The position numbers and the translations under genes were made by a program. Below the pieces are notes generated by a model, which was not told the origin of the DNA, did no database searches, and worked only from the letters and a program-made list of their open reading frames with translations. This document shows, piece after piece, positions 1 through 64,000 of a DNA stretch of 64,000 nucleotides (position 1 is its first letter; every line of letters begins with the position of its first letter). The stretch comes from Phytohabitans houttuyneae (GTDB lineage Bacteria > Actinomycetota > Actinomycetes > Mycobacteriales > Micromonosporaceae). The stretch covers positions 186,001 through 250,000 of the forward strand of contig NZ_BLPF01000001.1 of NCBI RefSeq assembly GCF_011764425.1. Direction: 5' to 3'.

Positions 1-1
1 C

Positions 2-238
2 GGCGGCACGGGCCTGTCGTTCCAGACGGAAGAGGGCTACGTGCGGCCGGTGTGGCCGCACGGGCCCGGCGACCAGCAGATGATGGTCCACCTGGACATC
101 CGGGTCGACGACCTGGCCGAGGCCAGCGCGCACGCCACGGCCTGCGGCGCCGAGCCGGCCGCCTTCCAACCCCAGGCCGACGTGCGCGTACACCTCGACC
201 CCGCCGGCCACCCCTTCTGCCTCTGGGTCGAGCCCTAG
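2..238 (+). CDS. VOC (glyoxalase/bleomycin-resistance fold) protein, C-terminal part
   Basis: The reading frame is open from base 2 and ends at a TAG at 236-238, so the window holds only the last 78 codons. The visible part has the usual end of a VOC protein: a region reading HLDIRVDDLAEA (start of the last beta-alpha unit), then VHLDPAGHPFCLWVEP, which matches the common DPxGHPFCL ending. VOC proteins bind a metal or ligand between paired beta-alpha-beta-beta-beta modules; the substrate cannot be told from this fragment. The gene is convergent with the anti-sigma gene, with only two bases between their stops. Confidence 0.8.
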   Translation, partial: GGTGLSFQTEEGYVRPVWPHGPGDQQMMVHLDIRVDDLAEASAHATACGAEPAAFQPQADVRVHLDPAGHPFCLWVEP

Positions 239-240
239 GC

Positions 241-960
241 CTAGAGCGGGAGCGTCACGAAGGTCTTGCCGGCGGTGTTCCGCACCTCGATGGCGACCAC
301 GTCGTCCATCGCGACCGCGGCGCTGCCGTCGAGGTTCGTGCCGTTCTGCTCGCCCTGCTCGGAGACGATCCAGCCGCCGGCGATCTCCCGCTCGCCGCCG
401 CTGCCGACCACGATCAGGCGGCAGTCCTCGCCGGCGGGGATGCCGGCCACCGTCGCGTTCACCCGGACCCAGCCGGCCGCGGGCACCACGCGGGTGGTCA
501 TGCGGACGCCGGTGGACGCCTCGACCTTGCTGCCGACGAAGGTGTTCGGCGGAAGGGGCGAGGCCGTCGGCGCCACCGAGGCGGGCGGCACCTGGGCCAC
601 CTGGTCGGGCGCGGTGCCCCGGCCGAGCGCCACGCCCGCGCCGAGCACGCCGGCCACCAGCACCGCGGCGGCGGCCACGGCCGGCACCCAGCGGCGGCGG
701 GTGGCGCCGGCCACCTCCTGGCGGACCTGGCGCAGCGTGCGCTGCAGCACAAGGTCGGCGTCGGGTGGGCCGTGCTGCAGCAGGGCCTCCGGCGGAATGT
801 CCTCGAGCAGGTCCTTCATCGCCTCAAGCTCCACCAGCTCAGCCCGGCAGATCTCGCACTCGGCAAGGTGGGCATCCACATCCCGCCGCTCGTCGGGGTC
901 GAGCGTCTCCAGGACGTACGCGCCGAGCAACTGCGCGTCATGCGCCTCGGCACTCATCAT
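241..960 (-). CDS. Membrane anti-sigma factor with zinc-binding ZAS domain (RskA-like)
   Basis: 239 residues. The N-terminal ZAS motif is seen as His31-x3-Cys35-x2-Cys38 (reads DAHLAECEICRAEL), which in this family folds onto the sigma factor and blocks it. One transmembrane helix follows at about residues 95-118 (VPAVAAAAVLVAGVLGAG) and the last 120 residues form an extracellular domain, the RskA layout. Its ATG overlaps the TGA of the sigma gene by four bases (ATGA, 957-960), so the two are probably translationally coupled. By analogy with SigK/RskA, it would release the sigma factor on regulated proteolysis; the signal is unknown. Confidence 0.88.
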   Translation of the reverse strand: MMSAEAHDAQLLGAYVLETLDPDERRDVDAHLAECEICRAELVELEAMKDLLEDIPPEALLQHGPPDADLVLQRTLRQVRQEVAGATRRRWVPAVAAAAVLVAGVLGAGVALGRGTAPDQVAQVPPASVAPTASPLPPNTFVGSKVEASTGVRMTTRVVPAAGWVRVNATVAGIPAGEDCRLIVVGSGGEREIAGGWIVSEQGEQNGTNLDGSAAVAMDDVVAIEVRNTAGKTFVTLPL

Positions 961-1496
961 GCCGCCCCTTTCAGGGCGGCCGACCGCCCGACAAGCAGCT
1001 CTCGAAGGTTTTTCAACGCGTTGTGGGAACGGGACTTCACCGTCCCGGCCGGGATGCCGAGCTGCTCGGCCGTCTCGGCCACGCTGCGCCCCTGGAAGTA
1101 GATCTCCACGAGGACGCGGCGGTGGTCTTCGGACAGGTGCTCCAGCGCTTCCAGAGCCACCATGGAGTCGACCACCCGGTCCGCGTGGTCCCGCTCCACC
1201 GGCCCGGTCGAGGCGCTCTCCGCGACCTCGATGGGACGGATGGCCCGGGCGCGGGCCTTGTCGGTCATGACGTTGCGGGCGACGGTGAACATCCAGCCCC
1301 GGATCGAGCCGGTCTGCTCGGACAGGGTTTCGGCGTGCCGCCAGGCACGGATGAGGGTCTCCTGCAGCACGTCCTCGGCCAGCGCGCGGTCACCGGTGAT
1401 GCGGCTGACGTACGCGAGGATCGCCGCACCGTGCTGCTCGTAGAGCGACCGGACCAGCGCCTCGTCGCTGGAGGTCGGTGGCCGTCGCCTTGCCAT
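957..1496 (-). CDS. ECF sigma factor (sigma-70 family, SigK-like)
   Basis: 179 residues with sigma region 2 near residues 14-85 (AYVSRITGDRALAEDVLQET, then the RGWMFTVARN promoter-melting segment) and region 4 near 110-165 (AETAEQLGIPAGTVKSRSH, the helix-turn-helix that reads the -35 box). The downstream gene encodes its likely membrane anti-sigma partner, with a four-base overlap. A GGGCGGGACGG stretch before the ATG can act as ribosome site. A possible ECF-type promoter lies at 1533-1558, so autoregulation is plausible. Targets probably include the secreted DUF1996 protein and the lipoprotein next door, but that is inference from position only. Confidence 0.9.
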   Translation of the reverse strand: MARRRPPTSSDEALVRSLYEQHGAAILAYVSRITGDRALAEDVLQETLIRAWRHAETLSEQTGSIRGWMFTVARNVMTDKARARAIRPIEVAESASTGPVERDHADRVVDSMVALEALEHLSEDHRRVLVEIYFQGRSVAETAEQLGIPAGTVKSRSHNALKNLRELLVGRSAALKGAA

Positions 1497-1532
1497 CCGC
1501 CGTCCCGCCCTTCACTTGGAGAGTCACCAGCA

Positions 1533-1558
1533 CTACGGACACCGGGCCGCAAAGGTTC
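1533..1558 (-). promoter_or_regulatory. Possible ECF-type promoter before the sigma gene
   Basis: On the minus strand GAAC (1558-1555) is followed after 17 bases by CGTAG (1537-1533), which fits the general ECF pattern of an AAC -35 core and a CGT -10 core. It overlaps the stop codon of the upstream DUF1996 gene. It is a weak pattern match only. Confidence 0.3.
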
Positions 1559-2522
1559 ACGCGCACTCCGCGCCGGTGTTGAGGCAGCGCACCACGCGGG
1601 ACATGAGCCGCTCCGGCATGAGGTTGACGAAGAACGCGTGGTCGGTCTGCGGCGCGTTGCGCTGCGGCGGGAAGGAGTCGATCGCGAACCGGTCGCCGTC
1701 CGGCCGCGGGTACTCCACCGCGAGCCGCAGCCGGGGCACCGCGAACGTGGCCGCCGGGCAGACCCCGCTCGCCGCCGGAAAGACCAGGTGGGCGCGGTGG
1801 TTGGGGCTGTCGACGCGGCGACCGTCCCAGCAGCTCGGAAAGTCGAAGACCCGCATGAGCCGGTCGCCCCGGCGGCAGAGCGGGTACCTGTCGGTGCGCC
1901 GCTCGGGCGCCCCGGAGCAGGTCCAGGCGCGGGTCGCCTGCCCCTGCGGCATGGTGGCCGTGTTGGCGTCGCCGACCGTGCCGCGCAGCAGCGGCGGCAT
2001 GGCCACGACCGGCGCGACAGGGTTGCCGAATACGGTGACGGTCACCGCCACCGGCCCGGCGATCTCGCCGTGGCGGCTGTCCCCCGCCCGGGCGCCGGTG
2101 CGCAGGACCGGCCAGTAGTACGTGGACAGGTCGCCGTTGGGGCAGCTGGTGGTCGCCGCCGCGAGACTGTCCTCGGTGGAGTCGACATCCGTCGAGAGGT
2201 TGCCGATGTACTCGTGGACGTGGTGCGGCGGCCCGGGCACGCCCGGAGCGACCACGATGTTCGCCGTGTTGCGGTGGCCTTCCTGGTTGTGGCCGCAGGA
2301 CCACGCGAACGCCCGGGTGGCCGGCACCACGGGCGCGAACTGCGCCTCGGCGATCGCGACGTAGCCGGCGGCCGGCGGGTCGGAAGTCCACTGTGGAACG
2401 AGGACGGTGGTCGCGACGAGCAGCAGCTCCACACCGACAACCAGCAGGTAGAAACGGCCGGAGGAAAAGCGTGTGAACCGCGGGGCTCCACTCGTCGTAT
2501 AGGAGCCAACCAACTGAATCAC
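1557..2522 (-). CDS. Secreted or membrane-anchored DUF1996 protein
   Basis: 321 residues from a GTG at 2522 with an AGGGG ribosome site; a GTG at 2543 in the same frame is possible. One hydrophobic helix (FYLLVVGVELLLVATTVLV, about residues 17-35) acts as signal anchor. The rest matches DUF1996, found in secreted fungal and actinobacterial proteins: NIVVAPGVPGPPHHVHEYIG holds the conserved His pair, followed by CWDGRRVDSPNHRAHL and a late FDFPSCWDG block. Several cysteines suggest disulfides outside the cell. Function is unknown, although the family often occurs with carbohydrate-active proteins. It reads toward the sigma/anti-sigma pair and is divergent from the lipoprotein gene. Confidence 0.8.
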   Translation of the reverse strand: MIQLVGSYTTSGAPRFTRFSSGRFYLLVVGVELLLVATTVLVPQWTSDPPAAGYVAIAEAQFAPVVPATRAFAWSCGHNQEGHRNTANIVVAPGVPGPPHHVHEYIGNLSTDVDSTEDSLAAATTSCPNGDLSTYYWPVLRTGARAGDSRHGEIAGPVAVTVTVFGNPVAPVVAMPPLLRGTVGDANTATMPQGQATRAWTCSGAPERRTDRYPLCRRGDRLMRVFDFPSCWDGRRVDSPNHRAHLVFPAASGVCPAATFAVPRLRLAVEYPRPDGDRFAIDSFPPQRNAPQTDHAFFVNLMPERLMSRVVRCLNTGAECA

Positions 2523-2684
2523 CGCCCCTGGCAACAGCCTCACCGAAATGAGCTGTGCCCGGGAAATGCCGCTGCGCTCCTGCCAAGAGCCTCGCAATCC
2601 CATCAATCCCAGTCGCTCCTGCTGACTATGCCAGGCGCGGCGATCGACCGCAATGCCGTCGAATCTCGCTGAGGAGACAGTCCA

Positions 2685-3663
2685 ATGAGAACCTCCCGAT
2701 TCCTCGCCGCGCTCGGCGGTGTCGTCGCCGCCGCAAGCCTCTCCGCCTGCTCCCTGTCCGCTCCGAAGGCCGAGCCGGTCTTCCACGCCCCCGCCTCGCC
2801 CACTCCGACCGCCTCCGCGGAGTCGGGTGAGGCGGCGGGCGCCGAGGCGCCGGCGACGACCGGGATCCGGCAGGTGCTGAAGATCGCCCAGCTGGCCGGC
2901 CTCGCACCGCTGCTCGTCAACGCCAAGGGCCGCACGATCTACCGCTTCGACGGCGACTCGAACGACCCGCCGGCCACCGCCTGCGTCGAGGACTGCCTGA
3001 AGACCTGGCAGCCGGTGCTGGCACCCAACGGCGTCGAGGTGGACGCCGGCATCGAGGAGGACCTGGTCGGCACCGTCGAGCGCCCGGACGGCAACAAGCA
3101 GCTCACGCTCAACGGCTGGCCGATGTACTACTTCCACGAGGATCTCAGCCTGGGCCAGACCGCCGGGTACGGAACGGGCGACGCGTGGTTCCCCATGTCA
3201 CCGACCGGCGGCCGCGCGGAGAAGGTCAACGACGACCCGGCGCCGGCGAAGAAGCCGCAGGTGCTGCGGATCGCCGAGGTCGACGGTCTCTCCCCGAGAT
3301 CGTGGTGAACGCCAAGGGCCGCACGATCTACCGGTTCGAGAAGGACGACAACAGCCCGTCGCGTACCACCTGCGCCGGCGAGTGCCTCAAGACCTGGCAG
3401 CCGGTGCTGGCACCCAACGGCGTCGAGGTCGGCGACGGCGTCGACGAGGACCTGGTCGGCGTGATCAAGCGCCCGGACGGCAGCCGGCAGGTCACGCTCA
3501 GGGCTGGCCGCTGTACTACTTCCACAAGGACCTCCGCCTCGGCCAGATCGCCGGGCACGGCGTGAAGGGCCAGTGGTTCGCGATCACCGCCGGGGGCGGC
3601 AAGGCGCAGAAGAAGTCGACCTCCTCCGGCGGCACCAACTCCGAAGGGACCGGGACGTACTAG
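2685..3663 (+). pseudogene. SCO0930-like lipoprotein with Lipoprotein_15 repeats, two frameshifts
   Basis: Starts at an ATG with a GAGGAG ribosome site. A lipoprotein signal ends in LSAC (Cys22). Two halves follow, each with the secreted-repeat signature LVNAKGRTIYRFD, CLKTWQPVLAPNG and a WPMYYFHED block (PF03640, conserved Y-x-F/W/Y-x2-D). The frame shifts near 3290, where CCCCGAG should read CCCCGGAG, and again near 3500, where CTCAGGGCTGG lacks one base. As read, the first frame stops at 3308. If both indels are sequencing errors the gene encodes about 326 residues. Homologous lipoproteins are surface proteins of unknown role, some proposed to act in redox or heme handling. Confidence 0.82.
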
Positions 3664-3677
3664 CGATCGGGGGATGT

Positions 3678-3707
3678 ACCGGCCGGCGGCCGCCACCGCC
3701 GGCCGGT
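3678..3707. terminator. Bidirectional hairpin terminator
   Basis: A perfect 12-base stem, ACCGGCCGGCGG with CCGCCGGCCGGT, around a six-base loop, lies between the convergent lipoprotein and glutathione peroxidase genes. Confidence 0.75.
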
Positions 3708-3716
3708 GCCTCGTGT

Positions 3717-4202
3717 CTACGGCAGCTCGGTCTCGACGGCCTTGACGAGTTCCGGGTCGTCCGGGGTGGTGCCCGGGCGGAAGCGGCGTACGACCTCGCC
3801 CCGCGCCGAGACGAGAAACTTCTCGAAGTTCCACTGGATGTCGCCGGCCTCGCCGTCGCCGTCCGGCACCGCGGTCAGCACGCCGTAGAGCGGGTGCCGG
3901 CCAGGCCCGTTCACCTCGGTCTTCTCCAGCAGCGGGAAGGTCACGCCGTACGTGGTCGAGCAGAACTCCGCGATCTCCTCCGCGGTGCCCGGCTCCTGCC
4001 CGCCGAACTGGTTGCAGGGCACGCCCAGCACGCTGAACCCGCGCGCGGCGTACGTCTCGTGCAGCCGCTCCAGGGCGGCGTACTGCGGGGTGAGGCCGCA
4101 CTTCGAGGCGACGTTCACGATGAGCAGCGCGCGGCCGCGGTAGTCCGCCAGCGAGGCCGGCTCCCCGGACAGTGCGTGGACCGGGATGTCGTAGATCGTC
4201 AT
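3717..4202 (-). CDS. Glutathione peroxidase family (thiol peroxidase)
   Basis: 161 residues, the normal length. The catalytic block reads NVASKCGLTPQY, with Cys35 in place of selenocysteine, followed by CNQFGGQEPG (Gln) and WNFEKFLV (Trp), which complete the peroxidatic set. In bacteria such Cys enzymes reduce hydroperoxides, usually with thioredoxin; actinobacteria lack glutathione, so the name should not be taken literally. I chose the ATG at 4202 because GGGG sits five bases ahead; an ATG five codons upstream is possible. Last gene of a four-gene leftward operon. Confidence 0.92.
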   Translation of the reverse strand: MTIYDIPVHALSGEPASLADYRGRALLIVNVASKCGLTPQYAALERLHETYAARGFSVLGVPCNQFGGQEPGTAEEIAEFCSTTYGVTFPLLEKTEVNGPGRHPLYGVLTAVPDGDGEAGDIQWNFEKFLVSARGEVVRRFRPGTTPDDPELVKAVETELP

Positions 4203-4245
4203 GCGCCCCATCATGACGCGGCGTGGGGCCGCGCGCGGCGGCGGG

Positions 4246-5229
4246 TCACGACCGGCGGGCGCGGCGCAGGCCGGCGAGGGCAAAGCCGGCGCCGGCGACG
4301 CCGAGGGCGGCGAGGCGGGCGGCGGTCCACCGCCGGTGGTGCCAGCCACCGTCCACAGCGGACGGGTCGTCGGCGGGTGCGAAGACGGTGCCCGACGTCG
4401 GCGCGGCCGGCTCGCCGCGGAAGGTTGTCCGGTCGGCGTACACGGCCATGACCCGCTCGTGGAGGCCGGGCGCGAGCCGCCACTGCCGGGCCAGCAGCGC
4501 GCCCACGCCGCCGGCGTGCGCCTCGCGACGCGGGTGTTCGAGCAGCCGGACGATGCGGCGGGCGACCACCTCGGGCGCGTACACGGGCGGGAGCGGCCCG
4601 ACCCGCACGCCGGTGTGGTTGGCGGCGTTGCGGTACAGCGGGGTGCCGATGGAGGCCGGCAGCAGCACGCAGACCGAGATCTCGCGGTCGCCGGCCAGCT
4701 GCAGCTCCTGCCGCACGGCGCCGGAGAGCGCGCGCACGCCGTGCTTGGCCGTGGTGTAGCCGCTCAGGTAGGGGACGGTGACCTCGCCGAGCACGGAGGA
4801 GACGTTCACGATGACGCCGCCGCCGGTGGCCCGCAGGTGGGTGATGGCGGTGCGGGTGCCGTACGCGACGCCGAGCAGGTCGGTTTCGATCACCCGGCGG
4901 AACTCGTCGATCGGCTGGTCGGTGAAGGTGCCGTACGCGGCGACGGAGGCGTTGTTGACCCACGCGTCGAGCCGGCCGAACTCCTCGACCGCCCGCTGGG
5001 CGAGCGCCTCCACGGCGGCCGGCTCGGTGACGTCGACAGGTACCCCCAAGGCGCGGCCGCCCTCGGCGCGGCAGGCGCTGACCACCTCGGCCGTGGCGCC
5101 CGGACGCCGGGCCCCGACGACCACCGCCGCACCCCGGCGGGCCAGACGCAGCGCGGTGGCCGCGCCGATGCCACCCGACCCGCCGGTGATCACGACGACC
5201 GAGTCGGCGAGATCACGGGTGAGAGGCAC
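4246..5229 (-). CDS. Short-chain dehydrogenase/reductase
   Basis: 327 residues. The Rossmann nucleotide-binding motif TGGSGGIG is near residue 15, DVTEP and NNAS follow, and the catalytic set is NVSSVLGE (Ser) and YTTAKHG (Tyr-x3-Lys). The first 240 residues are a classical SDR; the last 80 are a low-complexity, Arg-rich tail ending in a hydrophobic segment (ARLAALGVAGAGFALAGL) that may associate with the membrane. The start overlaps the DUF2231 gene by 17 bases, so the two are co-transcribed. Substrate unknown; SDRs with such C-terminal tails are common in actinobacteria. Confidence 0.9.
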   Translation of the reverse strand: MPLTRDLADSVVVITGGSGGIGAATALRLARRGAAVVVGARRPGATAEVVSACRAEGGRALGVPVDVTEPAAVEALAQRAVEEFGRLDAWVNNASVAAYGTFTDQPIDEFRRVIETDLLGVAYGTRTAITHLRATGGGVIVNVSSVLGEVTVPYLSGYTTAKHGVRALSGAVRQELQLAGDREISVCVLLPASIGTPLYRNAANHTGVRVGPLPPVYAPEVVARRIVRLLEHPRREAHAGGVGALLARQWRLAPGLHERVMAVYADRTTFRGEPAAPTSGTVFAPADDPSAVDGGWHHRRWTAARLAALGVAGAGFALAGLRRARRS

Positions 5230-5734
5230 GCGGCCTCCCGGTCGCCGGGCGCGTCGCGCCGGTGCCGCCCAGCGAGCTGGGCGCGTTCGGGTTGGCGTCC
5301 TCGTGCACGCCGATGCCGAGCCGGTCGACGAGCTCGCCGCCCAGCCACGCCGAGGCGCCGCCGAGCGCCACCGCGATCACCTGGAGGGTGAAGGCGCCGC
5401 CACTGGGCGCGTGGTTGACGTTGTTCAGCCGGACCAGCCAGGAGATCAGGAAGAGCACGAGCACGGCCGCGTTGAGCGCGCCGTGCAGGGCGCCCACCCG
5501 CTTGGCGCGGGTGTCGCGCGGGATGCTGGTCCAGTCGGCGAAGCCGGTGAGCGCGGCGAGCACCGCGCCGATGAGGCCGGCCGAGATCATCCAGAACCCG
5601 ACCTCGGCGAACGTGCCGTTGTCGCTGATCAGGTGGATCAGGTCGAAGATGGTACCGGTGACGAAGAGCCCGAGCGGGAACACCACCAGCATCTGGTGCA
5701 CCGGGTGCCCGAGGGCTCGCACGCGTGTCTGCAC
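5213..5734 (-). CDS. DUF2231 integral membrane protein
   Basis: 173 residues with four predicted helices (about residues 14-33, 44-64, 82-100 and 117-135). The opening RVRALGHPVHQMLVVFPLGL is the DUF2231 signature, with the conserved HPxH and PLG. The family is of unknown function; members often sit beside redox or cytochrome genes. Here it lies between an SRPBCC protein and an SDR, 14 bases after the former and overlapping the latter. The C-terminal tail is polar and low in complexity. Confidence 0.85.
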   Translation of the reverse strand: MQTRVRALGHPVHQMLVVFPLGLFVTGTIFDLIHLISDNGTFAEVGFWMISAGLIGAVLAALTGFADWTSIPRDTRAKRVGALHGALNAAVLVLFLISWLVRLNNVNHAPSGGAFTLQVIAVALGGASAWLGGELVDRLGIGVHEDANPNAPSSLGGTGATRPATGRPRASHP

Positions 5735-5748
5735 TGGGTTCTCCTGCC

Positions 5749-6213
5749 TCAGAAGTCAGGTAAAACGGTCTTTTCGGTGACCCGCCGCTCGGCCAGGTCG
5801 GCCAGGCGGCGCAGCGACTCCCGGTTGCGGCGGTGCAGGACCAGGTCGTTGATCTTGGTCCGGGCACCGCGCAGCGGCCCCGCCCGGAAGTCCTCCGCGA
5901 TCCGCACGGTCGTGTGGCCCGGGTCCAGCTCGGTCAGGGTGATCACGACCTCGGCCTCGCCGAGCGGCCACAGCCGGGGACGCAGGCGCAGCTCACGCAG
6001 GTCGTCGCTGCTGATCACGCTCGTGCTGTCGTGGATCGAGACCGGCCACGGGCCGGCCTTGTGGTGGATCTCGGTGCCGGGCGCCGGCCAGCCCGGGTCG
6101 ACGTCCCGCACGTGGGCGGTGCCCACGACCCAGTCGCTGTACGTCCACCCGTCCGCCAGTACGGCCCAGACCCGGTCGGGAGTCGCCGCGACGGTCCGTT
6201 CCACCACTGCCAT
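5749..6213 (-). CDS. SRPBCC (START/Bet v1-like) family protein
   Basis: 154 residues from the ATG at 6213. The opening VERTVAATPDRVWAVLADGW and the middle block WPVSIHDSTSVI, then LTELDPGHTTVRI, follow the helix-grip layout of polyketide cyclase/SRPBCC proteins, which hold hydrophobic ligands in a cavity. It is the first gene of the operon SRPBCC-DUF2231-SDR-peroxidase. The ligand is unknown. The promoter must lie in the 29 bases before it or further upstream through the ATPase gene. Confidence 0.82.
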   Translation of the reverse strand: MAVVERTVAATPDRVWAVLADGWTYSDWVVGTAHVRDVDPGWPAPGTEIHHKAGPWPVSIHDSTSVISSDDLRELRLRPRLWPLGEAEVVITLTELDPGHTTVRIAEDFRAGPLRGARTKINDLVLHRRNRESLRRLADLAERRVTEKTVLPDF

Positions 6214-6242
6214 GACATGTGACTTGCCCGGTGGCGGCGGAC

Positions 6243-6707
6243 TTATGCCTCGCCGCCCCAGGTGTCGCCGCCCATCCGGGTGCGCAGGCGTACGACCGTG
6301 CCGGAAGGACCGCTGTCGATCTCCATGGAGTCGCTCATCTGCCGGGCAATCCACAGCCCCATGCCACCGTGCACGGACGGGACGGGCCGGTCGAGACGGC
6401 GCAGGTACGGCTCGGCAGCGAAACCGGGACCGTGGTCCCGGACTTCGCAGCAAAGGTCGCCGTCCAGCCAGATGCGCAGGTCACCGGTGCCCCCGCCGTG
6501 CCGGACCGCGTTTGCCATCAGCTCGTTGACGGCGGTGACCCAGTCGCTGGCGCGATCGGCCGACATTCCGCACTCGCGCGCGATCGCCTCCACCTGCAGC
6601 CGCACGGCGGGCAGGCCGCCGGGAGCGATCGGAACAGCGAGCAGCGACCGCATGCCGGGGACCAGACGACCATCCGGCTGGCGCCCAACCACAGCGGCCC
6701 TCCCCAT
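6243..6707 (-). CDS. Anti-sigma-factor-type ATP-binding protein (HATPase, RsbW/SpoIIAB-like)
   Basis: 154 residues. The GHKL fold is shown by the N box NELMANAVRHGG, the G1 box RDHGPGF and the lid/G2 region VHGGMGLWIARQM. The family binds alternative sigma factors or phosphorylates an anti-anti-sigma protein in partner-switching systems. The ATG at 6707 has GGGA and AAAGGGA before it. It is divergent from a GAF-SpoIIE phosphatase, the natural antagonist class, so the pair may form one partner-switch; no STAS protein is present here. A SigB-type promoter-like sequence lies at 6753-6776. Confidence 0.88.
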   Translation of the reverse strand: MGRAAVVGRQPDGRLVPGMRSLLAVPIAPGGLPAVRLQVEAIARECGMSADRASDWVTAVNELMANAVRHGGGTGDLRIWLDGDLCCEVRDHGPGFAAEPYLRRLDRPVPSVHGGMGLWIARQMSDSMEIDSGPSGTVVRLRTRMGGDTWGGEA

Positions 6708-6752
6708 TCCCGTTGTCCCTTTCCCATGACATGGATCACTGCACGGAGGAAT

Positions 6753-6776
6753 GTACCCACTCGCGAGAAACCAAAC
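6753..6776 (-). promoter_or_regulatory. SigB/SigF-type promoter-like sequence before the anti-sigma ATPase
   Basis: On the minus strand GTTT (6776-6773) is followed after 14 bases by GGGTAC (6758-6753), close to the GTTT-N14/16-GGGTA pattern of SigB/SigF-type general-stress promoters. This would suit a partner-switch gene under its own sigma factor. Pattern match only. Confidence 0.4.
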
Positions 6777-6842
6777 CCGTCCCTCCGGACCGCGGTGTGG
6801 TGGGAACGCGTGGGCGCGGCCACGGGGACTACGCTTCTGCCC

Positions 6843-8051
6843 GTGGTCGAGGCGCTGGGTGGAGGGAGCGACGAGCGGCTGCGCCGGATCGAGGCGCTCA
6901 CCGACACCTCGCTGTCCCAGCTCGACCCCGACGACATGATCAACGAGCTGCTCGACCGGGTACGCGGCGTGCTCGGCACCGACACCGCCGTGCTCCTGCT
7001 GCTCGACACGCACGCCCAGCAGCTCGTGGCGACCGCGTCCAAGGGCCTTGAGCAGCGCCTTTGGGAGGGCGTCCGGGTGTCCGTCGGCCGCGGCTTCGCC
7101 GGCCGGATCGCCGTCGAAAAGCGGGCGCTGGCGCTTGACGACGTGGGGCCGGGCGACCTGGCCAGCCCGCTGCTGCTGGAGGCCGGCATCCGGGCGCTGC
7201 TCGGGGTGCCGATGTTCGCCGCCGGCGAGCTGATCGGGGTGCTGCACGTGGGCTCCCGCACCCCGCGCAGGTTCACCGACGACGACATGCGGCTGCTCAA
7301 GCTCGCCGCCGACCGGGCCAGCGCCGCCGCGCAGGCGCAAGCGCGCGGCATCGACCGCACCGCGGCGCTCGCGCTGCAGCGCAGCCTGCTCCCCACCCGC
7401 CTGCCCGAGGTGCCCGGTGTCGAGATCGCCGCCAGGTACGTGCCGGGACACGACGCGGGTGTCGGCGGCGACTGGTACGACGTGTTCACCCTGCCCAGCG
7501 GCTGGCTCGGCGTCGTGATCGGCGACGTGTCGGGGCACGGCCTGCGCTCGGCGGTCGTGATGGGCCGGCTGCGCAGCGCGCTCCGGGCGTACAGCCTGGT
7601 CTGCGACGACCCGGCCGACGCGCTCACCCTGCTTGACCGCAAGGTGTACCACTTCGAGGCGGGCAACCTCGCGACCGTGATGTACGCGATGGTCTCCCCC
7701 GACGCCACCACCGTCCAGGTGTCGCTCGCCGGCCATTTCCACCCGGTGCTCGCGGTGCCCGGCCGGCCGGCGGTCTTCGCGGAGGCGCGGGTCGACCTGC
7801 CGCTCGGCCTCGGCGGACGGCACGGAAAGCGGCACCGCACGGAGCTGCCGCTACCGCCCGGCTCGGTGCTCGTCTGCTACACCGACGGCCTGATCGAACG
7901 CCGCGACGAGGTGATCGACGTCGGACTCGAGCGCCTCCGCGCGTCGGTCACACCCGGCCCGGCGGAGCAGGTCTGCGCCGCCGTGATGGCCGCCGTGGCC
8001 GAGGAACGTCCCGGCGACGACATCGCCATGCTCGCTATCCGCCGCACCTGA
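6843..8051 (+). CDS. GAF-SpoIIE (PP2C-type) serine phosphatase
   Basis: 402 residues. A GAF sensory domain covers about residues 25-165 (TDTAVLLLLDTHAQQLVATA, VSVGRGFAGRIA, LIGVLHVGS). The SpoIIE phosphatase domain covers about 185-400, with metal-binding motifs GGDWYDVF and IGDVSGHGL, then YTDGLIERR and GDDIAMLAI. It would dephosphorylate an anti-anti-sigma partner in answer to a signal on the GAF domain. The start is chosen as the GTG at 6843 because TACGCT (6830-6835) lies seven bases ahead, the leaderless pattern of this region; other GTGs upstream are in frame. It faces away from the ATPase gene. Confidence 0.9.
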   Translation: MVEALGGGSDERLRRIEALTDTSLSQLDPDDMINELLDRVRGVLGTDTAVLLLLDTHAQQLVATASKGLEQRLWEGVRVSVGRGFAGRIAVEKRALALDDVGPGDLASPLLLEAGIRALLGVPMFAAGELIGVLHVGSRTPRRFTDDDMRLLKLAADRASAAAQAQARGIDRTAALALQRSLLPTRLPEVPGVEIAARYVPGHDAGVGGDWYDVFTLPSGWLGVVIGDVSGHGLRSAVVMGRLRSALRAYSLVCDDPADALTLLDRKVYHFEAGNLATVMYAMVSPDATTVQVSLAGHFHPVLAVPGRPAVFAEARVDLPLGLGGRHGKRHRTELPLPPGSVLVCYTDGLIERRDEVIDVGLERLRASVTPGPAEQVCAAVMAAVAEERPGDDIAMLAIRRT

Positions 8052-8067
8052 CGTATCGGCCCCCGCC

Positions 8068-8104
8068 GGGCCGAAGGTCCCGTCCCGTGGGGACGGTGTG
8101 GCCC
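8068..8104. promoter_or_regulatory. Two DosR/DevR-like boxes before the first acg-type gene
   Basis: GGGCCGAAGGTCCC (8068-8081) matches the 14-base DosR core layout GGGAC-N4-GTCCC in reverse. A second, looser copy, GGGACGGTGTGGCCC with one extra spacer base, lies at 8090-8104. The first is nearly identical to the boxes at 11549 and 11682 beside devR and the second acg gene. They sit 60-98 bases before the start at 8166, a usual place for an activator. Confidence 0.7.
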
Positions 8105-8165
8105 TACGCGCGTCCGTCCCGCACCGGCAGGCTCGAGACGAGCGACGGTCAGGGAGGTCACGAGG

Positions 8166-9152
8166 ATGAGCACGAGGGAACGCACTGCCCAGGCGGCACT
8201 CGCGGAGGCCGCGGCCGCCGCCGGGCAGGCGCCGTCGGTGCACAACACGCAGCCGTGGCGGTGGCGTGTCACCGCCGACGCGCTGGACCTCTACGCGGTG
8301 CGCGACCGGCAGCTCGACGCCGGCGACCCGGAAGGCCGGCTGCTCACGCTCAGCTGCGGCGCCGCGCTCGACCACGCGGTGGTCGCGCTGGCCGCGGAGG
8401 GCTGGGCCACGCGCGTCTCCCGGCTGCCCGACCCGGCCGACGCCGACCACCTGGCGCGGATCACCGTGACCGGCCGGGTGCCGGTCACCGCCGCGGCCAT
8501 GCGGCGCTTCCAGGCGGTACGGCTGCGCCACACCGACCGCCGGCCGGCCGGTGACGTGCCGGCGGCACCGGAGGCGGTCGGCGCCATCGCGGCGGCGGCC
8601 GCGGCGCACGGCGTCGACCTGCACCTGCTCACCCGCGACCAGGTGCTCGACCTCGCGGCCGGCGCGTCGCGGGCGGACCGGGTCGAGGCCGGCGACGACG
8701 CCCAGCGGGCCGAGCTCGTGGCCTGGACCGGCGGCGACCGGCCCGACGGCACCGGCGTGCCCGACGCCGTGATCCCCGAGCGGGCGCCGGAGACCACCGT
8801 GCCGGGTCGCGACTTCGCGCACGCCGGCACGCTCCCGATCGGCGACGGGCACGACAAGGCGGCCACCTACGCGGTGCTCTACGGTCCCGGCGACGAGGCC
8901 GCCGACTGGCTCCGCGCGGGCGAGGCACTCTCCGCGGGATGGCTCGCCGCGACCGCGCAAGGGATCGCCGTGCTGCCGTACAGCTCGGTCGTCGAGCAGC
9001 CCGCCATCCGGGCCGCCCTGCGGCACGCCATCGCGGACGTCGGGTACCCGTACCTGGTGCTGCGCCTCGGCACCGCCGACCCGGACGCCGCCGGGCCGCC
9101 GCACACCCCTCGGCTGCCGGCTGGCCGGACCGTGGAGGTCGCGGATGGATAG
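8166..9152 (+). CDS. Acg-family FMN-binding nitroreductase-like protein (1)
   Basis: 328 residues. The N-terminal block AGQAPSVHNTQPWRWRV is the Acg/nitroreductase FMN-binding signature, followed by LTLSCGAALDHAVVAL and late GIAVLPYSSVVEQP. Two degenerate nitroreductase halves in one chain are typical of Acg (Rv2032 in M. tuberculosis), a DosR-regulon member proposed to sequester FMN and not to reduce nitro groups. A GGGAGG ribosome site precedes the ATG. The stop is nine bases before the devS start. DosR-like boxes upstream support control by the DevR encoded 2 kb away. Confidence 0.88.
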   Translation: MSTRERTAQAALAEAAAAAGQAPSVHNTQPWRWRVTADALDLYAVRDRQLDAGDPEGRLLTLSCGAALDHAVVALAAEGWATRVSRLPDPADADHLARITVTGRVPVTAAAMRRFQAVRLRHTDRRPAGDVPAAPEAVGAIAAAAAAHGVDLHLLTRDQVLDLAAGASRADRVEAGDDAQRAELVAWTGGDRPDGTGVPDAVIPERAPETTVPGRDFAHAGTLPIGDGHDKAATYAVLYGPGDEAADWLRAGEALSAGWLAATAQGIAVLPYSSVVEQPAIRAALRHAIADVGYPYLVLRLGTADPDAAGPPHTPRLPAGRTVEVADG

Positions 9153-9161
9153 GATCCGGAC

Positions 9162-10862
9162 GTGTCGAGCGAGGACGAGGAGGCGTGGGCGTCGCCTTCG
9201 CTGGGTTTGAGCCCGCTGTCCCGGGTGCGGCTCGACGAGCTGCTGCAAGAGCTACTCGACCGGGTCGGCGAGGTGGTCACCAGCCGGGAAAGGCTCCGTT
9301 CCCTGCTGGACGCCGTCGTCACCATCGGCAGCGGCCTGGAGCTACGCGGCGTACTCACCCGGATCGTCGAAGCCGCCTGCTCACTGATCGGCTCCCGCTA
9401 CGGCGCGCTCGGCGTCATCGGACCCGACCGCACACTCGTCGAGTTCATCACCCACGGCATCTCCCCCGACCTACACGCCAAAATCGGCGACCTGCCACAC
9501 GGACGCGGCCTGCTCGGCCTACTCATCGAAGACCCACGACCAGTCCGCCTCCCAGACATCACCAAGCACCCCAACTCCTACGGCTTCCCCCCACACCACC
9601 CACCAATGCACAGCTTCCTCGGCACCCCCATCCGCATCCGCGACCAAATCTTCGGCAACCTCTACCTCGCCGAAAAACAAGGCGCCGCCGAGTTCACCCA
9701 AGACGACGAAGAAATCGCCGTCGCCCTCGCCGCCGCCGCCGGCGTCGCGATCGAAAACGCCCGCCTCTTCGCCACCGCACACCGCCGCGAACGCTGGCTC
9801 GCCGCCACCGCCGAAATCACCAACGTGCTACTCGGCCAAGTCAACCGCACCAGCGCCCTACAACTCGTCGCCCGCCGCGCCCGCGAAGTCGCCGAAGCCC
9901 AACTCGTCCTCGTCCTACTCGCCGACGAAGAAACCGGCCAACTCACCGTCGAAGTCGTCGACGGGCCGGCGCCCGAGCTGGAGGGCGCTGTCGTCCCGGC
10001 TTCCGGTACGGCTTTCGCGCGCGCGATCACCGGTACGGACCACGTGGTCGTCGACGACCTCGGCAAGGCCGCCACCTGGCCGGCGCCCATCACGACCGGG
10101 CCGGCGTTGATAACGCCGCTCGCGGCCACCGACACGCTGCACGGCGTGCTCGTCGTCGCCCATCCCTCCGGGGCGGCCAGCCGGCCCGAGGACCTGCCGA
10201 TGCTGCACACGTTCGCCGGGCAGGCCGCACTCGCTCTCGAACGCGCCCGCGCCCAGGACGAACGCGAACAGCTCCTGCTGCTCGAAGACCGCGAACGGAT
10301 CGCGCGCGACCTGCACGACGTCGTCATCCAACGGCTGTTCGCCACCGGCCTGCAACTGCAGACCGCCGCGCAACTCGCCACCAGACCGGACGTCGCCCAA
10401 CGCATCAGCGGCGCCGTCGACGACCTCGACACCACCATCCGCGACATCCGCACAGCCATCTTCGAGCTGCGTACCCCGGCGAACGCCGCCCTGCGCACCG
10501 AGATCCGCGACCTCGTCGCGGCGGCCGCGGAGGCGCTGGGGTTCCGGCCGGAGCTGCGGCTCGACGGGCCGATCGACAGCGCGGTACCGGACGAGATCCG
10601 CCCGGATCTGCTCGCGGTCGTGCGCGAGGCGCTGTCGAACACCGCACGCCACGCCCGGGCCACCGCCGTGCGGATCACGGTCGAGGCCGTCAACCGCCGC
10701 CTCACGGTCACCGTTGTCGACAACGGCGTCGGCGCGTCCGGCGCGCAGCCCCGCGGCGGCCTTGTCAACCTGCGCGAGCGGGCCACCCTCCACGGCGGCG
10801 ACTTCGCGATCGGTCCGGCCGAAACGACCGGCACCCGCGTCGTCTGGTCCGTCCCGATCTGA
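9162..10862 (+). CDS. devS: DevS/DosS-type sensor histidine kinase
   Basis: 566 residues: GAF-A (about 55-200), GAF-B (about 220-365), HisKA_3 dimer domain with His385 (DRERIARDLHDVVIQRLFAT) and an HATPase domain (470-566; NTARHARA, DNGVGASG, GLVNLRERA). GAF-A keeps the segment FPPHHPPMHSFLG, where His146 lines up with the proximal heme ligand of DosS (His149). Redox, O2, NO or CO sensing through heme is therefore likely. The GTG start follows TAGGAT (9150-9155) by six bases, and this -10 box overlaps the stop codon of the acg gene, so devS may be both co-transcribed and made from a leaderless message. Codon choice shifts abruptly near base 9961. Confidence 0.92.
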   Translation: MSSEDEEAWASPSLGLSPLSRVRLDELLQELLDRVGEVVTSRERLRSLLDAVVTIGSGLELRGVLTRIVEAACSLIGSRYGALGVIGPDRTLVEFITHGISPDLHAKIGDLPHGRGLLGLLIEDPRPVRLPDITKHPNSYGFPPHHPPMHSFLGTPIRIRDQIFGNLYLAEKQGAAEFTQDDEEIAVALAAAAGVAIENARLFATAHRRERWLAATAEITNVLLGQVNRTSALQLVARRAREVAEAQLVLVLLADEETGQLTVEVVDGPAPELEGAVVPASGTAFARAITGTDHVVVDDLGKAATWPAPITTGPALITPLAATDTLHGVLVVAHPSGAASRPEDLPMLHTFAGQAALALERARAQDEREQLLLLEDRERIARDLHDVVIQRLFATGLQLQTAAQLATRPDVAQRISGAVDDLDTTIRDIRTAIFELRTPANAALRTEIRDLVAAAAEALGFRPELRLDGPIDSAVPDEIRPDLLAVVREALSNTARHARATAVRITVEAVNRRLTVTVVDNGVGASGAQPRGGLVNLRERATLHGGDFAIGPAETTGTRVVWSVPI

Positions 10863-10870
10863 GGCAGTGC

Positions 10871-11512
10871 CTAGAGCTTGTGCTCGCCGAGCAGGCGGGT
10901 GGCCAGCACCGCGGCCTGCGTGCGGCGCTCCAGGCCCAGCTTGGCCAGCAGGCTGGAGACGTAATTTTTGACCGTCTTCTCGGCCAGGAACATCCTCGCC
11001 GCGATCTCGCGGTTGGTCAGACCCTCCGCGATGTACTCCAAAATCCGCCGCTCCTGCTCCGTCAACGACTTCAGCTCACGCGGCTCCTCCACACCATGCC
11101 GGATCCGCTCCAGCACCCGCGCCGTCACCGCCGGATCCAGCAACGACTGCCCCGCCGCCACCCGCCGCACCGCATCCACCAGATCCGTGCCACGAATCTG
11201 CTTCAACACATACCCGGCCGCACCCGCCATGATCGCCGCGAACAACGCCTCGTCGTCCTCGTACGACGTCAGAATCAAACCCTTGATCGACGAGTCCACC
11301 GCCCGCACATCCCGGCACACATCAATGCCACTACCATCCGGCAACCGACCGTCGAGAATCGCCACATCCGGCCGCAACGCCGGAATACGCCGAGCGGCCT
11401 CCTGCGCCGACCCGGACTCCCCCACCACCTCGATATCGCCCTCAGCCTGCAACAGATCAGCCAGACCACGGCGGACGACCTCATGGTCGTCGAGGAGGAA
11501 GACCTTAATCAC
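10871..11512 (-). CDS. devR: DevR/DosR-type NarL-family response regulator
   Basis: 213 residues from a GTG at 11512, with AAGGTGGG just ahead. The receiver domain has the acidic pair Asp8/Asp9, phospho-acceptor Asp54 (VAILDGRLPDG), Thr in LILTSYED and Lys in GYVLKQI. A LuxR-type helix-turn-helix (LTEQERRILEYIAEGLTNRE, then AEKTVKNYVSSLLAKLGLE) follows at about 145-205. Asp54 and the overall length match mycobacterial DosR. It is convergent with devS (eight bases between stops), unlike the devR-devS operon of mycobacteria. A DosR-like box lies 37 bases before its start, which suggests autoregulation. Confidence 0.93.
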   Translation of the reverse strand: MIKVFLLDDHEVVRRGLADLLQAEGDIEVVGESGSAQEAARRIPALRPDVAILDGRLPDGSGIDVCRDVRAVDSSIKGLILTSYEDDEALFAAIMAGAAGYVLKQIRGTDLVDAVRRVAAGQSLLDPAVTARVLERIRHGVEEPRELKSLTEQERRILEYIAEGLTNREIAARMFLAEKTVKNYVSSLLAKLGLERRTQAAVLATRLLGEHKL

Positions 11513-11548
11513 CCCACCTTTGTACCGACCCGGACGCCGGATGTCACA

Positions 11549-11562
11549 GGGCCAAAGGTCCC
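11549..11562. promoter_or_regulatory. DosR/DevR-like box before devR
   Basis: GGGCCAAAGGTCCC; read on the minus strand GGGACCTTTGGCCC. It differs from the box at 8068 by one base. It lies 37-50 bases before the devR GTG and about 170 bases before the second acg gene, so it most likely serves devR. Confidence 0.72.
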
Positions 11563-11681
11563 GGCGCCCGCGGCGACACGGCCCTTGAGGCGCTGAGCCG
11601 GGCCGCGCTCGCCGGGTGCCCAGCCGGCCGGCGCCAACCGGCCTCGGACCCGATCCCGCCCGCCCGCGGGCCCGCGCGGAG

Positions 11682-11695
11682 GGGACCTCTGGCCC
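11682..11695. promoter_or_regulatory. DosR/DevR-like box before the second acg-type gene
   Basis: GGGACCTCTGGCCC, 38-51 bases before the ATG at 11733. With the boxes at 8068 and 11549 it gives a local consensus GGGACCTYYGGCCC. Confidence 0.7.
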
Positions 11696-11732
11696 TGCCG
11701 CCGGCCGCCCGCGAGGGCGCACTGTGGCCGGT

Positions 11733-12719
11733 ATGACCAGCACCGGCTACACCACCGCCCTCCTGGAGACGGCCGTCGCGGCGGCCATCCGCGCGCCGTC
11801 TCTGCACAACAGCCAGCCGTGGCGCTTCCGGCTGCGCGACGGCGGCATCGAGGTCCTGGTCGAGCGGGACCGGCCGCTGCCCGTCGCCGGCCACGGTGAC
11901 CTGGGCGACTGGGCGGCGCACCTGGCCTGCGGCGCGGCCGTGTTCAACCTGCGGCTCGCGCTCGCCGCCGAAGGCGTGCCGCCGCGGGTACGGCTGTTCC
12001 CCAACCCGGACGACCCGGACGTGGTCGCCCGCCTGGAGCCGGACCGGCCGCGCCCGGCCACCCCCGCCGAGCTGGAGCTGCTCGCGGCCGTACCGCGCCG
12101 GCGCAGCAGCCGGCTGCCGTTCTTCCCCGAGCCGGTGCCGGGCGAGATCCGCTGGCGGCTCGTGGAGGCGGCCCGCGCCGAGGGCGGCTGGCTGGACCTT
12201 GTCGTGGGCACGGCGGCGGTGGACGCTTTCGGCGAGCTCGCCCGCGGCGCCAACCGCGTCCTGGAACGCGATCCCCGGTACCGCGCCGAGATCGCCGCCT
12301 GGACCCGCCACGGCCCCGCGCCGGACGGCGTGCCCGCGCGGGCCGGCGGGCCGGTGGCCGAGCCGCACGACCTGCTGCCGCAGCGGCCGTTCGGCGACCG
12401 CACCCGGGCACCGGGGCGGGACTTCGAGGCGGAGCCGCTGGTCGCCGTCGTCGGCGCGGCCGGCGACACCGCCGTGGACCGGCTCACCGCGGGGCAGGCC
12501 CTTCAGCGGGTACTGCTCACCGCCACCGGCGCCGGCCTCGCCGCGTCGATGCTCTCCCAGCCGATCGAGGTCGCCGCCGCGCGGGAGCGGCTGCGCACCG
12601 CCCTCAGCCGTTTCGGCAGCCCGCAGATGGTGCTGCGGGTCGGCTACGGCCAGCCCGCCTGGCCCACGCCCCGCCGGCCCGCGGCCGAGGTCATCGACAT
12701 GGCCGTACGCAGCGGATAA
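11733..12719 (+). CDS. Acg-family FMN-binding nitroreductase-like protein (2)
   Basis: 328 residues, a paralogue of the gene at 8166: IRAPSLHNSQPWRFRLRD is the FMN-binding signature, then LACGAAVFNLRLAL, RRSSRLPF and the late GAGLAASMLSQPIEV. Same length and layout as the first copy but clearly diverged in sequence, so not a recent duplication. The ATG at 11733 fits the homologue; longer in-frame readings run through the regulatory region. It is divergent from devR, and the DosR-like box at 11682 is well placed to drive it. Confidence 0.87.
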   Translation: MTSTGYTTALLETAVAAAIRAPSLHNSQPWRFRLRDGGIEVLVERDRPLPVAGHGDLGDWAAHLACGAAVFNLRLALAAEGVPPRVRLFPNPDDPDVVARLEPDRPRPATPAELELLAAVPRRRSSRLPFFPEPVPGEIRWRLVEAARAEGGWLDLVVGTAAVDAFGELARGANRVLERDPRYRAEIAAWTRHGPAPDGVPARAGGPVAEPHDLLPQRPFGDRTRAPGRDFEAEPLVAVVGAAGDTAVDRLTAGQALQRVLLTATGAGLAASMLSQPIEVAAARERLRTALSRFGSPQMVLRVGYGQPAWPTPRRPAAEVIDMAVRSG

Positions 12720-12808
12720 AGGCTGTTCGGCGTGGCTCTCAGCGTTCGTTCAGGGAGCGGACGTAGCTTCGCTGGCGTTGCCTGCCTCGCACGCTGATCG
12801 GAGCCCCC

Positions 12809-13963
12809 ATGTCGCACGTCGCCGGCACCCCAAAACGGCGGAAATATCCGCTGTGGGCGAAGCTGACGGTCATCGTGGGCGCGGTCCTCATGGTGACGAG
12901 CGGCACGGTGATCGTCGGCTCGCGGCTGCTGATCTCGCAGGTCACGTCCGACATCACCCAGACGACGCTGATCGACGGCGCGGCCGGCGCGGCGGCGCAG
13001 GCCAAGGGCAACAACATCGACGGGCCGGTCAACCTGCTGCTCGTGGGCCTCGACGAGCGGGAGGGCAGCGACGAGGAGGGCGCCCGCTCGGACACGATCA
13101 TCATCCTGCACATCCCGGCCAGCCACGACCAGGCGTACCTCGTCTCCATCCCCCGGGACACCCGCGTGCGGATCCCCGCGTACCCCAAGAGCGGGTACCA
13201 GGGCGGCACGGCGAAGGTGAACGCCGCGTTCGCGGTCGGGTACGAGGGGCCCGGCACCGAGCTGGAGAAGCGGGCGCGCGGCTTCGACCTGCTCGCCAAG
13301 ACGGTCAACTCGCTCACCGGCATCACGTTCAACGGGGCGGCGATCATCGACTTCCCCGGCTTCGAGTCGGTCGTCACCGAGCTCGGCGGCGTCGACATGT
13401 GCGTGGACACCCGCGCCGAGTCGATCCACATCGGCGTGACGAAGGACGGCAAGCTGGTGCGCGGCTGGTACAAGGAGGGCGCCGGCATCCAGGGCCTCCC
13501 GCCGGGCGCCAAGCCGCTCGTGCACGAAAAGGGCTGCCGCCGGATGTCGGCGATCGAGGCGCTGGACTACGCCCGCATCCGCAAGAGCCTGCCGGACGGC
13601 GACTACGGCCGCCAGCGCCACCAGCAGCAGCTGATCAAGGCGATCGGCAAGGAGGCCACGAGCACCGGCGTGCTCACCGACCCGGGCAAGCTCAACCGCG
13701 TGATCAAGGCGGCCGGCAAGGCGTTCGTGCTGGACACGCAGGGTGTGCCGGTCGAGGACTTCCTCTTCACGTTCCGCGGGCTGGCGGCCCACGACCTCAT
13801 CCTGGTCAAGACCAACGCGGGTGAGTTCGCGTCGGAGACGATCGGCGGCCAGGCGTACGAGGCGCTGACCCCGGAGACCATGCGCATGCTCGCCGCTGTG
13901 CGCGACGGCACACTCCCCGACTTCCTCATGGCCCACCCCGCTTTCGTGGCCACCGGCACCTGA
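12809..13963 (+). CDS. LytR-CpsA-Psr (LCP) family cell-wall glycopolymer transferase
   Basis: 384 residues. A short basic cytoplasmic start is followed by one transmembrane helix (about 18-42, LTVIVGAVLMVTSGTVIVG), then an outside LCP domain at about 70-300: NLLLVGLDEREG, ARSDTIIILHI, SIPRDTRVRIP, GFESVVTELGGVDMCV and LDYARIRKSLPDGDYGRQRH. The Asp/Arg pairs in these blocks bind the pyrophosphate lipid in LCP enzymes, which attach teichoic acid, arabinogalactan or capsule chains to peptidoglycan. No obvious operon partner. The start has CGGAGC ahead of it. Confidence 0.93.
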   Translation: MSHVAGTPKRRKYPLWAKLTVIVGAVLMVTSGTVIVGSRLLISQVTSDITQTTLIDGAAGAAAQAKGNNIDGPVNLLLVGLDEREGSDEEGARSDTIIILHIPASHDQAYLVSIPRDTRVRIPAYPKSGYQGGTAKVNAAFAVGYEGPGTELEKRARGFDLLAKTVNSLTGITFNGAAIIDFPGFESVVTELGGVDMCVDTRAESIHIGVTKDGKLVRGWYKEGAGIQGLPPGAKPLVHEKGCRRMSAIEALDYARIRKSLPDGDYGRQRHQQQLIKAIGKEATSTGVLTDPGKLNRVIKAAGKAFVLDTQGVPVEDFLFTFRGLAAHDLILVKTNAGEFASETIGGQAYEALTPETMRMLAAVRDGTLPDFLMAHPAFVATGT

Positions 13964-14028
13964 CCGCACCCCGGCCGCCGCCCGCGGAACGCCGGAACCT
14001 GTCGGTGCCCCTGCATACGCTGGCCGGT

Positions 14029-15375
14029 ATGCGATCTTTCGGGGGGCCGGTGTTCCGGCAAGGAGACGACGGGTACGACGCGGAGCGGACTGGGTTCAAC
14101 CTCACCATCGACCACCGCCCGGAGGTGGTGGTCGGCGCGACCGGGCCGGAGGACGTGATCGCCGCGGTCGAGCTCGCCGCGTCGCGCGGCCTGGCGGTGG
14201 GAGTGCTGGCCACCGGGCACGGGCCGTCGGTGGCCGCCGACGGCCAGGTTCTGATCAACATGCGGCGGATGGACGAGGTCCGGGTCGACCCGGCCGCGCG
14301 CACGGCGTGGGCCGGCGGCGGCGCGCGGTGGTCCCACGTGATCCCGCAGACCGCGCCGCACGGCCTCGCCCCGCTCAACGGCTCCAGCGTCAACGTCGGC
14401 GTCGCCGGCTACACGCTCGGCGGCGGCGTGGGCCCGCTCGGCCGGCAGTTCGGGTACGCCGCCGACCGCGTGCGCCGCATCGACCTGGTCACCGCCGACG
14501 GGCGGCTGCGCCACGTCACGGCCGAGAGCGAGCCTGAGCTGTTCTGGGCGGTGCGCGGCGGCAAGGGCAACTTCGGCGTGGTCGTGGGGCTGGAGTTCGA
14601 CCTGGTGGAGGTGTCCCGGCTCTACGGCGGGGGCCTGTTCTTCCCCGCCGAGGCGGCCGCCGACGTGCTGCACGCGTACCGCCGGTGGGCGCCCACCGCA
14701 CCCGAGGAGATGTCCACGTCGGTGCTGCTGATCGACTTCCCGCCGATACCGCAGGTCCCCGAGGTGTTCCGCGGCCGGTACCTGGTCAACGTGCGCTTCG
14801 CCTACACGGGCACGGTCGAGGAGGGCGAGCGGCTCGTCGCACCGCTGCGCGAGGTCGCCACGCCGGTGCTGGACACGCTGGGTGAGGTGCCGTACGCGGA
14901 GGTCGGCGGCATCTACAACGACCCGACCGACCCCATGCCGGCGTACGACTCGAGCCTCTCGCTGCGCACTCTCGACGAGGGCGCGGTCGACGCCATCCTG
15001 GCGCAGGCGGGTCCGGACTCCGGCTCACCGCTGATCGTGGAGCTGCGCCAGCTCGGCGGGGCGTACAGCCGGCCGCCCGCGGTGCCGAGCGCGGTGGGCG
15101 GCCGCGACACGGCGTACACGCTCTTCGCCACGTGCGTCCTCCCGCCGGGCGGGGAAGACGGCGTGCGCGCGGTGCACGACCGGCTGCACGAGGCGATGCG
15201 GCCGTGGGACAGCGGCACGCTGACCTACAACTTCTGCGGCCCGCGCGACGCCGCGCCCGACCGGGTCAAGCTCGCCTTCACGCCGGAGGACTGGGAGCGG
15301 CTCGTCAAGGTCAAGGCGGCGTACGACCCGGACAACATGTTCCGCGTCAACCTCAACATCCCGCCGGCGGCCTAG
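14029..15375 (+). CDS. FAD-linked oxidase with BBE C-terminus (berberine-bridge type)
   Basis: 448 residues. The FAD_binding_4 domain has ATGHGPS with His64, the usual covalent 8-alpha FAD attachment site, and VGVAGYTLGGGVGPLGRQFG for the dinucleotide. The second, cysteinyl attachment site of bicovalent enzymes appears to be replaced (Ser/Asn before VGVAG). The C-terminus YDPDNMFRVNLNIPP is the BBE motif. I chose ATG 14029 because TACGCT (14016-14021) lies seven bases ahead, a leaderless pattern. The gene ends on a CTAG shared with the stop of the convergent MarR gene. Members oxidise sugars, alkaloids or polyketides; substrate unknown here. Confidence 0.88.
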   Translation: MRSFGGPVFRQGDDGYDAERTGFNLTIDHRPEVVVGATGPEDVIAAVELAASRGLAVGVLATGHGPSVAADGQVLINMRRMDEVRVDPAARTAWAGGGARWSHVIPQTAPHGLAPLNGSSVNVGVAGYTLGGGVGPLGRQFGYAADRVRRIDLVTADGRLRHVTAESEPELFWAVRGGKGNFGVVVGLEFDLVEVSRLYGGGLFFPAEAAADVLHAYRRWAPTAPEEMSTSVLLIDFPPIPQVPEVFRGRYLVNVRFAYTGTVEEGERLVAPLREVATPVLDTLGEVPYAEVGGIYNDPTDPMPAYDSSLSLRTLDEGAVDAILAQAGPDSGSPLIVELRQLGGAYSRPPAVPSAVGGRDTAYTLFATCVLPPGGEDGVRAVHDRLHEAMRPWDSGTLTYNFCGPRDAAPDRVKLAFTPEDWERLVKVKAAYDPDNMFRVNLNIPPAA

Positions 15376-15878
15376 CTCCTGGCCCGGGCGCTCTGGCGCA
15401 GGGTGGCGTCGACGGCCTCGCAGGGGTCGGTGACCGGCTCGATGTTGCGGACGTCGCAGGCCACCCGCCGCAGCAGGTGCCGCAGTGCCTGGCGCTCGGC
15501 CGGCTCCAGCGTGCCCAGCAGCGTGTCCTCGGCCTCGCGGACGCGGCGCTCCAGGTCCGTGTAGGCGCCCACGCCCTCGGCCGTGGGGACGACCCTGCGC
15601 TGGCGGCGGTCGGCGGGGTTGAGCTGGCGCTCGACAAGGCCGGCGCGGACCAGGTCGTCGATCAGGTAGGTCATCACGGTGCGGTCGATGCCCAGGTGGG
15701 TGGCGAGCGCCAGCTGGCTCGGCTGGTCGCCGCGGACCACGGCGGCGAGCGTCTGGTAGCCCCGCGGGCCGTGCGGGAAGTCGCCGAGGACCGTGACGAC
15801 CAGGCTCTGGTATCCGCTGAGCAGCACCCCCAGATGCCACCCGAAGTCGCCGTCGTACGCGGGGCGCTCGGTCGTCAT
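15372..15878 (-). CDS. MarR-family transcriptional regulator
   Basis: 168 residues from ATG 15878 (an ATG four codons upstream, at 15890, is an alternative). The winged helix reads SQLALATHLGIDRTVMTYLI for the recognition region and NPADRRQRRVVPT for the wing, followed by the C-terminal dimer helix. It is divergent from the LLM-FAD fusion gene, so it probably controls that operon and itself; the 96-base gap holds a sigma-70-like promoter at 15907-15935. Its stop codon overlaps that of the convergent FAD oxidase gene. Confidence 0.87.
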   Translation of the reverse strand: MTTERPAYDGDFGWHLGVLLSGYQSLVVTVLGDFPHGPRGYQTLAAVVRGDQPSQLALATHLGIDRTVMTYLIDDLVRAGLVERQLNPADRRQRRVVPTAEGVGAYTDLERRVREAEDTLLGTLEPAERQALRHLLRRVACDVRNIEPVTDPCEAVDATLRQSARARS

Positions 15879-15906
15879 GACGGGAATCATACCGACCAAC
15901 GTGCGG

Positions 15907-15935
15907 TTGCCACTATCATCTGCACTACATACGAT
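15907..15935 (+). promoter_or_regulatory. Sigma-70-type promoter for the LLM-FAD operon
   Basis: TTGCCA (15907-15912) and TACGAT (15930-15935) are separated by exactly 17 bases. The message would start about 30 bases before the ATG at 15974. It lies in the MarR-to-fusion divergent gap. Confidence 0.6.
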
Positions 15936-15973
15936 CTGTGTCACCACTCATTGGCCGTCTGGAGAGTCCCCCG

Positions 15974-18241
15974 ATGAACTACGGTCATCCGCTCGAGTTC
16001 GGCACCTTCATCACCCCCGCCGGCGACGACGCGGTCGCGCTCGCCACGCTCAGCGAAGACCTCGGCTACGACCTGGTGACGTTCCAGGACCACCCGTACC
16101 AGCCCGCCTTCCACGACACCTGGACGCTGATGTCCTGGGTCGCGGGGCGCACCGAGCGGATCCACATCGCGGCCAACGTGCTCAACGTCCCGCTGCGCCA
16201 GCCGGCCGTGCTCGCCCGCGGCGCCGCGAGCCTCGACCTGCTCTCCGGCGGGCGGTTCGACCTGGCGCTCGGCGCGGGCGCGTTCTGGGACGCGATCGGC
16301 GCGATGGGCGGGCCCCGGCTCGCGCCCGGCGCCGCGGTCGGCGCGCTCGAAGAGGCGATCGACATCGTCCGCGGCATGCTCGACGCCGGGGAGGACACCC
16401 CGTTGCGGTACGCGGGCGACCACTACCGCCTGACCGGCGCCGAGCGCGGCCCGCTGCCCCGCCACCACATCCCGATCTGGCTCGGCGCCCGCAAGCGCCG
16501 CATGCTGCGCCTCATCGGCCGCAAGGCGGACGGCTGGGTGGTCACGCTCGGTTACCTGAAGCCGGGCGACTTCCGCGCCGGCAACAAGATCATTGACGAG
16601 GCGGCGGCCGAGGCGGGGCGCGACCCGGCGGAGATCCGCCGGCTGGTCAACATCGCCGGTACCTTCGCCGCCGAGCGCCGGGGCTTCCTGCAGGGCCCGC
16701 CCGACGCCTGGGTCGACGACCTGCTCCCGCTCGTGGTGGAGGACGGCGTCGGCACGTTCATCCTCATGTCCGACGACCCGGCGACGCTGACACATTTCGG
16801 GCGCGAGGTGGCGCCGGCACTGCGCGCGGCGGTCGACCGGGCGCTGCCCGCGCCGCTGCCCGCCGGCCGGTTCCGCGCCGCGGCGGTGCGCGCCAAGCGG
16901 CGGCCCGGCATCGACTACGACGGCCTTCCGCGCGCGCTGGCCGAGACCGCGGTCGAGCCCGGCGACATCGACTTCCCGCGGGTACGCGCGAACTACATGC
17001 GCGGCGGCTCCCCCGGCATCGTGCTGCGCCCGCGGGACGCGGGCGAGGTGGCCGAGGCGCTCGCGTTCGCCCGCCGCCACCCCGACCTGCCGATGGGCGT
17101 GCGCAGCGGCGGCCACGGCATCAGCGGCCGCTCCACAAACGACGGTGGCGTCGTCATCGACCTCGGCGCGCTCGACACGGTCGAGGTGCTCGACGAGGCG
17201 ACGCGCCGGGTGCGGATCGGGCCGGGCGCGCGGTGGAAGCAGGTCGCCGCGGCCCTTTCGCCGTACGGGTGGGCGCTCAGCTCCGGCGACTACGGCGGTG
17301 TCGGCGTGGGCGGGCTGGCCACGGCGGGCGGCATCGGCTTCCTCGGCCGCAAGCACGGCCTGACCATCGACCACCTGCGCGCGGTCGAGATGGTGCTCGC
17401 GGACGGCGCGGTCGTGCGCGCCAGCGACACCGAAAACCCGGACCTCTTCTGGGCGGTCCGCGGCGCCGGGGCAAACTTCGGCATCGCCACGTCGTTCGAG
17501 TTCGAGGTGGACGAGGTCGGCGAGGTCGGCTGGGCGCAGCTCGGCTTCATCGCGAGCGACACCGCGGGCTTCCTGCGCCGGTACGGCGAGGCGGCCTCGT
17601 CCGCGCCACGCGACACGACCACGTTCCTGGTGCTCGGACCGCCCAGGCGCGGCCAGCCGGCGGTCGCCCAGCTGTACGGCGTGGTCGACTCCGACGACCC
17701 CGACACGGTGATCGCCCAGCTCCAGCCGTTCGCGCAGGCCGGGCCGATGTTCCAGCAGCAGGTGGTGATCGCGCCGTACGCGGCGGTGATGGGCATGGCC
17801 TCCGACGCCGAGCACCAGGGGCGGGGGGAGCCGATCTCCCGCTCGGCGTTCATCCGCGAGATCACGCCGGAGTTCGCCGAGGCGGCGCAGCGGCTGCTGC
17901 ACAGCGGCGTCGTCTACTTCTTCCAGCTGCGCACGGTCGGCGGCGCGGTGGCCGACGTGGACCCCGACGCCACCGCGTACGCGCACCGTGACGCCGGCTT
18001 CTCGGTCATCGCGATGGGCGTCGACCGCGAGCGGCTGGACCGCCTGTGGGACGGGCTCAGCGAGCACTTCGACGGCCTGTACCTGAGCTTCGAGACCGAC
18101 CAGCGGCCCGAGCGGCTCGCCGACGCGTTCCCGCCCCGGACGCTGCGCCGGCTGCGCGAGCTCAAGGGGCGCTACGACCCCGACAACGTCTTCCGCGACA
18201 ACTTCAACATCCGCCCGCTGACGGGTGGGGAGGAATCATGA
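15974..18241 (+). CDS. LLM flavin oxidoreductase fused to FAD-linked BBE oxidase
   Basis: 755 residues, with GGAGAG seven bases before the ATG. Residues 1 to about 300 are a bacterial luciferase-like (LLM, F420/FMN-dependent) domain: EFGTFITPAGDD, LVTFQDHPYQPAFHDTWTL, LARGAASLDLLSGGRFDLAL and PIWLGARKRRML. Residues from about 320 to 755 are an FAD_binding_4/BBE oxidase: GVRSGGHGISGRS (His for covalent FAD), VGVGGLATAGGIGFLGRKHG and the end RYDPDNVFRDNFNIRP. Each half has close free-standing relatives beside it (448-residue oxidase at 14029, LLM protein at 18318), so the fusion likely couples two steps on one substrate. There is no frameshift or low-quality join between the halves. Confidence 0.88.
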   Translation: MNYGHPLEFGTFITPAGDDAVALATLSEDLGYDLVTFQDHPYQPAFHDTWTLMSWVAGRTERIHIAANVLNVPLRQPAVLARGAASLDLLSGGRFDLALGAGAFWDAIGAMGGPRLAPGAAVGALEEAIDIVRGMLDAGEDTPLRYAGDHYRLTGAERGPLPRHHIPIWLGARKRRMLRLIGRKADGWVVTLGYLKPGDFRAGNKIIDEAAAEAGRDPAEIRRLVNIAGTFAAERRGFLQGPPDAWVDDLLPLVVEDGVGTFILMSDDPATLTHFGREVAPALRAAVDRALPAPLPAGRFRAAAVRAKRRPGIDYDGLPRALAETAVEPGDIDFPRVRANYMRGGSPGIVLRPRDAGEVAEALAFARRHPDLPMGVRSGGHGISGRSTNDGGVVIDLGALDTVEVLDEATRRVRIGPGARWKQVAAALSPYGWALSSGDYGGVGVGGLATAGGIGFLGRKHGLTIDHLRAVEMVLADGAVVRASDTENPDLFWAVRGAGANFGIATSFEFEVDEVGEVGWAQLGFIASDTAGFLRRYGEAASSAPRDTTTFLVLGPPRRGQPAVAQLYGVVDSDDPDTVIAQLQPFAQAGPMFQQQVVIAPYAAVMGMASDAEHQGRGEPISRSAFIREITPEFAEAAQRLLHSGVVYFFQLRTVGGAVADVDPDATAYAHRDAGFSVIAMGVDRERLDRLWDGLSEHFDGLYLSFETDQRPERLADAFPPRTLRRLRELKGRYDPDNVFRDNFNIRPLTGGEES

Positions 18242-18321
18242 GAGAGCAAAGCGAGCGAATCATTGGGCACAGCGCGCTTGGAGCCTCGTGCCCGCCCGCA
18301 GCGAAGCGAGGACGGGCATGA
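18238..18321 (+). repeat. 80-base insertion element between two flavoenzyme genes, flanked by ATGA
   Basis: The fusion gene ends in ATGA (18238-18241) right after a perfect ribosome site GGGGAGG (18227-18233), exactly as expected for a stop/start overlap with the next gene. Yet the next gene starts at a second ATGA (18318-18321) exactly 80 bases on. The 76 bases between hold direct repeats GCAAAGCGAG (18246) and GCGAAGCGAG (18301) and a GCCCG/CGGGC hairpin, and end in GAGGAC, which can serve as the new ribosome site. This reads as a small repeat inserted at the overlap with duplication of ATGA. Confidence 0.6.
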
Positions 18322-19229
18322 GCGACTATGGGCAGGACCTGCTGTTCGGGACGTTCATCACGCCGGTCAACCAGCCCGCCACGCAGGCCGTCGACCTGGC
18401 GGTGGCCAGCGACCGGGCCGGGCTCGACCTGGTGACGTTCCAGGACCATCCGTACCAGCCGCGCTTCCACGACACCTGGACGCTGATGTCGTACGCGGCC
18501 TCGCGCACCAGCCGCATCCACCTCAGCGCGAACGTGCTCAACCTGCCGCTGCGGCAGCCGGCCGTGCTCGCCCGCAGCGCCGCCAGCCTCGACCTGCTCA
18601 GCGGCGGGCGGGTCGAGCTCGGCATCGGCGCGGGCGGCTTCTGGGACGCGATCGAGGCGATGGGTGGGCGGCGCCTGAGCCCCGGCCAGGCGGTGGAGGC
18701 GCTCGAAGAGGCGATCACCGTCATCCGCGAGATCTGGGCCGCCGACCGGCCCGGCCCGGTGAAGGTCGACGGCAGGTACTACCGGGTGCACGGCGCCAAG
18801 CGCGGACCCAGGCCGCCGCACGACATCGGCATCTGGGTCGGCGCGTACAAGCCGCGGATGCTGCGGCTGATCGGGCGCGCGGCGGACGGCTGGCTGCCCT
18901 CGCTGGGCTACCTGCCGGGCGGTGCGGCGGACCTCGCCGAGCTGAACCGGCACATCGACGGCGCCGCGGCGGCCGCGGGTCGCGATCCCGGCCAGGTGCG
19001 GCGCCTGCTGAACGTATCCGGCCGGTTCGCACCGACCGGCCGCGCGTTTCTCGACGGTCCCGCCGAACAGTGGGCCGAGGACCTCGCCGGGCTGACCCTG
19101 GAGTACGGGATCACCGGCTTCATCCTCGGCACCGACGACGAGTACACGATCGAGGCGTTCGCGGCGGAGGTGGCGCCGGCGACGCGGGAGCTCGTCGCCG
19201 CGGAGCGCCAGGGCCTGCGGGTCACATAG
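18318..19229 (+). CDS. LLM-class flavin-dependent oxidoreductase
   Basis: 303 residues. The same blocks as the N-terminal half of the preceding fusion: LLFGTFITPVNQPA, LVTFQDHPYQPRFHDTWTLM, LARSAASLDLLSGGRVELGI, GAGGFWDAIEAMGG and IWVGAYKPRMLRLIGRAADG. The family uses F420 or FMN in a TIM barrel. The high similarity suggests a local duplication of the LLM domain. It belongs to the operon of the fusion gene but is set off by an 80-base insertion. A strong terminator follows. Confidence 0.9.
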   Translation: MSDYGQDLLFGTFITPVNQPATQAVDLAVASDRAGLDLVTFQDHPYQPRFHDTWTLMSYAASRTSRIHLSANVLNLPLRQPAVLARSAASLDLLSGGRVELGIGAGGFWDAIEAMGGRRLSPGQAVEALEEAITVIREIWAADRPGPVKVDGRYYRVHGAKRGPRPPHDIGIWVGAYKPRMLRLIGRAADGWLPSLGYLPGGAADLAELNRHIDGAAAAAGRDPGQVRRLLNVSGRFAPTGRAFLDGPAEQWAEDLAGLTLEYGITGFILGTDDEYTIEAFAAEVAPATRELVAAERQGLRVT

Positions 19230-19243
19230 CTGAAGAGGTCAGG

Positions 19244-19279
19244 GCAAGGGGCCGGCGGATGTTTCCGCCGGCCCCTTGC
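19244..19279 (+). terminator. Strong hairpin terminator after the LLM gene
   Basis: A perfect 15-base stem, GCAAGGGGCCGGCGG with CCGCCGGCCCCTTGC, around a six-base loop ATGTTT, starts 14 bases after the stop codon at 19229. Confidence 0.85.
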
Positions 19280-19289
19280 CGCTGTTGAC

Positions 19290-19639
19290 ATGACCATCGT
19301 CGATAGATACCCAGATCAAGCACACCGCTTCTCCTCGGTCACCGCCGACTCCAACGCCGACCAGGCGCTGCTGACCACCGGCAAGGCCGCGATGATGGTG
19401 CACGGCACGTGGACGTACGGGTCCATGGCCGGGGAGGGCGGCGACTTCGCCTCCGGCGGCCACCTCGGGTACATGACTTCAGGCCGGTCGACGGCGGCAA
19501 GGGCGACCCCAGCAACGTGCCCTTCCTGATGGGCTGGCGATCCCGCTCCGTCGTGCTGGCCACGCTGCCGATCGCCGTCCTGTACGCCCTCGGCCGCCGC
19601 CAGCTCCTCAGTGGACTCACCGTCGGCTTCAGCCGCTGA
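19290..19639 (+). pseudogene. Remnant of a sugar ABC transporter (binding protein joined to permease end)
   Basis: The first part reads TADSNADQALLTTGKAAMM then VHGTWTYGSMA and GGHLGYM, typical of the C-terminal half of CUT1 sugar-binding lipoproteins. After a one-base shift near 19492 (CATGACTTC, perhaps CATGGACTTC) it goes on as FRPVDGGKGDPSNVPF. From about 19527 it switches to VLATLPIAVLYALGRRQLLS then GLTVGF, the typical end of a MalG-type permease. Two different proteins are therefore joined by an internal deletion that removed everything between them. No intact sugar transporter gene is in the window. Confidence 0.65.
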
Positions 19640-19674
19640 GCGCGTCCCGGCGGCCGCCGGGCTACGGTGGCGTC

Positions 19675-20771
19675 GTGGCGGTGAAGGGCAGGGTGCGCGG
19701 CGGGATCGCGCTGGTGGCGGCGGTCGCCGCGGCCGCCGCCCTGCTCGCCCACTCGCCGGTGGGCGCGCGCACGCCCGAGCCTCCGCCGGCGGCCGCCGAG
19801 GTGGCGTGGCCGCAGGCCCGGCGCGCGACAGTGCCGGGCACGCTCGACGACGGCGCGGCGTACACACCGGTCCTCTTCCTCGACGGCGGCGCGTCGGTCG
19901 GCACCGCGCTCGACGACGCCGGCGGCGTGCGCCTCGTGGTGCGCTCCCCGCGGGCGCGGTGCGCGTGCTGCGCCAGCCACCCGGCGGCGCCGGCCGGTCG
20001 TACGGCGGCTTCACCCGCGCCGGCGACCGCGTGGTGTGGGCCGAGTCGGCGGCGGGGCGGGACGGCACACCCGCGTCGGAACTGTGGGAAGCCGGCCTCG
20101 GTGGCGGCGCGCCCCGCCGGATCACCGCGGACACCGGCTGGCTGACGCTGGGAAACTCCGAGCACGCGATGGTCGTCGAGGCCGGCCGGCTGTACTGGAC
20201 CGCGCTCGCGCCCGGCGCCGAGCGGGTCACGGAGGTGCGGTCGGTACCCCTCGACGGCGGGCCGGTGCGGGTGAGCACGCTGCCCGGCACGTGGGCGCTG
20301 GCCGGCTGGCCGTGGCTCGTCGGCACCGGCGGCGGGCCGCGCGGGCCGACCCAGCTGCACGATCTGGCCACCGGCGCGACGGCGACGGTCGACCTCGGCG
20401 ACGGCGACGAGGACGTGGACCGGTGCGGGCCGGCGTGGTGCCGGCTGTTCGTCCTGTCCGGCGACGCGCCGGTCCGCACCGTCCTGGTGCGCCCGGACGG
20501 CAGCGACCGCCGCACCGCCACGAGCAGCGGCGCGACCGCCGCGATCGAGGACGTGGCGGTGCTCGACCGCTTCGAGGTGCTCGCCGGCGACTCCAGCGCC
20601 CTAGCCACCGCGGTCGGCGGCCGGCGGCTGCTCGTGTACGACCTGCGCACCCGCCGGCTGGTCGCCGTGGCGGACGCGGCGAGCCGGGTGGCGTACCGCG
20701 ACGGCGTCCTGTGGTGGTCCACCAGCGGCGGCGGCACCACCTGGCACACCCTCGACCTGCGCACCGTCTGA
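19675..20771 (+). CDS. Exported beta-propeller-like protein, frameshifted near 19955
   Basis: The N-terminus begins at a GTG (19675) six bases after TACGGT (19663-19668), a leaderless layout. It has a signal or anchor helix GGIALVAAVAAAAALLAHSP. The first frame runs to about 19955 (LVVRSPRA), where one C seems to be missing (CCCCGCGGGC for CCCCGCCGGGC); the rest continues in another frame to 20771: SYGGFTRAGDRVVWAE, RLYWTALAPGAERVTEVRS, DGVLWWSTSGGGTTWHTL. The repeated strand pattern resembles a TolB/WD-type propeller. Corrected length is about 366 residues. Function unknown. Confidence 0.62.
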
Positions 20772-20885
20772 CCGCGACGCCTCGCCCTCCGCGAAACCGG
20801 ACGCCGGGAGGGGCGGAGCGGACGCATCCGGGCGCGTACCCTGTTGTCCAACCTGAGGACAACCCGCAAACACCTCAGGGACGCC

Positions 20886-20930
20886 GTAAGCCCTCCTCCA
20901 CCGCTTCCCAGCAGCTGGAGGAGGGCTTAC
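20886..20930. terminator. Hairpin terminator
   Basis: A perfect 15-base stem, GTAAGCCCTCCTCCA with TGGAGGAGGGCTTAC, around a 15-base loop, lies between the convergent propeller gene and the SigE partner gene, ahead of the repeat element. Confidence 0.7.
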
Positions 20931-20950
20931 CCGGTCCAGGGCCTGCGCCT

Positions 20951-21228
20951 CACAAGATCCAAGCCAAAACAGCAGCGGGCTACCGCGATGTCCGCGGTGG
21001 TCCGGACCGTCGCTCCCGCGGCCTCACCGTCCGCGGCTGGCCCAGCTCACCCCAAAGGCCCGGCTGTCGCGCTGACCGATAGGCTCTCGACCTGGGCGCA
21101 CCGGTGCGCCCGCTGGGCAGTCAACGCTCGTGCCGCGGCCCGCACCGCGGGCCGGGGTGGTGGTGCGACCGCGGAGGGTGAGGCCGCGGGAGCAACGGTC
21201 TGTAGCCCGACGGGCGCCGCGGTAGCTC
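20951..21228. repeat. Intergenic modular repeat, locus A (inverted pair)
   Basis: The block from AGATCCAAG (20954) through CTACCGCGATGTCCGCGG, GGTCCGGACC, TCGCTCCCGCGGCCTCACC and the CCGCGG after it (20979-21040) returns in inverse orientation at 21165-21228 (GCGGAGGGTGAGGCCGCGGG, then AGCAACGGTC and GGTAGCTC). The same block is found at loci near 46.2, 54.5 and 62.2 kb. Between the arms lie about 120 bases with GGCGCACCGGTGCGCC, a short palindrome. No coding frame in this 475-base gap is convincing. Confidence 0.75.
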
Positions 21229-21246
21229 GAAATCTCCTGGAATGGA

Positions 21247-22049
21247 TCAGCAGGCTGGCGTGCCGTCGCAGAGGATGGCGGCGGCGACGCGGGCCAGGCC
21301 GCGCAGGGCGGCGCGGTCCCAGGCCGGCTTGACGAAGAGCTCGGCCAGCAGGTCGCCCTGCCGGACCAGCACGTGGTGGGTGACCTGGCCGCCGTAGTCG
21401 ACGGTGACCAGGAGCGCCTCCTCGCCGGCGAAGTCGCGGTCGGCGATCGAGATCGTCTGCGTGCCGACCGGCTCGCAGGCCGCGACCCGCGCGCGCACCT
21501 CGGCCAGGTAGCGGCTCGCGTCGCCGGGACCGTAGCGGGAGACGGCCTCGGAGAGCCGGTCGTCGGCCTCCGGCGCGCCCCGGAGGAGCGAGCGATCGGC
21601 CCCTCCACCGCCATGACCGGCCGCGGCGCGGAGCGGCAGCCCAGCATCGACGCGCTGAACTCGAACGTCCAGTCCCCGCCGCCGCTCGCCGTCCGGTAGC
21701 CGGGCCCCACGTCCTCGGGGCGCAGGAGCAGCTCGCTGACCGGTGCCCGGTCGCCGCCCGAGACGGTCGCCGGCGGCGCGGTGGTGGGCGACGGCGACGC
21801 CGGTGCCACCGTAGGCGACTGCGGCGCCGGTGCCACGGTGGGCGAGACGCCGGGGTCGGGCGGCGCGCTGTCCAGCCGGGCCGCGGCGACCGTGCCGGTG
21901 GCGCCGGCGATGGTGACCGCCGCGGCGGCCGCGACGAGCGCCACCCGCGTGCGGCGCCGCCGGTGGGCGCGGGCCCGCAGGTCGCCGGCGCTCTGCCACG
22001 AGGTACCGGCGGTGTCGTCGAAGAGCTTCTGGAACAGCTGGTCAGGCAT
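21247..22049 (-). CDS. Membrane protein partner of the SigE-type sigma factor, frameshifted near 21600
   Basis: Starts at ATG 22049, inside the end of the sigma gene (eight-base overlap). About 267 residues if one base is restored. A basic stretch (HRRRRTR) precedes one helix (VALVAAAAAVTIAGATGTVAAA, about residues 35-55), then a Pro/Ser/Thr-rich linker and an outside domain (SELLLRPEDVGPGYRT; after the shift LSEAVSRYGPGDASRY, QTISIADRDFAGEEALL). The frame breaks at GAGGGGCC, where GAGGGGGCC would keep it. No zinc finger is seen. Overlap with the sigma gene suggests a regulatory membrane partner; that is inference. Confidence 0.68.
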
Positions 22050-22539
22050 GCGTGTACTCCCCCGGGAGGTCCCTGCCCAGCAGGGTGGCCAGCGTCCTGC
22101 GGCCGCGGGCCAGCCGCGACTTGACCGTGTTGACCGGCGCGCCCGTCTGCGCCGCCACCTCCGCGACGGGCAGGTCGAGCAGGTGGTGCAGCGCGATGGC
22201 AAGGCGCTCCGGCTCCGGCAGCCGGCGCAGCGCGTCGACGAGCGCCACGGTGTCCTCGCTGGGCGGTGGCGCGGGCGGCTGGGGGCCGTGCCGCTGGTAC
22301 GCCACCATGCGGTTGCGGACCTTGCGCCACCGGTTGACGCACAGGCGGTAGCCGACGGTGCGGACCCACGCCTCCGGGTCGTCGTAGCGGGCGACCGTCG
22401 ACCACCGCTGCCAGGCGCGCAGGAAAGCCTCCTGTGCCGCGTCCTGCGCCTCGGCCCGGTCGCCGCCCATCGCGTACAGGAACGTCACCACCCGGTGCCG
22501 CGTCCCCAGGTAGAAGTCCTCGAAGCCGTCTCCGGCCAC
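22042..22539 (-). CDS. SigE-family ECF sigma factor
   Basis: 165 residues, a typical actinobacterial SigE-family protein: FEDFYLGTRHRVVTFLYAMG start, GDRAEAQDAAQEAFLRAW (region 2.2), EAWVRTVGYRLCVNRWRK (2.3/2.4) and the region 4 helix-turn-helix LPVAEVAAQTGAPVNTVKSR. The first part overlaps the 3-prime end of the uncorrected VOC reading frame by 55 bases, one reason to think the VOC frame is shifted. The gene downstream overlaps by eight bases and encodes its probable membrane partner. Confidence 0.9.
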   Translation of the reverse strand: MAGDGFEDFYLGTRHRVVTFLYAMGGDRAEAQDAAQEAFLRAWQRWSTVARYDDPEAWVRTVGYRLCVNRWRKVRNRMVAYQRHGPQPPAPPPSEDTVALVDALRRLPEPERLAIALHHLLDLPVAEVAAQTGAPVNTVKSRLARGRRTLATLLGRDLPGEYTHA

Positions 22540-22611
22540 CCCGCCCTCCCCTCCGGCGCTGCCTTCGAGGAGAACACACGCGAGCGCGGTGGCCGGTTGC
22601 CGCGGAACCCG

Positions 22612-23018
22612 TCAGGCGCGGGCCGAGATCTGCTGCACCCCCACGAGTTGCCGTCCGGGTCGCTGAAGAACACGAAACCGACGTTGTCCAGCGGGTCGGG
22701 GGTCGGGCTCGGGTTTTCGCCGAGCACCTGGATCTCGCTCACCTCGACGCCCCGCTCGACCAGCTCGGCGCGCGCCTTCTGCAGGTCGGCGACGACCAGC
22801 TGCAGCCCTTTGAGCGAGCCGGGCGGCATCTCCGGCACCGCGCCCTTGCCGATCACGACCGAGCAGCCGGAGCCGGGCGGGGTCAGCTGCACGATCCGCA
22901 CGCTGTCGCCGACGGCGGTGTCGTGGTCGACGTTGAAGCCGAGCTGGTCGGCGTAGAACGCCTTCGCGCGGTCCACATCGGACACCGGCACGACGACGAC
23001 CTCAAGAGTCCAGTTCAT
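22612..23018 (-). CDS. VOC-family protein, probably frameshifted at its C-terminus
   Basis: The N-terminal two thirds read WTLEVVVVPVSDVDRAKAFY, LTPPGSGCSVVIGKG and FVFFSDPDGNSWG, a normal VOC (glyoxalase-like) protein. As sequenced the frame then runs on to 22485, through the start of the sigma gene, with an odd Arg/Pro-rich tail. Adding one G to the run of five at about 22651 gives SWGVQQISARA and a stop at 22612, about 135 residues, the usual length and ending of this group. I give the corrected end. It overlaps the SRPBCC gene by 17 bases and closes the ArsR operon. Confidence 0.75.
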
Positions 23019-23502
23019 CGCTTTTGAATCCTTCCGTGAGTAGCTTGTCCAGGCGGTCGAAGCTCTCTCCGACCCCGCGGGCCATCGGATACCGCAGCAC
23101 GCGGTCGCGCCCCTCGGGCGTCGCGTAGCGCACGGTGCTGGTGAGGTCGGTGCGGCCGGCGCGGCCGGCGAACTCGTGGGTGATCACGGTCTCGCCCGGA
23201 TACGACTGCTCGTCGAAGATCTCGGTGAGCACCAGCCGGGTGTGCGGCTCGACCGCGCGGTAGACGCCGCTCTGCGCCATCCGCTCGCCGCCCGGCCCCT
23301 CCGAGACGAGCCGGTAGGCGCCGCCCACCCGCAGGTCGAGGTCGCAGGAGACGAGGTGCCAGCCCTGCGCGCCGTACCACCGGGGCAGCAGGTCGGGCCG
23401 GGTGAACGCGGCGAAGACGAGCCGCGGTGGCGCGTCGAACGACCGGGTCATGACGATCTCCCGGTCCGTCGGCGTGCTGACCACGACGCCGCGCCCGCTC
23501 AT
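23002..23502 (-). CDS. SRPBCC/AHSA1-domain protein
   Basis: 166 residues. The AHSA1 pattern is clear: REIVMTRSFDAPPRLVFAAF, WYGAQGWHLVSCDLDLRVGG, TEIFDEQSYPGETVITHEF and a C-terminal GVGESFDRLDKLL helix. This family (activator of Hsp90 ATPase-like, small-ligand binding) is very often encoded with an ArsR regulator whose ATG overlaps the stop, exactly as here (ATGA, 23499-23502). Role probably in sensing or detoxifying a small hydrophobic compound; ligand unknown. Confidence 0.9.
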   Translation of the reverse strand: MSGRGVVVSTPTDREIVMTRSFDAPPRLVFAAFTRPDLLPRWYGAQGWHLVSCDLDLRVGGAYRLVSEGPGGERMAQSGVYRAVEPHTRLVLTEIFDEQSYPGETVITHEFAGRAGRTDLTSTVRYATPEGRDRVLRYPMARGVGESFDRLDKLLTEGFKSDELDS

Positions 23503-23831
23503 TCCTCCGCCTCCCGCAGCTCGGCCAGGAGCGCGTCGAGCCGCTGGTAGCTCTCCTCCCAGTAGTCGCGGTAGGCCTCCAGCCAGTCGACCGCCGCCTT
23601 GAGCGGGCGGGCCTCCAGCCGGCAGGGCCGCCGCTGCGCGTCGCGGCCGCGGGAGACGAGCCCCGCGCGCTCCAGCACCTTGAGGTGCTTGGAGATCGCC
23701 GGCTGGCTCATCCGGAACGGTGCGGCGAGCTCGGTGACCGTCGCCTCCCCCGCCGCGAGACGGGCGAGGATCGCCCGGCGGGTCGGGTCGGCGAGGGCCG
23801 AAAACGTGGCATCAAGCAGATCGGTAGCCAT
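23499..23831 (-). CDS. ArsR-family (SdpR-like) transcriptional repressor
   Basis: 110 residues. The winged helix is complete: FSALADPTRRAILARLAAGE, VTELAAPFRMSQPAISKHLK (recognition helix), VLERAGLVSRGRDAQRR (wing). No metal-binding CxC in helix 3, so it is of the non-metal type paired with AHSA1 proteins. First gene of the ArsR-SRPBCC-VOC operon. Two AACC-N4-GGTT palindromes lie directly before its start, an obvious autorepression site. Confidence 0.93.
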   Translation of the reverse strand: MATDLLDATFSALADPTRRAILARLAAGEATVTELAAPFRMSQPAISKHLKVLERAGLVSRGRDAQRRPCRLEARPLKAAVDWLEAYRDYWEESYQRLDALLAELREAEE

Positions 23832-23835
23832 TAAT

Positions 23836-23863
23836 AACCTCTTGGTTTCATAACCTTTTGGTT
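23836..23863. promoter_or_regulatory. Twin palindromic operator of the ArsR gene
   Basis: AACCTCTTGGTT (23836-23847) and AACCTTTTGGTT (23852-23863) are two palindromes 16 bases apart in an AT-rich island, four bases before the arsR start and 22 bases before the next rightward start. A dimer on each site would block both directions. Confidence 0.72.
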
Positions 23864-23884
23864 TTGTACTCGCGAAAAGCCGTC

Positions 23885-24553
23885 ATGTCAAGTGATCCGG
23901 CGCCGCCCGGCGCGCGTACTGATCGCGTGAACGGCGCAGCCGTGTATGTCTTCGGGGTGGTGGCGGCCAACCACCCCGGCCAGCCGGCCGACCTTGTCGG
24001 CCTCGGCGGACCCGACTCGGCCGTGTGGCGGGTGCACGCCGGCGCGACCGCGGCCGTGGTCGCCGAAGCGCCGGGCTGGCTCCGGGCCCGCCCCCGCGAC
24101 CTGCTCGCGCACCAGCTCGTGCTCGACTGCCTGTGGCAGGCCGGGCCGGTGCTGCCCGCGCGGTACGGGATCGTCGCGCCGGACGAGGAGACGCTCCGCG
24201 CCTGGCTGCGCCGGTCGACTCTGCGCCACCTGGACGCACTGGCCCAGGTGGCCGGCCGGGTGGAGATCGATGTGGGGGCCCACCCGGTGGCGGGGGCCGG
24301 TGGTGTGTACGAGGCGCTGCGCCCGCTCGCCGTGCGCGCGTCGGCCGGGCGTTTTCTGGTCGAGGACGGCCAGGCCTTCCTGGTCGAAGAGGACACAGTG
24401 GACACATTCCTCTCCCGGGTGGCGGAGCTCGACCGCGCGCAGGCGGGTCGCGGTCGCATCCGCGCCACCGGACCCCTTCCGCCGTACGCCTTCACGGAGC
24501 CGATCAACGGACTATCCGGTGTGGCCGGTCCCCTGCTCGACCGGTCCGGTTGA
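23885..24553 (+). CDS. Gas-vesicle GvpL/GvpF-type protein, orphan
   Basis: 222 residues from ATG 23885, or 208 from GTG 23927, which better fits the family start (AAVYVFGVV). Family features are VYVFGVVAANHP, the middle LPARYGIVAPDEETLRAWL and the end GRIRATGPLPPYAFTE, the conserved GPWPPYxF-type motif of GvpF/GvpL. Those proteins help nucleate gas vesicles. No gvpA or other gvp gene is nearby, so this copy is either a loner recruited to another role or a far-flung member of a cluster. It is divergent from arsR and sits just before an anti-sigma fusion gene. Confidence 0.78.
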   Translation: MSSDPAPPGARTDRVNGAAVYVFGVVAANHPGQPADLVGLGGPDSAVWRVHAGATAAVVAEAPGWLRARPRDLLAHQLVLDCLWQAGPVLPARYGIVAPDEETLRAWLRRSTLRHLDALAQVAGRVEIDVGAHPVAGAGGVYEALRPLAVRASAGRFLVEDGQAFLVEEDTVDTFLSRVAELDRAQAGRGRIRATGPLPPYAFTEPINGLSGVAGPLLDRSG

Positions 24554-24574
24554 CGGGCGGTACCGTCGGAGGCG

Positions 24575-25537
24575 GTGACCGCGATGGATGTTCATGACGA
24601 GGTGCTCGACCTGATCGGTGCGTGGGCTCTGGACGCCTGTGACCCGGATGAGGCGGCGCGGGTGGACGCGCACCTGAGCGGGTGCGCGACCTGCGCCGCG
24701 GAGGCTCGCCGCCTGCGTTCGGCGGCGTCCTGGCTGGCCGCCGACCGGGTGATCCCGGCGCCACCGGCCCTGCGCCACCGCGTGCTCGCGACCGCGCGGG
24801 CGGCTCGCCCGCCGGCGCTGCTGCGCACGCTCGTCGGGGCGTATGCGGGGCAGGCCGCCCTGCTCGACCGCCTGCTCGGCGCGGTGCGGCAGGACGACTG
24901 GGGCCGGCCCGACCCACGCCACGAGACGGTCGGCGGAGTGGTGGCACACCTGGCGGGCAACGACGCGATGCTCGCGGCCGACCTCGGCCTCCCGGTGGTG
25001 CCGCTCCCCGCCGGCGCGGGGGTGGACGTGCACGCGGCCTGGCGCGAGCAGAGCCGCGTGATCGTCGACGGCCTCGCCGCCCGCGACGGCGAGCTCGACC
25101 GGCGGGTCCGCCTCGCACACACCGGCCCGCCACCGCTGCGGCCGCTGCGCGAGGCCTTGGTGCAGCGGGCGTTCGAGACCTGGATCCACCTCGACGACAT
25201 CGGCGCCGCTGTCGGCCGGGGCGCCACCACACCCCCGCCCGAGCAGGTCCGCCGCATCGTCGACCTGGCCGCCGAGCTGCTGCCCGGCGCGATCACCGGT
25301 GGCGACGAGGGCGCCGAGGTGGGCACCGTCCGGCTCGTCCTCGAAGGCACCGGCGGTGGCGAGTGGACACTCCCTTGTGGACCCGGTGACCACACGACGA
25401 TCTACGCCGACGCCGTCGAGTTCACCCGGCTGGTGGCCAACCGCCGCGGTCCCGACTCGCTCGTCCACTCCACCACCGGCAGCCCGGCCGTCTCGACCCG
25501 CGTCCTGCACGTCGCCGCGACGCTCGGATGTGACTGA
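24575..25537 (+). CDS. Anti-sigma factor: ZAS zinc domain fused to maleylpyruvate-isomerase-like domain
   Basis: 320 residues from GTG 24575, eight bases after TACCGT (24561-24566). Residues 1-75 are a ZAS anti-sigma domain with His33-x3-Cys37-x2-Cys40. Residues 85-320 are a mycothiol-dependent maleylpyruvate isomerase (DinB/MDMPI) domain that keeps all three metal ligands of that family: His125 (VVAHLAGND), Glu201 and His205 (FETWIHLDD). There is no transmembrane helix, so this is a cytoplasmic anti-sigma factor. Its partner is the sigma factor that starts two bases after its stop. A thiol or mycothiol input is a fair inference. Confidence 0.87.
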   Translation: MTAMDVHDEVLDLIGAWALDACDPDEAARVDAHLSGCATCAAEARRLRSAASWLAADRVIPAPPALRHRVLATARAARPPALLRTLVGAYAGQAALLDRLLGAVRQDDWGRPDPRHETVGGVVAHLAGNDAMLAADLGLPVVPLPAGAGVDVHAAWREQSRVIVDGLAARDGELDRRVRLAHTGPPPLRPLREALVQRAFETWIHLDDIGAAVGRGATTPPPEQVRRIVDLAAELLPGAITGGDEGAEVGTVRLVLEGTGGGEWTLPCGPGDHTTIYADAVEFTRLVANRRGPDSLVHSTTGSPAVSTRVLHVAATLGCD

Positions 25538-25539
25538 GC

Positions 25540-26109
25540 GTGCCGCCGGACGAGAGCGACGCGCGGCTGCGGGAGCGGCTCGTCGCCGGTGACGGCGACG
25601 CGCTCGCCGAGGCGTACGACCGGTGGTCCGGTCTGATCCACACGCTCGCCCTGCGGATCACCGACGACGCGGCGGCGGCCGAGGACATCACGCAGGACGT
25701 GTTCGTGGGGCTGTGGCAGCGGCCGGAGGCGTTCGACCCGGAGCGCGGGGCGCTGCGCACCTGGCTGTGCATGCTGGCGCGCAGCCGCGCCCTCGACTGG
25801 ACCCGGCGGCGGGAGGCGCGCGCCCGGTACCACGCGGCGGCCGGCGCCTCGGCGGCGGCCTCGCCGGCCTACGGCGACATCGACGACGCGGTCATCTGGC
25901 ACACCGAGACGAAGGTCGTGCGGGAGGCCGTGCAGGCGCTGCCCGACCTGCAACGGCAGGCGGTCCATTTGGCGTACTACCGGGGTCACACGTACCGCCA
26001 GGTGGCGCTGGAGCTGAACATCCCGGAGGGCACCGCCAAGTCGCGGCTGCGGCTCGCGCTGGCCAACATCGCCGACCGCCTCGCCGCGGAGGGCATCCTC
26101 GAGCGCTGA
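25540..26109 (+). CDS. ECF sigma factor (SigK/SigJ-like)
   Basis: 189 residues from a GTG. Region 2 is LALRITDDAAAAEDITQDVF with LRTWLCMLARSRALDWTRR; region 4 is HTYRQVALELNIPEGTAKSR. It is placed directly after its presumed anti-sigma gene, with two bases between, so the anti-sigma protein is made first. No extra C-terminal SnoaL-type domain. It would be released when the ZAS-MDMPI partner loses zinc or binds a thiol ligand; that is inferred from the partner. Confidence 0.88.
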   Translation: MPPDESDARLRERLVAGDGDALAEAYDRWSGLIHTLALRITDDAAAAEDITQDVFVGLWQRPEAFDPERGALRTWLCMLARSRALDWTRRREARARYHAAAGASAAASPAYGDIDDAVIWHTETKVVREAVQALPDLQRQAVHLAYYRGHTYRQVALELNIPEGTAKSRLRLALANIADRLAAEGILER

Positions 26110-26260
26110 GAGTTGGTAGGCTGCGGGGCAGCGCGTTGGGGATCGCGCCGCGACTCGCCGGAAGGCTTGAAGCCATCCCCGTGCTTTCGATGCCGCGTGA
26201 CGGACGCCGAAGCTCTGAGCCGCCCGTGCGAGTCCGGGCCATTGGAGCGAGGTGCTTTCC

Positions 26261-27445
26261 GTGAAGACGCTGCCCGACAACCCCCATCTCGACCACCTGC
26301 GCCAGCAGGCCAAGGATCTCCTGGCCGGCCTCCGCGCCGCCGACCCGGCCGCCACCCTCGCCGACGCGCAGGCTTCGCTCGCCGGTCAGTACGGGTTTCG
26401 CACCTGGACCGACCTGAAGGCCGAGGTCGACCGCGTGCGCGGCCACGCCGCCGAGGAGGATCCCGCGCTGGCCCGCGCGATCGCCGAGCGGTTCGGCCTC
26501 GGCGAGGTCACCGGTCCGATGCGCTCGGTCGCCCGCCCCGACGACATGGGGCGCCGCTGGACGCTGGAGACCGCGCAGGGCCGGTGGAACCTGCGCGGGC
26601 TGGACACCTGGTGGCCGATCGTCGACGCCGAGACCGACACCGCGCTGCAGGAGGCGGCGGCCGCCGCGGGGGTGCTGCTGCCCCCGCCGGTACGCAGCCG
26701 CGCCGGCGCGGTCGTCGAGTCGGTCGGCGGCCACGCCTGGCGGGTGTACGGGTGGGTGCACGCCGGCCCGCCCTTGGCCGCGCCGGCCGGCGCCCGCTTC
26801 ACCCGCGCGGTCGGCGAGGTGCTCGCCACCGTGCACGGCCTGGCCCTGCCGGTCGACCGGATCAGCCCCTGGCACGCCCGGCGCTTCTCCGAGGTGACCT
26901 GGGACGGCTGGGCCGCGCGGGCCGCCTCGGAGGGCGCCGCCTGGGCACCGGCGATGGCCGCCGCGGCACCGGTACTCACCGACCTGGAGTCGCTGCGCGA
27001 CGCGGCTCCCCCGCCCACGCGGGCGCCGGTGCTGTGCCACAACTCGCTCGGTCCGGCCAACGCCCGCAAGGCCCGCGACGGCCGCCTCGTCGTCACCGGC
27101 TGGGAGCACGCGGGCGGGCAGCCGCCGGACTGGGAGGTGGCGAACGCGCTTTTCGACTGGGCGGTCGAGCCGGGCGGCCGGGTCAACGCGGCCGGCGCCC
27201 GCGCGCTCGCCGACGGGTACCGGGCGGTGGCGGGCCACCTGCCCGACCTGGGCCTGTCGAGCTTCCGTGGCACGATCACCAGCCTGGCCAACTACGTCGC
27301 CGGCGAGGTGGGCACGGCGCTGGAGCTGCCCGCCGGCGAGCAGCGGCGGTACGCCGACCGCAGCGTCACGCACGTGCTCACCCACCTGGCCACGCGCACC
27401 ACCCTGGAACACCTGCTGGAGGCCGTGACGGCAGCGCGGCGGTAG
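26261..27445 (+). CDS. Phosphotransferase-like protein with N-terminal helical module
   Basis: 394 residues from GTG 26261, eight bases after GAGG; a GTG at 26252 is possible. The first 60 residues (NPHLDHLRQQAKDLLAGL, SLAGQYGFRTWTDLKAEVDR) are a module common before ankyrin or unrelated domains in actinobacteria. The rest resembles the aminoglycoside phosphotransferase fold: VYGWVHAGPPL, then LCHNSLGPANARK in the place of HGDLxxxN and VTGWEHAGGQPPDWEVANAL in the place of the metal-binding DWE loop. The catalytic Asp of the first loop is missing (HNS), so kinase activity is doubtful. Confidence 0.72.
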   Translation: MKTLPDNPHLDHLRQQAKDLLAGLRAADPAATLADAQASLAGQYGFRTWTDLKAEVDRVRGHAAEEDPALARAIAERFGLGEVTGPMRSVARPDDMGRRWTLETAQGRWNLRGLDTWWPIVDAETDTALQEAAAAAGVLLPPPVRSRAGAVVESVGGHAWRVYGWVHAGPPLAAPAGARFTRAVGEVLATVHGLALPVDRISPWHARRFSEVTWDGWAARAASEGAAWAPAMAAAAPVLTDLESLRDAAPPPTRAPVLCHNSLGPANARKARDGRLVVTGWEHAGGQPPDWEVANALFDWAVEPGGRVNAAGARALADGYRAVAGHLPDLGLSSFRGTITSLANYVAGEVGTALELPAGEQRRYADRSVTHVLTHLATRTTLEHLLEAVTAARR

Positions 27446-27448
27446 GCG

Positions 27449-27473
27449 GTCCGGCAGCGCACGGCGGCCGGAC
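27449..27473 (+). terminator. Possible terminator hairpin
   Basis: GTCCGGC and GCCGGAC pair around an 11-base loop just after the stop at 27445. Stem of seven, no T run. Confidence 0.45.
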
Positions 27474-27535
27474 GGCAGCGATCCGGCAGCGGCGGCGCGC
27501 ATCGTCCTCCCGTACCGACGACCAGGGAGGGAACG

Positions 27536-28570
27536 ATGCGAAACAGAGCAATGTGGACAGTGGTGGCCGCGGCGGTGGTGGCCGGCGGGCTGGCGGTGCC
27601 GGCGCCCGCCACCGCGGCCGGGGCGTCCGCGGTCACGCTGCCGGTCGCCGCGGCGGCGGACATCGTGACGGTGCGAAACAGGGTCTTCGTCAGCGGCGGC
27701 CCGGACTCGGCGGCCGTCGCGGTCACCAACGGGGACGGTCGCGTGCTCGGCACGGTGCCGCTCGGGGCGGGTACCGCTGACCTCGCGCTGTCCGGCAGCG
27801 GGCACGACCTGTACGTCGCGCTGCCGTCCGCCCGCGCCATCGCCGTGATCGACACGCGCACGCTCACGGAGATCGCCCGCTACCCGACCGGGGACGCGTG
27901 CCCCCGGTCGCTGGCCCGGACAGCGCGGTGGCTGTACTTCGGGTACAACTGCGGCAGCGGCAACTGGGACGGCAACATCGGCGTGATGGGGCTGGACGGG
28001 CAGGGCGTCCGGTACGGGCTGGCGCGCACCACGTTCTACGACACGCCACGGCTGGAGGCGCCGGCCACGACCCGCGGCCCGCTGCTGGCCTGGGACTCGT
28101 CGCTGAGCCCGGCGACCATCAGCGTGTACGGCGTGGGGCGCGACGGCACGCCCACCTGGCTGCGGGACAGCGCGTGGGACGCGGTCGGCAGCAACCTCGC
28201 CGACGTGGCGGTCACCGGTGACGGGACCTCGGCGCTCACGGCCGCCGGCGCGCCGTACGAGGTGCGCGAGTTCACCGTCGCCGACCTGGCCGAGCCGAGC
28301 GTGCGGTACGGCACCGGCCCGTACCCGATCGCGGTGGAGCTGGACCCCGGCGAGGCGCGGGTGGCGGCGGCGGTGGCGTGGTTCGACCCGGACGTCCAGG
28401 TCTTCGGCCGCGACGGCGCGGTGCGGCACGTGGCGACGGTGCCCGGAAACCTGTTCGACCGCGCGCTCGCCTGGTCGCCGGACGGCACCCGGCTGTACGC
28501 GGTGACCGGCGACCCGTTCGCCCAGCCGCCGCTGCCGGCCACGCTCCACGTGCTGCCGGTACCGGCCTAG
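27536..28570 (+). CDS. Secreted YncE/WD-like beta-propeller protein
   Basis: 344 residues with GGGAGGG six bases before the ATG. A Sec signal peptide (MRNRAMWTVVAAAVVAGGLA, cleavage after PATAAG near residue 28) leads a chain of propeller blades: GRVLGTVPLGAGTADLALSG, AIAVIDTRTLTEIARYPTGD, YGTGPYPIAVELDPGEARVA, RALAWSPDGTRLYAVTGD. A middle block YNCGSGNWDGNIGVM with Cys pair is typical of a group of secreted actinobacterial proteins of unknown function. No partner gene is obvious. Confidence 0.82.
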   Translation: MRNRAMWTVVAAAVVAGGLAVPAPATAAGASAVTLPVAAAADIVTVRNRVFVSGGPDSAAVAVTNGDGRVLGTVPLGAGTADLALSGSGHDLYVALPSARAIAVIDTRTLTEIARYPTGDACPRSLARTARWLYFGYNCGSGNWDGNIGVMGLDGQGVRYGLARTTFYDTPRLEAPATTRGPLLAWDSSLSPATISVYGVGRDGTPTWLRDSAWDAVGSNLADVAVTGDGTSALTAAGAPYEVREFTVADLAEPSVRYGTGPYPIAVELDPGEARVAAAVAWFDPDVQVFGRDGAVRHVATVPGNLFDRALAWSPDGTRLYAVTGDPFAQPPLPATLHVLPVPA

Positions 28571-28616
28571 AAAAGTGGTGGGGGTGGGCGGGCGTGCCCG
28601 CGTAGCATCGGCTCGC

Positions 28617-29402
28617 GTGTCGATCGTCGAGCGGCTGCGCGCCGCGGGGTGCGTCTTCGCCGAAGACGAGGCCCGCCTGCTCACCGCCGCCGCGGACACG
28701 CCCGCCGCCCTCTCCGCGCTGGTCGAGCGCCGGGTGGCCGGCGAGCCGCTGGAGCACCTGCTGGGCTGGGCGGAGTTCTGCGGCTTGCGGGTCGCGGTCG
28801 ATCCCGGCGTCTTCGTGCCGCGGCGGCGCACCGCGCTGCTGGTCCACGAGGCGGTGGCCCTGCTGGCCACCCGCCCGTCCCGGGCGACGGTCGTCGACAT
28901 GTGCTGCGGTTCCGGCGCGGTGGGCGCCGCGGTGGCCGCGGCCGCGGGCCCGGTCGCCCTCCACGCCACCGACGTGGACCCCGCGGCGGTACGGTGCGCG
29001 CGGCGCAACCTCGCCCCGGCCGGCGGCCACGCCTACCTGGGCGACCTCGACGCGCCGCTGCCGCCGGCCCTGCGCGGCCGGGTCGACGTGCTGGTGGCGA
29101 ACGTCCCGTACGTCCCCACGGCGGAGCTGTCACGCATGCCGCCCGAGGCGCGCTACCACGAGCCGAGGGTCGCGCTGGACGGCGGCTCGGACGGCCTGGA
29201 CGTGCTGCGCCGGGTGGCCGCCACCGCCCCGGTCTGGCTGGCGCCCGGCGGCCACCTGCTGATCGAGACGAGCGACCGCCAGGCGGCCGGCGCGGCGTCC
29301 GCATTCACCGCGGCCGGCCTCACCCCACGCGTGATCACCGACAACGCCCTAGGCGCCACGGCCGTGGTAGGCACGTTCGACGTCCGCGCGGTTCAGCGTT
29401 AG
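28617..29402 (+). CDS. HemK/PrmC-like protein N5-glutamine methyltransferase
   Basis: 261 residues from GTG 28617, eight bases after TAGCAT (28603-28608). The N-terminal helical domain ends in LLGWAEFCGLRVAVDPGVFV then PRR, as in HemK; the SAM-binding motif is VVDMCCGSGAVGAAVA and the second acidic loop ATDVDPAAV. The catalytic NPPY tetrapeptide is NVPY (VLVANVPYVPT), a change found in a subgroup annotated as putative glutamine methyltransferases. It may modify a target other than release factor. Confidence 0.85.
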   Translation: MSIVERLRAAGCVFAEDEARLLTAAADTPAALSALVERRVAGEPLEHLLGWAEFCGLRVAVDPGVFVPRRRTALLVHEAVALLATRPSRATVVDMCCGSGAVGAAVAAAAGPVALHATDVDPAAVRCARRNLAPAGGHAYLGDLDAPLPPALRGRVDVLVANVPYVPTAELSRMPPEARYHEPRVALDGGSDGLDVLRRVAATAPVWLAPGGHLLIETSDRQAAGAASAFTAAGLTPRVITDNALGATAVVGTFDVRAVQR

Positions 29403-29406
29403 CGCG

Positions 29407-29468
29407 GTTGATCAGGGAGTTGGTCGGGCGGGTTGGCGGCGCGGCGCTCCACCGGCTCCCTGATCAAC
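29407..29468. terminator. Long inverted repeat between convergent genes
   Basis: TTGATCAGGGAG (29408-29419) and CTCCCTGATCAA (29456-29467) form a perfect 12-base stem, 13 with flanking G and C, around 36 bases that can fold further. The right arm holds the stop codon of the acetyltransferase gene. A shared terminator is likely. Confidence 0.6.
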
Positions 29469-29997
29469 GCGCGGTGAGGCGCCGCTCCCAGCGGACCTCG
29501 CCGTCCTGCCACTCGTCGGTCGGCGAGAGACCGGCCGCCGCCGCGACCGCCGCGGACGCCTTGTGGTCGGGGTGGATGTGCGCGACGAGGGCCTGGACCG
29601 GCTGCTGGCCGAGCCACCCGGCGAGCCCCTGCGCCGCCTCGGTGGCGATCCCCCGGCCCTGCCAGGCCGTGCCGACGACCCAGGCGATCTCCGCGGTCAG
29701 GCCGCCGCCCGACGGGCTCACCGTGGCCTGCACGGTACCCGCCAGGCGGTCCTCGTCCCGGAGCCGGATCACCCAGTTCAGCCACGAGACGGCCGGGTCG
29801 GGCGAGCCCCCGGTCATCCGCTCGTAACGCGAGCGCAGCTCCTCCGGCGTGTCCGGGGCACCGCCGGTGAAGGCGTGCAGCGCCGGGTCTGACAGCACCC
29901 GCGCCATCTCCGTGGCGTGCTCGACGCGCAGCGGGAGCAGGTCCAGCCGCGCGGTGACGATGGTCCGGGCCGCGATCGTGGTCACGGCCCGGATCAT
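29464..29997 (-). CDS. GNAT-family N-acetyltransferase
   Basis: 177 residues. RLDLLPLRVEHATEMARVLS opens a RimJ/RimL-type acetyltransferase; the acetyl-CoA loop is WVVGTAWQGRGIATEAAQGL (Q-x2-G-x-A), and HPDHKASAAVAAAAGLSPT is the usual end. The start is uncertain; ATG 29997 lacks a clear ribosome site. It follows the rhamnogalacturonan lyase gene by 11 bases in the same direction, but probably shares no function with it. Substrate unknown. Confidence 0.88.
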   Translation of the reverse strand: MIRAVTTIAARTIVTARLDLLPLRVEHATEMARVLSDPALHAFTGGAPDTPEELRSRYERMTGGSPDPAVSWLNWVIRLRDEDRLAGTVQATVSPSGGGLTAEIAWVVGTAWQGRGIATEAAQGLAGWLGQQPVQALVAHIHPDHKASAAVAAAAGLSPTDEWQDGEVRWERRLTAR

Positions 29998-30008
29998 CGC
30001 ACGCGGCG

Positions 30009-32318
30009 TCAGCGGCGCGGGGGCAGCGGCACCTTCGCCCAGTCGGTGTCGGACGCCAGGTAGAAGCTGGTGTACGACGGCTGGTTGTAGGTCGTCTGCT
30101 GTCGGGCCACCTCGGCCCGGTACTGCGGGTCGTGCATCAGCGTGTAGAGCTTGTGGCCGGTCACCTCGGTGCTCAGGTACACGCGGATCGCGGTGCTGTC
30201 GAGCGTCCGGACCAGCAGCTCCTCGCGCCAGTCGCCGAACACGTCGGCGACGAGGCCGGGGTTGCCCTTGGTGCCGTTGTTCGAGGTCGTGCCGGTGGCG
30301 GTGAGCACCCGCCCGCGCTTCCAGTCGTCGATCGTGACGTCCGCCGGCGCCTGCCCGTTCACGATCTGCGTGGTCAGGTCGCCCGCCCACCGGATGCTCA
30401 TGTTCGTGCCCGGCGTGGTGGGTCCGAGCAGCGTGCCGCCGGCCGAGAAGAGTCCGATGCCGAGGTCGGCCGCGTTCGGCGGCATGGCCGGCCACGCCTC
30501 GATGCCCGGCACGGCCGGGTCGACGTCGCCGATCATCGCCCGCCCGGTGTCCCGGCCGGTGTAGTCGCCGAACAGCACCTCGCCGGTGGCCGCGTCGCGC
30601 ATGGCGTGGCCGTACGGTGCGAACGTGCCGCCCTCGTGCGCGGTGTAGATCTCCAGGCCGGGGCGGGCCGGGTCGATGTCGGTCACGTGCATCGCGTCGC
30701 CGTGGCCGAGGCGCACGTTCTGGCCGGGCACCGCGCTCTCCGGCGGCGCGACCGCGAACGAGCTGTACAGCAGCGAGCCGTCGTGGTCGATGGTGGCCGA
30801 GCCGTACACGATCTCCTGCTTGCCGTCACCGTCCACATCGGCCGCGCTGAGCGAGTGGTCGCCCTGCGTCGTGATCGTCTTGAACTCGGGGTCCGTGCCG
30901 TCCCGCCCGTGCGGCCCGTCGTTGAACGGGTTCGTCATCGGCACCCAGCCGCTGTCGACGTACCAGTGCTCGCGCAGGCGCCGCCCGTCCCAGTCGTACG
31001 CGACCATCGTGGAACGCGTGTAGTAGCCGCGGGCGAAGACGGCCGAGGGACGCTTGCCGTCCAGGTACGCGACGGCGGCGAGGAAGCGGTCGACGCGGTT
31101 GCCCGGCTCGATGCGGGCCATCGCGTAGTCGCCCCACATGAGGCCGTCGTCGTGGCGGCCGGGCTTGTAGTCGACCGTCTGCAGCTCGCGGCCGGTGGCA
31201 CCCTCGAAGACGGTCAGGTACTCCGGACCGTCCACAATGAACCCCGCGAAGTTGCGCAGCACGTTGCGGGCGCTGCGCGCCGGTGCGTACACGTCGATGA
31301 AGTAGTCGACGAGGGCGGTGGCGTCCTCCCGCGACAGCGGGTAGGTGTACGCCGGCGCGATGCCGAACGCGGCCTCCAGTGTGGACGGCCAGCGCCCGGC
31401 GACCACCTCGGGGTGCTTGTCCCAGCCCTGGAAGACGCCGATCAGCCGCTCGCGGTAGTCGGCCGCGCTGAGGCGGTAGTCGTCGCTGTGCGAGTAGCCG
31501 GCCCGGATGTCCCGCTTGGGCATCGTGATGAAGCGGGTGGACGCGACGGTGCCGTCGCTGTTGTAGCGGATGATCCGGGTGCCGGGCGCGGTCTTGAACA
31601 TCATCTCCGCGCGGCCGTCGCCGTCGAAGTCGTACACGAGGAACTGCGTGTAGTGCGCGCCGGCGCGGATGTTGACGCCGAGGTCGATGCGGTACAGCAG
31701 CGTGCCGTCCGCCTCGTACGTGTCGATGTAGACCGGGCCGGTGTAGCCGACCTGGGAGACGTCCTTGGAGTTGGACGGGTCCCACTTGACCACGTACTCG
31801 TACTGGCCGTCGCCGTCCACGTCGCCGACGCTGAGGTCGTTGGCCGAGTACGTGTAGGCCTCGCCGGCCGGGGTCACGCCGTCGGCGGGCTTGCGCAGCG
31901 GGATGTCGCGGGAGGCGCCGGACCAGGGCGTGACCGGCGCGCTGAGGGAGACCTGCTTGCCGCGCACGAGGGCGCCGACGCGGTAGCGCGAGGTGGCGGT
32001 GCCGCCGGCGTCGAGGTAGTTGGTGCTGTCGGTGACGGTGGCGACCGGCCGGCCGTCCCGGTACACCCGGAAGTCGGCGCCGGTGAGGCCGGTGGCGGAG
32101 TGGCCGGTGACCTCCTCGGCGAGCAGGCGCCAGCTGAGGAAGACGCCGTCCGGCGTGGTGGCGGCGACGAGGCCGCGGTCGAGCCGTTCGAGCTGGGGGT
32201 GGCTCCCGTGCCGGCCGTGGCCGGTGGTGGCGGTGCCGGCGGTGGCGGGCGCGGCGCCGAGGGCCATGAGGGCGATCGTGCAGGCACTCGCGAGGAGCGC
32301 ACGCGGGCGGGTATGCAT
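30009..32318 (-). CDS. Secreted rhamnogalacturonan lyase (polysaccharide lyase family 11)
   Basis: 769 residues, with GGAGG five bases before the ATG. Sec signal peptide of about 27 residues (ALLASACTIALMALGAAPAT then A). The mature protein is full length for PL11: an N-terminal fibronectin-like part (LERLDRGLVAATTPDGVFLS), then an eight-blade propeller with calcium-type DxDGDG loops (VGDVDGDGQYEYVVKWDPS, YDFDGDGRAEMMFKTAPGT, ADVDGDGKQEIVYGSA) and the end DPQYRAEVARQQTTYNQPSY. PL11 enzymes cut the rhamnose-galacturonate backbone of pectin by beta-elimination. A LacI-type operator overlaps its promoter. No carbohydrate-binding module follows. Confidence 0.94.
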   Translation of the reverse strand: MHTRPRALLASACTIALMALGAAPATAGTATTGHGRHGSHPQLERLDRGLVAATTPDGVFLSWRLLAEEVTGHSATGLTGADFRVYRDGRPVATVTDSTNYLDAGGTATSRYRVGALVRGKQVSLSAPVTPWSGASRDIPLRKPADGVTPAGEAYTYSANDLSVGDVDGDGQYEYVVKWDPSNSKDVSQVGYTGPVYIDTYEADGTLLYRIDLGVNIRAGAHYTQFLVYDFDGDGRAEMMFKTAPGTRIIRYNSDGTVASTRFITMPKRDIRAGYSHSDDYRLSAADYRERLIGVFQGWDKHPEVVAGRWPSTLEAAFGIAPAYTYPLSREDATALVDYFIDVYAPARSARNVLRNFAGFIVDGPEYLTVFEGATGRELQTVDYKPGRHDDGLMWGDYAMARIEPGNRVDRFLAAVAYLDGKRPSAVFARGYYTRSTMVAYDWDGRRLREHWYVDSGWVPMTNPFNDGPHGRDGTDPEFKTITTQGDHSLSAADVDGDGKQEIVYGSATIDHDGSLLYSSFAVAPPESAVPGQNVRLGHGDAMHVTDIDPARPGLEIYTAHEGGTFAPYGHAMRDAATGEVLFGDYTGRDTGRAMIGDVDPAVPGIEAWPAMPPNAADLGIGLFSAGGTLLGPTTPGTNMSIRWAGDLTTQIVNGQAPADVTIDDWKRGRVLTATGTTSNNGTKGNPGLVADVFGDWREELLVRTLDSTAIRVYLSTEVTGHKLYTLMHDPQYRAEVARQQTTYNQPSYTSFYLASDTDWAKVPLPPRR

Positions 32319-32381
32319 CAGCGCCTCCGTGGGTGGGCGGCCGATTGAGGACATCATTCAAAGATCGACAAGCATGGTGGA

Positions 32382-32432
32382 TGAAACGTTAAAACAGGTA
32401 GAAGGCTATGGATCCAGGAAAGCGCTTGTCAA
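32382..32432 (-). promoter_or_regulatory. Promoter and LacI-type operators of the rhamnogalacturonan lyase gene
   Basis: On the minus strand TTGACA (32432-32427) and TAGCCT (32408-32403) are 18 bases apart. AAGCGCTT (32420-32427), the typical LacI/GalR core palindrome, overlaps the -35 box. A second LacI-type site, TGAAACGTTAAA (32382-32393), lies just after the -10 box. No LacI gene is in the window, so the repressor acts from elsewhere. I see nothing else in the stretch 32433-32613. Confidence 0.62.
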
Positions 32433-32613
32433 GGCAGTGGCCTGCGTTGTCCCCAAGTACCGGCTTAGCCGATGGAAGGCGCGGTTTTGTCCGGGTCGGC
32501 GCGACATCGTCGATCCCGAGCCGAGCGCGACGCCCCGTACCGCCGCCGGCGCGCAAGGCACGGCCGACCGGTGCCCGAAAGAAGGCGGGCCGAACAGCGC
32601 GGCCCCGCTCACG

Positions 32614-33060
32614 TCACGGCTGGTACGAGCCCGGCGTCCAGCAGCGCGCCGACACGCCGATCCGGTTCCACGCGTTGATGGTCACGATCGTGGCCAGCAG
32701 TTGGGCCAGCTCGCCCTCGTCGAAGGCCTTGGCGGCGTCCGCCCACACGTCGTCGGGCACGCCGGCGCGGGTGGGTACGGTCACGGCCTCGGTGAGCGCC
32801 AAAGCAGCGCGCTCCCGCTCGGTGAAGTACGGCACCTCGCGCCACACCGGCAGCGCGTACAGGCGCTGCTCGGTCTCGCCCTGCGCGCGGGCGTCCTTCG
32901 TGTGCATGTCCACGCAGTACCCGCAGCCGTTGATCTGGGAGGCGTGCGTGCGCACCAGCTCGCGCAGCGGCCGGTCGAGCGGTCCCTCGCCGGATGCGAC
33001 GTCGAGGCGGCCCAGGGCCTTGGAGAACCCGGGGGCGAGCGTGTCGAAGTCCAGTCTCAT
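32614..33060 (-). CDS. Carboxymuconolactone decarboxylase/AhpD-like protein
   Basis: 148 residues. Reads THASQINGCGYCVDMHTKDA: the redox motif Cys46-x2-Cys49-x3-His53 of AhpD-like alkylhydroperoxidases, which use a Cys pair and a proton-relay His to reduce peroxides. EQRLYALPVWREVPYFTERE and VTINAWNRIGVSA are family blocks. The ATG follows TAGCGT (33073-33068 on the minus strand) by seven bases, so it may be leaderless. Two direct repeats TGGGCCAAT lie 36 and 61 bases upstream. Confidence 0.9.
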   Translation of the reverse strand: MRLDFDTLAPGFSKALGRLDVASGEGPLDRPLRELVRTHASQINGCGYCVDMHTKDARAQGETEQRLYALPVWREVPYFTERERAALALTEAVTVPTRAGVPDDVWADAAKAFDEGELAQLLATIVTINAWNRIGVSARCWTPGSYQP

Positions 33061-33400
33061 GGCCCTAACGCTATGGCGGTTCCCGCGCCGATCGCTGGGC
33101 CAATCGGCGATCAACCGCAGTGGGCCAATGCCGCATCACGGATCAGCACCGGTCTTTTCGTGCGGTTAGCCGTTCCTTAAGTTTGTTTGTCGTTCGGGCT
33201 TGCCAACCCCATCGATGAACCTCTACGGCGGGTCGTGCGTGTGGGCGCAATTGCGGACAAACCAGTATCGCGTGGAGCGTCGCCGAGCCTCAAAACTCGC
33301 TTAAACACAGGGTTTTGCCTGTTTGACAGGCATCGACGCGCCGGGAGTACGCTCCGCCCGCTGCTCGGCTCCCTGCTCTCCGCCCCCTGGAGGCCTGCTC
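33061..33400. other. Intergenic region with direct repeats and a possible promoter
   Basis: 340 bases between divergent genes. TGGGCCAAT occurs at 33096-33104 and 33121-33129, 25 bases apart, on the AhpD side; such spacing suits a regulator bound on one face. On the other side TTGACA (33323-33328) and TACGCT (33348-33353), spaced 19, may drive the lipoprotein gene. A short palindrome GCCTGT/ACAGGC flanks the -35 box. No gene is seen. Confidence 0.4.
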
Positions 33401-34498
33401 ATGGCACCTGGCTCGCTCCCCCGGCACTCCGCCCGCCTGCGCGTGGCGCTGGCGGTCCTCGCCGTCTTCGCTACCGCGGTGGCCGGCTGCGCCAAGCAGC
33501 CCGGAGAGCAGGTCGTCAACGAGGCGGCCGGTGACCCGGGCGTGGCCGCCAGCGAGGAGGGGTACGACGAGTCGGCGCCGGCGGACGGCGCGGACGCCAC
33601 CTCACCCGCGGCGCGCAGCACGCCGGACCGGACCAAGAAGCCCAACCGGCCGGCGACCACCCGGCCAGCGCCCGCCGACGACCCGACCACGCCGGACGAC
33701 GACGACCCGAGCACCCCCGCCGGGGAGCGGACGACGCAGGCCGAGCAGCCGCCCGCGGTGAACCGCGCCACGACCCGCCCGCCCGCGACCACCCGCCCGC
33801 CGGCGACGCGGCGGCCGGCCGTCACCACGGGCCCGCCGCAGCCCGGCCGCACCACGCGCCCGCCGGTCACGACCGGCCCGCCGCAGCCGGACCCCGGTGA
33901 CGACGACCCGACGACCCCGCCGCCGCCCGCGACCACGACCGCGCCGCCGCCGCTGGACTTCGGGCCGGACGAGTGCGCCGAGGGGAACGGCCTGCCGCTG
34001 CACGACGGCTTCCAGAACGGCGGCCGGTGCGTCGACACCGAGATGGGCGAGGTCGCCGACGCCGCGAACAACCCGTCGCTGCTCATCACCGAGGCGCCGG
34101 AGCAGGTCGGCGTCAACCAGCCCTTCACGATCCGGGTCAGCACCCGCAACCTGATCCGCGACCGCTTCCTGCCGGCCGGGCAGGGTGGGTACTACGTGGA
34201 CATGTCGATCCTGAACGCGCAGGGCCTGGTGCGCGGCCACTTCCACACCGCCTGCCGCATCCTCACCAGCACCGAGGTCGCGCCGGAGCCGGCGCCCGCG
34301 CCCGCGTTCTTCGTCGCGACGGAGGACCGCCAGGGCAGCAGCGAGCCGGACGTGATCGAGATCCGCGTGCCGGGGCTGCCGCAGGCCGGTACCTTCCAGT
34401 GCTCGGCCTGGGCCGGCGACGCCTCCCACCGGATCCCGATGATGCAGCGCGCCAACCAGATCCCGGCGCTGGACTCCGTCCGCGTCGAGGTCGACTGA
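33401..34498 (+). CDS. Lipoprotein with long Thr/Pro linker and C-terminal folded domain
   Basis: 365 residues with GGAGG ahead of the ATG. The signal ends in VAGC (lipobox, Cys30). Residues 60-185 are a Thr/Pro/Arg/Asp-rich linker with repeats such as TTRPPATTRPPATRRPAVTT, a wall-spanning stalk. The last 180 residues are a folded domain (LDFGPDECAEGNGLPLHDGF, PFTIRVSTRNLIRDRF, GHFHTACRILTSTEVAPEP, TFQCSAWAGDASHRIPMMQR) with paired cysteines. The domain recurs in actinobacteria as a hypothetical exported protein, so function is unknown. It is convergent with the next gene, eight bases apart. Confidence 0.78.
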   Translation: MAPGSLPRHSARLRVALAVLAVFATAVAGCAKQPGEQVVNEAAGDPGVAASEEGYDESAPADGADATSPAARSTPDRTKKPNRPATTRPAPADDPTTPDDDDPSTPAGERTTQAEQPPAVNRATTRPPATTRPPATRRPAVTTGPPQPGRTTRPPVTTGPPQPDPGDDDPTTPPPPATTTAPPPLDFGPDECAEGNGLPLHDGFQNGGRCVDTEMGEVADAANNPSLLITEAPEQVGVNQPFTIRVSTRNLIRDRFLPAGQGGYYVDMSILNAQGLVRGHFHTACRILTSTEVAPEPAPAPAFFVATEDRQGSSEPDVIEIRVPGLPQAGTFQCSAWAGDASHRIPMMQRANQIPALDSVRVEVD

Positions 34499-34506
34499 CC
34501 CGCGGC

Positions 34507-35196
34507 TCAGATCGGACGCGTGGCGAAGGCCATCTGCAGGTACGGCAGGTCGTCGCGGGGCACCGCCGCCGTGAGCACGGTGTGGGGGTCGAGGTCGACG
34601 CCCACGCCGTACACGTCGGGGTCGGTGTCGATGCGGAGACCGTCCCGCGTGACGCCGTCGACCACCACGGGTATGCCCGGCTCGGCGCAGCGCTCGTTCA
34701 CCGGACTGTCCACTTCGTACGGAGGGTGGTCGCCCACGACCCGCGTCCGCCGGAACTGGTTGGCCACGATGTGGTTGACGTGCTCGACCAGCAGGGCTCG
34801 CACGGTGTCGAACTCGCCCGGCTCGCGGGTCCACCGGGTGCGCACGCACTCCCACAGCGCCGGGTAGCGCATCCGCCGGACCTGCTCCTCCAGCCACGGC
34901 GCCCGCGCCCACGGCGGCTGCTCCGCGAGCGCGCGGCGCTGCTCGTCGTCCAGCTCGGCGAGGTTGACCGGGTCGTCGGGGTCGTCCGGGTTGCGCCACA
35001 GCGTGTAGGTGACGCTCACCTCGCAGGACTCGAGGACCCCGTTGACCGTCCCGGAGCCGAGGCCGATCGCGTCCCAGTCTTCGGCGTGGCGCTGGGGCAC
35101 GAGGCCGAAGACCGGCACGGGCATCCGCCGCGCCTGCTCGCGCCACTCCAGGCGCGGGTCCGGCTCGTGCTCGCCGCCGACCCCCGCGAACCTCAT
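34507..35196 (-). CDS. Conserved hypothetical protein
   Basis: 229 residues, TGGTGGG just before the ATG. Cytoplasmic by composition: no signal, no helix. Visible features are a Trp-rich, Pro-rich middle (PPWARAPWLEEQVRRMRYPA, WECVRTRWTREPGEFD) and a C-terminal strand-rich part (IPVVVDGVTRDGLRIDTDPD). I do not recognise a family. The C-terminal part looks like a ligand-binding or immunity-type fold but I have no proof. Confidence 0.6.
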   Translation of the reverse strand: MRFAGVGGEHEPDPRLEWREQARRMPVPVFGLVPQRHAEDWDAIGLGSGTVNGVLESCEVSVTYTLWRNPDDPDDPVNLAELDDEQRRALAEQPPWARAPWLEEQVRRMRYPALWECVRTRWTREPGEFDTVRALLVEHVNHIVANQFRRTRVVGDHPPYEVDSPVNERCAEPGIPVVVDGVTRDGLRIDTDPDVYGVGVDLDPHTVLTAAVPRDDLPYLQMAFATRPI

Positions 35197-35230
35197 CCCA
35201 CCAGTCTGCCGCAACGAAGGGCCGGGCACG

Positions 35231-35265
35231 GCTCGGGGCGCGGGCGAAAGGCCCGCGCCCCGAGC
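35231..35265 (-). terminator. Strong terminator of the M36 peptidase gene
   Basis: A perfect 15-base stem, GCTCGGGGCGCGGGC with GCCCGCGCCCCGAGC, around the five-base loop GAAAG, four bases after the stop. Confidence 0.88.
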
Positions 35266-35269
35266 TGGC

Positions 35270-38146
35270 TCAGCGGGTGAACGCCTGGAACTCCGATACC
35301 CGGACCTGGGACGCGAACGGGCTGGCCGTCGCGCAGTCCGTCGCCGTCGCCGGGTCGGCGTCCTGCTCGCCGGCGTAGAGCGGGTTGCCGGTGCACTGGC
35401 TGGCGACCACCTCGAGGCGCAGGTGGGTCGCCGGGGTCGGGGTGAAGCGGAACTGCCGCAGGTTCAGCGACGGCGCCGTGGGGCGGAAGTTGCCGGACGG
35501 GAACGCGTCGCTGGGACTGCGGTACACCCGCCGCCAGCCGGCGTCCGTCGCGCAGTCCGCGGTCGTGGCGTCGCAGGCCCACACGTTGAACGAGCGGAGC
35601 GCGGAGAAGCGGTTCTGCGCGTTCGGGTCGGGGTCGCCGACGATGGCGGGGCGCAGCAGCGCGCTCACGTTGACCACGCTGACCCGCTGCGGCAGGTCAC
35701 CGGCGAGGTCGACGGTGAGCGCACGGCCGGCCACGCCGTCCAGCGAGGCCCAGTTGGTGCCCTCGGTCTCGTCGATCAGCAGCGGGACGTTGACGCCCGG
35801 CCCGCTCACCGTGGCACCGCCGGCCGCCGCGGCGAGGTTGCGCGGCAGGTTGACCTTCAGGTCCTGGGCCCGGCCGGGCAGGAAGAGCGTGGTGAACTTG
35901 CGGTGGCCGTACCCCGGGCCGGTGGCGACGAGGTTGAACTGCTTGCCGCCGATGATCTCGAAGGTGTCGCCCAGCTCGGTCTCCGGGTCGGTGTCGGCGA
36001 CCGGGGTGGCCCGCGCCTCGTAGTCACCCACGTACAGCCGGATCGGCGCGCCCTCCGAGTCGCCCAGCGGGCGGAGCGTGACGGTGGCGTTGTCGGCGTA
36101 CGGGGAGGCGAAGCTCGGCACCGGGTCGGCGTCGCTCGGGCCGCTGGTGGCGTCCCGGCCCATGCCTGCCTGCGCGAACGCGTTCCACATCAGCTCCTGG
36201 TTGGCGCCGCCGAAGCGGACCAGGTCGGCGGCGAGCATGTTGTCACGCATGTCGAGCATGCTGAACTGGCTGGCCGCCTGGAGCAGGAACGAGTCGAACA
36301 TCAGCTGCGCCCACCGCCGGTTGCCCGGGCAGGACGCGACCTCGACAAGGCCGTCGGCGCAGCGGGCCTGCAGCGAGGGCGTGCCGCTGCCGTACCGGGC
36401 GACGAACGCGCCGCGCAGCCGCACCTGGGTGGCGCTCCAGATCTCGCCGTCCGCGTGCTGCTGCTGGCCGACGAGGTCGTACCCGACGTCGGAGTAGTTG
36501 AGCGGGCTGCGCGTCGAGTCGTAGTTGCGGATGCCGTTGACGGTGTTGCCGGTGACGTACCCGCCGGTGATGAACGGGCTCTCGCCGGGCGGGCGGAAGC
36601 CGTACTCCAGCAGGTACTCGGCCGCGAGCAGGTCACCCCACGACTCGCCCATCGCGGAGCCCTGCAGCGAGCCGATGCCCGTGTCCGGCCCCGCGATCAT
36701 GCGGTTGGTGATCGCGTGCGTGTACTCGTGCCCGATCACCGTCATGTCGTAGTCGCCGTCGACGCACGGCGGGTACGCCCCACCGGCCTGCGGCTGCCAC
36801 AGGAACATGTTGGTCGTCGGCGGGAGGCCGTCGCGGCCGGTGCCCTGGTTGGCGTTGTTGCGGCTGCCGCCGAGCGCGTTCGCCTGCGCGCGGCCGGTCT
36901 CGGGGTCGCCGCCGAGGCCGTCGCCGGAGACGTTGACCGCCTGCATGTTCCAGGCGGACTCGGTGAAGCCGAGGTTGAACGCCCAGTCGTGCATGCGGTT
37001 GTGCATCGCGAAGAGGTTGGCGATCGCCGCGTCCGCGTCGTTGCGCTGCGCGGAGGTGAAGACGGTGGGGTTGCAGCGGGACTGCCGCCACTGGTCGGTG
37101 AACGGGTAGATGTACTCGCGGTTCGGGCTCGGCGTCGCCGGCACGGCGGGGTTGCCGGCGCCGAGGCTGAGCGTGTTGTCGGCCGCGTTGCCGCGCGAGG
37201 TGAAGGTGGGCAGGCCGGTCGTGAGGTCGACGTCCCACGCCTCGCCGGTGTTGGGGTCGCGGACCGCCTTCACGCAGCGGCCGACCTCCTCCTGGCACCA
37301 CAGCACGCGCGGGTCGCGGCCGGCCGGGATGGTGGCCGGCGGCGTGGACGGGAAGACCGCCCAGCGCGGGTTGTCCGAGTCGAAGTCGACGAGGTCCTCG
37401 CGAACCAGCACCTCGCCGCTGCGACCGTCCACATAGGTCGTCACGGCGACCGGGTCGGCGGCGGCCGGTGAGGTGAGCGTCACCGCGTACGCGTCGCGCG
37501 GCCCGTCGGCCGGCGTCGGCACGGCAACCCGCCGCACGTCACTGCTTCCCGTGGACGCGCCGAGGCCGGCGTTGGCACGGGCGATGGCCACGGCCTCCGC
37601 CGCGCTGAGCGTGGCCGGTTCGGGCGCGCTCGTGTCGCGGGACAGCGACGAGGTGACCCGCACGACTTTGTCGCCGGTGACCAGGACGGTCACCAGGCCG
37701 TCGTGGCCGGCGGGCAGGTCGCCGAAGCGCTGCCGCAGCGTCACCACCGTGCCGCTGCCCATCGGCCGGACCAGCAGCGGCTCCAGCGCGGCGACGGCCG
37801 CCTCGTCAAGGCCGAAGAGGTCGCGGTTGCCGGCCAGGTACGCCCGGGCGGCCGCCTCCGCGCCGGCGGGCAGGCCGGTCGCGAGCGGCTTCGCGCCGGT
37901 GCCGAGCGCGCTCGGTGTACCCAGCGCGTTGAAGCGGACGTCGCCCAGCGCGCTGGCGCGGGCGCGCTGCGCGGCGCTCGGTGCGACGGTGCCGTCGCGG
38001 TTGTCGAGGTCGCGGGAGACGTGCTTCTCCCCCGGCAGGCTGAGGTCGGGCGGGGCCGCGGGAGCCGCGGTCGCCGATCCGGAAACGGCTGGTGGTCCAG
38101 CGATGAGTACGACGGCGGTGATCACAGCCGCGGCCACTCTGCGCAC
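35270..38146 (-). CDS. Secreted M36 (fungalysin-type) zinc metallopeptidase
   Basis: 958 residues from a GTG with GGGGGGACC ahead. Sec signal (VITAVVLIAGPPAVSGSATA), then a FTP/PepSY propeptide (about 60-250: GLDEAAVAALEPLLVRPMGS, TYVDGRSGEVLVREDLVDFD) and the catalytic domain, with HEYTH at 473-477 (VIGHEYTHAITNRMIAG) and the third ligand in GSAMGESWGDLLAAEYLL. HNRMHDWAFNLGFTESAWNM is the other M36 block. After residue 700 come a PKD/Fn-like part and a discoidin-like end domain (LNLRQFRFTPTPATHLRLEV). Activated outside the cell by propeptide removal; degrades proteins for nutrition. Confidence 0.93.
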   Translation of the reverse strand: MRRVAAAVITAVVLIAGPPAVSGSATAAPAAPPDLSLPGEKHVSRDLDNRDGTVAPSAAQRARASALGDVRFNALGTPSALGTGAKPLATGLPAGAEAAARAYLAGNRDLFGLDEAAVAALEPLLVRPMGSGTVVTLRQRFGDLPAGHDGLVTVLVTGDKVVRVTSSLSRDTSAPEPATLSAAEAVAIARANAGLGASTGSSDVRRVAVPTPADGPRDAYAVTLTSPAAADPVAVTTYVDGRSGEVLVREDLVDFDSDNPRWAVFPSTPPATIPAGRDPRVLWCQEEVGRCVKAVRDPNTGEAWDVDLTTGLPTFTSRGNAADNTLSLGAGNPAVPATPSPNREYIYPFTDQWRQSRCNPTVFTSAQRNDADAAIANLFAMHNRMHDWAFNLGFTESAWNMQAVNVSGDGLGGDPETGRAQANALGGSRNNANQGTGRDGLPPTTNMFLWQPQAGGAYPPCVDGDYDMTVIGHEYTHAITNRMIAGPDTGIGSLQGSAMGESWGDLLAAEYLLEYGFRPPGESPFITGGYVTGNTVNGIRNYDSTRSPLNYSDVGYDLVGQQQHADGEIWSATQVRLRGAFVARYGSGTPSLQARCADGLVEVASCPGNRRWAQLMFDSFLLQAASQFSMLDMRDNMLAADLVRFGGANQELMWNAFAQAGMGRDATSGPSDADPVPSFASPYADNATVTLRPLGDSEGAPIRLYVGDYEARATPVADTDPETELGDTFEIIGGKQFNLVATGPGYGHRKFTTLFLPGRAQDLKVNLPRNLAAAAGGATVSGPGVNVPLLIDETEGTNWASLDGVAGRALTVDLAGDLPQRVSVVNVSALLRPAIVGDPDPNAQNRFSALRSFNVWACDATTADCATDAGWRRVYRSPSDAFPSGNFRPTAPSLNLRQFRFTPTPATHLRLEVVASQCTGNPLYAGEQDADPATATDCATASPFASQVRVSEFQAFTR

Positions 38147-38538
38147 GACGGTCCCCCTCGGTCGATGCAAGTCTTTGCATGTGTGGATACCCGCCCACCC
38201 TGGTGGGGGCAAGGGCACCCGCCCGCGCGCACCGCTGCGGAGGACTGTCCACGCAGGTCAGAGCCGCCGGCCCGGAGGCGCTATGGAGCAACCGGTATGG
38301 AACCGAATGGTGGGCGGCGCCGGTTTCACCCGGTTCGTCGCCGCGCGACCGCAACGTCCCATGACCTCATCAGGACTTGCTCTTCGATACATGTGTGGGA
38401 AAGGTCCCGATCCGCCCAGAGGTCTGTCGCTGGGGCGTCACATGCGGTTAGGTAAGCAGGCAGAGGGGTATGTACCGGCTCTGTTTCCACGGTGACCGGG
38501 GTGGACGGCGATCGAGCCTCAGCGCGGAGGTGGCGGCC
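38147..38538. promoter_or_regulatory. Intergenic region with a DosR half-box before the stress-protein gene
   Basis: 392 bases between divergent genes. AAAGGTCCC (38400-38408) equals one half plus spacer of the DosR-like boxes at 8068 and 11549, 131 bases before the stress-protein start; the other half (GTGTGGG) does not match. Universal stress genes are common DosR targets, so I note it as a weak site. A leading in-frame stretch from 38470 could code 23 more residues but has no ribosome site. No other gene is seen. Confidence 0.35.
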
Positions 38539-39360
38539 ATGGCGGGTACAGAAGCGCCTGTTGCGGTTGGTGTGAAGGATTTGGCGACGGATGTGGCGGC
38601 CGTGCGCGTGGCAGCGGCCGAGGCGGCGGCGACAGGCCGTCCGTTACGCATCGTGCACGCGTTCATGTGGCCGCTGGAGCTGCCTCCGGGAGACGACGGC
38701 GCGGAGCGCGAGCAGGCGGAGCGGATCGTGGCGGACGCCGCCGCGCAGGCCCGCGAGTGGCACCGCGGCCTGGAGGTGACGCCCGAGGTCGTCGACGGCG
38801 AGATGATCGAGGTGCTGCTGCGGACCGCCGCGCGCGCCTCCATGCTCGTGATCGGCAGCGACGACCCCGAAGGCCCGGCCGACCCCACGGCGTCCGTGTC
38901 GTTCCAGGTGGCCGCGCGGGCGGCCGGCCCGGTGCTGTGCGTCCGCGGCTCGGGCACGACGGGCGGCCCGGTGGTGGTCGGCGTCGACGGCTCCGCGGAC
39001 GCGGCCGTCGGCCTGGCGACCGCCGTCGAGGAGGCACAGCGCAGGCAGGCCCCGCTGGTGGTCCTGCACGCCGAGGGCGCGGCCTGCGCCGAGACCCACG
39101 CCACGGGCGGCCTCAAGGTCGAGCACCGCCGCGTCGAGGGCCCGGCCGGCCAGGCGCTGAACAGCGCATCCGCCGACGCCCAGCTCGTCGTGGTCGGCGC
39201 GCAGGGCGACCGGCCCACGCCGCTCGGCCCGGTCACCCAGGCGGTGCTGCGGCACGCCGACTGCCCGGTGCTGGTGGCCCGCAGCCGGAACGTGCCCGTG
39301 CAGGCCCGGATCCGCCCGGCCCGCCGCCCCGCCACCCGCCTGGGCCCAGCGCTCACCTGA
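38539..39360 (+). CDS. Universal stress protein, two USP domains
   Basis: 273 residues; GGAGGTGG lies eight bases before the ATG. The first USP domain spans about 8-135 (VAVGVKDLATDVAAVRVA, LLRTAARASMLVIGSDDPEG) and lacks the usual DGS start. The second spans 140-255 (VVVGVDGSADAAVGLATAVE, LVVVGAQGDRPTPLGPVTQA, HADCPVLVARS), with the ATP-binding G-x2-G-x9-G(S/T) region altered (GAQGDR-x6-GPVTQA). Tandem USP proteins of this type are induced in hypoxia by DosR in mycobacteria. Convergent with the DNA ligase gene. Confidence 0.88.
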   Translation: MAGTEAPVAVGVKDLATDVAAVRVAAAEAAATGRPLRIVHAFMWPLELPPGDDGAEREQAERIVADAAAQAREWHRGLEVTPEVVDGEMIEVLLRTAARASMLVIGSDDPEGPADPTASVSFQVAARAAGPVLCVRGSGTTGGPVVVGVDGSADAAVGLATAVEEAQRRQAPLVVLHAEGAACAETHATGGLKVEHRRVEGPAGQALNSASADAQLVVVGAQGDRPTPLGPVTQAVLRHADCPVLVARSRNVPVQARIRPARRPATRLGPALT

Positions 39361-39375
39361 CGCCTTGGACGCCGC

Positions 39376-39407
39376 GGCGCCGGCCCGGCTTAGGCTCGGC
39401 CGGCGCC
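39376..39407. terminator. Hairpin between convergent genes
   Basis: GGCGCCGGCC and GGCCGGCGCC pair perfectly around a 12-base loop. The right arm lies within the last codons of the ligase gene. Confidence 0.65.
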
Positions 39408-40466
39408 CAGGACATCTTCGAGATCGAAGTTGACCGGCTCTTCGAGCTGCTCGTAGGTGCACGAGCGCGGCTCGCGGTCGGTGCGCCAGCGAACGAACTG
39501 TGCCGTGTGCCGGAAGCGGACGCCCTCCATGTGGTCGTACCGCACCTCGACCACGCGCTCGGGACGCAGCGGCACGAACGACAGGTCCTTGCCCGACGCC
39601 CACCGGCTCCCCTCGGAGTTGCGCGGCGTGCGGTTTCCCTCCATCTGCCGGGCCCAGTCCCAGGGGTGGTTGTCGAACGTGGTGACAAGCGGCTGCAGCT
39701 CCTCGAAGAGTTCCGCCCGCCGGGCCATCGGGAACGCGCCGATCACGCCGACGCTGGCCAGCACGCCGTCGGCGTTGTAGAGGCCGAGCAGGAGCGAGCC
39801 GATGCGGTCGGGGCCGCTCTTGTGCACGCGGTACCCGGCGACGACGCAGTCCGCGGTGCGCTCGTGCTTGACCTTGAACATGACCCGCTTGTCCGGCTCG
39901 TACACCCCGTCGAGCGGCTTGGCGATCACGCCGTCCAGGCCGGCGCCCTCGAACTGGTGGAACCACCGCCCGGCGACCTCCCGGTCGGTGGTCACCGGCG
40001 TGATGTGGATCGGCGCCTTGGCCGGCGCGAGCGCCTCCTGGAGCGCGGCCCGCCGCTCGGCGAAGGGGCGCTCGGTCCAGTCGGTGTCGCCGAGCGCCAG
40101 CAGGTCGAACGCGACGAAGCGCACCGGCACCGTCTCGGACAGCATCTTGACCCGGCTGGCGGCGGGGTGGATGCGCTGCTGGAGCATCTCGAAGTCGAGC
40201 CGGTCGCCGGACTCGCCGACCAGGATGATCTCGCCGTCGATGACCGCGCGCTCCGGGAAGTTGGCCAGCACCGCCTCGACGAGCTCCGGGAAGTACCGCG
40301 TCATCGGCTTTTCGTTGCGGCTGCCGACCTCCACCTCCGCCCCGTCGCGGAAGATGATCGAGCGGAAGCCGTCCCACTTCGGCTCGAAGCTCATCGCGCC
40401 CTCGGGCAGGCCCTTGACGGCCTTGGCCAGCATCGGCGGTACCGGCGGCATGATCGGAAGTCGCAT
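39390..40466 (-). CDS. ATP-dependent DNA ligase (LigC-like)
   Basis: 358 residues. The adenylation motif is Lys30 in EPKWDGFRSI (K-x-D-G); further motifs are SRNEKPMTRYFPELVEAV, VIDGEIILV, VRFVAFDLLAL, LDGVIAKPLDG and MFKVKHERTADCVVAGY. An OB-fold follows from about residue 215 and ends in VEVRYDHMEGVRFRHTAQFV. Ligases of this size lack nuclease or polymerase parts and act in repair beside the main NAD-dependent enzyme. No Ku or LigD gene is nearby. The start may be leaderless (CAGAAT six bases before the ATG). Confidence 0.93.
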   Translation of the reverse strand: MRLPIMPPVPPMLAKAVKGLPEGAMSFEPKWDGFRSIIFRDGAEVEVGSRNEKPMTRYFPELVEAVLANFPERAVIDGEIILVGESGDRLDFEMLQQRIHPAASRVKMLSETVPVRFVAFDLLALGDTDWTERPFAERRAALQEALAPAKAPIHITPVTTDREVAGRWFHQFEGAGLDGVIAKPLDGVYEPDKRVMFKVKHERTADCVVAGYRVHKSGPDRIGSLLLGLYNADGVLASVGVIGAFPMARRAELFEELQPLVTTFDNHPWDWARQMEGNRTPRNSEGSRWASGKDLSFVPLRPERVVEVRYDHMEGVRFRHTAQFVRWRTDREPRSCTYEQLEEPVNFDLEDVLGAGRA

Positions 40467-40523
40467 GGGCCCATTCTGGCCTGTCACGGCCCGTTTGGGC
40501 GGCCCGCTCCGTACCCTGACCTG

Positions 40524-41168
40524 GTGGACCGGCCCGTTGCGCCGCACTTCGGCGCGCTGCTGGGCGCGATCGTGGTGCTGTACATCCTGATCATCGCGGT
40601 CGGCCAGAACACCGCTGCCGTACCCCTGCGGGTGCTCGTGCTCGGCACGGCGCTCGTGCTGGCCGCGCGGGTCGCCGGCCCACGGCGCTGGATCCGCGCG
40701 GCGCTCGCCGCCGCGCTCGGTGCGGTGCTCCTCAGCGTGGTCGCGGTCGTCGCCGGCGGCACCCGCCTCGCCACGGGCCTCACCAGCGCCGCGACGGTGC
40801 TGCTGGTGTGCGCCACGATCGCGGCGACCATCCACACCGTCGCCGCCCGCAAGCGCGTGGACATCCAGGCGGTGGCCGGGGCGCTCGCCACGTACCTGCT
40901 GCTCGCGCTCCTCTTCTCCAGCCTCCACCAGATGATCGGGGCGATCCACGGCAACCCGTACCTCGAAGGCGTCGACCAGGTCGACGACGCCTCCGCGTTC
41001 CTGTACTTCAGCGTGGTGACGCTGACGACCGTGGGCTACGGCGACATCGTGCCCGCCTCGAACCCCGCCCGCGCCGTCGTGGTCGCCGAGGCGCTGATCG
41101 GCCAGCTGTACCTTGTCTCGGTCGTCGCCGCCGTGGTCGCCCGCTGGACGCCGCGCACCCGGGCGTGA
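40524..41168 (+). CDS. Two-pore-loop-type potassium channel protein (Ion_trans_2)
   Basis: 214 residues from GTG 40524, six bases after TACCCT (40512-40517). About six hydrophobic segments: LLGAIVVLYILIIAV, LRVLVLGTALVLAARV, AALGAVLLSVVAVVA, AATVLLVCATIAATI, then the pore part ALATYLLLALLFSSLHQMI and VVVAEALIGQLYLVSVVAAV. The selectivity filter TTVGYGD is at 168-174. No C-terminal RCK domain, so gating is unknown. Convergent with the zinc-ribbon gene, seven bases apart. Confidence 0.9.
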   Translation: MDRPVAPHFGALLGAIVVLYILIIAVGQNTAAVPLRVLVLGTALVLAARVAGPRRWIRAALAAALGAVLLSVVAVVAGGTRLATGLTSAATVLLVCATIAATIHTVAARKRVDIQAVAGALATYLLLALLFSSLHQMIGAIHGNPYLEGVDQVDDASAFLYFSVVTLTTVGYGDIVPASNPARAVVVAEALIGQLYLVSVVAAVVARWTPRTRA

Positions 41169-41175
41169 CGCCGGG

Positions 41176-42246
41176 CTAGCGGCGGCGGGGGCTCGGGCGG
41201 CGGTCCGGCCCGGGCGTGTCGCCGCCGCGGCGCGCGCGCAGCGACTCGCCGATCGTCGGCAGGCTGATCATCTGGGTGGGCGCGGAGAGCGCGGCCCGCA
41301 GCCGCTCGTCCTTGTTCGGCGGCACCACGCCCGGCGGCGGCTCCTCGACGTGCGGCTGCGCCTCCCTGGCCAGCAGGTCCCGCCAGCGCGCGGACACCTC
41401 CTGCCCGGCGGCCAGCTCCTCACCGCGCCGCAGCAGCTCCCGGTCGTCGGCGGCCCGGCGGCGGCGGCGGTTGCGCTCGGCGGCGTCGCGGGCGACCTGC
41501 CGCGCCAGCGCCGCACCCCGCGACAGGGCCGGCGGCACCGCCACGCGGGTCCGTCGCAGCCACTCCTCGCGCGCCGCCTCCTGCGCGGCCACCACCTTGC
41601 GCCGGTTGTCGGCGATCTGGCGGTTGACCGGCGGCAGCGGGCCGTCGTCGCCGTCGAGCCAGCCGCGCAGGCGACGCTTCACGTACGCCTCGGTGGTCCT
41701 CGGGTCGGCCGACGCCGTGGGGATCTCGCCCGGCTGGATCTCGCCGGTCGGCAGGTGGTCCAGCGCGTACAGCACGTCGCGCGGCGTCCACCCCGCCTCG
41801 AACCACAGCTGCAGCAGCATCCGCAGCCGGTCGCTGCCGGTGCGGCGGAGCGTGGGCGAGACGTAGCAGAGCCACTCGCAGGCGATGAGCTGCTCGGTGT
41901 ACCCGTCCGGCACGTCGTGCATCGGCCACTGCGCCGGCGGCCGGCCGAGCGGGTGGCAGGCGCGGCACTTGCGGACACCGCCGGCGTCGCGCACCATGCG
42001 GTCCCGTTTGTCGCACCGCCCGCACCAGGCGCGCCGCCGGTACGGGTCGTCGTCGCGCCCGGCGAGCGGGTTGCACCGCTGGCACCGCCGGCCGTCGGCG
42101 GTGAGCCGCGTGCGCCGGTGGCACTCGCCGCACCACCGCCGCGCGTCCTCCACGGGCGCGCCGGCCGGGTGGCAGGCGGTGCAGGGCTGGCCCTCCGCGT
42201 CGGTACGCGAGTGCGGATCACACCCGCCACACCACGGAGAACTCAC
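41176..42246 (-). CDS. Zinc-ribbon repeat protein of unknown function
   Basis: 356 residues from GTG 42246, seven bases after TACAAC; an ATG at 42270 is possible. Three tandem Cys4 ribbons cover residues 4-100: WCGGCDPHSRTDAEG with CTACHP, WCGECHRRTRLTADG with CQRCNP, WCGRCDKRDRMVRD with CRACHP. Then comes a helical part (YTEQLIACEWLCYVSPTLRR, LQLWFEAGWTPRDVLYALDH, RRLRGWLDGD) that looks like a winged-helix or replication-initiator type module, and a long Arg/Glu-rich coiled region (RQVARDAAERNRRRRRAADD). DNA or RNA binding is likely from the ribbons; no family is recognised. Confidence 0.7.
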   Translation of the reverse strand: MSSPWCGGCDPHSRTDAEGQPCTACHPAGAPVEDARRWCGECHRRTRLTADGRRCQRCNPLAGRDDDPYRRRAWCGRCDKRDRMVRDAGGVRKCRACHPLGRPPAQWPMHDVPDGYTEQLIACEWLCYVSPTLRRTGSDRLRMLLQLWFEAGWTPRDVLYALDHLPTGEIQPGEIPTASADPRTTEAYVKRRLRGWLDGDDGPLPPVNRQIADNRRKVVAAQEAAREEWLRRTRVAVPPALSRGAALARQVARDAAERNRRRRRAADDRELLRRGEELAAGQEVSARWRDLLAREAQPHVEEPPPGVVPPNKDERLRAALSAPTQMISLPTIGESLRARRGGDTPGPDRRPSPRRR

Positions 42247-42386
42247 CCCTAACGTTGTACACCGCCCCACGCCCGTTCCCGCCCTGTGTCCGGTATCTCC
42301 CCTTCACGCGTGTCGCCCCACCGATGAGTTCCAAGGCCTCGGGCCGTCTTACCGTGCGGAGCATCACACCCCGAGAGGATGAGGCG

Positions 42387-42878
42387 ATGGCAGACACAGA
42401 CACCCCGCCGGACGTACCCGACGAGCGCCCCGCCTGGCTGGACCGGCTGGACGCGCTGCTCGGTGAGTGGGACACGGAGGCCGTCTTCGACGCCGGCTTC
42501 CTGGGGCCGGACAGCGCGGAGATGCGGGCGGCCGGGCGGACCAGCTTCGAGTGGCTGGACGGGCGGCGGTTTCTGATCCAGCGCATCGGCAACGAGCACC
42601 CCGCGTTCCCGCGCGCGGTCGCGGTCATCGGCGCCGGCCCGGAGCGGGACACGTTCACCCAGCGCTACTACGACTCGCGCGGCGTCGAGCGGCTCTACCA
42701 GATGAGCTTCGACGGCCGCGAGTGGAAGCTGTGGCGCGAGGCACCGGGCTTCTCGCAGCGCTACAGCGGCCTGCTCTCCCCCGACGGCGGCACGATCACC
42801 GGCGCGTGGGAGGCCTCGGCCGACGGGCGCGAGTGGCGGCACGACTTCCGGCTGACCCACACCAGGCCCGCGACGTAG
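42387..42878 (+). CDS. DUF1579-like lipocalin-type protein
   Basis: 163 residues, GAGAGGATGAGG before the ATG. LDRLDALLGEWDTEAVFDAG, then SFEWLDGRRFLIQRIG, FTQRYYDSRGVERLYQMSFD and ITGAWEASADGREWRHDFRL follow the beta-barrel pattern of DUF1579 proteins. These are small cytoplasmic proteins of unknown ligand, common in actinobacteria and often annotated only as hypothetical. No operon partner. Confidence 0.75.
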   Translation: MADTDTPPDVPDERPAWLDRLDALLGEWDTEAVFDAGFLGPDSAEMRAAGRTSFEWLDGRRFLIQRIGNEHPAFPRAVAVIGAGPERDTFTQRYYDSRGVERLYQMSFDGREWKLWREAPGFSQRYSGLLSPDGGTITGAWEASADGREWRHDFRLTHTRPAT

Positions 42879-42908
42879 CGCTCGTCGGCCCCGCGGCCCT
42901 GACCGGCG

Positions 42909-43388
42909 CTAGTGGCCGGCGAGGATGGCCAGGTGCAGGCCCTGAAGCCCAGGCCGGGCTCCAGGCCGAGCTCCGCGACGAGCAGGTCGCGACCCCGGCG
43001 GTACACCTCCAGCGCCTCGGCCCCGCCGGCCACACCCGCACAGCGCCAGCATGAGCTGCTCGCGCAGGCGGTACAGGCGGTCGGACACCCGCGCGTCCAG
43101 GTCCGCGTCGCCGACGACCAGCCGGTACCCGTGGTGCCGCGTCTCCAGCGCGGCGCCCGACCCGTCGTCGAGCAGGCGGCGCAGGTGCATCACGTACACC
43201 CGGACGGTGGCCACGGCCGTCGCGGCGGCCGGTCACCCCAGATCTCGCCGACCAGCCGCTGGACCGGCACGACGTCGCCGGCCCAGGTGAGCAGGAGGGG
43301 CGAGGAGGAGGCGCTGCTGGGGCGCGTTCACGGAAACCCAGCCGGCGCCGATGCGCATCTCGACCGGCCCGAGCACGCGAAATCTCAG
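42909..43388 (-). pseudogene. Broken SARP/AfsR-type regulator (BTAD) remnant
   Basis: Read on the minus strand with four single-base corrections it gives FRVLGPVEMRIGAGWVSVNA, LLTWAGDVVPVQRLVGEIWG, VRVYVMHLRRLLDDGSG, LETRHHGYRLVVGDADLDAR, then directly LYRLREQLMLALCG, AEALEVYRRGRDLLVAELGL and LQGLHLAILAGH. That is the Trans_reg_C winged helix and the two ends of a BTAD domain, but the middle of BTAD is deleted. Breaks lie near 43293 (one C too many), 43222, 43030 and 42955 (one G too few each). A dead remnant of a regulator of secondary metabolism. Confidence 0.7.
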
Positions 43389-43440
43389 AACCCGGCACCG
43401 GTGTCCGCGCCGCAGTAGCCGGCCTTACGCCGTAAGGCAG

Positions 43441-43598
43441 TTCGGCACCGTCGCCGCGGTCTGTGACTGCCAACCGGCTGCAGGCGGTATGCGCGTCGAG
43501 ATCTTGGTGAGTTAGCGCGCCATTTCGACGCTAACTTGCCAAGATCTGCCGGAGCGGGCTCCTGGGTTGAGCTGGGCGACCGCAGAGGGTGAGGCGGC
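43441..43598. repeat. Intergenic modular repeat, locus B, with hairpin module
   Basis: 158 bases that align over their whole length with 54564-54720: TTCGGCACCGTCGCCGCGG, TGTGACTGCC, then the hairpin AGATCTTGG-TG-AGTTAGCG (43499-43517), an 11-base loop, CGCTAACT-TG-CCAAGATCT (43529-43547), and the tail GCCGGAGCGGGCTCCTGGGT and GAGGGTGAGGCGGC. I see no gene in the rest of the gap (43389-43440 and 43599-43830). Confidence 0.78.
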
Positions 43599-43830
43599 GA
43601 GGTTCCTGAACAGACCATGATCACGCGCAGGTCGGCGTACACAGGCCGCGGCGATAGCGAGATCGTGGTACAAATCCGCCCCAGAAGGGCCCGATCCGAA
43701 GCAGCGGCGACGCCCATACGGCGACCTGGCCGACCGCAGGACGGCGAGACGGCCGCAGTAAGGCACCGCAAGAGACGGTCGCCGCGGACGGCCCGCCGGC
43801 AAGACCGCAAACACCGCCCGGCGACGACCC

Positions 43831-44517
43831 CTACGGCAGCGTCGCCGGCGTGTAGGCGGCGCGGAAGAAGCCGCGCACGCGGCGGCGGCCCAGCCCCAGG
43901 TTGTGCTCGAACGTCGTGGTCCGTGCGGGCGCCGACGTGTCGAAGGCGATGAAGACGTCGTCGCGGCGGCCGCGGTTCGGGTCGTACACCTTGAGGGTGA
44001 CCCGGCTGCCCTCGGTGCTGTGGCCGAAGGCCAGCACCTGGTGGTTGGCGGCCAGGTCGCGCGGGTCGCGGGAGGCGACGGTGACCACGCCGAGCGGCAC
44101 CGGCACGCCGCGCTTGAGGTCGGCGCGCACCTGTGGCCACTGTGTACGGATCGTGCGCCACCCCAAGCCGCGCTCGGTCAGCACCCGGCGCCCGAAGACG
44201 TTGAAGGTGGTGTCGGCGTCGGGCAGGTTCATCCACTGGTAGTACTGCACGACGCCGGTGGGCAGGTGCCACGAGTCGATCAGACGGTCGACGATGAAGC
44301 GGTAGAGGCGCTCGCCCTGCCCCGGCCGCTCGGTCGGCGGCGCCACGCCGGCCCGCCAGTGGTCGAGCGCCGCGAACGCCATGCCGCCGCACAGCCCCGC
44401 CGACGCGTCGCCCAGCCTGATCTCGCCGAACGGGGTGGGCAGCACCACCGCCGGCTGGCTTGGCCATGAGTTGTCGAACCCGAATCCGTCGCGTGACGGC
44501 ACGAACGTCTCCGCCAT
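43831..44517 (-). CDS. Peptidase C39-like / papain-fold-type hypothetical protein
   Basis: 228 residues. The layout fits a cysteine-peptidase fold: Cys43 in ASAGLCGGMAFAALDHW, His in LAANHQVLAFGHSTEGS and a late VTLKVYDPNRGRRDD with Asp/Asn. The middle part WHLPTGVVQYYQWMNLPDAD and LKRGVPVPLGVVTVAS are characteristic of a conserved actinobacterial group. No signal peptide, so intracellular. Whether it is an active peptidase, transglutaminase-like or a dead fold is open. The ATG at 44517 is the best start. Confidence 0.65.
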   Translation of the reverse strand: MAETFVPSRDGFGFDNSWPSQPAVVLPTPFGEIRLGDASAGLCGGMAFAALDHWRAGVAPPTERPGQGERLYRFIVDRLIDSWHLPTGVVQYYQWMNLPDADTTFNVFGRRVLTERGLGWRTIRTQWPQVRADLKRGVPVPLGVVTVASRDPRDLAANHQVLAFGHSTEGSRVTLKVYDPNRGRRDDVFIAFDTSAPARTTTFEHNLGLGRRRVRGFFRAAYTPATLP

Positions 44518-44577
44518 CAACACACAGTAGGACGGGGCACACCGTGCGCGCGGTCGCCTGCGCGACACCTGGCCATC

Positions 44578-44594
44578 TACTACTTGGCGTAGTA
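44578..44594. promoter_or_regulatory. Operator-like palindrome before the SnoaL-like gene
   Basis: TACTAC and GTAGTA flank a five-base spacer (TTGGC), ending ten bases before the ATG at 44605. The site lies in the 87-base gap between two divergent genes. Confidence 0.45.
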
Positions 44595-44604
44595 ACTTGG
44601 GTGC

Positions 44605-45144
44605 ATGGGCAACCTTGCCGCAGTGACCACCGCGTCCTGGCGTGCCGCGGGTGAGTCGCACGACGCCGAGCTGGCCGCCGGCTGCCTGGCCGACGACGTG
44701 CGGGTCATCTCCCCGCTGACCGCCCGCTTCCGCTTCGAGGGCCGGGAGCAGGCCCGCGACATGCTCGTGGCCGCCTTCGCGGTCATCGACGTGATCCGCT
44801 ACCACACCGAGCTCGGCGACGAGTCCGCGCGGGCGCTTTTCTTCCACGGGCGGTGCCGGGGGCAGGAGTTCGAGGAGGCGCAGCTGCTGCGCTTCGACGG
44901 CGAGGGGCGGATCGTGGAGCTCACGCTCTTCGGCCGCCCGCTGCCCGGGCTCACCGCCGTGATGGCCGCGATCGGTCCGGTGCTGCTCAAGCGCCAGGGC
45001 CGGCCGGTCGCGGCCCGGTTCATCGGCGCCGCCACCGCACCCCTGGCGCTGATGACGCGCGCGGGAGACAAGCGCATCGTCCCCCTCGCGGCCCCCGACC
45101 GGACAGACCCGCGCGCAAAGCAGACCCCCGAGCGAAAGGAGTGA
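44605..45144 (+). CDS. SnoaL-like/NTF2-fold protein
   Basis: 179 residues. WRAAGESHDAELAAGCLADD, VRVISPLTARFRFEGREQAR and FDGEGRIVELTLFGRPLPGL are the usual blocks of the SnoaL-like NTF2 fold, a cone-shaped pocket that holds small hydrophobic molecules. The last 50 residues are an extra, basic tail (ARFIGAATAPLALMTRAGDK). It is divergent from the C39-like gene; a palindrome lies directly before it. Ligand or reaction unknown. Confidence 0.8.
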   Translation: MGNLAAVTTASWRAAGESHDAELAAGCLADDVRVISPLTARFRFEGREQARDMLVAAFAVIDVIRYHTELGDESARALFFHGRCRGQEFEEAQLLRFDGEGRIVELTLFGRPLPGLTAVMAAIGPVLLKRQGRPVAARFIGAATAPLALMTRAGDKRIVPLAAPDRTDPRAKQTPERKE

Positions 45145-45208
45145 CGCGCACGGGAGACCTCCGAACCAAAGGACTGACTCACGGGCCGGCGCCTGCCATA
45201 CTCCTGCG

Positions 45209-46021
45209 GTGCTGCTGCGGACCGAACACCTCCACCTCGCCGCCGGGCGCCTCGAAGACGCGGTGCGGCGCCTCCAGCCACACGGGACGGTGGGCGTCAA
45301 CTACGAGGTCGGCTTCCTCGACGCCCATCTGCCGGAGATCCAGGCGTGGGTGGCCGGGCTCGCGGCGGACGAGGACTGGGCGCACGGCTTCTACAACTCC
45401 TATGTGGAGTTCGTGCTCGCGCTGGCGCTCGCCCTCCCGCCGGGCGACCCGGTCGACAACGGCGGCGTCACCCGCGACGGCGGTGACTGGGAGGTGGCGG
45501 CGGGGCAGCCGGCGGTGTGGTTCGGCGACGCGCACTTCGACACCGACCTGACGCTCGACGGCCCCTTCGTCGTGCTCGGCGACCTCACGGTGGACGGCCT
45601 TCTCAGCGACGGCGACGTGGATCGCAGCCTGCTCGCGGTCACCGGCGACGTCCGCGCCCGCGCGATCCACAGTGGAGCGTTCACGCTGGCGCTCGGCAGC
45701 GTCGATGCGGACGTGGTGGTCTGCTTCAACAGCGACGGCGGCCTGGGCGCCGGCGGCGACATCGTGGCCGACCTCTTCGTGCAGGCCCAGCACTCCTACG
45801 ACCTCGGCGGCGACCTGCGCACCCGCGTCGCCGTGCTGGACTGGCTCCCCGACGGCACCGTGCTCGAACACGGCCTCACCCCGGACGAGCGGCTCGCACC
45901 GTGGCTGCCACCCGACTATGCCACAGTGGACGGTGGCGAGATCGAGGTCGACACCTGGCGCCTCCTCACCGAGGCCGCCGCCGGCCGCTCCCCCGTCCTG
46001 TCCAACCCCCGCCGGATCTGA
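45209..46021 (+). CDS. Polymer-forming/beta-helix-type hypothetical protein
   Basis: 270 residues from GTG 45209, six bases after CATACT (45197-45202). The middle (120-220) is a run of short beta repeats: FDTDLTLDGPFVVLGDLTVD, GLLSDGDVDRSLLAVTGDVR, ARAIHSGAFTLALGSVDADV, LGAGGDIVADLFVQAQHSYD. This resembles the beta-helix of bactofilin-type polymer-forming proteins. The first 90 residues are alpha-helical (LHLAAGRLEDAVRRLQPHG). No signal peptide. I do not know its function. Confidence 0.65.
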   Translation: MLLRTEHLHLAAGRLEDAVRRLQPHGTVGVNYEVGFLDAHLPEIQAWVAGLAADEDWAHGFYNSYVEFVLALALALPPGDPVDNGGVTRDGGDWEVAAGQPAVWFGDAHFDTDLTLDGPFVVLGDLTVDGLLSDGDVDRSLLAVTGDVRARAIHSGAFTLALGSVDADVVVCFNSDGGLGAGGDIVADLFVQAQHSYDLGGDLRTRVAVLDWLPDGTVLEHGLTPDERLAPWLPPDYATVDGGEIEVDTWRLLTEAAAGRSPVLSNPRRI

Positions 46022-46159
46022 CATTTCAAAGGCGGATTTGCCCCCGCCCGCCTCACCTGCGGGCCGTTTGCTCCCGCGGGCTGCGCGGAGGCCGGCGGCG
46101 AGCTGGCGCTCGCCGACTTCCCCGGCCTCCGCTGCCGGGTCCGCGGGTCAAGCCCGACC

Positions 46160-46220
46160 CCCGCGGCGGGTGAGGCCGCGGGAGCAACGGTCCGGACCAC
46201 GGCGGACGTCGCGGTAGCTC
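46160..46220 (-). repeat. Intergenic modular repeat, locus C (single copy)
   Basis: Read on the minus strand: GAGCTACCGCGACGTCCGCC, GTGGTCCGGACCGTTGCTCC, CGCGGCCTCACCCGCCGCGG. It is almost identical to 54460-54519. It ends four bases before the stop of the neighbouring gene at 46225. The preceding part of the gap, 46036-46090, holds a weaker copy (TTTGCTCCCGCGGGCTGCG). Confidence 0.75.
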
Positions 46221-46224
46221 AAAA

Positions 46225-47016
46225 TCAATAGCCGGGGAAGAGCTTGCGGAGCAGGTCGAGGTCGGCGGCCCCGGAGGTCTCGACGGCGGCGGGCGTGTGC
46301 CGCGGTGCGAGCCGGCCGGCGACGAGCCGCAGCCACGCCTCGGCCGGGAGGGTGAGCGTGCCGTCGGGCGTGGCGGGCTCGTCGGGGTCGACGCTGATCG
46401 GGTCGACGAGCTGGAGGGTGAAGGCGGAGGCGGGGTCGGTCGTGGTGACGCGGAGGGCGGTGCGGCGGCCGGCGAGCACCTCGGGGCGGCTGGCCCAGGC
46501 GATCGTGCCGGAGGCGCCGTCGAGCAGCGCGGCGGTGGCGTCCGGTGCGAGCGTGGCCCGTTCGTCGAAGCCGACGCGCACGTCCCACGCGTGCAGCGTG
46601 AGCTCGCTGAGCCGCATCCGCGCCGCGGTGGCCACGTCGACCGGCGCGGGCATGAAGCCCAGGTCGATCCGGAGCGTCTCGCGGGTGTTCGCGTCGAACG
46701 ACTCGTAGAGGGCGGTCAGCGCCTCGTTGGACGCGGGGAAGGCGTCGGCGCGCTCGCGGCGGGACATGGCGTTCCACCGGTCCCACACCGCGAGGTTGAA
46801 GTCCCGCCCGGGGTTCGGCTCGCCGGAAAGCGCGGCCCGCAGCGTGGCCCGGCCGATCTCCGCGCCGCTGCCGAGGTGGCTGAGCACCTGCGAGATGTCC
46901 CACTCGGCGGCGCCCGACGGACCGGCCAGGTCGCCGTCGGTCAGCCCGGACGCGAACGCGGCGAGGCTGTCGTGCCCGCTGCGCAGGGCGGCGATGATGC
47001 TGTCGGCGTTGCTCAA
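46225..47016 (-). CDS. Mycothiol-dependent maleylpyruvate isomerase-family enzyme
   Basis: 263 residues from a TTG at 47016, eight bases after GGAG; an ATG at 47064 is in frame. SNADSIIAALRSGHDSLAAF and WDISQVLSHLGSGAEI (His47) with RLSELTLHAWDVRVGF (Glu-x3-His) give the three metal ligands of the MDMPI/DinB family. The C-terminal half is the MDMPI_C domain with sterol-carrier-like strands (LTLPAEAWLRLVAGRLAP). Such enzymes use mycothiol, the actinobacterial thiol, for isomerisation or detoxification. Confidence 0.87.
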   Translation of the reverse strand: MSNADSIIAALRSGHDSLAAFASGLTDGDLAGPSGAAEWDISQVLSHLGSGAEIGRATLRAALSGEPNPGRDFNLAVWDRWNAMSRRERADAFPASNEALTALYESFDANTRETLRIDLGFMPAPVDVATAARMRLSELTLHAWDVRVGFDERATLAPDATAALLDGASGTIAWASRPEVLAGRRTALRVTTTDPASAFTLQLVDPISVDPDEPATPDGTLTLPAEAWLRLVAGRLAPRHTPAAVETSGAADLDLLRKLFPGY

Positions 47017-47071
47017 GGGTCTGCTCCAAGCTCGGGGGCGGCTGCCGTGGCCAAAGCTACCCATCACCGCG

Positions 47072-48925
47072 TCAGGCGCGGCGCAGGGAGCGGGTGAGGC
47101 CGGCCGCCACGGTGGTCGCGAGCAGCCAGCCGGAGGCGATCAGCAGGTACGCGAGCCACTGTTGCCCACCGACTGGCTGGTAGGCGCGCTCCTGGCCGAG
47201 GTCGACGATCGGCAGGAGCAGGTCGAGGGTGTAGATGACCGGCTGGAAGGCCGGTGGCTTGTCGCCCACCGCGGCCGGAGGGAAACGGGTGTTCAGAACC
47301 GCGCCGACCACGAGCAGGGCGAGCAGCCACGAGGCCGCGCGCAGCGGGCGGTAGCCGTAGCCGACGGTGACGTCCTGGAGCAGGCCCCACACGCGGGCGT
47401 ACCACGCGCCGCCCGCGCTCTGCCGGCGCTGCTTGGCCAGCAGCACCGCCCGCGACTGCGCGCCGTCGCCGAGGGTCTGGTAGACGGTGGCCAGCTGCTC
47501 GTACGGCTGCGGCCGGAACCCGTCCGGCCCGCGCGTCAGCCACGGGAGGCGGGCGCCCGCCTCGCCGGCCGGTTCGAGCACGTCGTAGCGGAGGCCGTCG
47601 AGGTCGAGCGCGGGCGGCCAGGTGGCCTGGTCGTCGCGGAGGATGCCGACGGTGGCGTACCGCAGGTCGACAGTGCCCTCGGGCGCCTCGGCCCAGCGCA
47701 GCGCCAGCTCGGGCGTCTCGACCCGCCAGCAGGAGACGGCGATCTCGCCCGGCGCCCGCACGGTGGCGTCGTTGAAGCAGACCCGGCTGCCCACCTTGGC
47801 ACCGGCCAGCCGCACCCGGCCGTCGGCGGTGAACCCGTCACAGAGCTGCAGCAGCGCGCCGACGGTGAGTCCGTGCGCGGTGAGCGCCGCCCCGCCGGGG
47901 TTGCGCAGCTGGGCGCCCTCGAAGTGGAGCGGGCCGGTGACGGTGGCGTCGAGCAGCGTGGTCTCGCCGTCGACGGTGAGGCCGCGGCGGCCGTCGAGCA
48001 TGCCCTCGATCGTGGCGAAGTCGGCGCAGAACGCGATCTGGCCCGGGTTGCGCAGCGACGCGCCGTCCAGCCGCAGCGTGCGGACGATGCGGGCGCTGAC
48101 CACGCGCACCTGGCCCTCGGCGACGAAGCCGTCGTGCAGGTACAGGCCGCCCTCGAGCGTGGCGCGGCTGAACCGCACCGCGACGCCGCCGGGGTTGCGC
48201 ACCGTCGAGCGGCTGAACGACAGCGCCGCCGCCACCCGCGCGTGCCGCATCGTCACCTCGCCGTCGACCTGCGCCCACCGGCAGTAGAAGGCGGCCTCGG
48301 CGGCGAGGTTGTCGCCGTCGATCGCGCGCTCGGTGGGCGCGGCCGTAATGCGGCAGCGGTCGAGGTCGGCGGTGCCGCCCAGCCGCGCGTTGGTGAGGGC
48401 GACGCCGCCGGTCAGGTGGGCGCCGGTCAGGACGAGGTCGCCGCCGATGGTGGCACGGCGGGCGTACAGCGCCCACTCGGACGCGCTCCCGCCGAGCACC
48501 GCGTCGGCGATGAGCAGGCCGCCGGAGATCTGCGCGCCGGAGAGGCGCACGCCGTCGCTGACCGTGCAGCGGCTCAGCTGGAGGTGGCCGTCGACGCGGA
48601 CGTTGGAGCCGAGGAAGCCGGGCATGCGGGAGCCGGCGAAGGAGGTGTGTGACATGCGCGCCCAGTACAGGTCGGGCACCTCGTCGAACTCGCACTCCTC
48701 CAGCAGCAGCGGATGCGTGACCTCGGCGAACGCGAGGCTCAGCCGCCCCTTGACCCGCCCGCCGCGCAGGTGGACGGCGGCGGGCCGGCCATGCGCCTCC
48801 TCCCGCAGCAGCTCGATGATCAGGGAGGCGCGCACGGAGGCACCGGCCGCATCGACCCGGGTACCCGTGGCGAAGCCGTCCCACAGGGCCTTCTCCACCT
48901 CGGTGAGATCGTCGGGCTGCGGCAC
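47072..48925 (-). CDS. Membrane-anchored beta-helix protein of unknown function
   Basis: 617 residues. The N-terminal part (EVEKALWDGFATGTRVDAAG) leads a long right-handed repeat of about 22 residues per turn, residues 45-440: VKGRLSLAFAEVTHPLLLEE, IGGDLVLTGAHLTGGVALTN, ARLGGTADLDRCRI, VDGEVTMRHARVAAALSFSR, LRNPGGAALTAHGLTVGALL. Two transmembrane helices near the end (LRAASWLLALLVVGAVLN, QQWLAYLLIASGWLLATTVA) anchor it. Homologues in actinobacteria are often called membrane-associated oxidoreductases, but I see no cofactor site. It precedes the isomerase gene by 55 bases. Confidence 0.75.
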   Translation of the reverse strand: MPQPDDLTEVEKALWDGFATGTRVDAAGASVRASLIIELLREEAHGRPAAVHLRGGRVKGRLSLAFAEVTHPLLLEECEFDEVPDLYWARMSHTSFAGSRMPGFLGSNVRVDGHLQLSRCTVSDGVRLSGAQISGGLLIADAVLGGSASEWALYARRATIGGDLVLTGAHLTGGVALTNARLGGTADLDRCRITAAPTERAIDGDNLAAEAAFYCRWAQVDGEVTMRHARVAAALSFSRSTVRNPGGVAVRFSRATLEGGLYLHDGFVAEGQVRVVSARIVRTLRLDGASLRNPGQIAFCADFATIEGMLDGRRGLTVDGETTLLDATVTGPLHFEGAQLRNPGGAALTAHGLTVGALLQLCDGFTADGRVRLAGAKVGSRVCFNDATVRAPGEIAVSCWRVETPELALRWAEAPEGTVDLRYATVGILRDDQATWPPALDLDGLRYDVLEPAGEAGARLPWLTRGPDGFRPQPYEQLATVYQTLGDGAQSRAVLLAKQRRQSAGGAWYARVWGLLQDVTVGYGYRPLRAASWLLALLVVGAVLNTRFPPAAVGDKPPAFQPVIYTLDLLLPIVDLGQERAYQPVGGQQWLAYLLIASGWLLATTVAAGLTRSLRRA

Positions 48926-48989
48926 GCCCTACATTGTGCGGTGTACGTCGAGAGGCGGCGCCCCCGGTATTTTGCGTAAGGTGCGGTGT

Positions 48990-49649
48990 GTGGCGGAGCT
49001 GCTTTCGGTAAACCTCGGTGTCCCCCGGTCCAGCCCGGCGACCCGGATCGGCGTGACCGGCATCGACAAGCGTCCGGTCGACGGGCCGGTCGAGGTGCGC
49101 GCGCCCGGCCCGAAGGGCTCCGGCCTCGGCAGCGGGATCGCCGGCGACAACATCCTCGACGGCGGGCACCACGGCGGTGACGACCAGGCGGTCTACGCGT
49201 ACGCCCGCGAGGACCTCGACAAGTGGGCCGCCTCGCTGGGCCGGGAGCTGGCCGGCGGCGTCTTCGGGGAAAACCTCACCACCCGCGGCCTCGACGTGAC
49301 CGGCGCGCTGATCGGCGAGCGCTGGCAGGTGGGGCCGGAGGTGCTGCTGGAGGTGTCGGCGCCGCGGATCCCGTGCAGCACGTTCGCGCACTGGATGGAC
49401 GAGCGGGGCTGGATCAAGCGGTTCACCGAGTGGGGTGCGCCGGGTGCCTACCTGCGGGTGGTGCGTCCCGGCAAGGTCCGCGCCGGCGACCCGGTCGAGG
49501 TGGTCGAGCGGCCGGAGCACGACGTGACGGTCGGTCTCACGTTCCGGGCGCTGACGCGGGAGCCGGAGCTGCTGCCGCGGCTGCTGGCCGCCGGCGCGCT
49601 GCCGGAGAGCGTGCTGGCCAAGGCCCGCCGCCGGGTGGCCGCCAGCTAG
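48990..49649 (+). CDS. MOSC-domain protein
   Basis: 219 residues from GTG 48990, seven bases after TAAGGT (48977-48982), a leaderless layout. VAELLSVNLGVPRSSPATRI, GDNILDGGHHGGDDQAVYAY and GGVFGENLTTRGLDVTGALI, then SAPRIPCSTFAHWMDE (conserved Cys), are the MOSC blocks of YiiM-type proteins. These carry sulfur or molybdenum cofactor on the conserved Cys and reduce N-hydroxylated compounds in some species. Divergent from the membrane beta-helix gene. Confidence 0.92.
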   Translation: MAELLSVNLGVPRSSPATRIGVTGIDKRPVDGPVEVRAPGPKGSGLGSGIAGDNILDGGHHGGDDQAVYAYAREDLDKWAASLGRELAGGVFGENLTTRGLDVTGALIGERWQVGPEVLLEVSAPRIPCSTFAHWMDERGWIKRFTEWGAPGAYLRVVRPGKVRAGDPVEVVERPEHDVTVGLTFRALTREPELLPRLLAAGALPESVLAKARRRVAAS

Positions 49650-49669
49650 GCGCCGCGGCTTTGCCGCTA

Positions 49670-49984
49670 CTACGCGGCCAGCGCGTGCGTGTCGGGAGTG
49701 GTGGACGCCAGCGCGAGCGCCCAGCGCATGCGCAGTGCGGCGGTCTCGGGATGCTCGCCGTACTCGGCGGCCATGATCGCGGCGCACCCGGCCGCACCGC
49801 CACGTACCACCAGGCTTGTGTGGATGGCCCGGACCACCTGGGCGCCGGTGGGCCGGTCGGATGGCTGGAGGTCGCTGGCGAACAGGGCCTCGGCCCGCAT
49901 GTGCTCGGTCACTGTGCTCACCGCCTCGCGGAAGTTTTCTCTGGTACGCGCCTCAGCGTCCCGCGGTTCACCACTCGCGCACAT
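49670..49984 (-). CDS. Small conserved hypothetical protein
   Basis: 104 residues; GGGGAAG six bases before the ATG. All-helical by composition: ARTRENFREAVSTVTEHMRA, SDRPTGAQVVRAIHTSLVV, RGGAAGCAAIMAAEYGEHPE. Similar short proteins are known from actinobacteria without assigned function. It follows the TetR gene by 29 bases in the same direction, so the two may form an operon. Confidence 0.6.
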   Translation of the reverse strand: MCASGEPRDAEARTRENFREAVSTVTEHMRAEALFASDLQPSDRPTGAQVVRAIHTSLVVRGGAAGCAAIMAAEYGEHPETAALRMRWALALASTTPDTHALAA

Positions 49985-50013
49985 CCGGAGCTTCCCCAGA
50001 AGGCCACCCTGGC

Positions 50014-50616
50014 TTACCCCGGGGGTTCCCCCTGACCCGGCCAGGCCTCCAGGACGATATCGACGACCTTCCGCAGGTCGGCGGGAGTGGCACCGCTGGC
50101 CGCCTGCGCGGCGAGGCCGTCGGAGACGGTGAAGACGTAGCGCGCCAGCGCGGCCGGATCGGCGCCGGGCGGCAGGTCGCCCTCCTCGCGGGCTCGTTCG
50201 AGCCGGTCGCGGAGCGCGGCGAGGCCGGCGTTGCGGCGCTCGACCACCACCTTGCGCACCGGCTCCCCCTCCGGGCCGCACGCCTGCGCGTTGCGGACGC
50301 TCAGGCAACCCGGGTGCGCCGGGTCGGTGGTCAGCCCCACCGCGCCGCGGAGCATCGTCGCCACCACGTCGCGGGCGCGCGGCTCGGCCAGCGCGGCGGC
50401 GGAGAAGCCGCCCGGCCCGTCGATGTACCGGTCGAGCACGCGGCGGAAGAGCGCCTCCTTGTTGCCGAACGCGCCGTACAGGCTCGGCCGGTTGATTCCC
50501 ATCGCCGCGGTGAGGTCGGAGAGGGCGGTGCCCTCATACCCCTGGCGCCAGAACACCTCCACCGCCCGATCCAGCGCCGCGTCCTCGTCGAACGCGCGCG
50601 GCCGCCCACCCGCCAT
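50014..50616 (-). CDS. TetR-family transcriptional repressor
   Basis: 200 residues. The helix-turn-helix reads GYEGTALSDLTAAMGINRPS then LYGAFGNKEALFRRVL at about 26-62. The C-terminal ligand domain belongs to the TetR_C group with VEVFWRQGYEGTALSD and CLSVRNAQACGPEGEP. It is divergent from a Gfo/Idh/MocA dehydrogenase gene; two matching TACC-N4-GGTA sites lie between, one inside a 36-base palindrome. Ligand perhaps a substrate or product of the dehydrogenases. Confidence 0.9.
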   Translation of the reverse strand: MAGGRPRAFDEDAALDRAVEVFWRQGYEGTALSDLTAAMGINRPSLYGAFGNKEALFRRVLDRYIDGPGGFSAAALAEPRARDVVATMLRGAVGLTTDPAHPGCLSVRNAQACGPEGEPVRKVVVERRNAGLAALRDRLERAREEGDLPPGADPAALARYVFTVSDGLAAQAASGATPADLRKVVDIVLEAWPGQGEPPG

Positions 50617-50634
50617 CTCGCACCCCCAGTTTTT

Positions 50635-50711
50635 TACCTATCGGTACGTTACCCCTTGACCAGCCCACGCGGGCACCGCTAGTTTCGTACCGCCAGGTAC
50701 AAAACTAGCGG
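50635..50711. promoter_or_regulatory. TetR operators and promoter of the dehydrogenase operon
   Basis: TTGACC (50656-50661) and TAGTTT (50680-50685) form a rightward promoter. Over its -10 box lies a 36-base palindrome (50676-50711): CCGCTAGTTT-C-GTACC, spacer GCCA, GGTAC-A-AAACTAGCGG, 16-base arms with one mismatch. A second, smaller site TACCTATCGGTA (50635-50646) is on the tetR side. The shared core is TACC-N4-GGTA, so one repressor can shut both genes. Confidence 0.78.
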
Positions 50712-50721
50712 GAGGCACGTG

Positions 50722-51942
50722 ATGACCAAGAGGATCGGGGTCGGCATCGTCGGCGCGAGCGCGGCACGCGGGTGGGCCGCCGCGGCGCACGTGCCGGCGG
50801 TGGCGGCCTTGGAGGGGTACGAGCTCGTCGCCGTCGCCACCACACGCGAGGCGAGCGCGCGGGCGGCCGCCGAGGCGTTCGGCGCGCGGCACGCCTTCAC
50901 CAGCGCCGCCGCGCTCGCCGCCCACCCCGACGTCGACCTCGTCGTGGTGTCGGTCAAGGCGCCCGACCACGTGCCGGCCGTCCGGGCCGCGCTGGACGCG
51001 GGCAAGCACGTGCTGGTGGAGTGGCCGCTCGCGGTCACCGCGGACGAGGCGGCGGAGCTGGCCGCACGGGCCGAGTCGGCCGGCGTGCGGCACGCGGTCG
51101 GACTCCAGGTGTACGCCTCACCCGGCGCCCGCTTTGTCCGCGACCTGATCCGCGCGGGCCGGATCGGCGGGGTGGAAGCGGTCGCGTTCGCGGGCGGAGG
51201 CGACCCGCTCGGCGGCAGCCGGATCTACAAGGACCTGGCATGGGGCACGGCCGCCGGCACCGGCAACGACCTCCTCACCATCATGGTCGGGCACACGGTG
51301 GCGGCGGTCGAGCTCGTGACCGGCGCCCGCTTCGCCGAGGTATCCGCGGTGACGGCCCGCCTGCACGACCAGGTCCGCGTCGTGGAGACCGGCGAGCCGA
51401 TCCGCAACGACGTCGCGGGCCAGGTCGCGGTCGTGGGCCGCCTGGTGGGCGATGCGGGCTTGGATGGCGGTGCGGTCGACCCGGGCCCGGATCGCGGGGC
51501 GGCCCCGGCGGGCGGGGCGGTCGTCTCGATTTCCTTGCAGGGTGGCAACGGGGGTGGGCCGGACGGCTTCTACCTGCGGATCACCGGCACCGAGGGCACG
51601 CTGACCGTGACGCCCGCCGACCCCGGCCACTACAGCAACTGGGCCACCTGGCGCATCCGGCTCACCCCGGCCGGCGGCACGCCCCAGGAGCTGGCCATCC
51701 CCGAGCACTACCACCTGGCACCCGCGGGACTGCCGGACGGTCCGGCGAGGAGCGTGGCCGGCCTCTACAGCCTGTTCGGCTCCGCCGGCTCCACCGCCTC
51801 GACCGGCTACGCCGGGAGCGAGCCGGTCGAGCTGCCCACCTTCCAGATCGCGGCCCGGATCCAGCGCACGCTCGAAGCGGTCGCCCGCGCCGCCGAAACC
51901 GGCATCAAGCAGCGGCTCACCCCGGAGGTCGTGGCGGCATGA
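50722..51942 (+). CDS. Gfo/Idh/MocA-family NAD(P)-dependent oxidoreductase
   Basis: 406 residues, GGAGG six bases before the ATG. The Rossmann start is IGVGIVGASAARGWAAAAHV; DVDLVVVSVKAPDHVPAVRA and GKHVLVEWPLAVTADEAAEL contain the EKP-type motif as EWP, so the usual catalytic Lys is replaced by Trp. The C-terminal domain starts at about 125 (GVRHAVGLQVYASPGARFVR). Members oxidise sugars, inositols or similar. It forms an operon with the next gene (ATGA overlap) under TetR control. Confidence 0.88.
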   Translation: MTKRIGVGIVGASAARGWAAAAHVPAVAALEGYELVAVATTREASARAAAEAFGARHAFTSAAALAAHPDVDLVVVSVKAPDHVPAVRAALDAGKHVLVEWPLAVTADEAAELAARAESAGVRHAVGLQVYASPGARFVRDLIRAGRIGGVEAVAFAGGGDPLGGSRIYKDLAWGTAAGTGNDLLTIMVGHTVAAVELVTGARFAEVSAVTARLHDQVRVVETGEPIRNDVAGQVAVVGRLVGDAGLDGGAVDPGPDRGAAPAGGAVVSISLQGGNGGGPDGFYLRITGTEGTLTVTPADPGHYSNWATWRIRLTPAGGTPQELAIPEHYHLAPAGLPDGPARSVAGLYSLFGSAGSTASTGYAGSEPVELPTFQIAARIQRTLEAVARAAETGIKQRLTPEVVAA

Positions 51943-52730
51943 AGATCCTCGTCATCGGCGCGACCGGCTACATCGGCTCGCGCGCGGCGGCGGCCCTGGC
52001 GGCTGCCGGACACGACGTCTCGGCCCTGCGCCGTGCCGGCGGGCGGCCGCTCGCCGGCGGGTACCGCGAGGTCGCCGGCGACCTGCTCGACCCGCCGTCG
52101 CTGACCGCGCTCGCCGCCGGGTACGACCTCGTCGTGCACGCCGCGGCCCCGCTCGGCGAGGCTGACCTGCCCGGCGCGCGGGCGCTGGTCGACAGCGGCA
52201 GCCCGCTGCTCTACACCACCGGCGCGGCGGTGCTCGGCGGCGGACAGTCCGATGAGGACAGTCCAACCGACCCGCACCCGCTCGCCGCGGACCGTCCCGA
52301 GATCGAACGGCGCGTGGTGGCGGCCGGTGGCAGGGTGATCCGTCCCGGCATGGTGTACGGCACGCCCGACGCGCCCATCCCCGCCCTGCTCGCCTCGCGC
52401 GGCCACGCGTTCCACATCGGACCGCCGGGCGTGCGGTGGCCGGTCGTGCACGTCGACGACCTCGCCGACCTGTACCTCGCCGTCACCGAACGCGCACCCT
52501 CCGGCACGATCTGGCACGGCGTCAGCGAAACCGCCCGCCTCGACGAGGTCGCGAGCGCGATCTGCGGTGGGGCGGCCGTTCCCTGGCCGGTGGAGGAGGC
52601 GGCGAAGGAGCTGGGGCTGCTCGCCGACCTGTTCACCCGGGATCAGGACGTCTCGTCGGAGAAGACGCGGCGGCTGCTCGGCTGGAGCCCGCGTCACACG
52701 TCTGTACTCGCCGCTGTCACGCGCTCGTAA
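51939..52730 (+). CDS. NAD-dependent epimerase/dehydratase-type protein (extended SDR-like)
   Basis: 263 residues. MKILVIGATGYIGSRAAAAL is the G-x2-G-x2-G Rossmann motif; YDLVVHAAAPLGEADLPGAR, LLYTTGAAVLGGGQSDED and RPGMVYGTPDAP follow. The Tyr-x3-Lys pair of classical SDRs is not seen (RPGMVYG occupies the place), so it may be a NAD-binding reductase or a regulator-like form. ATGA overlap with the preceding gene implies coupled translation. Confidence 0.87.
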   Translation: MKILVIGATGYIGSRAAAALAAAGHDVSALRRAGGRPLAGGYREVAGDLLDPPSLTALAAGYDLVVHAAAPLGEADLPGARALVDSGSPLLYTTGAAVLGGGQSDEDSPTDPHPLAADRPEIERRVVAAGGRVIRPGMVYGTPDAPIPALLASRGHAFHIGPPGVRWPVVHVDDLADLYLAVTERAPSGTIWHGVSETARLDEVASAICGGAAVPWPVEEAAKELGLLADLFTRDQDVSSEKTRRLLGWSPRHTSVLAAVTRS

Positions 52731-52861
52731 CACGCTCTGTGACGGTAAACACCTTTAGCGCTTAATAGCAATGATTCTGTCGCAGGCGATCTTTACGTTC
52801 TCGGAGGTACACCCATCACGCAGTCGACACCACTGCCTCGAACCCCTTGAAAGGTATCGAC

Positions 52862-54367
52862 ATGTCTCAGCAGACCGCCACGGGGGCGGACACGAATGCC
52901 GGCGGGCAGGTGGTCGATCCGAGGCGCTGGTTCGCGCTGCTGGTCATCGCCATCGCGCAGCTGATGGTGGTGCTCGACGGCACGATCGTCAACATCGCGA
53001 TGCCCTCGGCACAGGCCGACCTGGGCATCTCCGACGCCAACCGGCAGTGGATCGTCACGGCGTACACGCTCGCCTTTGGTGGTCTCCTGCTCCTCGGCGG
53101 CCGGATCGCCGACTACGTGGGCCGCCGCCGGATCTTCCTCATCGGCCTCATCGGCTTCGCCTTCGCCTCGGCGCTCGGCGGCATCGCCACCAACGCGGGC
53201 ACCCTCTTCGCCGCGCGCGCTCTCCAGGGCGTGTTCGGCGCGCTGCTCGCACCGGCGGCGCTCTCGCTGATCACGGTCACGTTCACCGACGTCAAGGACC
53301 GCGCGAAGGCGTTCGGCGTCTTCGGCGCGATCTCCGGCGTGGGCGCCACGATCGGCCTGATCCTGGGCGGCGTGCTCACCGAGTACACGACGTGGCGCTG
53401 GTGCCTCCTCGTGAACATCCCGATCGCGCTCGCCGCCTTCTTCCTGGCGCTGCCGATCGTGCGGGAGAGCAAGGCGCACGGCAACACGCGGTACGACATC
53501 CCCGGCACCGTCCTGGCGACCGGCGGTCTCGTCGCGCTCGTGTACGCGTTCACCAAGGCGGCCGAGGACGGCTGGTCCTCCGCGGTCACGCTGGTGTTCT
53601 TCGCGATCGCGGCGGTGCTGCTGGTGGGCTTCGTGGTGTTCGAGTCGCGCACGGCCAACCCGCTGCTCCCGCTCCGCGTGGTGCTGCACCGCAACCGCGG
53701 CGGCTCGTTCCTGGTCTCGGTGCTCCTGGGCGCCGGCATGATGGGCATGTTCCTGTTCATGACGTACTACTTCCAGGGCACACTCCAGTACTCCCCGCTG
53801 CGCAGCGGCGTCGCGTACCTGCCGTTCTCGCTGGCCCTGATCGTCACCGCGATGGTGGCGAGCTCGGTCCTGCCGAAGGTCGGCCCGCGCGCGATGATGA
53901 CGGTCGGCGGCCTGCTCGCCACCGCCGGCATGGTGTGGCTGACCCAGCTGCGCATCGACTCGTCGTACCTCACGCTCATGCTCCCCGCCCTCGTCATCAT
54001 GGCGGTCGGCATGGCGCTGGTCTTCGTGCCGCTGGGCAACACGTCGCTGACCGGCGTCGACGACCACGACGCCGGCGTGGCCAGCGCGATGGTCAACACC
54101 ACCCAGCAGATCGGCGGCTCGCTCGGCGTGGCGCTGCTCAACACGGTGTTCACGACCGCGGTGGCGAACTACATCGCCGACAACGGCCCGGCTTCGGCCC
54201 CGCTGGGCGCGGTGCACGGCTACAACGTGGCCTTCACCGTGAGCGCGGTGCTGCTGGCCGCGTCGACGCTGGCGACGTTCCTGCTGATCCGCAACACCCG
54301 GCAGACCACCACCCGCGACGGCGAGAGCGAGGAAGCGCCGGCGCTGGCCCCGGTCCACGTGGGCTGA
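52862..54367 (+). CDS. DHA2-family MFS drug transporter (14 helices)
   Basis: 501 residues, AAAGG nine bases before the ATG. About 14 hydrophobic segments. Motif D/E and C are visible: MVVLDGTIVNIAMPSAQADL (TM1, the DHA2 LDxTIVNVALP motif), GGLLLLGGRIADYVGRRRIF (loop 2-3 motif A), LGGVLTEYTTWRWCLLVNIP (motif C). A proton-driven exporter of drugs or metabolites. No regulator is adjacent; the 131-base leader contains TTTAGCGCTTAA (52754-52765), a near palindrome that could be an operator. A terminator follows. Confidence 0.93.
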   Translation: MSQQTATGADTNAGGQVVDPRRWFALLVIAIAQLMVVLDGTIVNIAMPSAQADLGISDANRQWIVTAYTLAFGGLLLLGGRIADYVGRRRIFLIGLIGFAFASALGGIATNAGTLFAARALQGVFGALLAPAALSLITVTFTDVKDRAKAFGVFGAISGVGATIGLILGGVLTEYTTWRWCLLVNIPIALAAFFLALPIVRESKAHGNTRYDIPGTVLATGGLVALVYAFTKAAEDGWSSAVTLVFFAIAAVLLVGFVVFESRTANPLLPLRVVLHRNRGGSFLVSVLLGAGMMGMFLFMTYYFQGTLQYSPLRSGVAYLPFSLALIVTAMVASSVLPKVGPRAMMTVGGLLATAGMVWLTQLRIDSSYLTLMLPALVIMAVGMALVFVPLGNTSLTGVDDHDAGVASAMVNTTQQIGGSLGVALLNTVFTTAVANYIADNGPASAPLGAVHGYNVAFTVSAVLLAASTLATFLLIRNTRQTTTRDGESEEAPALAPVHVG

Positions 54368-54382
54368 CGCACCATTGAGATC

Positions 54383-54413
54383 GAGTGGGCGGGTCCGGGC
54401 GGCCCGCCCACTC
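54383..54413 (+). terminator. Terminator after the DHA2 transporter gene
   Basis: GAGTGGGCGGG and CCCGCCCACTC pair perfectly (11 bases) around a nine-base loop and are followed by CTTTCGTT. Confidence 0.8.
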
Positions 54414-54429
54414 CTTTCGTTCCAAAGCC

Positions 54430-54720
54430 TCCAACAGATCCAACCCGAACCAGACGCGAGCTACCGCGACGTCCGCCGTGGTCCGGACCGTTGCTCCCGC
54501 GGCCTCACCCTCCGCGGTGGATCAAGATCCACCTGATCTCCCCTCCCGTGCTTCTGCAGAGCTTTCGGCGCCGCCGTCGCGGTCCGTGACTGCCGATCAG
54601 GTGCGGGCGGTGCGGCTTCGAGATCTTGGTGAGTTGGCGCGTTATTTCGACGCCAACTTGCCAAGATCTGCCGGAGCCGGCTCCTGGGTTGAGCTGGGCG
54701 ACCGCGGAGGGTGAGGCGGC
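54430..54720. repeat. Intergenic modular repeat, locus D (both modules)
   Basis: Holds the first module (54460-54519: GCTACCGCGACGTCCGCCG, GTGGTCCGGACCGTTGCTCC, CGCGGCCTCACC) and, 45 bases on, the hairpin module (54564-54720) that matches locus B along 157 bases. The hairpin reads AGATCTTGG-TG-AGTTGGCG (54621-54639), an 11-base loop, CGCCAACT-TG-CCAAGATCT (54651-54669). Upstream AGATCCAACCCGAACC repeats the flank of locus A. The gap is 364 bases between convergent genes and has no gene. Confidence 0.8.
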
Positions 54721-54731
54721 AACCGTGCCTT

Positions 54732-56171
54732 CTAGCTCGAGGCGGCGTGTTCGTGTTCGCGAAGGTCGGGGTTTTGCTCGGCGGCCGGGCGGCTGCGGTC
54801 GGCGCGCCACTCGGCCCCCGCGATCAGCAGGGCCACCGCCACCGCGACCGCCGCCGTGCCCACGGCGACCATCACGGCGACCGCGTTGTCGCCGGACGCG
54901 GCCAGGACCACGTAGTAGAGCCCGGGCAGCAGCGCCGTGCCCACCGCAGCGCCCACGCGCTGTCCGGTTTGGAGGGCGCCACCCGCGGCGCCGGCCATCC
55001 GGACGGGGACGTTTCGGAGGGTCATCGTCACGTTCGGGGAGATGACGAGGCCGCTGCCCACGCCGCCCACCAGCAGGGCGGGAGCCAGTGCCCAGGCCGG
55101 TGCCCAGCGGAGGATGAGCGCGGTCGACACGAGCCCCACCACGACCGTGAGCAGTCCGATAACGGTCAGCCGCCGGCCGAGCCTGTCGACGAGGCGGCCG
55201 GCCACCACCGCGGCCACCGCTGAACCCGCCGAAAACGGGGTCACCGCAAGCCCCGAATGCAGCGGCGACCACCCCAGCCCCACCTGGAAGTAGAGGGCCA
55301 GCACAAGCCAGATGCCGCTGAAGCCGACGAAGTACACGGTGCCGAGCGCGATGCCGCCCGCGTAGCCCGGGGTGCTCGTCAGCAGGTGGGGGTCGAGCAG
55401 CGGCTGCCGGCCGCGGCGTACCGCACGGGCCTCCCACCACGCGAACGCGGCGAGCAGCGCCGCGGCGGCCGGAAACAGCCACCAGAGTTTGCGGAGGCCG
55501 CCGTCCTCGGCCTGTACCAGCGGAAGCATCGCGGTCAGCACGCCCCCACCCAGCAGCACGACGCCGACGGGGTCGAGCTGGCCGCGGGCCTCGCGCGGAG
55601 AGCGTGGCGAGCGGGGCAGCAGGCGCGCGGCGAGCACGAGTGCGGCGATGCCGATGGGAACGTTGACGTAGAAGATCCACCGCCAGCTCGCCACGGCCAG
55701 GATGAGCCCGCCGACGACCGGCCCCACGGCGGTGGAGATGCCGATCGTGGCGCCGAAGAGGCCGAAGGCGCGGGCCCGTTCGGCGCCCTGGAACATCTGC
55801 TGGATCAGCGCGGAGTTCTGCGGCGCCAGGCTGCCCGCTGCGATGCCCTGCGCCAGCCGCGCGGCGACGAGCGCGCCGATGGAGGGTGCGGCGCCCGCGG
55901 CGGCGCTGCACAGGACGAACGCGGCCAGCGCGAACAGGAACATCCGCCGGCGCCCCAGCGCGTCGCCCAGCCGCCCCGCGGCGACGAGGGTGAGGCCGAA
56001 GGTGAGGGCGTAGCCGGAGACGACCCACTGCACGGACGCGGGTGAGGCGCCCAGCTCGCGCTGCATGGACGGGAGCGCGACCGCCACGATGCTGACGTCG
56101 AGCAGGGTCATGAACCCCGCGACAAGGGTGACCCAGAGGGCTCGCCAGCGATGCGGCAGCGGCTGGGTCAA
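54732..56171 (-). CDS. DHA2-family MFS transporter (14 helices)
   Basis: 479 residues. MTLLDVSIVAVALPSMQREL is the DHA2 start, VAAGRLGDALGRRRMFLFAL motif A, VGGLILAVASWRWIFYVNVP motif C. The C-terminal tail is short and polar. It is the last gene of a leftward three-gene set: LuxR regulator, FAD-dependent monooxygenase and this exporter (gaps of 10 and 48 bases), which looks like a self-contained modify-and-export unit. Confidence 0.93.
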   Translation of the reverse strand: MTQPLPHRWRALWVTLVAGFMTLLDVSIVAVALPSMQRELGASPASVQWVVSGYALTFGLTLVAAGRLGDALGRRRMFLFALAAFVLCSAAAGAAPSIGALVAARLAQGIAAGSLAPQNSALIQQMFQGAERARAFGLFGATIGISTAVGPVVGGLILAVASWRWIFYVNVPIGIAALVLAARLLPRSPRSPREARGQLDPVGVVLLGGGVLTAMLPLVQAEDGGLRKLWWLFPAAAALLAAFAWWEARAVRRGRQPLLDPHLLTSTPGYAGGIALGTVYFVGFSGIWLVLALYFQVGLGWSPLHSGLAVTPFSAGSAVAAVVAGRLVDRLGRRLTVIGLLTVVVGLVSTALILRWAPAWALAPALLVGGVGSGLVISPNVTMTLRNVPVRMAGAAGGALQTGQRVGAAVGTALLPGLYYVVLAASGDNAVAVMVAVGTAAVAVAVALLIAGAEWRADRSRPAAEQNPDLREHEHAASS

Positions 56172-56219
56172 CGGCGGCTCCCTCCGGTCACGCCCCGCTG
56201 TTACCCAGTCTGGACGATC

Positions 56220-57338
56220 TCACCCCGCCGGACCCCGCGAACCGGCCCGCGCGGCCCGCCCGGTCACCAACCCGGCGCCGTCAGGCTCAGCGCGCCGCGC
56301 GATCTGCTGCGCCACCACCTCCGCGTCGCGGCCCACACCGCCGACGAGCATCGAGCTGAACGCGCGTTGGAAGGCCAACCCCACGTAGTACAGGCCCGGC
56401 TCGTCCTCCGGCCACCCGTCCTCCCCCAGCGCCGGCTCGTCGATCCAGCTGAAGTCCTGCCGGAAGCCGGTGCACCACACCACGTTGGCGACGTCGAGCA
56501 CCCGCCCGTCGGCGAGGACCGGCTTCCCGTCGCGTACCCCCGTCATGCGGTCGGTGATCCGCTCCACGCCGGCGGCGGCCAGGTCGGCGCCCTTGACCCG
56601 CAGCAGCGGGCCGCCGTGCGCGCGGACGTGGCCGCGCATCTTGCGGCCGACGGGGGTACGGACGTTGAGCACCCGCGTCCACATCAGCCACAGCAGCGGG
56701 AAGATCGCGTGGGCCATGCGCCCCTCGATCGCGAACGGGATCTGCCCCGTGTCCCGCCCGCACAGGTAGGTGCGGTGGGCGGCGGCCACCTCGTACGCGA
56801 CGTCCGCGCCCGAGTGCGACGCGCCGACCACGAGCACCGGTCCCTCGGCGAGTTGCGCCGGGTTGCGGTACCCGCTGGAGTGCAGCTGCCGGATCTCCGG
56901 CCCGAGGTCGGCCGCGAAGTCGGGCACCCGCGGGGCCCGCCCGAAGGTGCCGGTGGCGACGACGACGTTGTCGGCCTCGTACCGCCGTTCGCCCGCGACC
57001 ACCACCCGCCGCTCGCCGTCGCGGAGCAGGCGGTCGACGCGCACGCCGCCGCGCACCGGCAGTTCGAAGTGCGCGGCGTACGCGGCCAGGTACGCGGCCA
57101 CCTCGTCCTTGGTCGGAAACGACCAGGCCGGCGCGGGGAACGGCATGCCGGGCAGGCCGTCGTAGCGGGCCGGGCTGTAGAGGCGCAGCGAGTCCCAGTG
57201 GCTGCGCCAGTTGTCGCCGACGCGGGCGTTGCCGTCGAGGATCACGAACGGCCGCCCCCGCCGCGCCAGGTGGTACCCGGTGCTCAGCCCCGCCTGGCCG
57301 CCCCCGATGATCACGGTTTCGATGCGTTCGGTTTCCAT
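56220..57338 (-). CDS. FAD/NAD(P)H-dependent monooxygenase (FMO-like)
   Basis: 372 residues. The FAD site is TVIIGGGQAGLSTGYHLARR, the NADPH site VLVVGASHSGADVAYEVAAA, and between them VVVATGTFGRAPRVPDFAAD. The end YYVGLAFQRAFSSMLVGGVG is typical of the YczJ/CzcO group of flavin monooxygenases. The FMO fingerprint F-x-G-x3-H-x3 is not seen in full. It starts ten bases after the stop of the LuxR gene. Confidence 0.9.
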   Translation of the reverse strand: METERIETVIIGGGQAGLSTGYHLARRGRPFVILDGNARVGDNWRSHWDSLRLYSPARYDGLPGMPFPAPAWSFPTKDEVAAYLAAYAAHFELPVRGGVRVDRLLRDGERRVVVAGERRYEADNVVVATGTFGRAPRVPDFAADLGPEIRQLHSSGYRNPAQLAEGPVLVVGASHSGADVAYEVAAAHRTYLCGRDTGQIPFAIEGRMAHAIFPLLWLMWTRVLNVRTPVGRKMRGHVRAHGGPLLRVKGADLAAAGVERITDRMTGVRDGKPVLADGRVLDVANVVWCTGFRQDFSWIDEPALGEDGWPEDEPGLYYVGLAFQRAFSSMLVGGVGRDAEVVAQQIARRAEPDGAGLVTGRAARAGSRGPAG

Positions 57339-57348
57339 ACCCCGGACG

Positions 57349-59037
57349 CTACGAAGGCGGCGGCGACCCCGCTTCGGGCGAAACCCGCATCCCGGTGGCG
57401 CCGGGCATGGGTATTTCTGTGTAGGCCAGGCCGTGCGCGAACGCGTACGCCGCGGCCGCCGTGCGCGAGCCCACGCCCAGCTTGGTGAAGATGTTGCTGA
57501 GGTGGCGGGCGACCGTCTTCTCGCTCAGCACCAGCTCGCGCGCGATCGCGTGGTTGGAGAGGCCGGCCGCGACGAGCCCGAGCACCTCGACCTCGCGCGG
57601 GCTGAGGCCGCCGCGCGCCCGCGCGGTGATCCGGGCGCGGTCGGGTGCGGCCCCCAGCCGCGTGAACACCTCGCACGCCGCGTCCAGCTCCATCGCCGCG
57701 GCGTCCTCGTCGCCGAGCGCGCGGCACGCGTGTGCGACCAGGACGCGGGCCCGCGCGGCCTCGTAGGGGGCGTCCAGGTCGCGCCAGATCCGCCACGCGG
57801 GGCGAGCCGCCGCCAGCGCCGCCTCCGGGTCACCCTCCGCGAGGGCGACGGCCGCCAAAGCGCATCCGGTACGGGCATGCAGTGCCCGCCGCCCGAACGC
57901 CTCGGCGATCTCCGCCAACTCGGCCGCACACTCCCGCGCCGCCGCCACGTCACCGGCGGCGAGCGTGATCTCGACGGCCGCCGCGAGCAGGCGGGCGCGC
58001 ATCAGCCGGTCGGGCGTCTCGGCGAGTGCCCGCCGGATCGCGGCCGCCGCGGCGTCCACCCGGCCCTGTGCCAGCCGCAGCAGCGCGAAGCCGGGCTGGG
58101 TGTCCGCGCCGTACCGGCTGGCCTGCCGGAACGCCTCCTCCGCCGGGCCCGCCTCGCCCCGCAGCCGGTGGATCTCGCCGAGCTGGTAGAACGCGCCGCC
58201 GGCCAGCATCTCGCCGAAGCCCTGGGTGAGCCGTTCGCACGCGGTGCGCGCCTGGCGGGCCGCGTCCGGCCAGTCGCCGGTGAGCTGGAGCAGCTCGGAG
58301 CGGTGGATGAGGCAGATGCCGGAGTACCCGCCGTCGAAGCGGGGCTGCCCGTCCACCCACTCGTTGAGCGCCAACGTCCACTCCCGGGCGCGCGGCACCT
58401 CGTGCAGGTCGTGGCAGACCGCGATGAAGCCGCAGTAGACGTGCCCGGCGATGCGCGGGCTCGCCTCACCAGCGGCGAGCGCCACCATGGCCTCGTCGAG
58501 CAGCGCGAGGCCCTCGTCGACCCGCTCCTGCCGCACCCGCGCCATCCCCTGCAGGTGGGTGGCCGCGGTGACGAGGTCGGGGTCGCCGCAGCGCTCGGCA
58601 AGCTCGCGGGCCCGCGTGGCGGTCGCGTACGCACCGTCGGGGTCGCCGCCCCGCAGCCGCCCCTCGGCCTCGGGCAGCAGCAGGTAGCCGCGCTGGGCGC
58701 AGTCCGGCTCGCCGTCGGCCAGCCGCGCGGCGCGGGCGAGCCACCCGCCCGCGTACGAGAACTCGCCGCGCATGGCGAGCGTCTCGTGCAGCCAGTACGC
58801 GCAGCGCAGCGCGCCGGCGATGTCGCCGGATTCGACGCGCGCCCGGTACTCCCGCTCGAGCAGCCGCACCGCCTCCTCGCCGCGGCCGAGGAGCTGGCTC
58901 GCCTCACCGAAGCGCGCCAGGTCGTCGATGCCCAGCGGCGCGGCCGCGTCGGCGGCGGCGTAGTGGACACACGTGTCCGCCCACGCCCGGCGGCTGTGGC
59001 ACTCCCGGGCACGGGTCAGCGTCGCGGACACCTCCAC
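57349..59037 (-). CDS. LuxR-family regulator with TPR-like sensor region
   Basis: 562 residues from GTG 59037, seven bases after TAGGCT (59050-59045 on the minus strand). Residues 1-480 are alpha-helical repeats of TPR type ([60 protein letters not shown]). The C-terminal helix-turn-helix is [20 protein letters not shown], then [20 protein letters not shown]. There is no ATPase domain, unlike MalT/LAL regulators of this length. It leads the monooxygenase/exporter operon and probably controls it. Confidence 0.9.
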
Positions 59038-59317
59038 ACCGCCGAGCCTAGGCCTTGTCTCAGAAGATTTGTCGGTGCGAGCCGGAGTCCAGGTGTCATC
59101 AGGTGGTGGCGGGCGCAAGGTCGCATACCGGTGTTGAATGCGGACTTACGCCCGACGCCGCATGGCGGCGCCTGGCGCCAGATGGCGGCGCCTGGGCCCG
59201 GCGCAGCCCGGCAAGGATTTCGAGACCGGGTCTGGGACCCGTCGATACGGTGTCGACGCGTCGTCTATCGGCACGGGGTGTGCTGTGAAACGTTCCAGGC
59301 TCGGGAGGTGTTGGGGG

Positions 59318-59923
59318 ATGACGGCGGACAGCGCCGCGGTGGAGGCGGACCACCGGTTCGCGCGTGCGGTCACGGAGACGTTCGCACCACCCGTCGTGGC
59401 GGCCGCGATGGTGGTGGCCTTCGCGCTGACCGGCGCGCCCTCGCTGCGCACGGGCGTGGGCTGGGCACTGCTCGCGGTGCTGTTCACGGCCGCGGTGCCG
59501 TACGCGATCGTGTGGGCCGGCGTCCGCCGCGGCCACCTGACCGACCACCACATCGGCGTACGCGAGCAGCGCCGCACCCCCCTCCTGCTCGGCCTGGCCT
59601 CGTGCCTGGCCGGCATCGGCGCGCTAGCGCTGCTCGGCGCACCCCGCGCGCTGACCGCCGCGGTGGTCGTCCTCTTCACGACCGGCGTGGCCATCACCGC
59701 GGTCAACCAACTCTGGAAGCTGAGCGCCCACGCCGCGGTCGCGGCCGCGTCGGCGGAGACCCTGGTGATCGCGTTCGGCCAGTGGATGACGCCGCTCTTC
59801 CTGGTGGTCGCCCTGGTCGCGTGGTCCCGCGTCCGCCTGGGCGACCACTCCCCCGGTCAGGTGGTGGCGGGCGCGATCGCAGGCGTCGCCCTGGCCCCTC
59901 CGGTGTACGTGCTGGTCGCCTGA
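59318..59923 (+). CDS. PAP2-like membrane protein
   Basis: 201 residues; GGGAGG and GGGGG precede the ATG. Five or six helices (VVAAAMVVAFALTGAPSL, VGWALLAVLFTAAVPYAIVW, LLLGLASCLAGIGALALLGA, LFLVVALVAWSRV). The phosphatase motif is reduced: KLSAHAAVAA matches the PSGH region without Pro-Ser-Gly, while SRVRLGDHSPGQVVAGAIAG keeps the Arg-x6-His part. It is likely a lipid phosphatase relative with altered chemistry. Upstream, TGAAACGTTCCA (59285-59296) is a near palindrome of LacI type. The 277-base gap (59041-59317) otherwise holds only a repeated ATGGCGGCGCCTGG (59162, 59182). Confidence 0.78.
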   Translation: MTADSAAVEADHRFARAVTETFAPPVVAAAMVVAFALTGAPSLRTGVGWALLAVLFTAAVPYAIVWAGVRRGHLTDHHIGVREQRRTPLLLGLASCLAGIGALALLGAPRALTAAVVVLFTTGVAITAVNQLWKLSAHAAVAAASAETLVIAFGQWMTPLFLVVALVAWSRVRLGDHSPGQVVAGAIAGVALAPPVYVLVA

Positions 59924-59993
59924 GGCGGGGCGCCGCCCGCAACCGGCCTGGACCGCCGGCCCTCAGGTCCGTGACGGCCCACCGAGCGCGCGT

Positions 59994-60041
59994 GATCGTG
60001 GACGTCCGGTGCCCCTCGCAGGGCAGCGAACGTCCACGATC
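59994..60041. terminator. Inverted repeat, probable terminator
   Basis: GATCGTGGACGT and ACGTCCACGATC form a perfect 12-base stem around 24 bases that include GCCC/GGGC. It lies 70 bases after the PAP2-like gene. I see no gene or further signal in the remaining 300 bases up to 60341. Confidence 0.5.
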
Positions 60042-60341
60042 CGCCGGCGGCCGTTCCGGTCCATCCCCGCCAGTGCACGCCCTCCCCGGCCGCGGTCCGG
60101 GCTGCCGCTGACGCGGCCCCACCCACCGCGGGGGCTCAAACGACCGGCCGAGCGAGCGACGTACCGCCACAGGGGACGGAGATCTGGCCGCTGAAACGCA
60201 CCCCCAAGCGGCGGGAATTCGCATCCGGTTCGAGGCGGATCCGTTCGGCCGAGAGCCCGGTCCACGCGGCGATCCGCGACATGCAGGCCGCCGGGATCGC
60301 ACGCCAGGCGACCGCGGAGGGCGAGACAGGCCAACCGAATG

Positions 60342-61565
60342 TCAGTACGCCTCGCCGACGGCTTCCTCGGGGGTGCGCTGGGCGCGCAAGGCCCGCCGGT
60401 TCCACACGACGCGCTCGCCGTGGCCGGCGGCCATGATGTGGCCGAAGGCCAGGAAGACCAGCACGCCCGCGCCGAGCACGGCCGTCGCCACCCAGTACGG
60501 CAGGGCTAGCGAGTGCTCGGCCAGCTTGCCCGCGATGATCGGCGCGGGCGCCGCCGCGCCCCAGCGCACGAGGTTGAACGCGCCGGTCGCGACCCGGCGG
60601 TCGCCGCCGCCCAGGGCCAGGGCTAGGTCGGTGAGGTTGGCGTTGGCCAGGCCCATGAAAAGGCCGGAGGCGACGAGCACGACGATCGACTCGGCGAGGC
60701 CGCCCGAGGTGGCCAGCAGCACCAGGCACACCAGCAGCCCCGCGATCGCCACCCCCACCGTCTGCACCGCGCCGATCCGGTGCGCCAGGCGGTGGCCGAC
60801 CACCAGGATGCCGGCCGCCAGGCCCAGACCCCAGCCGGTGAACGCGAGGCCCAGCGGGATCACGTCGATGCCGAGGAAGAGCGGCGTGTAGCCGAGGATC
60901 ACGAAGAACACGAAGTTGTACGCCGCCGTCACCGCGCACAGCGCCACGAACGCGGGCCTCCGGTAGGCGCGGCCGATCTCGGCGACCCGTACCGCCGGCT
61001 GCCTGGTCGTGGGCTCCCGCAGCGCGCCGGCCGCCACCGCGAGCGCCACCAGCATGAACATCCCGCACACGAAGAACGGCAGCCGCCAGCTCACCTCGCC
61101 CAGCAGCCCACCGAGCAGCGGACCGACCGCGAAGCCGAGGCCCAGCGCGGTCTCGAAGAGGCCGACGACCCACTCGCGGTCGTTGGCGAGAGCGACGAGC
61201 ACGACCATCGCGGTGGCGAAGAAGAGCGCGTTGCCCAGGCCCCACACGCCGCGCAGGACGGAGAGCTGCGTGATGTTGCGGCTGAACGAGGCGAGGATCG
61301 CCGCGACGCCCACCACGCCGACGCCGGTGACGAGCACCCGCTTGTACCCGAACCGCCCGGTGGCCAGCACGGCCGGGATCATGCCGATGGCCATGACCGC
61401 GATGTACGCCGTGAAGAGCAGCTCCACCTGCCACGCCGTTACCCCGATCGCCTCGCCGATGGCCGGCAGGATCGGGTCGACCACGGCGATGCCCGCGATC
61501 GCGAGGAACGCCACCAGCGTGGTGGCGTAGATGGCCTTGCGGTTGGGTTCGTCGCGCCGCGCCAC
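60342..61565 (-). CDS. MFS transporter (12 helices, DHA1-type)
   Basis: 407 residues from GTG 61565, which has GGAGG eight bases ahead; a GTG at 61574 sits too close to it. VVDPILPAIGEAIGVTAWQV (TM1-2), VLATGRFGYKRVLVTGVGVV (motif A, with GRFGYKR), VGPLLGGLLGEVSWRLPFFV (motif C) and a second half with FTGWGLGLAAGILVVGHRLA. Substrate unknown; the divergent MarR gene and shared operator suggest export of the compound that MarR senses. Confidence 0.92.
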   Translation of the reverse strand: MARRDEPNRKAIYATTLVAFLAIAGIAVVDPILPAIGEAIGVTAWQVELLFTAYIAVMAIGMIPAVLATGRFGYKRVLVTGVGVVGVAAILASFSRNITQLSVLRGVWGLGNALFFATAMVVLVALANDREWVVGLFETALGLGFAVGPLLGGLLGEVSWRLPFFVCGMFMLVALAVAAGALREPTTRQPAVRVAEIGRAYRRPAFVALCAVTAAYNFVFFVILGYTPLFLGIDVIPLGLAFTGWGLGLAAGILVVGHRLAHRIGAVQTVGVAIAGLLVCLVLLATSGGLAESIVVLVASGLFMGLANANLTDLALALGGGDRRVATGAFNLVRWGAAAPAPIIAGKLAEHSLALPYWVATAVLGAGVLVFLAFGHIMAAGHGERVVWNRRALRAQRTPEEAVGEAY

Positions 61566-61588
61566 GCGCGCCACCTCCGAGCTGAACT

Positions 61589-61626
61589 AGCTGTATCTTA
61601 CAGGTATCTCCCTGTATCATACAGCT
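61589..61626. promoter_or_regulatory. Nested palindromic operator between MFS and MarR genes
   Basis: An outer palindrome AGCTGTAT (61589-61596) / ATACAGCT (61619-61626) encloses an inner one, TACAGG (61599-61604) / CCTGTA (61611-61616), in an AT-rich island. It ends at the base before the marR ATG and starts 23 bases before the transporter GTG. A MarR dimer pair would block both genes. Confidence 0.75.
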
Positions 61627-62085
61627 ATGACCGCAGGTGAGACCCCGCTCGAACGGATCGAGACGCAGATCGCACTCCTCATGCGCCTCGGCGAGACGAC
61701 CCGGCGAGCCACGCCGGTCGCGGCACACCGGGCACTGGACCGCGCGGCCTACGTGATCCTGCGCCACCTCGCCGAAGCCGGCCCGCAAAACGTCTCGGCG
61801 CTCGCCGACCGGCTGGGCCTGGACGGCTCGACGGTCACCCGGCAGGTCTCCGCCATGCAGCGGGACGGCCTCGTGGCCCGCCAGGCCGACCCGCGCGACG
61901 GCCGGGGCACGGTGATCGCACCGACGGGTTCGGGACTGCGGCGGATGTCCGCCGTGCGCGCGGCCCGCACCGAGCTTTACGGGCGCGTCCTGTCCGCCTG
62001 GACCGAGGCAGACCGCGAGCAGCTCGCCGACCTGATGGGCCGCCTCATCGACGCCCTGGAAGCCCATCGCCGCAACACGCCCTAG
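61627..62085 (+). CDS. MarR-family transcriptional repressor
   Basis: 152 residues. Recognition region VSALADRLGLDGSTVTRQVS, wing DPRDGRGTVIAPT and dimer helices at both ends (TQIALLMRLGETTRRATPVA, REQLADLMGRLIDALEAHRR). The ATG comes directly after the operator palindrome; no ribosome site is left except CAGCT, so the message may be leaderless or depend on the operator region. Divergent from the MFS gene it probably controls. A terminator and a repeat follow. Confidence 0.92.
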   Translation: MTAGETPLERIETQIALLMRLGETTRRATPVAAHRALDRAAYVILRHLAEAGPQNVSALADRLGLDGSTVTRQVSAMQRDGLVARQADPRDGRGTVIAPTGSGLRRMSAVRAARTELYGRVLSAWTEADREQLADLMGRLIDALEAHRRNTP

Positions 62086-62119
62086 GGTCTACCTGGAGAC
62101 CTTCGCGGTCAGGGTGAGC

Positions 62120-62147
62120 CTCGTTTGGAGACTTCAATCCAAACGAG
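62120..62147 (+). terminator. Terminator after the marR gene
   Basis: CTCGTTTGGA and TCCAAACGAG form a perfect ten-base stem with an eight-base loop. Confidence 0.7.
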
Positions 62148-62153
62148 ATGTGA

Positions 62154-62471
62154 GCTGCCGCGATGTGCGTCGTGGTCCGGACCGTTGCTCCCGCGGCCTC
62201 ACCGTCCGCGGTCGCCAGGCTCAGCCCCAAGACCCGCTCCTGCTCGGCAGTCACGGACCGATGCGGCACCGTCGGGGAGAGCTTTACAACCGTCAGCGAC
62301 AATCCGTTGGCCGCAAGCGGCGCCGCAGTCGAGCCCGAGTTAACGGCGAGCTGCCGCTTCACCCGCGGTTGCCGCTCACCCTCCGCGGTCGCCCAGCTCA
62401 ACCCAGGAGCCCGCTCCGGGGTGAGCTCGCCCACCGCGGAGGGTGAGGCCGCGGGAGCCGCGGTGGGCCCG
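62154..62471. repeat. Intergenic modular repeat, locus E (rearranged)
   Basis: First module at 62154-62213 (GCTGCCGCGATGTGCGTCG, GTGGTCCGGACCGTTGCTCC, CGCGGCCTCACC). Then CGGCAGTCACGGACCG (62248-62263), which is the reverse complement of part of locus D (54580-54593). Then CGCTCACCCTCCGCGG, TCGCCCAGCTCAACCCAGGA and GCCCGCTCCGG (62368-62417), the tail of the hairpin module in inverse orientation, and last an inverted first-module part (62433-62471). The AGATCTTGG hairpin itself is missing. 402-base gap, no gene. Confidence 0.7.
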
Positions 62472-62487
62472 AAGACGGCCAGCGCCC

Positions 62488-63597
62488 CTACAGGTCGATG
62501 TCGGCGTAGATGCAGGCGTGGTCGGAGCCGGCGTGCACGGCCTTGGTCATCGTGTCGTAGATGGGCCACAGCACGCCGCGCTTGCCGCCCCACACGCCCT
62601 TGCGGAAGATGCCGCCCCCGGTCGTGCGGGCCCACAGCGACGGCGACAGCAGCACATAGTCGATCTTGCTTCGGGCGGTGCAGTAGCCGTACGTGCCGGG
62701 GCGTCCACCGTCCGCAAAGGACGGATGGGTGGAGATGTCGCGCAGGTCCGTGCCGTGCAGCAGCGGGGCCAGCGGCTCGCTCTCCGGGGTGTCGTTGAGG
62801 TCGCCGACCACCGCGACGTCGGTGATGCCGTCCGCCACCAGGTCGCGGTAGATCTCGGCGATGCGGCTGGCCTGGCGGCGGCGGGTCGTGTCGGAGGCGA
62901 CCTTGCCGCCGTAGCCCTTGCTCTTGAGGTGGTTGACCAGCACGACGAGCCGGCCGCCACTCGGGGTGGCGAAGTGGTACTCCGGGCAGTCGCGGCTGAA
63001 CACGCGGCCCACCTCGTCGGTGTCGTCCACATGGCTGCGCTGGCCTATAAGCGGGTACGCCGCGGTCGCCAGCACGCCCACGTCGATCCCGCGCTCGTCG
63101 TTGCCGTCGACGACCATCACCTGCGGGTACCTCGGCACGCCGCCGACCAGCAGGCCCGCGTCGGTGAAGCGCTTGAGCGCGATGCGGTTTTCCGCCTCGA
63201 TCACGCCGAGGATGTCCGCGCCGACGTCGTGCATGACCCGCGCCGTGTTCAGCATGCCCTGCTCGTCGACGCGGTCGGTGGTCAGCTCGACCCAGCCGAT
63301 CCAGTCGCCGCGGCCCTTCGCCACGACCAGCACGCCGTCCTTGCGGGAGCGGCGCAGCAGGCGGCCGCGGTTTTGCCGGAGCCGGGCGAAGCGCGCGCTG
63401 TCGCTGTTGAGCAGGTCGAGCTTGCGCAGCAGGCGCAGGATGCCGGCCTGGATGTCCGGTGTGTACAGCGGCTCTTCGAGGAGCTCACAGATCTGCTCGT
63501 ACGCCTCGAGCGCGGGCCGCCCGGCCGACCAGGTGCGCTGGTCGAGGGCGCGGGCCCGGTTGAAGAGGTTTTCCACGTTGTAGGTGCCGATGCGCAC
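62488..63597 (-). CDS. Endonuclease/exonuclease/phosphatase-family (EEP) protein
   Basis: 369 residues from GTG 63597, seven bases after TACTCT (63610-63605 on the minus strand). IGTYNVENLFNRARALDQ, DILGVIEAENRIALKRF (metal-binding Glu), LVVLVNHLKSKGYGG, DVAVVGDLNDTPESEPLAPL and AGSDHACIYADIDL (SDH) form the complete EEP active site. No signal peptide, so intracellular. Substrate may be DNA, RNA or a phospholipid; unknown. It starts 60 bases after the end of the haloperoxidase-like gene and reads the same way. Confidence 0.9.
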   Translation of the reverse strand: MRIGTYNVENLFNRARALDQRTWSAGRPALEAYEQICELLEEPLYTPDIQAGILRLLRKLDLLNSDSARFARLRQNRGRLLRRSRKDGVLVVAKGRGDWIGWVELTTDRVDEQGMLNTARVMHDVGADILGVIEAENRIALKRFTDAGLLVGGVPRYPQVMVVDGNDERGIDVGVLATAAYPLIGQRSHVDDTDEVGRVFSRDCPEYHFATPSGGRLVVLVNHLKSKGYGGKVASDTTRRRQASRIAEIYRDLVADGITDVAVVGDLNDTPESEPLAPLLHGTDLRDISTHPSFADGGRPGTYGYCTARSKIDYVLLSPSLWARTTGGGIFRKGVWGGKRGVLWPIYDTMTKAVHAGSDHACIYADIDL

Positions 63598-63618
63598 GAG
63601 CTAGAGAGTAGGGCCGCA

Positions 63619-63643
63619 GGGCCGGGCCTGTACGGCCCGGCCC
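63619..63643 (-). terminator. Terminator of the haloperoxidase-like gene
   Basis: GGGCCGGGCC and GGCCCGGCCC pair perfectly around TGTAC, 14 bases after the stop codon. Confidence 0.8.
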
Positions 63644-63657
63644 TCCGGCGGACGGTC

Positions 63658-64000
63658 CTATCGGGTTGGCCTGAAGTACCGCGGAATCACGTACGCCGCG
63701 GTCTTCGCGCCGATGACGGCACCTTGGGCGTCGGCACTGCGGTAGTGGATACCGCCCCAGATCCGGGCCTCGTTGACCTCTCTGAGGGCACCGGAGAAGC
63801 TGGTGAAGTACCGGGTCGTACCGGTGTCGGCACTTGTCGCGCTGAAGGACTTGCGGTCGGTGCCGTAGAAGTGCGACAGCATGGCCATCGACGCGGCCGT
63901 GTAGCACGTGTGGCCCGACGTGTAGTCCGGGAACGGCGGCGTGACGAGCAGCGGCATCCAGGACGGGTCGGCGACGGTCGCCGGGTTGCCGTCACTCGCC
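63658..64000 (-). CDS. Vanadium-dependent haloperoxidase/PAP2-type phosphatase, C-terminal part
   Basis: The frame is open to the window edge; 113 codons are visible and the N-terminus lies outside. PPFPDYTSGHTCYTAASMAM holds the conserved S-G-H with catalytic His, and EARIWGGIHYRSADAQGAVI has the Arg and His that hold vanadate or phosphate. The spacing fits vanadium chloroperoxidase-like secreted proteins of actinobacteria. Whether the metal is bound cannot be told from this part. Confidence 0.85.
   Translation of the reverse strand, partial: ASDGNPATVADPSWMPLLVTPPFPDYTSGHTCYTAASMAMLSHFYGTDRKSFSATSADTGTTRYFTSFSGALREVNEARIWGGIHYRSADAQGAVIGAKTAAYVIPRYFRPTR

Follow-up and report, generated by a model that had tools for sequence, protein, structure and literature searches.

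REP-like repeats are best known from Proteobacteria, and the sections of PMC3733652 drawn on here describe two tagged kinds, the GTAG- and the CGTC-tagged REPs. These lie near the 3′ ends of genes, between convergent or unidirectional genes, occur as pairs in opposite orientations and have termini that supply stop codons. The same sections report CGTC-REPs without a dedicated transposase and clusters of the neisserial dRS3 repeat in mosaic intergenic regions (PMC3733652). The main text of that article makes no mention of Actinobacteria, Streptomyces, Micromonospora, Salinispora or Actinosynnema. A literature search of PMC articles found no description of the repeat reported here, which comprises a 60-nt sequence (T) and a hairpin module (H).

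In this study, we analysed a 64-kb stretch of the genome of Phytohabitans houttuyneae (the window), together with the remainder of the genome, five congeners and further members of the family and the class. We consider it probable that T and H form one REP/BIME-like non-autonomous mobile repeat family that settles at gene ends, with T serving as a landing pad for mosaics. The copy number, placement and pairing of T, the elements nested within it, its differences between species, its structure and its distribution are presented, and rival explanations for the repeat are discussed.

Repeats in the window

T is present in the window as four copies with at most six mismatches to the 60-nt consensus, one copy with eight and one half copy with 20, and H is present twice (Table 1). 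The T and H blocks were recovered by a repeat search of the window as direct repeats D3–D5 and inverted repeats I1–I11. The original prediction had proposed a 60-base block at several sites, a second module shared by two of them and a fifth locus carrying pieces of both in inverted order. All three proposals were borne out: exact positions can be given against the consensus, the ungapped parts of the two H copies (43493–43598 and 54615–54720) are 93% identical and the inverted pieces lie at 62375–62419 and 62434–62485. The gene context needed correction, since four of the five sites had been placed between convergent genes. In gene calls from an in-house program that was trained on codon usage, all five are flanked by such pairs (20771+/21247−, 42878+/43831−, 46021+/46225−, 54367+/54732− and 62085+/62488−). 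The 188-nt repeat has other copies, among the matches listed, in genomes G000, G002, G003, G004 and G005. A loose scan for T also picked out 60072–60131 (+ strand, 22 mismatches), which lies in a gene region and was taken as a chance match. No match to positions 54430–54730 was found in a plasmid collection.

Table 1. Repeats and associated hairpins in the window, numbered from its first nucleotide
Feature	Position	Strand	Remarks
T copy	20977–21036	+	4 mismatches in 60; left boundary of a 252-bp T..T′ block flanked by convergent genes
T copy	21169–21228	−	8 mismatches in 60; right end of the 252-bp T..T′ block; inverted pair I3
H element	43441–43598	+	Hairpin arms 43499–43519 and 43529–43547; terminal part is the inner half of a T in inverted orientation
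188-nt repeat	46034–46221		Includes T copy 46161–46220 and a T-like second far end
T copy	46161–46220	−	2 mismatches in 60; directly at the end of a minus-strand gene
GC-rich hairpin	54384–54412	+	Follows the left gene; conserved in three congeners (sequence comparison); repeats start beyond the hairpin
T copy	54458–54517	+	1 mismatch in 60
H element	54564–54720	+	Hairpin arms 54621–54641 and 54651–54669
T copy	62152–62211	+	6 mismatches in 60
Inverted piece of H end	62375–62419	−	98% complementary to 43549–43593 and 54671–54715
Half-intact T	62434–62493	−	20 mismatches in 60; inner half retained, outer half lost; D4, I10–I11

Copy number, placement and pairing

In the 11.3-Mb genome T gave 356 matches with at most two mismatches against 12 for a reversed control, the 29-nt core pattern of T gave 324 against none and H gave 123 against none. 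The prospect that no more copies would be found outside the window, which would have spoken against a repeat family, thus fell away. Forty evenly spaced 20-kb stretches of the genome, one of which (L196) lies inside the window, contained T in 12 of 114 convergent, seven of 425 tandem and none of 115 divergent junctions; 20 of the 24 T matches in these stretches were in called junctions and the other four had no called gene beside them. A second detection of T over 844 kb including the window gave 15 of 126, eight of 445 and none of 126, respectively. A repeat search independent of T covered intergenic regions of at least 60 bp, and repeats of at least 30 bp occurred in 27 of the 55 convergent regions, in 20 of the 218 tandem ones and in one of the 115 divergent ones. 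L196 was dropped from the last two analyses because it overlaps the window. The repeat in the single divergent region looks like a local periodic array. Over 400 kb of P. flavus, T was present in nine of 59 convergent, seven of 200 tandem and one of 61 divergent junctions, and one copy lay inside a called gene. Short or edge-lying copies were left out in several of the analyses.

Where a gene ends on the outer side of T, the repeat mostly starts no more than 100 nt away (19 of 22 cases in P. houttuyneae and 12 of 13 in P. flavus). In the forty stretches, 14 of 20 copies are oriented so that they point away from the gene nearest to them. In three further cases in P. houttuyneae and five in P. 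flavus it is the start of a gene that lies on the outer side. The suggestion that the inserts occur only at gene ends is therefore nearly correct, the exception being copies in tandem pairs, where T also faces away from a gene start. Between tandem genes eight copies are sense and seven antisense (844-kb and P. flavus detection), and another count gives eight of 12 and 12 of 24 as sense, so that T is not tied to the direction of transcription. A strand polarity of T in P. flavus (G003) was considered and set aside, the whole counts being 242 and 222.

Adjacent T copies less than 2.5 kb apart are inward-facing in 46 of 54 pairs (five −−, two −+ and one ++); many of the loci sampled had been selected for the presence of T or H. 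Among 49 inward-facing neighbours at any distance, 46 span 113–1849 bp; five of the 21 inward pairs longer than 900 bp hold called genes. The interiors between paired copies are mostly unrelated and single copies are common. P. suffuscus contains three units of 268–269 bp that are 91–93% identical from T to T′. T does not form the outermost end of these units, as the homology extends past it, for 50 and 63 nt in one pair of copies and for about 400 nt on one side in another pair. The far end of H is the inner half of T, many H copies run on into what appears to be a decayed outer T, and H presumably derives from T.

Nested elements and differences between species

A non-coding element of 105–339 bp, mostly 166–168 bp, with ends CAATGCCACTCA... 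(the c-element) is nested within the T palindrome GGTCCRGACC and is flanked by direct repeats. Each of the 12 copies read adjoins at least one T half, and ten lie between two. The palindrome is found on both sides in 11 of the 12, some of which carry an identical variant at the two places; an equally loose match occurs in 304 of 20 000 random 15-nt windows. The specificity of the c-element for T is overstated by these figures because eight of the 12 copies came from loci chosen for T. With 40 candidates scored per genome, matching pieces numbered 41 in P. suffuscus, 22 in P. flavus, 17 in P. maris and none in the other three genomes. A separate 52-nt module is inserted at position 37 of T in loci of P. 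houttuyneae, P. maris and P. flavus. Both kinds of insertion indicate that T has been entered by other mini-elements.

Junctions of P. houttuyneae were paired with those of its relatives by their flanking genes. In 149 pairings T was present in P. houttuyneae only in ten, in the relative only in seven, in both in nine and in neither in 123. These pairings overcount, since the loci overlap and some sites are included more than once, and the distinct T junctions were therefore counted by hand. Leaving out one pairing of a P. houttuyneae locus with itself, 13 junctions were obtained, of which two carry T in P. houttuyneae only, five in the relative only and six in both; one of the five (L209:18536) has a degenerate T copy in P. 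houttuyneae. At the junction 54367/54732 the stop-to-stop distance is 364 bp in P. houttuyneae and 47, 90 and 330 bp in P. maris, P. flavus and P. suffuscus, all three without T, and the GC-rich gene hairpin is kept in all four species. Two genes that overlap by 4 bp in P. houttuyneae have between them, in P. flavus, a block of 694 bp containing T. At another junction T stands 19 nt after the same stop codon in P. houttuyneae, P. suffuscus and P. flavus, with differing DNA past T, which indicates that copies can persist. H is almost exclusive to P. houttuyneae, where it has 123 matches compared with 0, 0, 0, 1 and 6 in the five congeners.

Distribution and structure of the core

Of 300 genomes of the family, 56 contained the 29-nt core at a tolerance of at most three mismatches; the control gave two matches in total. 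The six Phytohabitans genomes contain 7, 49, 100, 324, 359 and 432 copies, and all six genomes of genus g19 contain 24–61. Among the 67 genomes of genus g30, four have 27–85 copies, 15 have 1–4 and 48 have none. The last figure varies with the stringency applied: a search with 66 nt, positive in 34 of 200 genomes (E 1e-4), weakly matched some pattern-negative genomes, such as G190, G195, G217 and G011. Across the class (394 genomes, only three of this family), three genomes besides that of P. houttuyneae had one match each, compared with two control matches. Cores in fifty further loci of other genera, duplicates and repeated sites included, were assigned to 23 convergent, 25 tandem and three divergent junctions, five edges and one gene interior; an earlier set of 15 matches gave four, six, two, three and none, respectively. 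In genome G022 (genus g18) an inward-facing pair of cores encloses about 1.2 kb in which no gene was called, and the adjoining ORF was read as an ABC ATPase.

In g30, 25 copies from 12 genomes fold into four helices. Seven of 32 candidates (L338, one of two L339 rows, L340, L344, L349, L359 and L360) were dropped from the alignment for a differing interior, which favours a common structure. Pairing is kept in 94.0% of cells, against 78.0% in shuffled alignments and at most 50.9% in slid ones. There are 65 cells with double changes (22.2 shuffled, at most 35 slid), and the covariation score is 0.426 (0.167 shuffled, at most 0.198 slid). The other two of the five measures, the number of pairs with double changes (ten against 8.3 shuffled, reached by 51 of 500 shuffles) and that of further pair types (18 against 17.3, reached by 217 of 500), did not rise above the shuffles. 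The double changes are located in three stems beyond the core, and the core hairpin shows one-sided changes only. Among 191 distinct cores of Phytohabitans, the hairpin with a CCRG loop pairs in 81.2% of cells. A slide of +3 still gives 70.6% and mutual information detected no paired change in T of this genus, so a structured T is only suggested there.

Discussion

The reading of T as a REP/BIME-type mobile repeat draws on its hundreds of copies, on its presence or absence at a few orthologous junctions, on lineage-specific bursts, such as that of H in a single species, and on a patchiness within the family unlike that of an essential host site. To this extent the non-autonomous mobile family of the original prediction is upheld, short of proof, as no target duplication of T itself was found and the nested direct repeats belong to a second element within T. 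The mobile unit would be a short imperfect hairpin with the loop CCRG within the 60-nt end sequence. It would settle mostly just 3′ of stop codons, and two copies facing inward would often enclose non-coding DNA. Selection against insertion into genes and promoters, perhaps together with a target preference at stops, could leave copies between convergent or tandem genes; the proximity of T to stop codons may reflect tolerance, targeting or both. As a landing pad, T would receive other mini-elements in or beside its palindrome, and deletions that remove parts would combine with such insertions to yield the shuffled mosaics. T itself presumably moves, and we infer that it is mobilised by an enzyme acting in trans.

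Several searches were directed at a mobiliser. The Y1 (RAYT) transposase, PF01797, was detected in none of the six Phytohabitans genomes and in one of 12 searched genomes (G130), with control genomes positive. Mobilization by RAYT thus finds no support in Phytohabitans, and a loose core-like stretch in L294 of G130, in an ORF beside the Y1 gene, was taken as chance. No excess of flanking direct repeats, as expected of a target-site duplication of T, was seen in 37 pairs. When 935 proteins encoded near T were clustered, none of the 12 largest clusters read by eye as a transposase, and an autonomous element between T pairs was likewise discarded, as no ORF was read by eye as a transposase in the pairs opened, including the 21 longer than 900 bp.

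Alternatively, T could be a host DNA site for a nucleoid, topoisomerase or insulator-type protein, selected at gene ends, with the mosaics secondary. This is unlikely, although the conservation of the core between genera, where it also lies near stops, and the retention in three species of a T 19 nt downstream of one and the same stop are what a host site might show and count against mobility, and the failure to find a mobiliser, whether Y1 in Phytohabitans or a transposase-like top cluster near T, points the same way. A host function is disfavoured by the absence of the core, at the stringency used, from 48 of 67 g30 genomes when four others hold 27–85 copies, by a range of 7 to 432 copies within Phytohabitans and by the variation in junction occupancy between species. 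The chromosomal structural element that the original prediction had offered as its other option is not supported, the core being missing from most sampled relatives at the stringency used; among the matches listed, moreover, + and − copies of T are intermixed on contig C1. Very improbable, in our judgement, is a role of T as RNA 3′ of genes, as a terminator or a 3′-end stabilizer. Convergent and gene-end placement and the hairpins with covarying stems in g30 would suit such a role, but T in Phytohabitans shows no covariation, the repeats at 54367 lie beyond a distinct GC-rich hairpin that is itself conserved and no structured RNA of Rfam was matched in the window at the gathering threshold (in a search of 12 loci, only one gave matches, sub-threshold ones to MIR9666). 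A terminator working in the sense orientation is disfavoured because tandem copies are about equally often antisense.

T might also form the terminal inverted repeats of classical MITEs, whose DDE transposase would direct them to CTAG at stop codons. The inward-facing pairs and the three closely similar units of 268–269 bp fit this explanation, as does the enrichment of CTAG stops in Phytohabitans, which are found in 57 of 172 T-adjacent genes compared with 201 of the 1922 remaining ones (odds ratio 4.2, P 4e-14). CTAG is rare (257 found against 2208 expected). The outer ends of several families of T flanks also start near CTAG. Only 27 of 68 outer flanks in P. houttuyneae and 36 of 181 in other genomes fall into families, however, and the missing duplication signal and the homology of the 268-bp copies beyond T, about 400 nt in one pair, likewise render this explanation improbable. 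In other genera the stops by T are mainly CTGA (22 of 39); CTAG as a target suits part of the Phytohabitans copies and not those of other genera.

The REP/BIME-like mobile family therefore remains our preferred reading. More tentatively, and with some doubt, T may represent an undescribed Micromonosporaceae superfamily of mobile hairpins with a conserved CCRG-loop core shared across genera, lineage-specific covarying stems and neither a known tag nor RAYT; its spread would then depend on a putative enzyme able to recognize folded nucleic acid and to insert copies directly behind stops. If the preferred reading is true, large GC-rich actinobacterial genomes have their own REP-like class, with a cross-genus core and patchy abundance, and nested mini-elements would account for some of the long non-coding stretches that separate convergent genes in this genome. 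The occurrence of T-rich and T-free genomes within one genus allows a search for a co-occurring gene, by which the old question of the mover of REPs lacking RAYT would become testable.

Comparison with known systems

T resembles the GTAG-REPs and BIMEs associated with RAYT in placement, pairing, mosaic build and potentially stop-supplying termini. It differs from them in having no GTAG before the hairpin, where the T strand reads the reverse complement CTAC, which is not kept in other genera, and in that no Y1 transposase was detected in the six Phytohabitans genomes. The CGTC-REPs, including dRS3, are similar to T as short hairpins near 3′ ends that form opposite pairs, have no transposase and build mosaics with other repeats, as far as the sections of PMC3733652 drawn on here describe them. 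T, however, has no conserved CGTC tag, its positions 13–16 reading YGYC (C13 in 48% and T15 in 72%), and its core is actinobacterial and not among the families described in those sections. Since T carries neither the GTAG nor the CGTC tag, we do not file it in either REP superfamily. Like MITEs, the T blocks are small, non-coding and present in many copies with inward-facing ends, and one unit of 268 bp has T at both ends; unlike MITEs, their interiors are mostly unrelated, single copies are common and neither a duplication nor an autonomous relative was found. A parallel to the nested elements is provided by REPs that serve as targets of insertion sequences, where, in the part of PMC1525189 relied on here, a second mobile element likewise enters a repeat at a fixed place. 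In the present case the host T is not a described REP, and the guest is a non-coding element of roughly 167 bp.

Other repeats at gene junctions

Three repeat-bearing sites of the window
Position	Flanking genes	Repeat
29402–29463	convergent	further hairpin family (TTGATCAGGGAGTTGG ... CTCCCTGATCAA)
54367–54732	convergent (54367+/54732−)	60-nt block T and hairpin module H
59045–59239	divergent (59037−/59318+)	repeated stretch in the spacer

At the P. suffuscus orthologue (locus L239) of the junction that carries both T and H, short local tandem repeats with CCCGAACCCGGCACGGCG units take up the space in place of these two modules. The further hairpin family has similar members at other junctions in the P. 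houttuyneae genome sample. In P. flavus, the block of locus L311, at the junction orthologous to L195:13645 of P. houttuyneae, was read by eye as containing a guest element with ends CCTGTCGCA..., which lies inside the loop of another hairpin and is flanked by an apparent 8-bp direct repeat, CTCCAGAG.

The tetranucleotide CTAG is strongly depleted in the 844 kb sample of the P. houttuyneae genome: base composition predicts 2208 occurrences, against 257 found. Of these 257, 73 are no more than 4 nt away from a stop codon called by our own gene caller.

The Rfam search of the window gave no matches for the repeated stretch in the divergent spacer, which recurs, among the matches listed, at numerous sites in both P. 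suffuscus and P. maris. Divergent spacers are avoided by T, yet this repeat occupies one.
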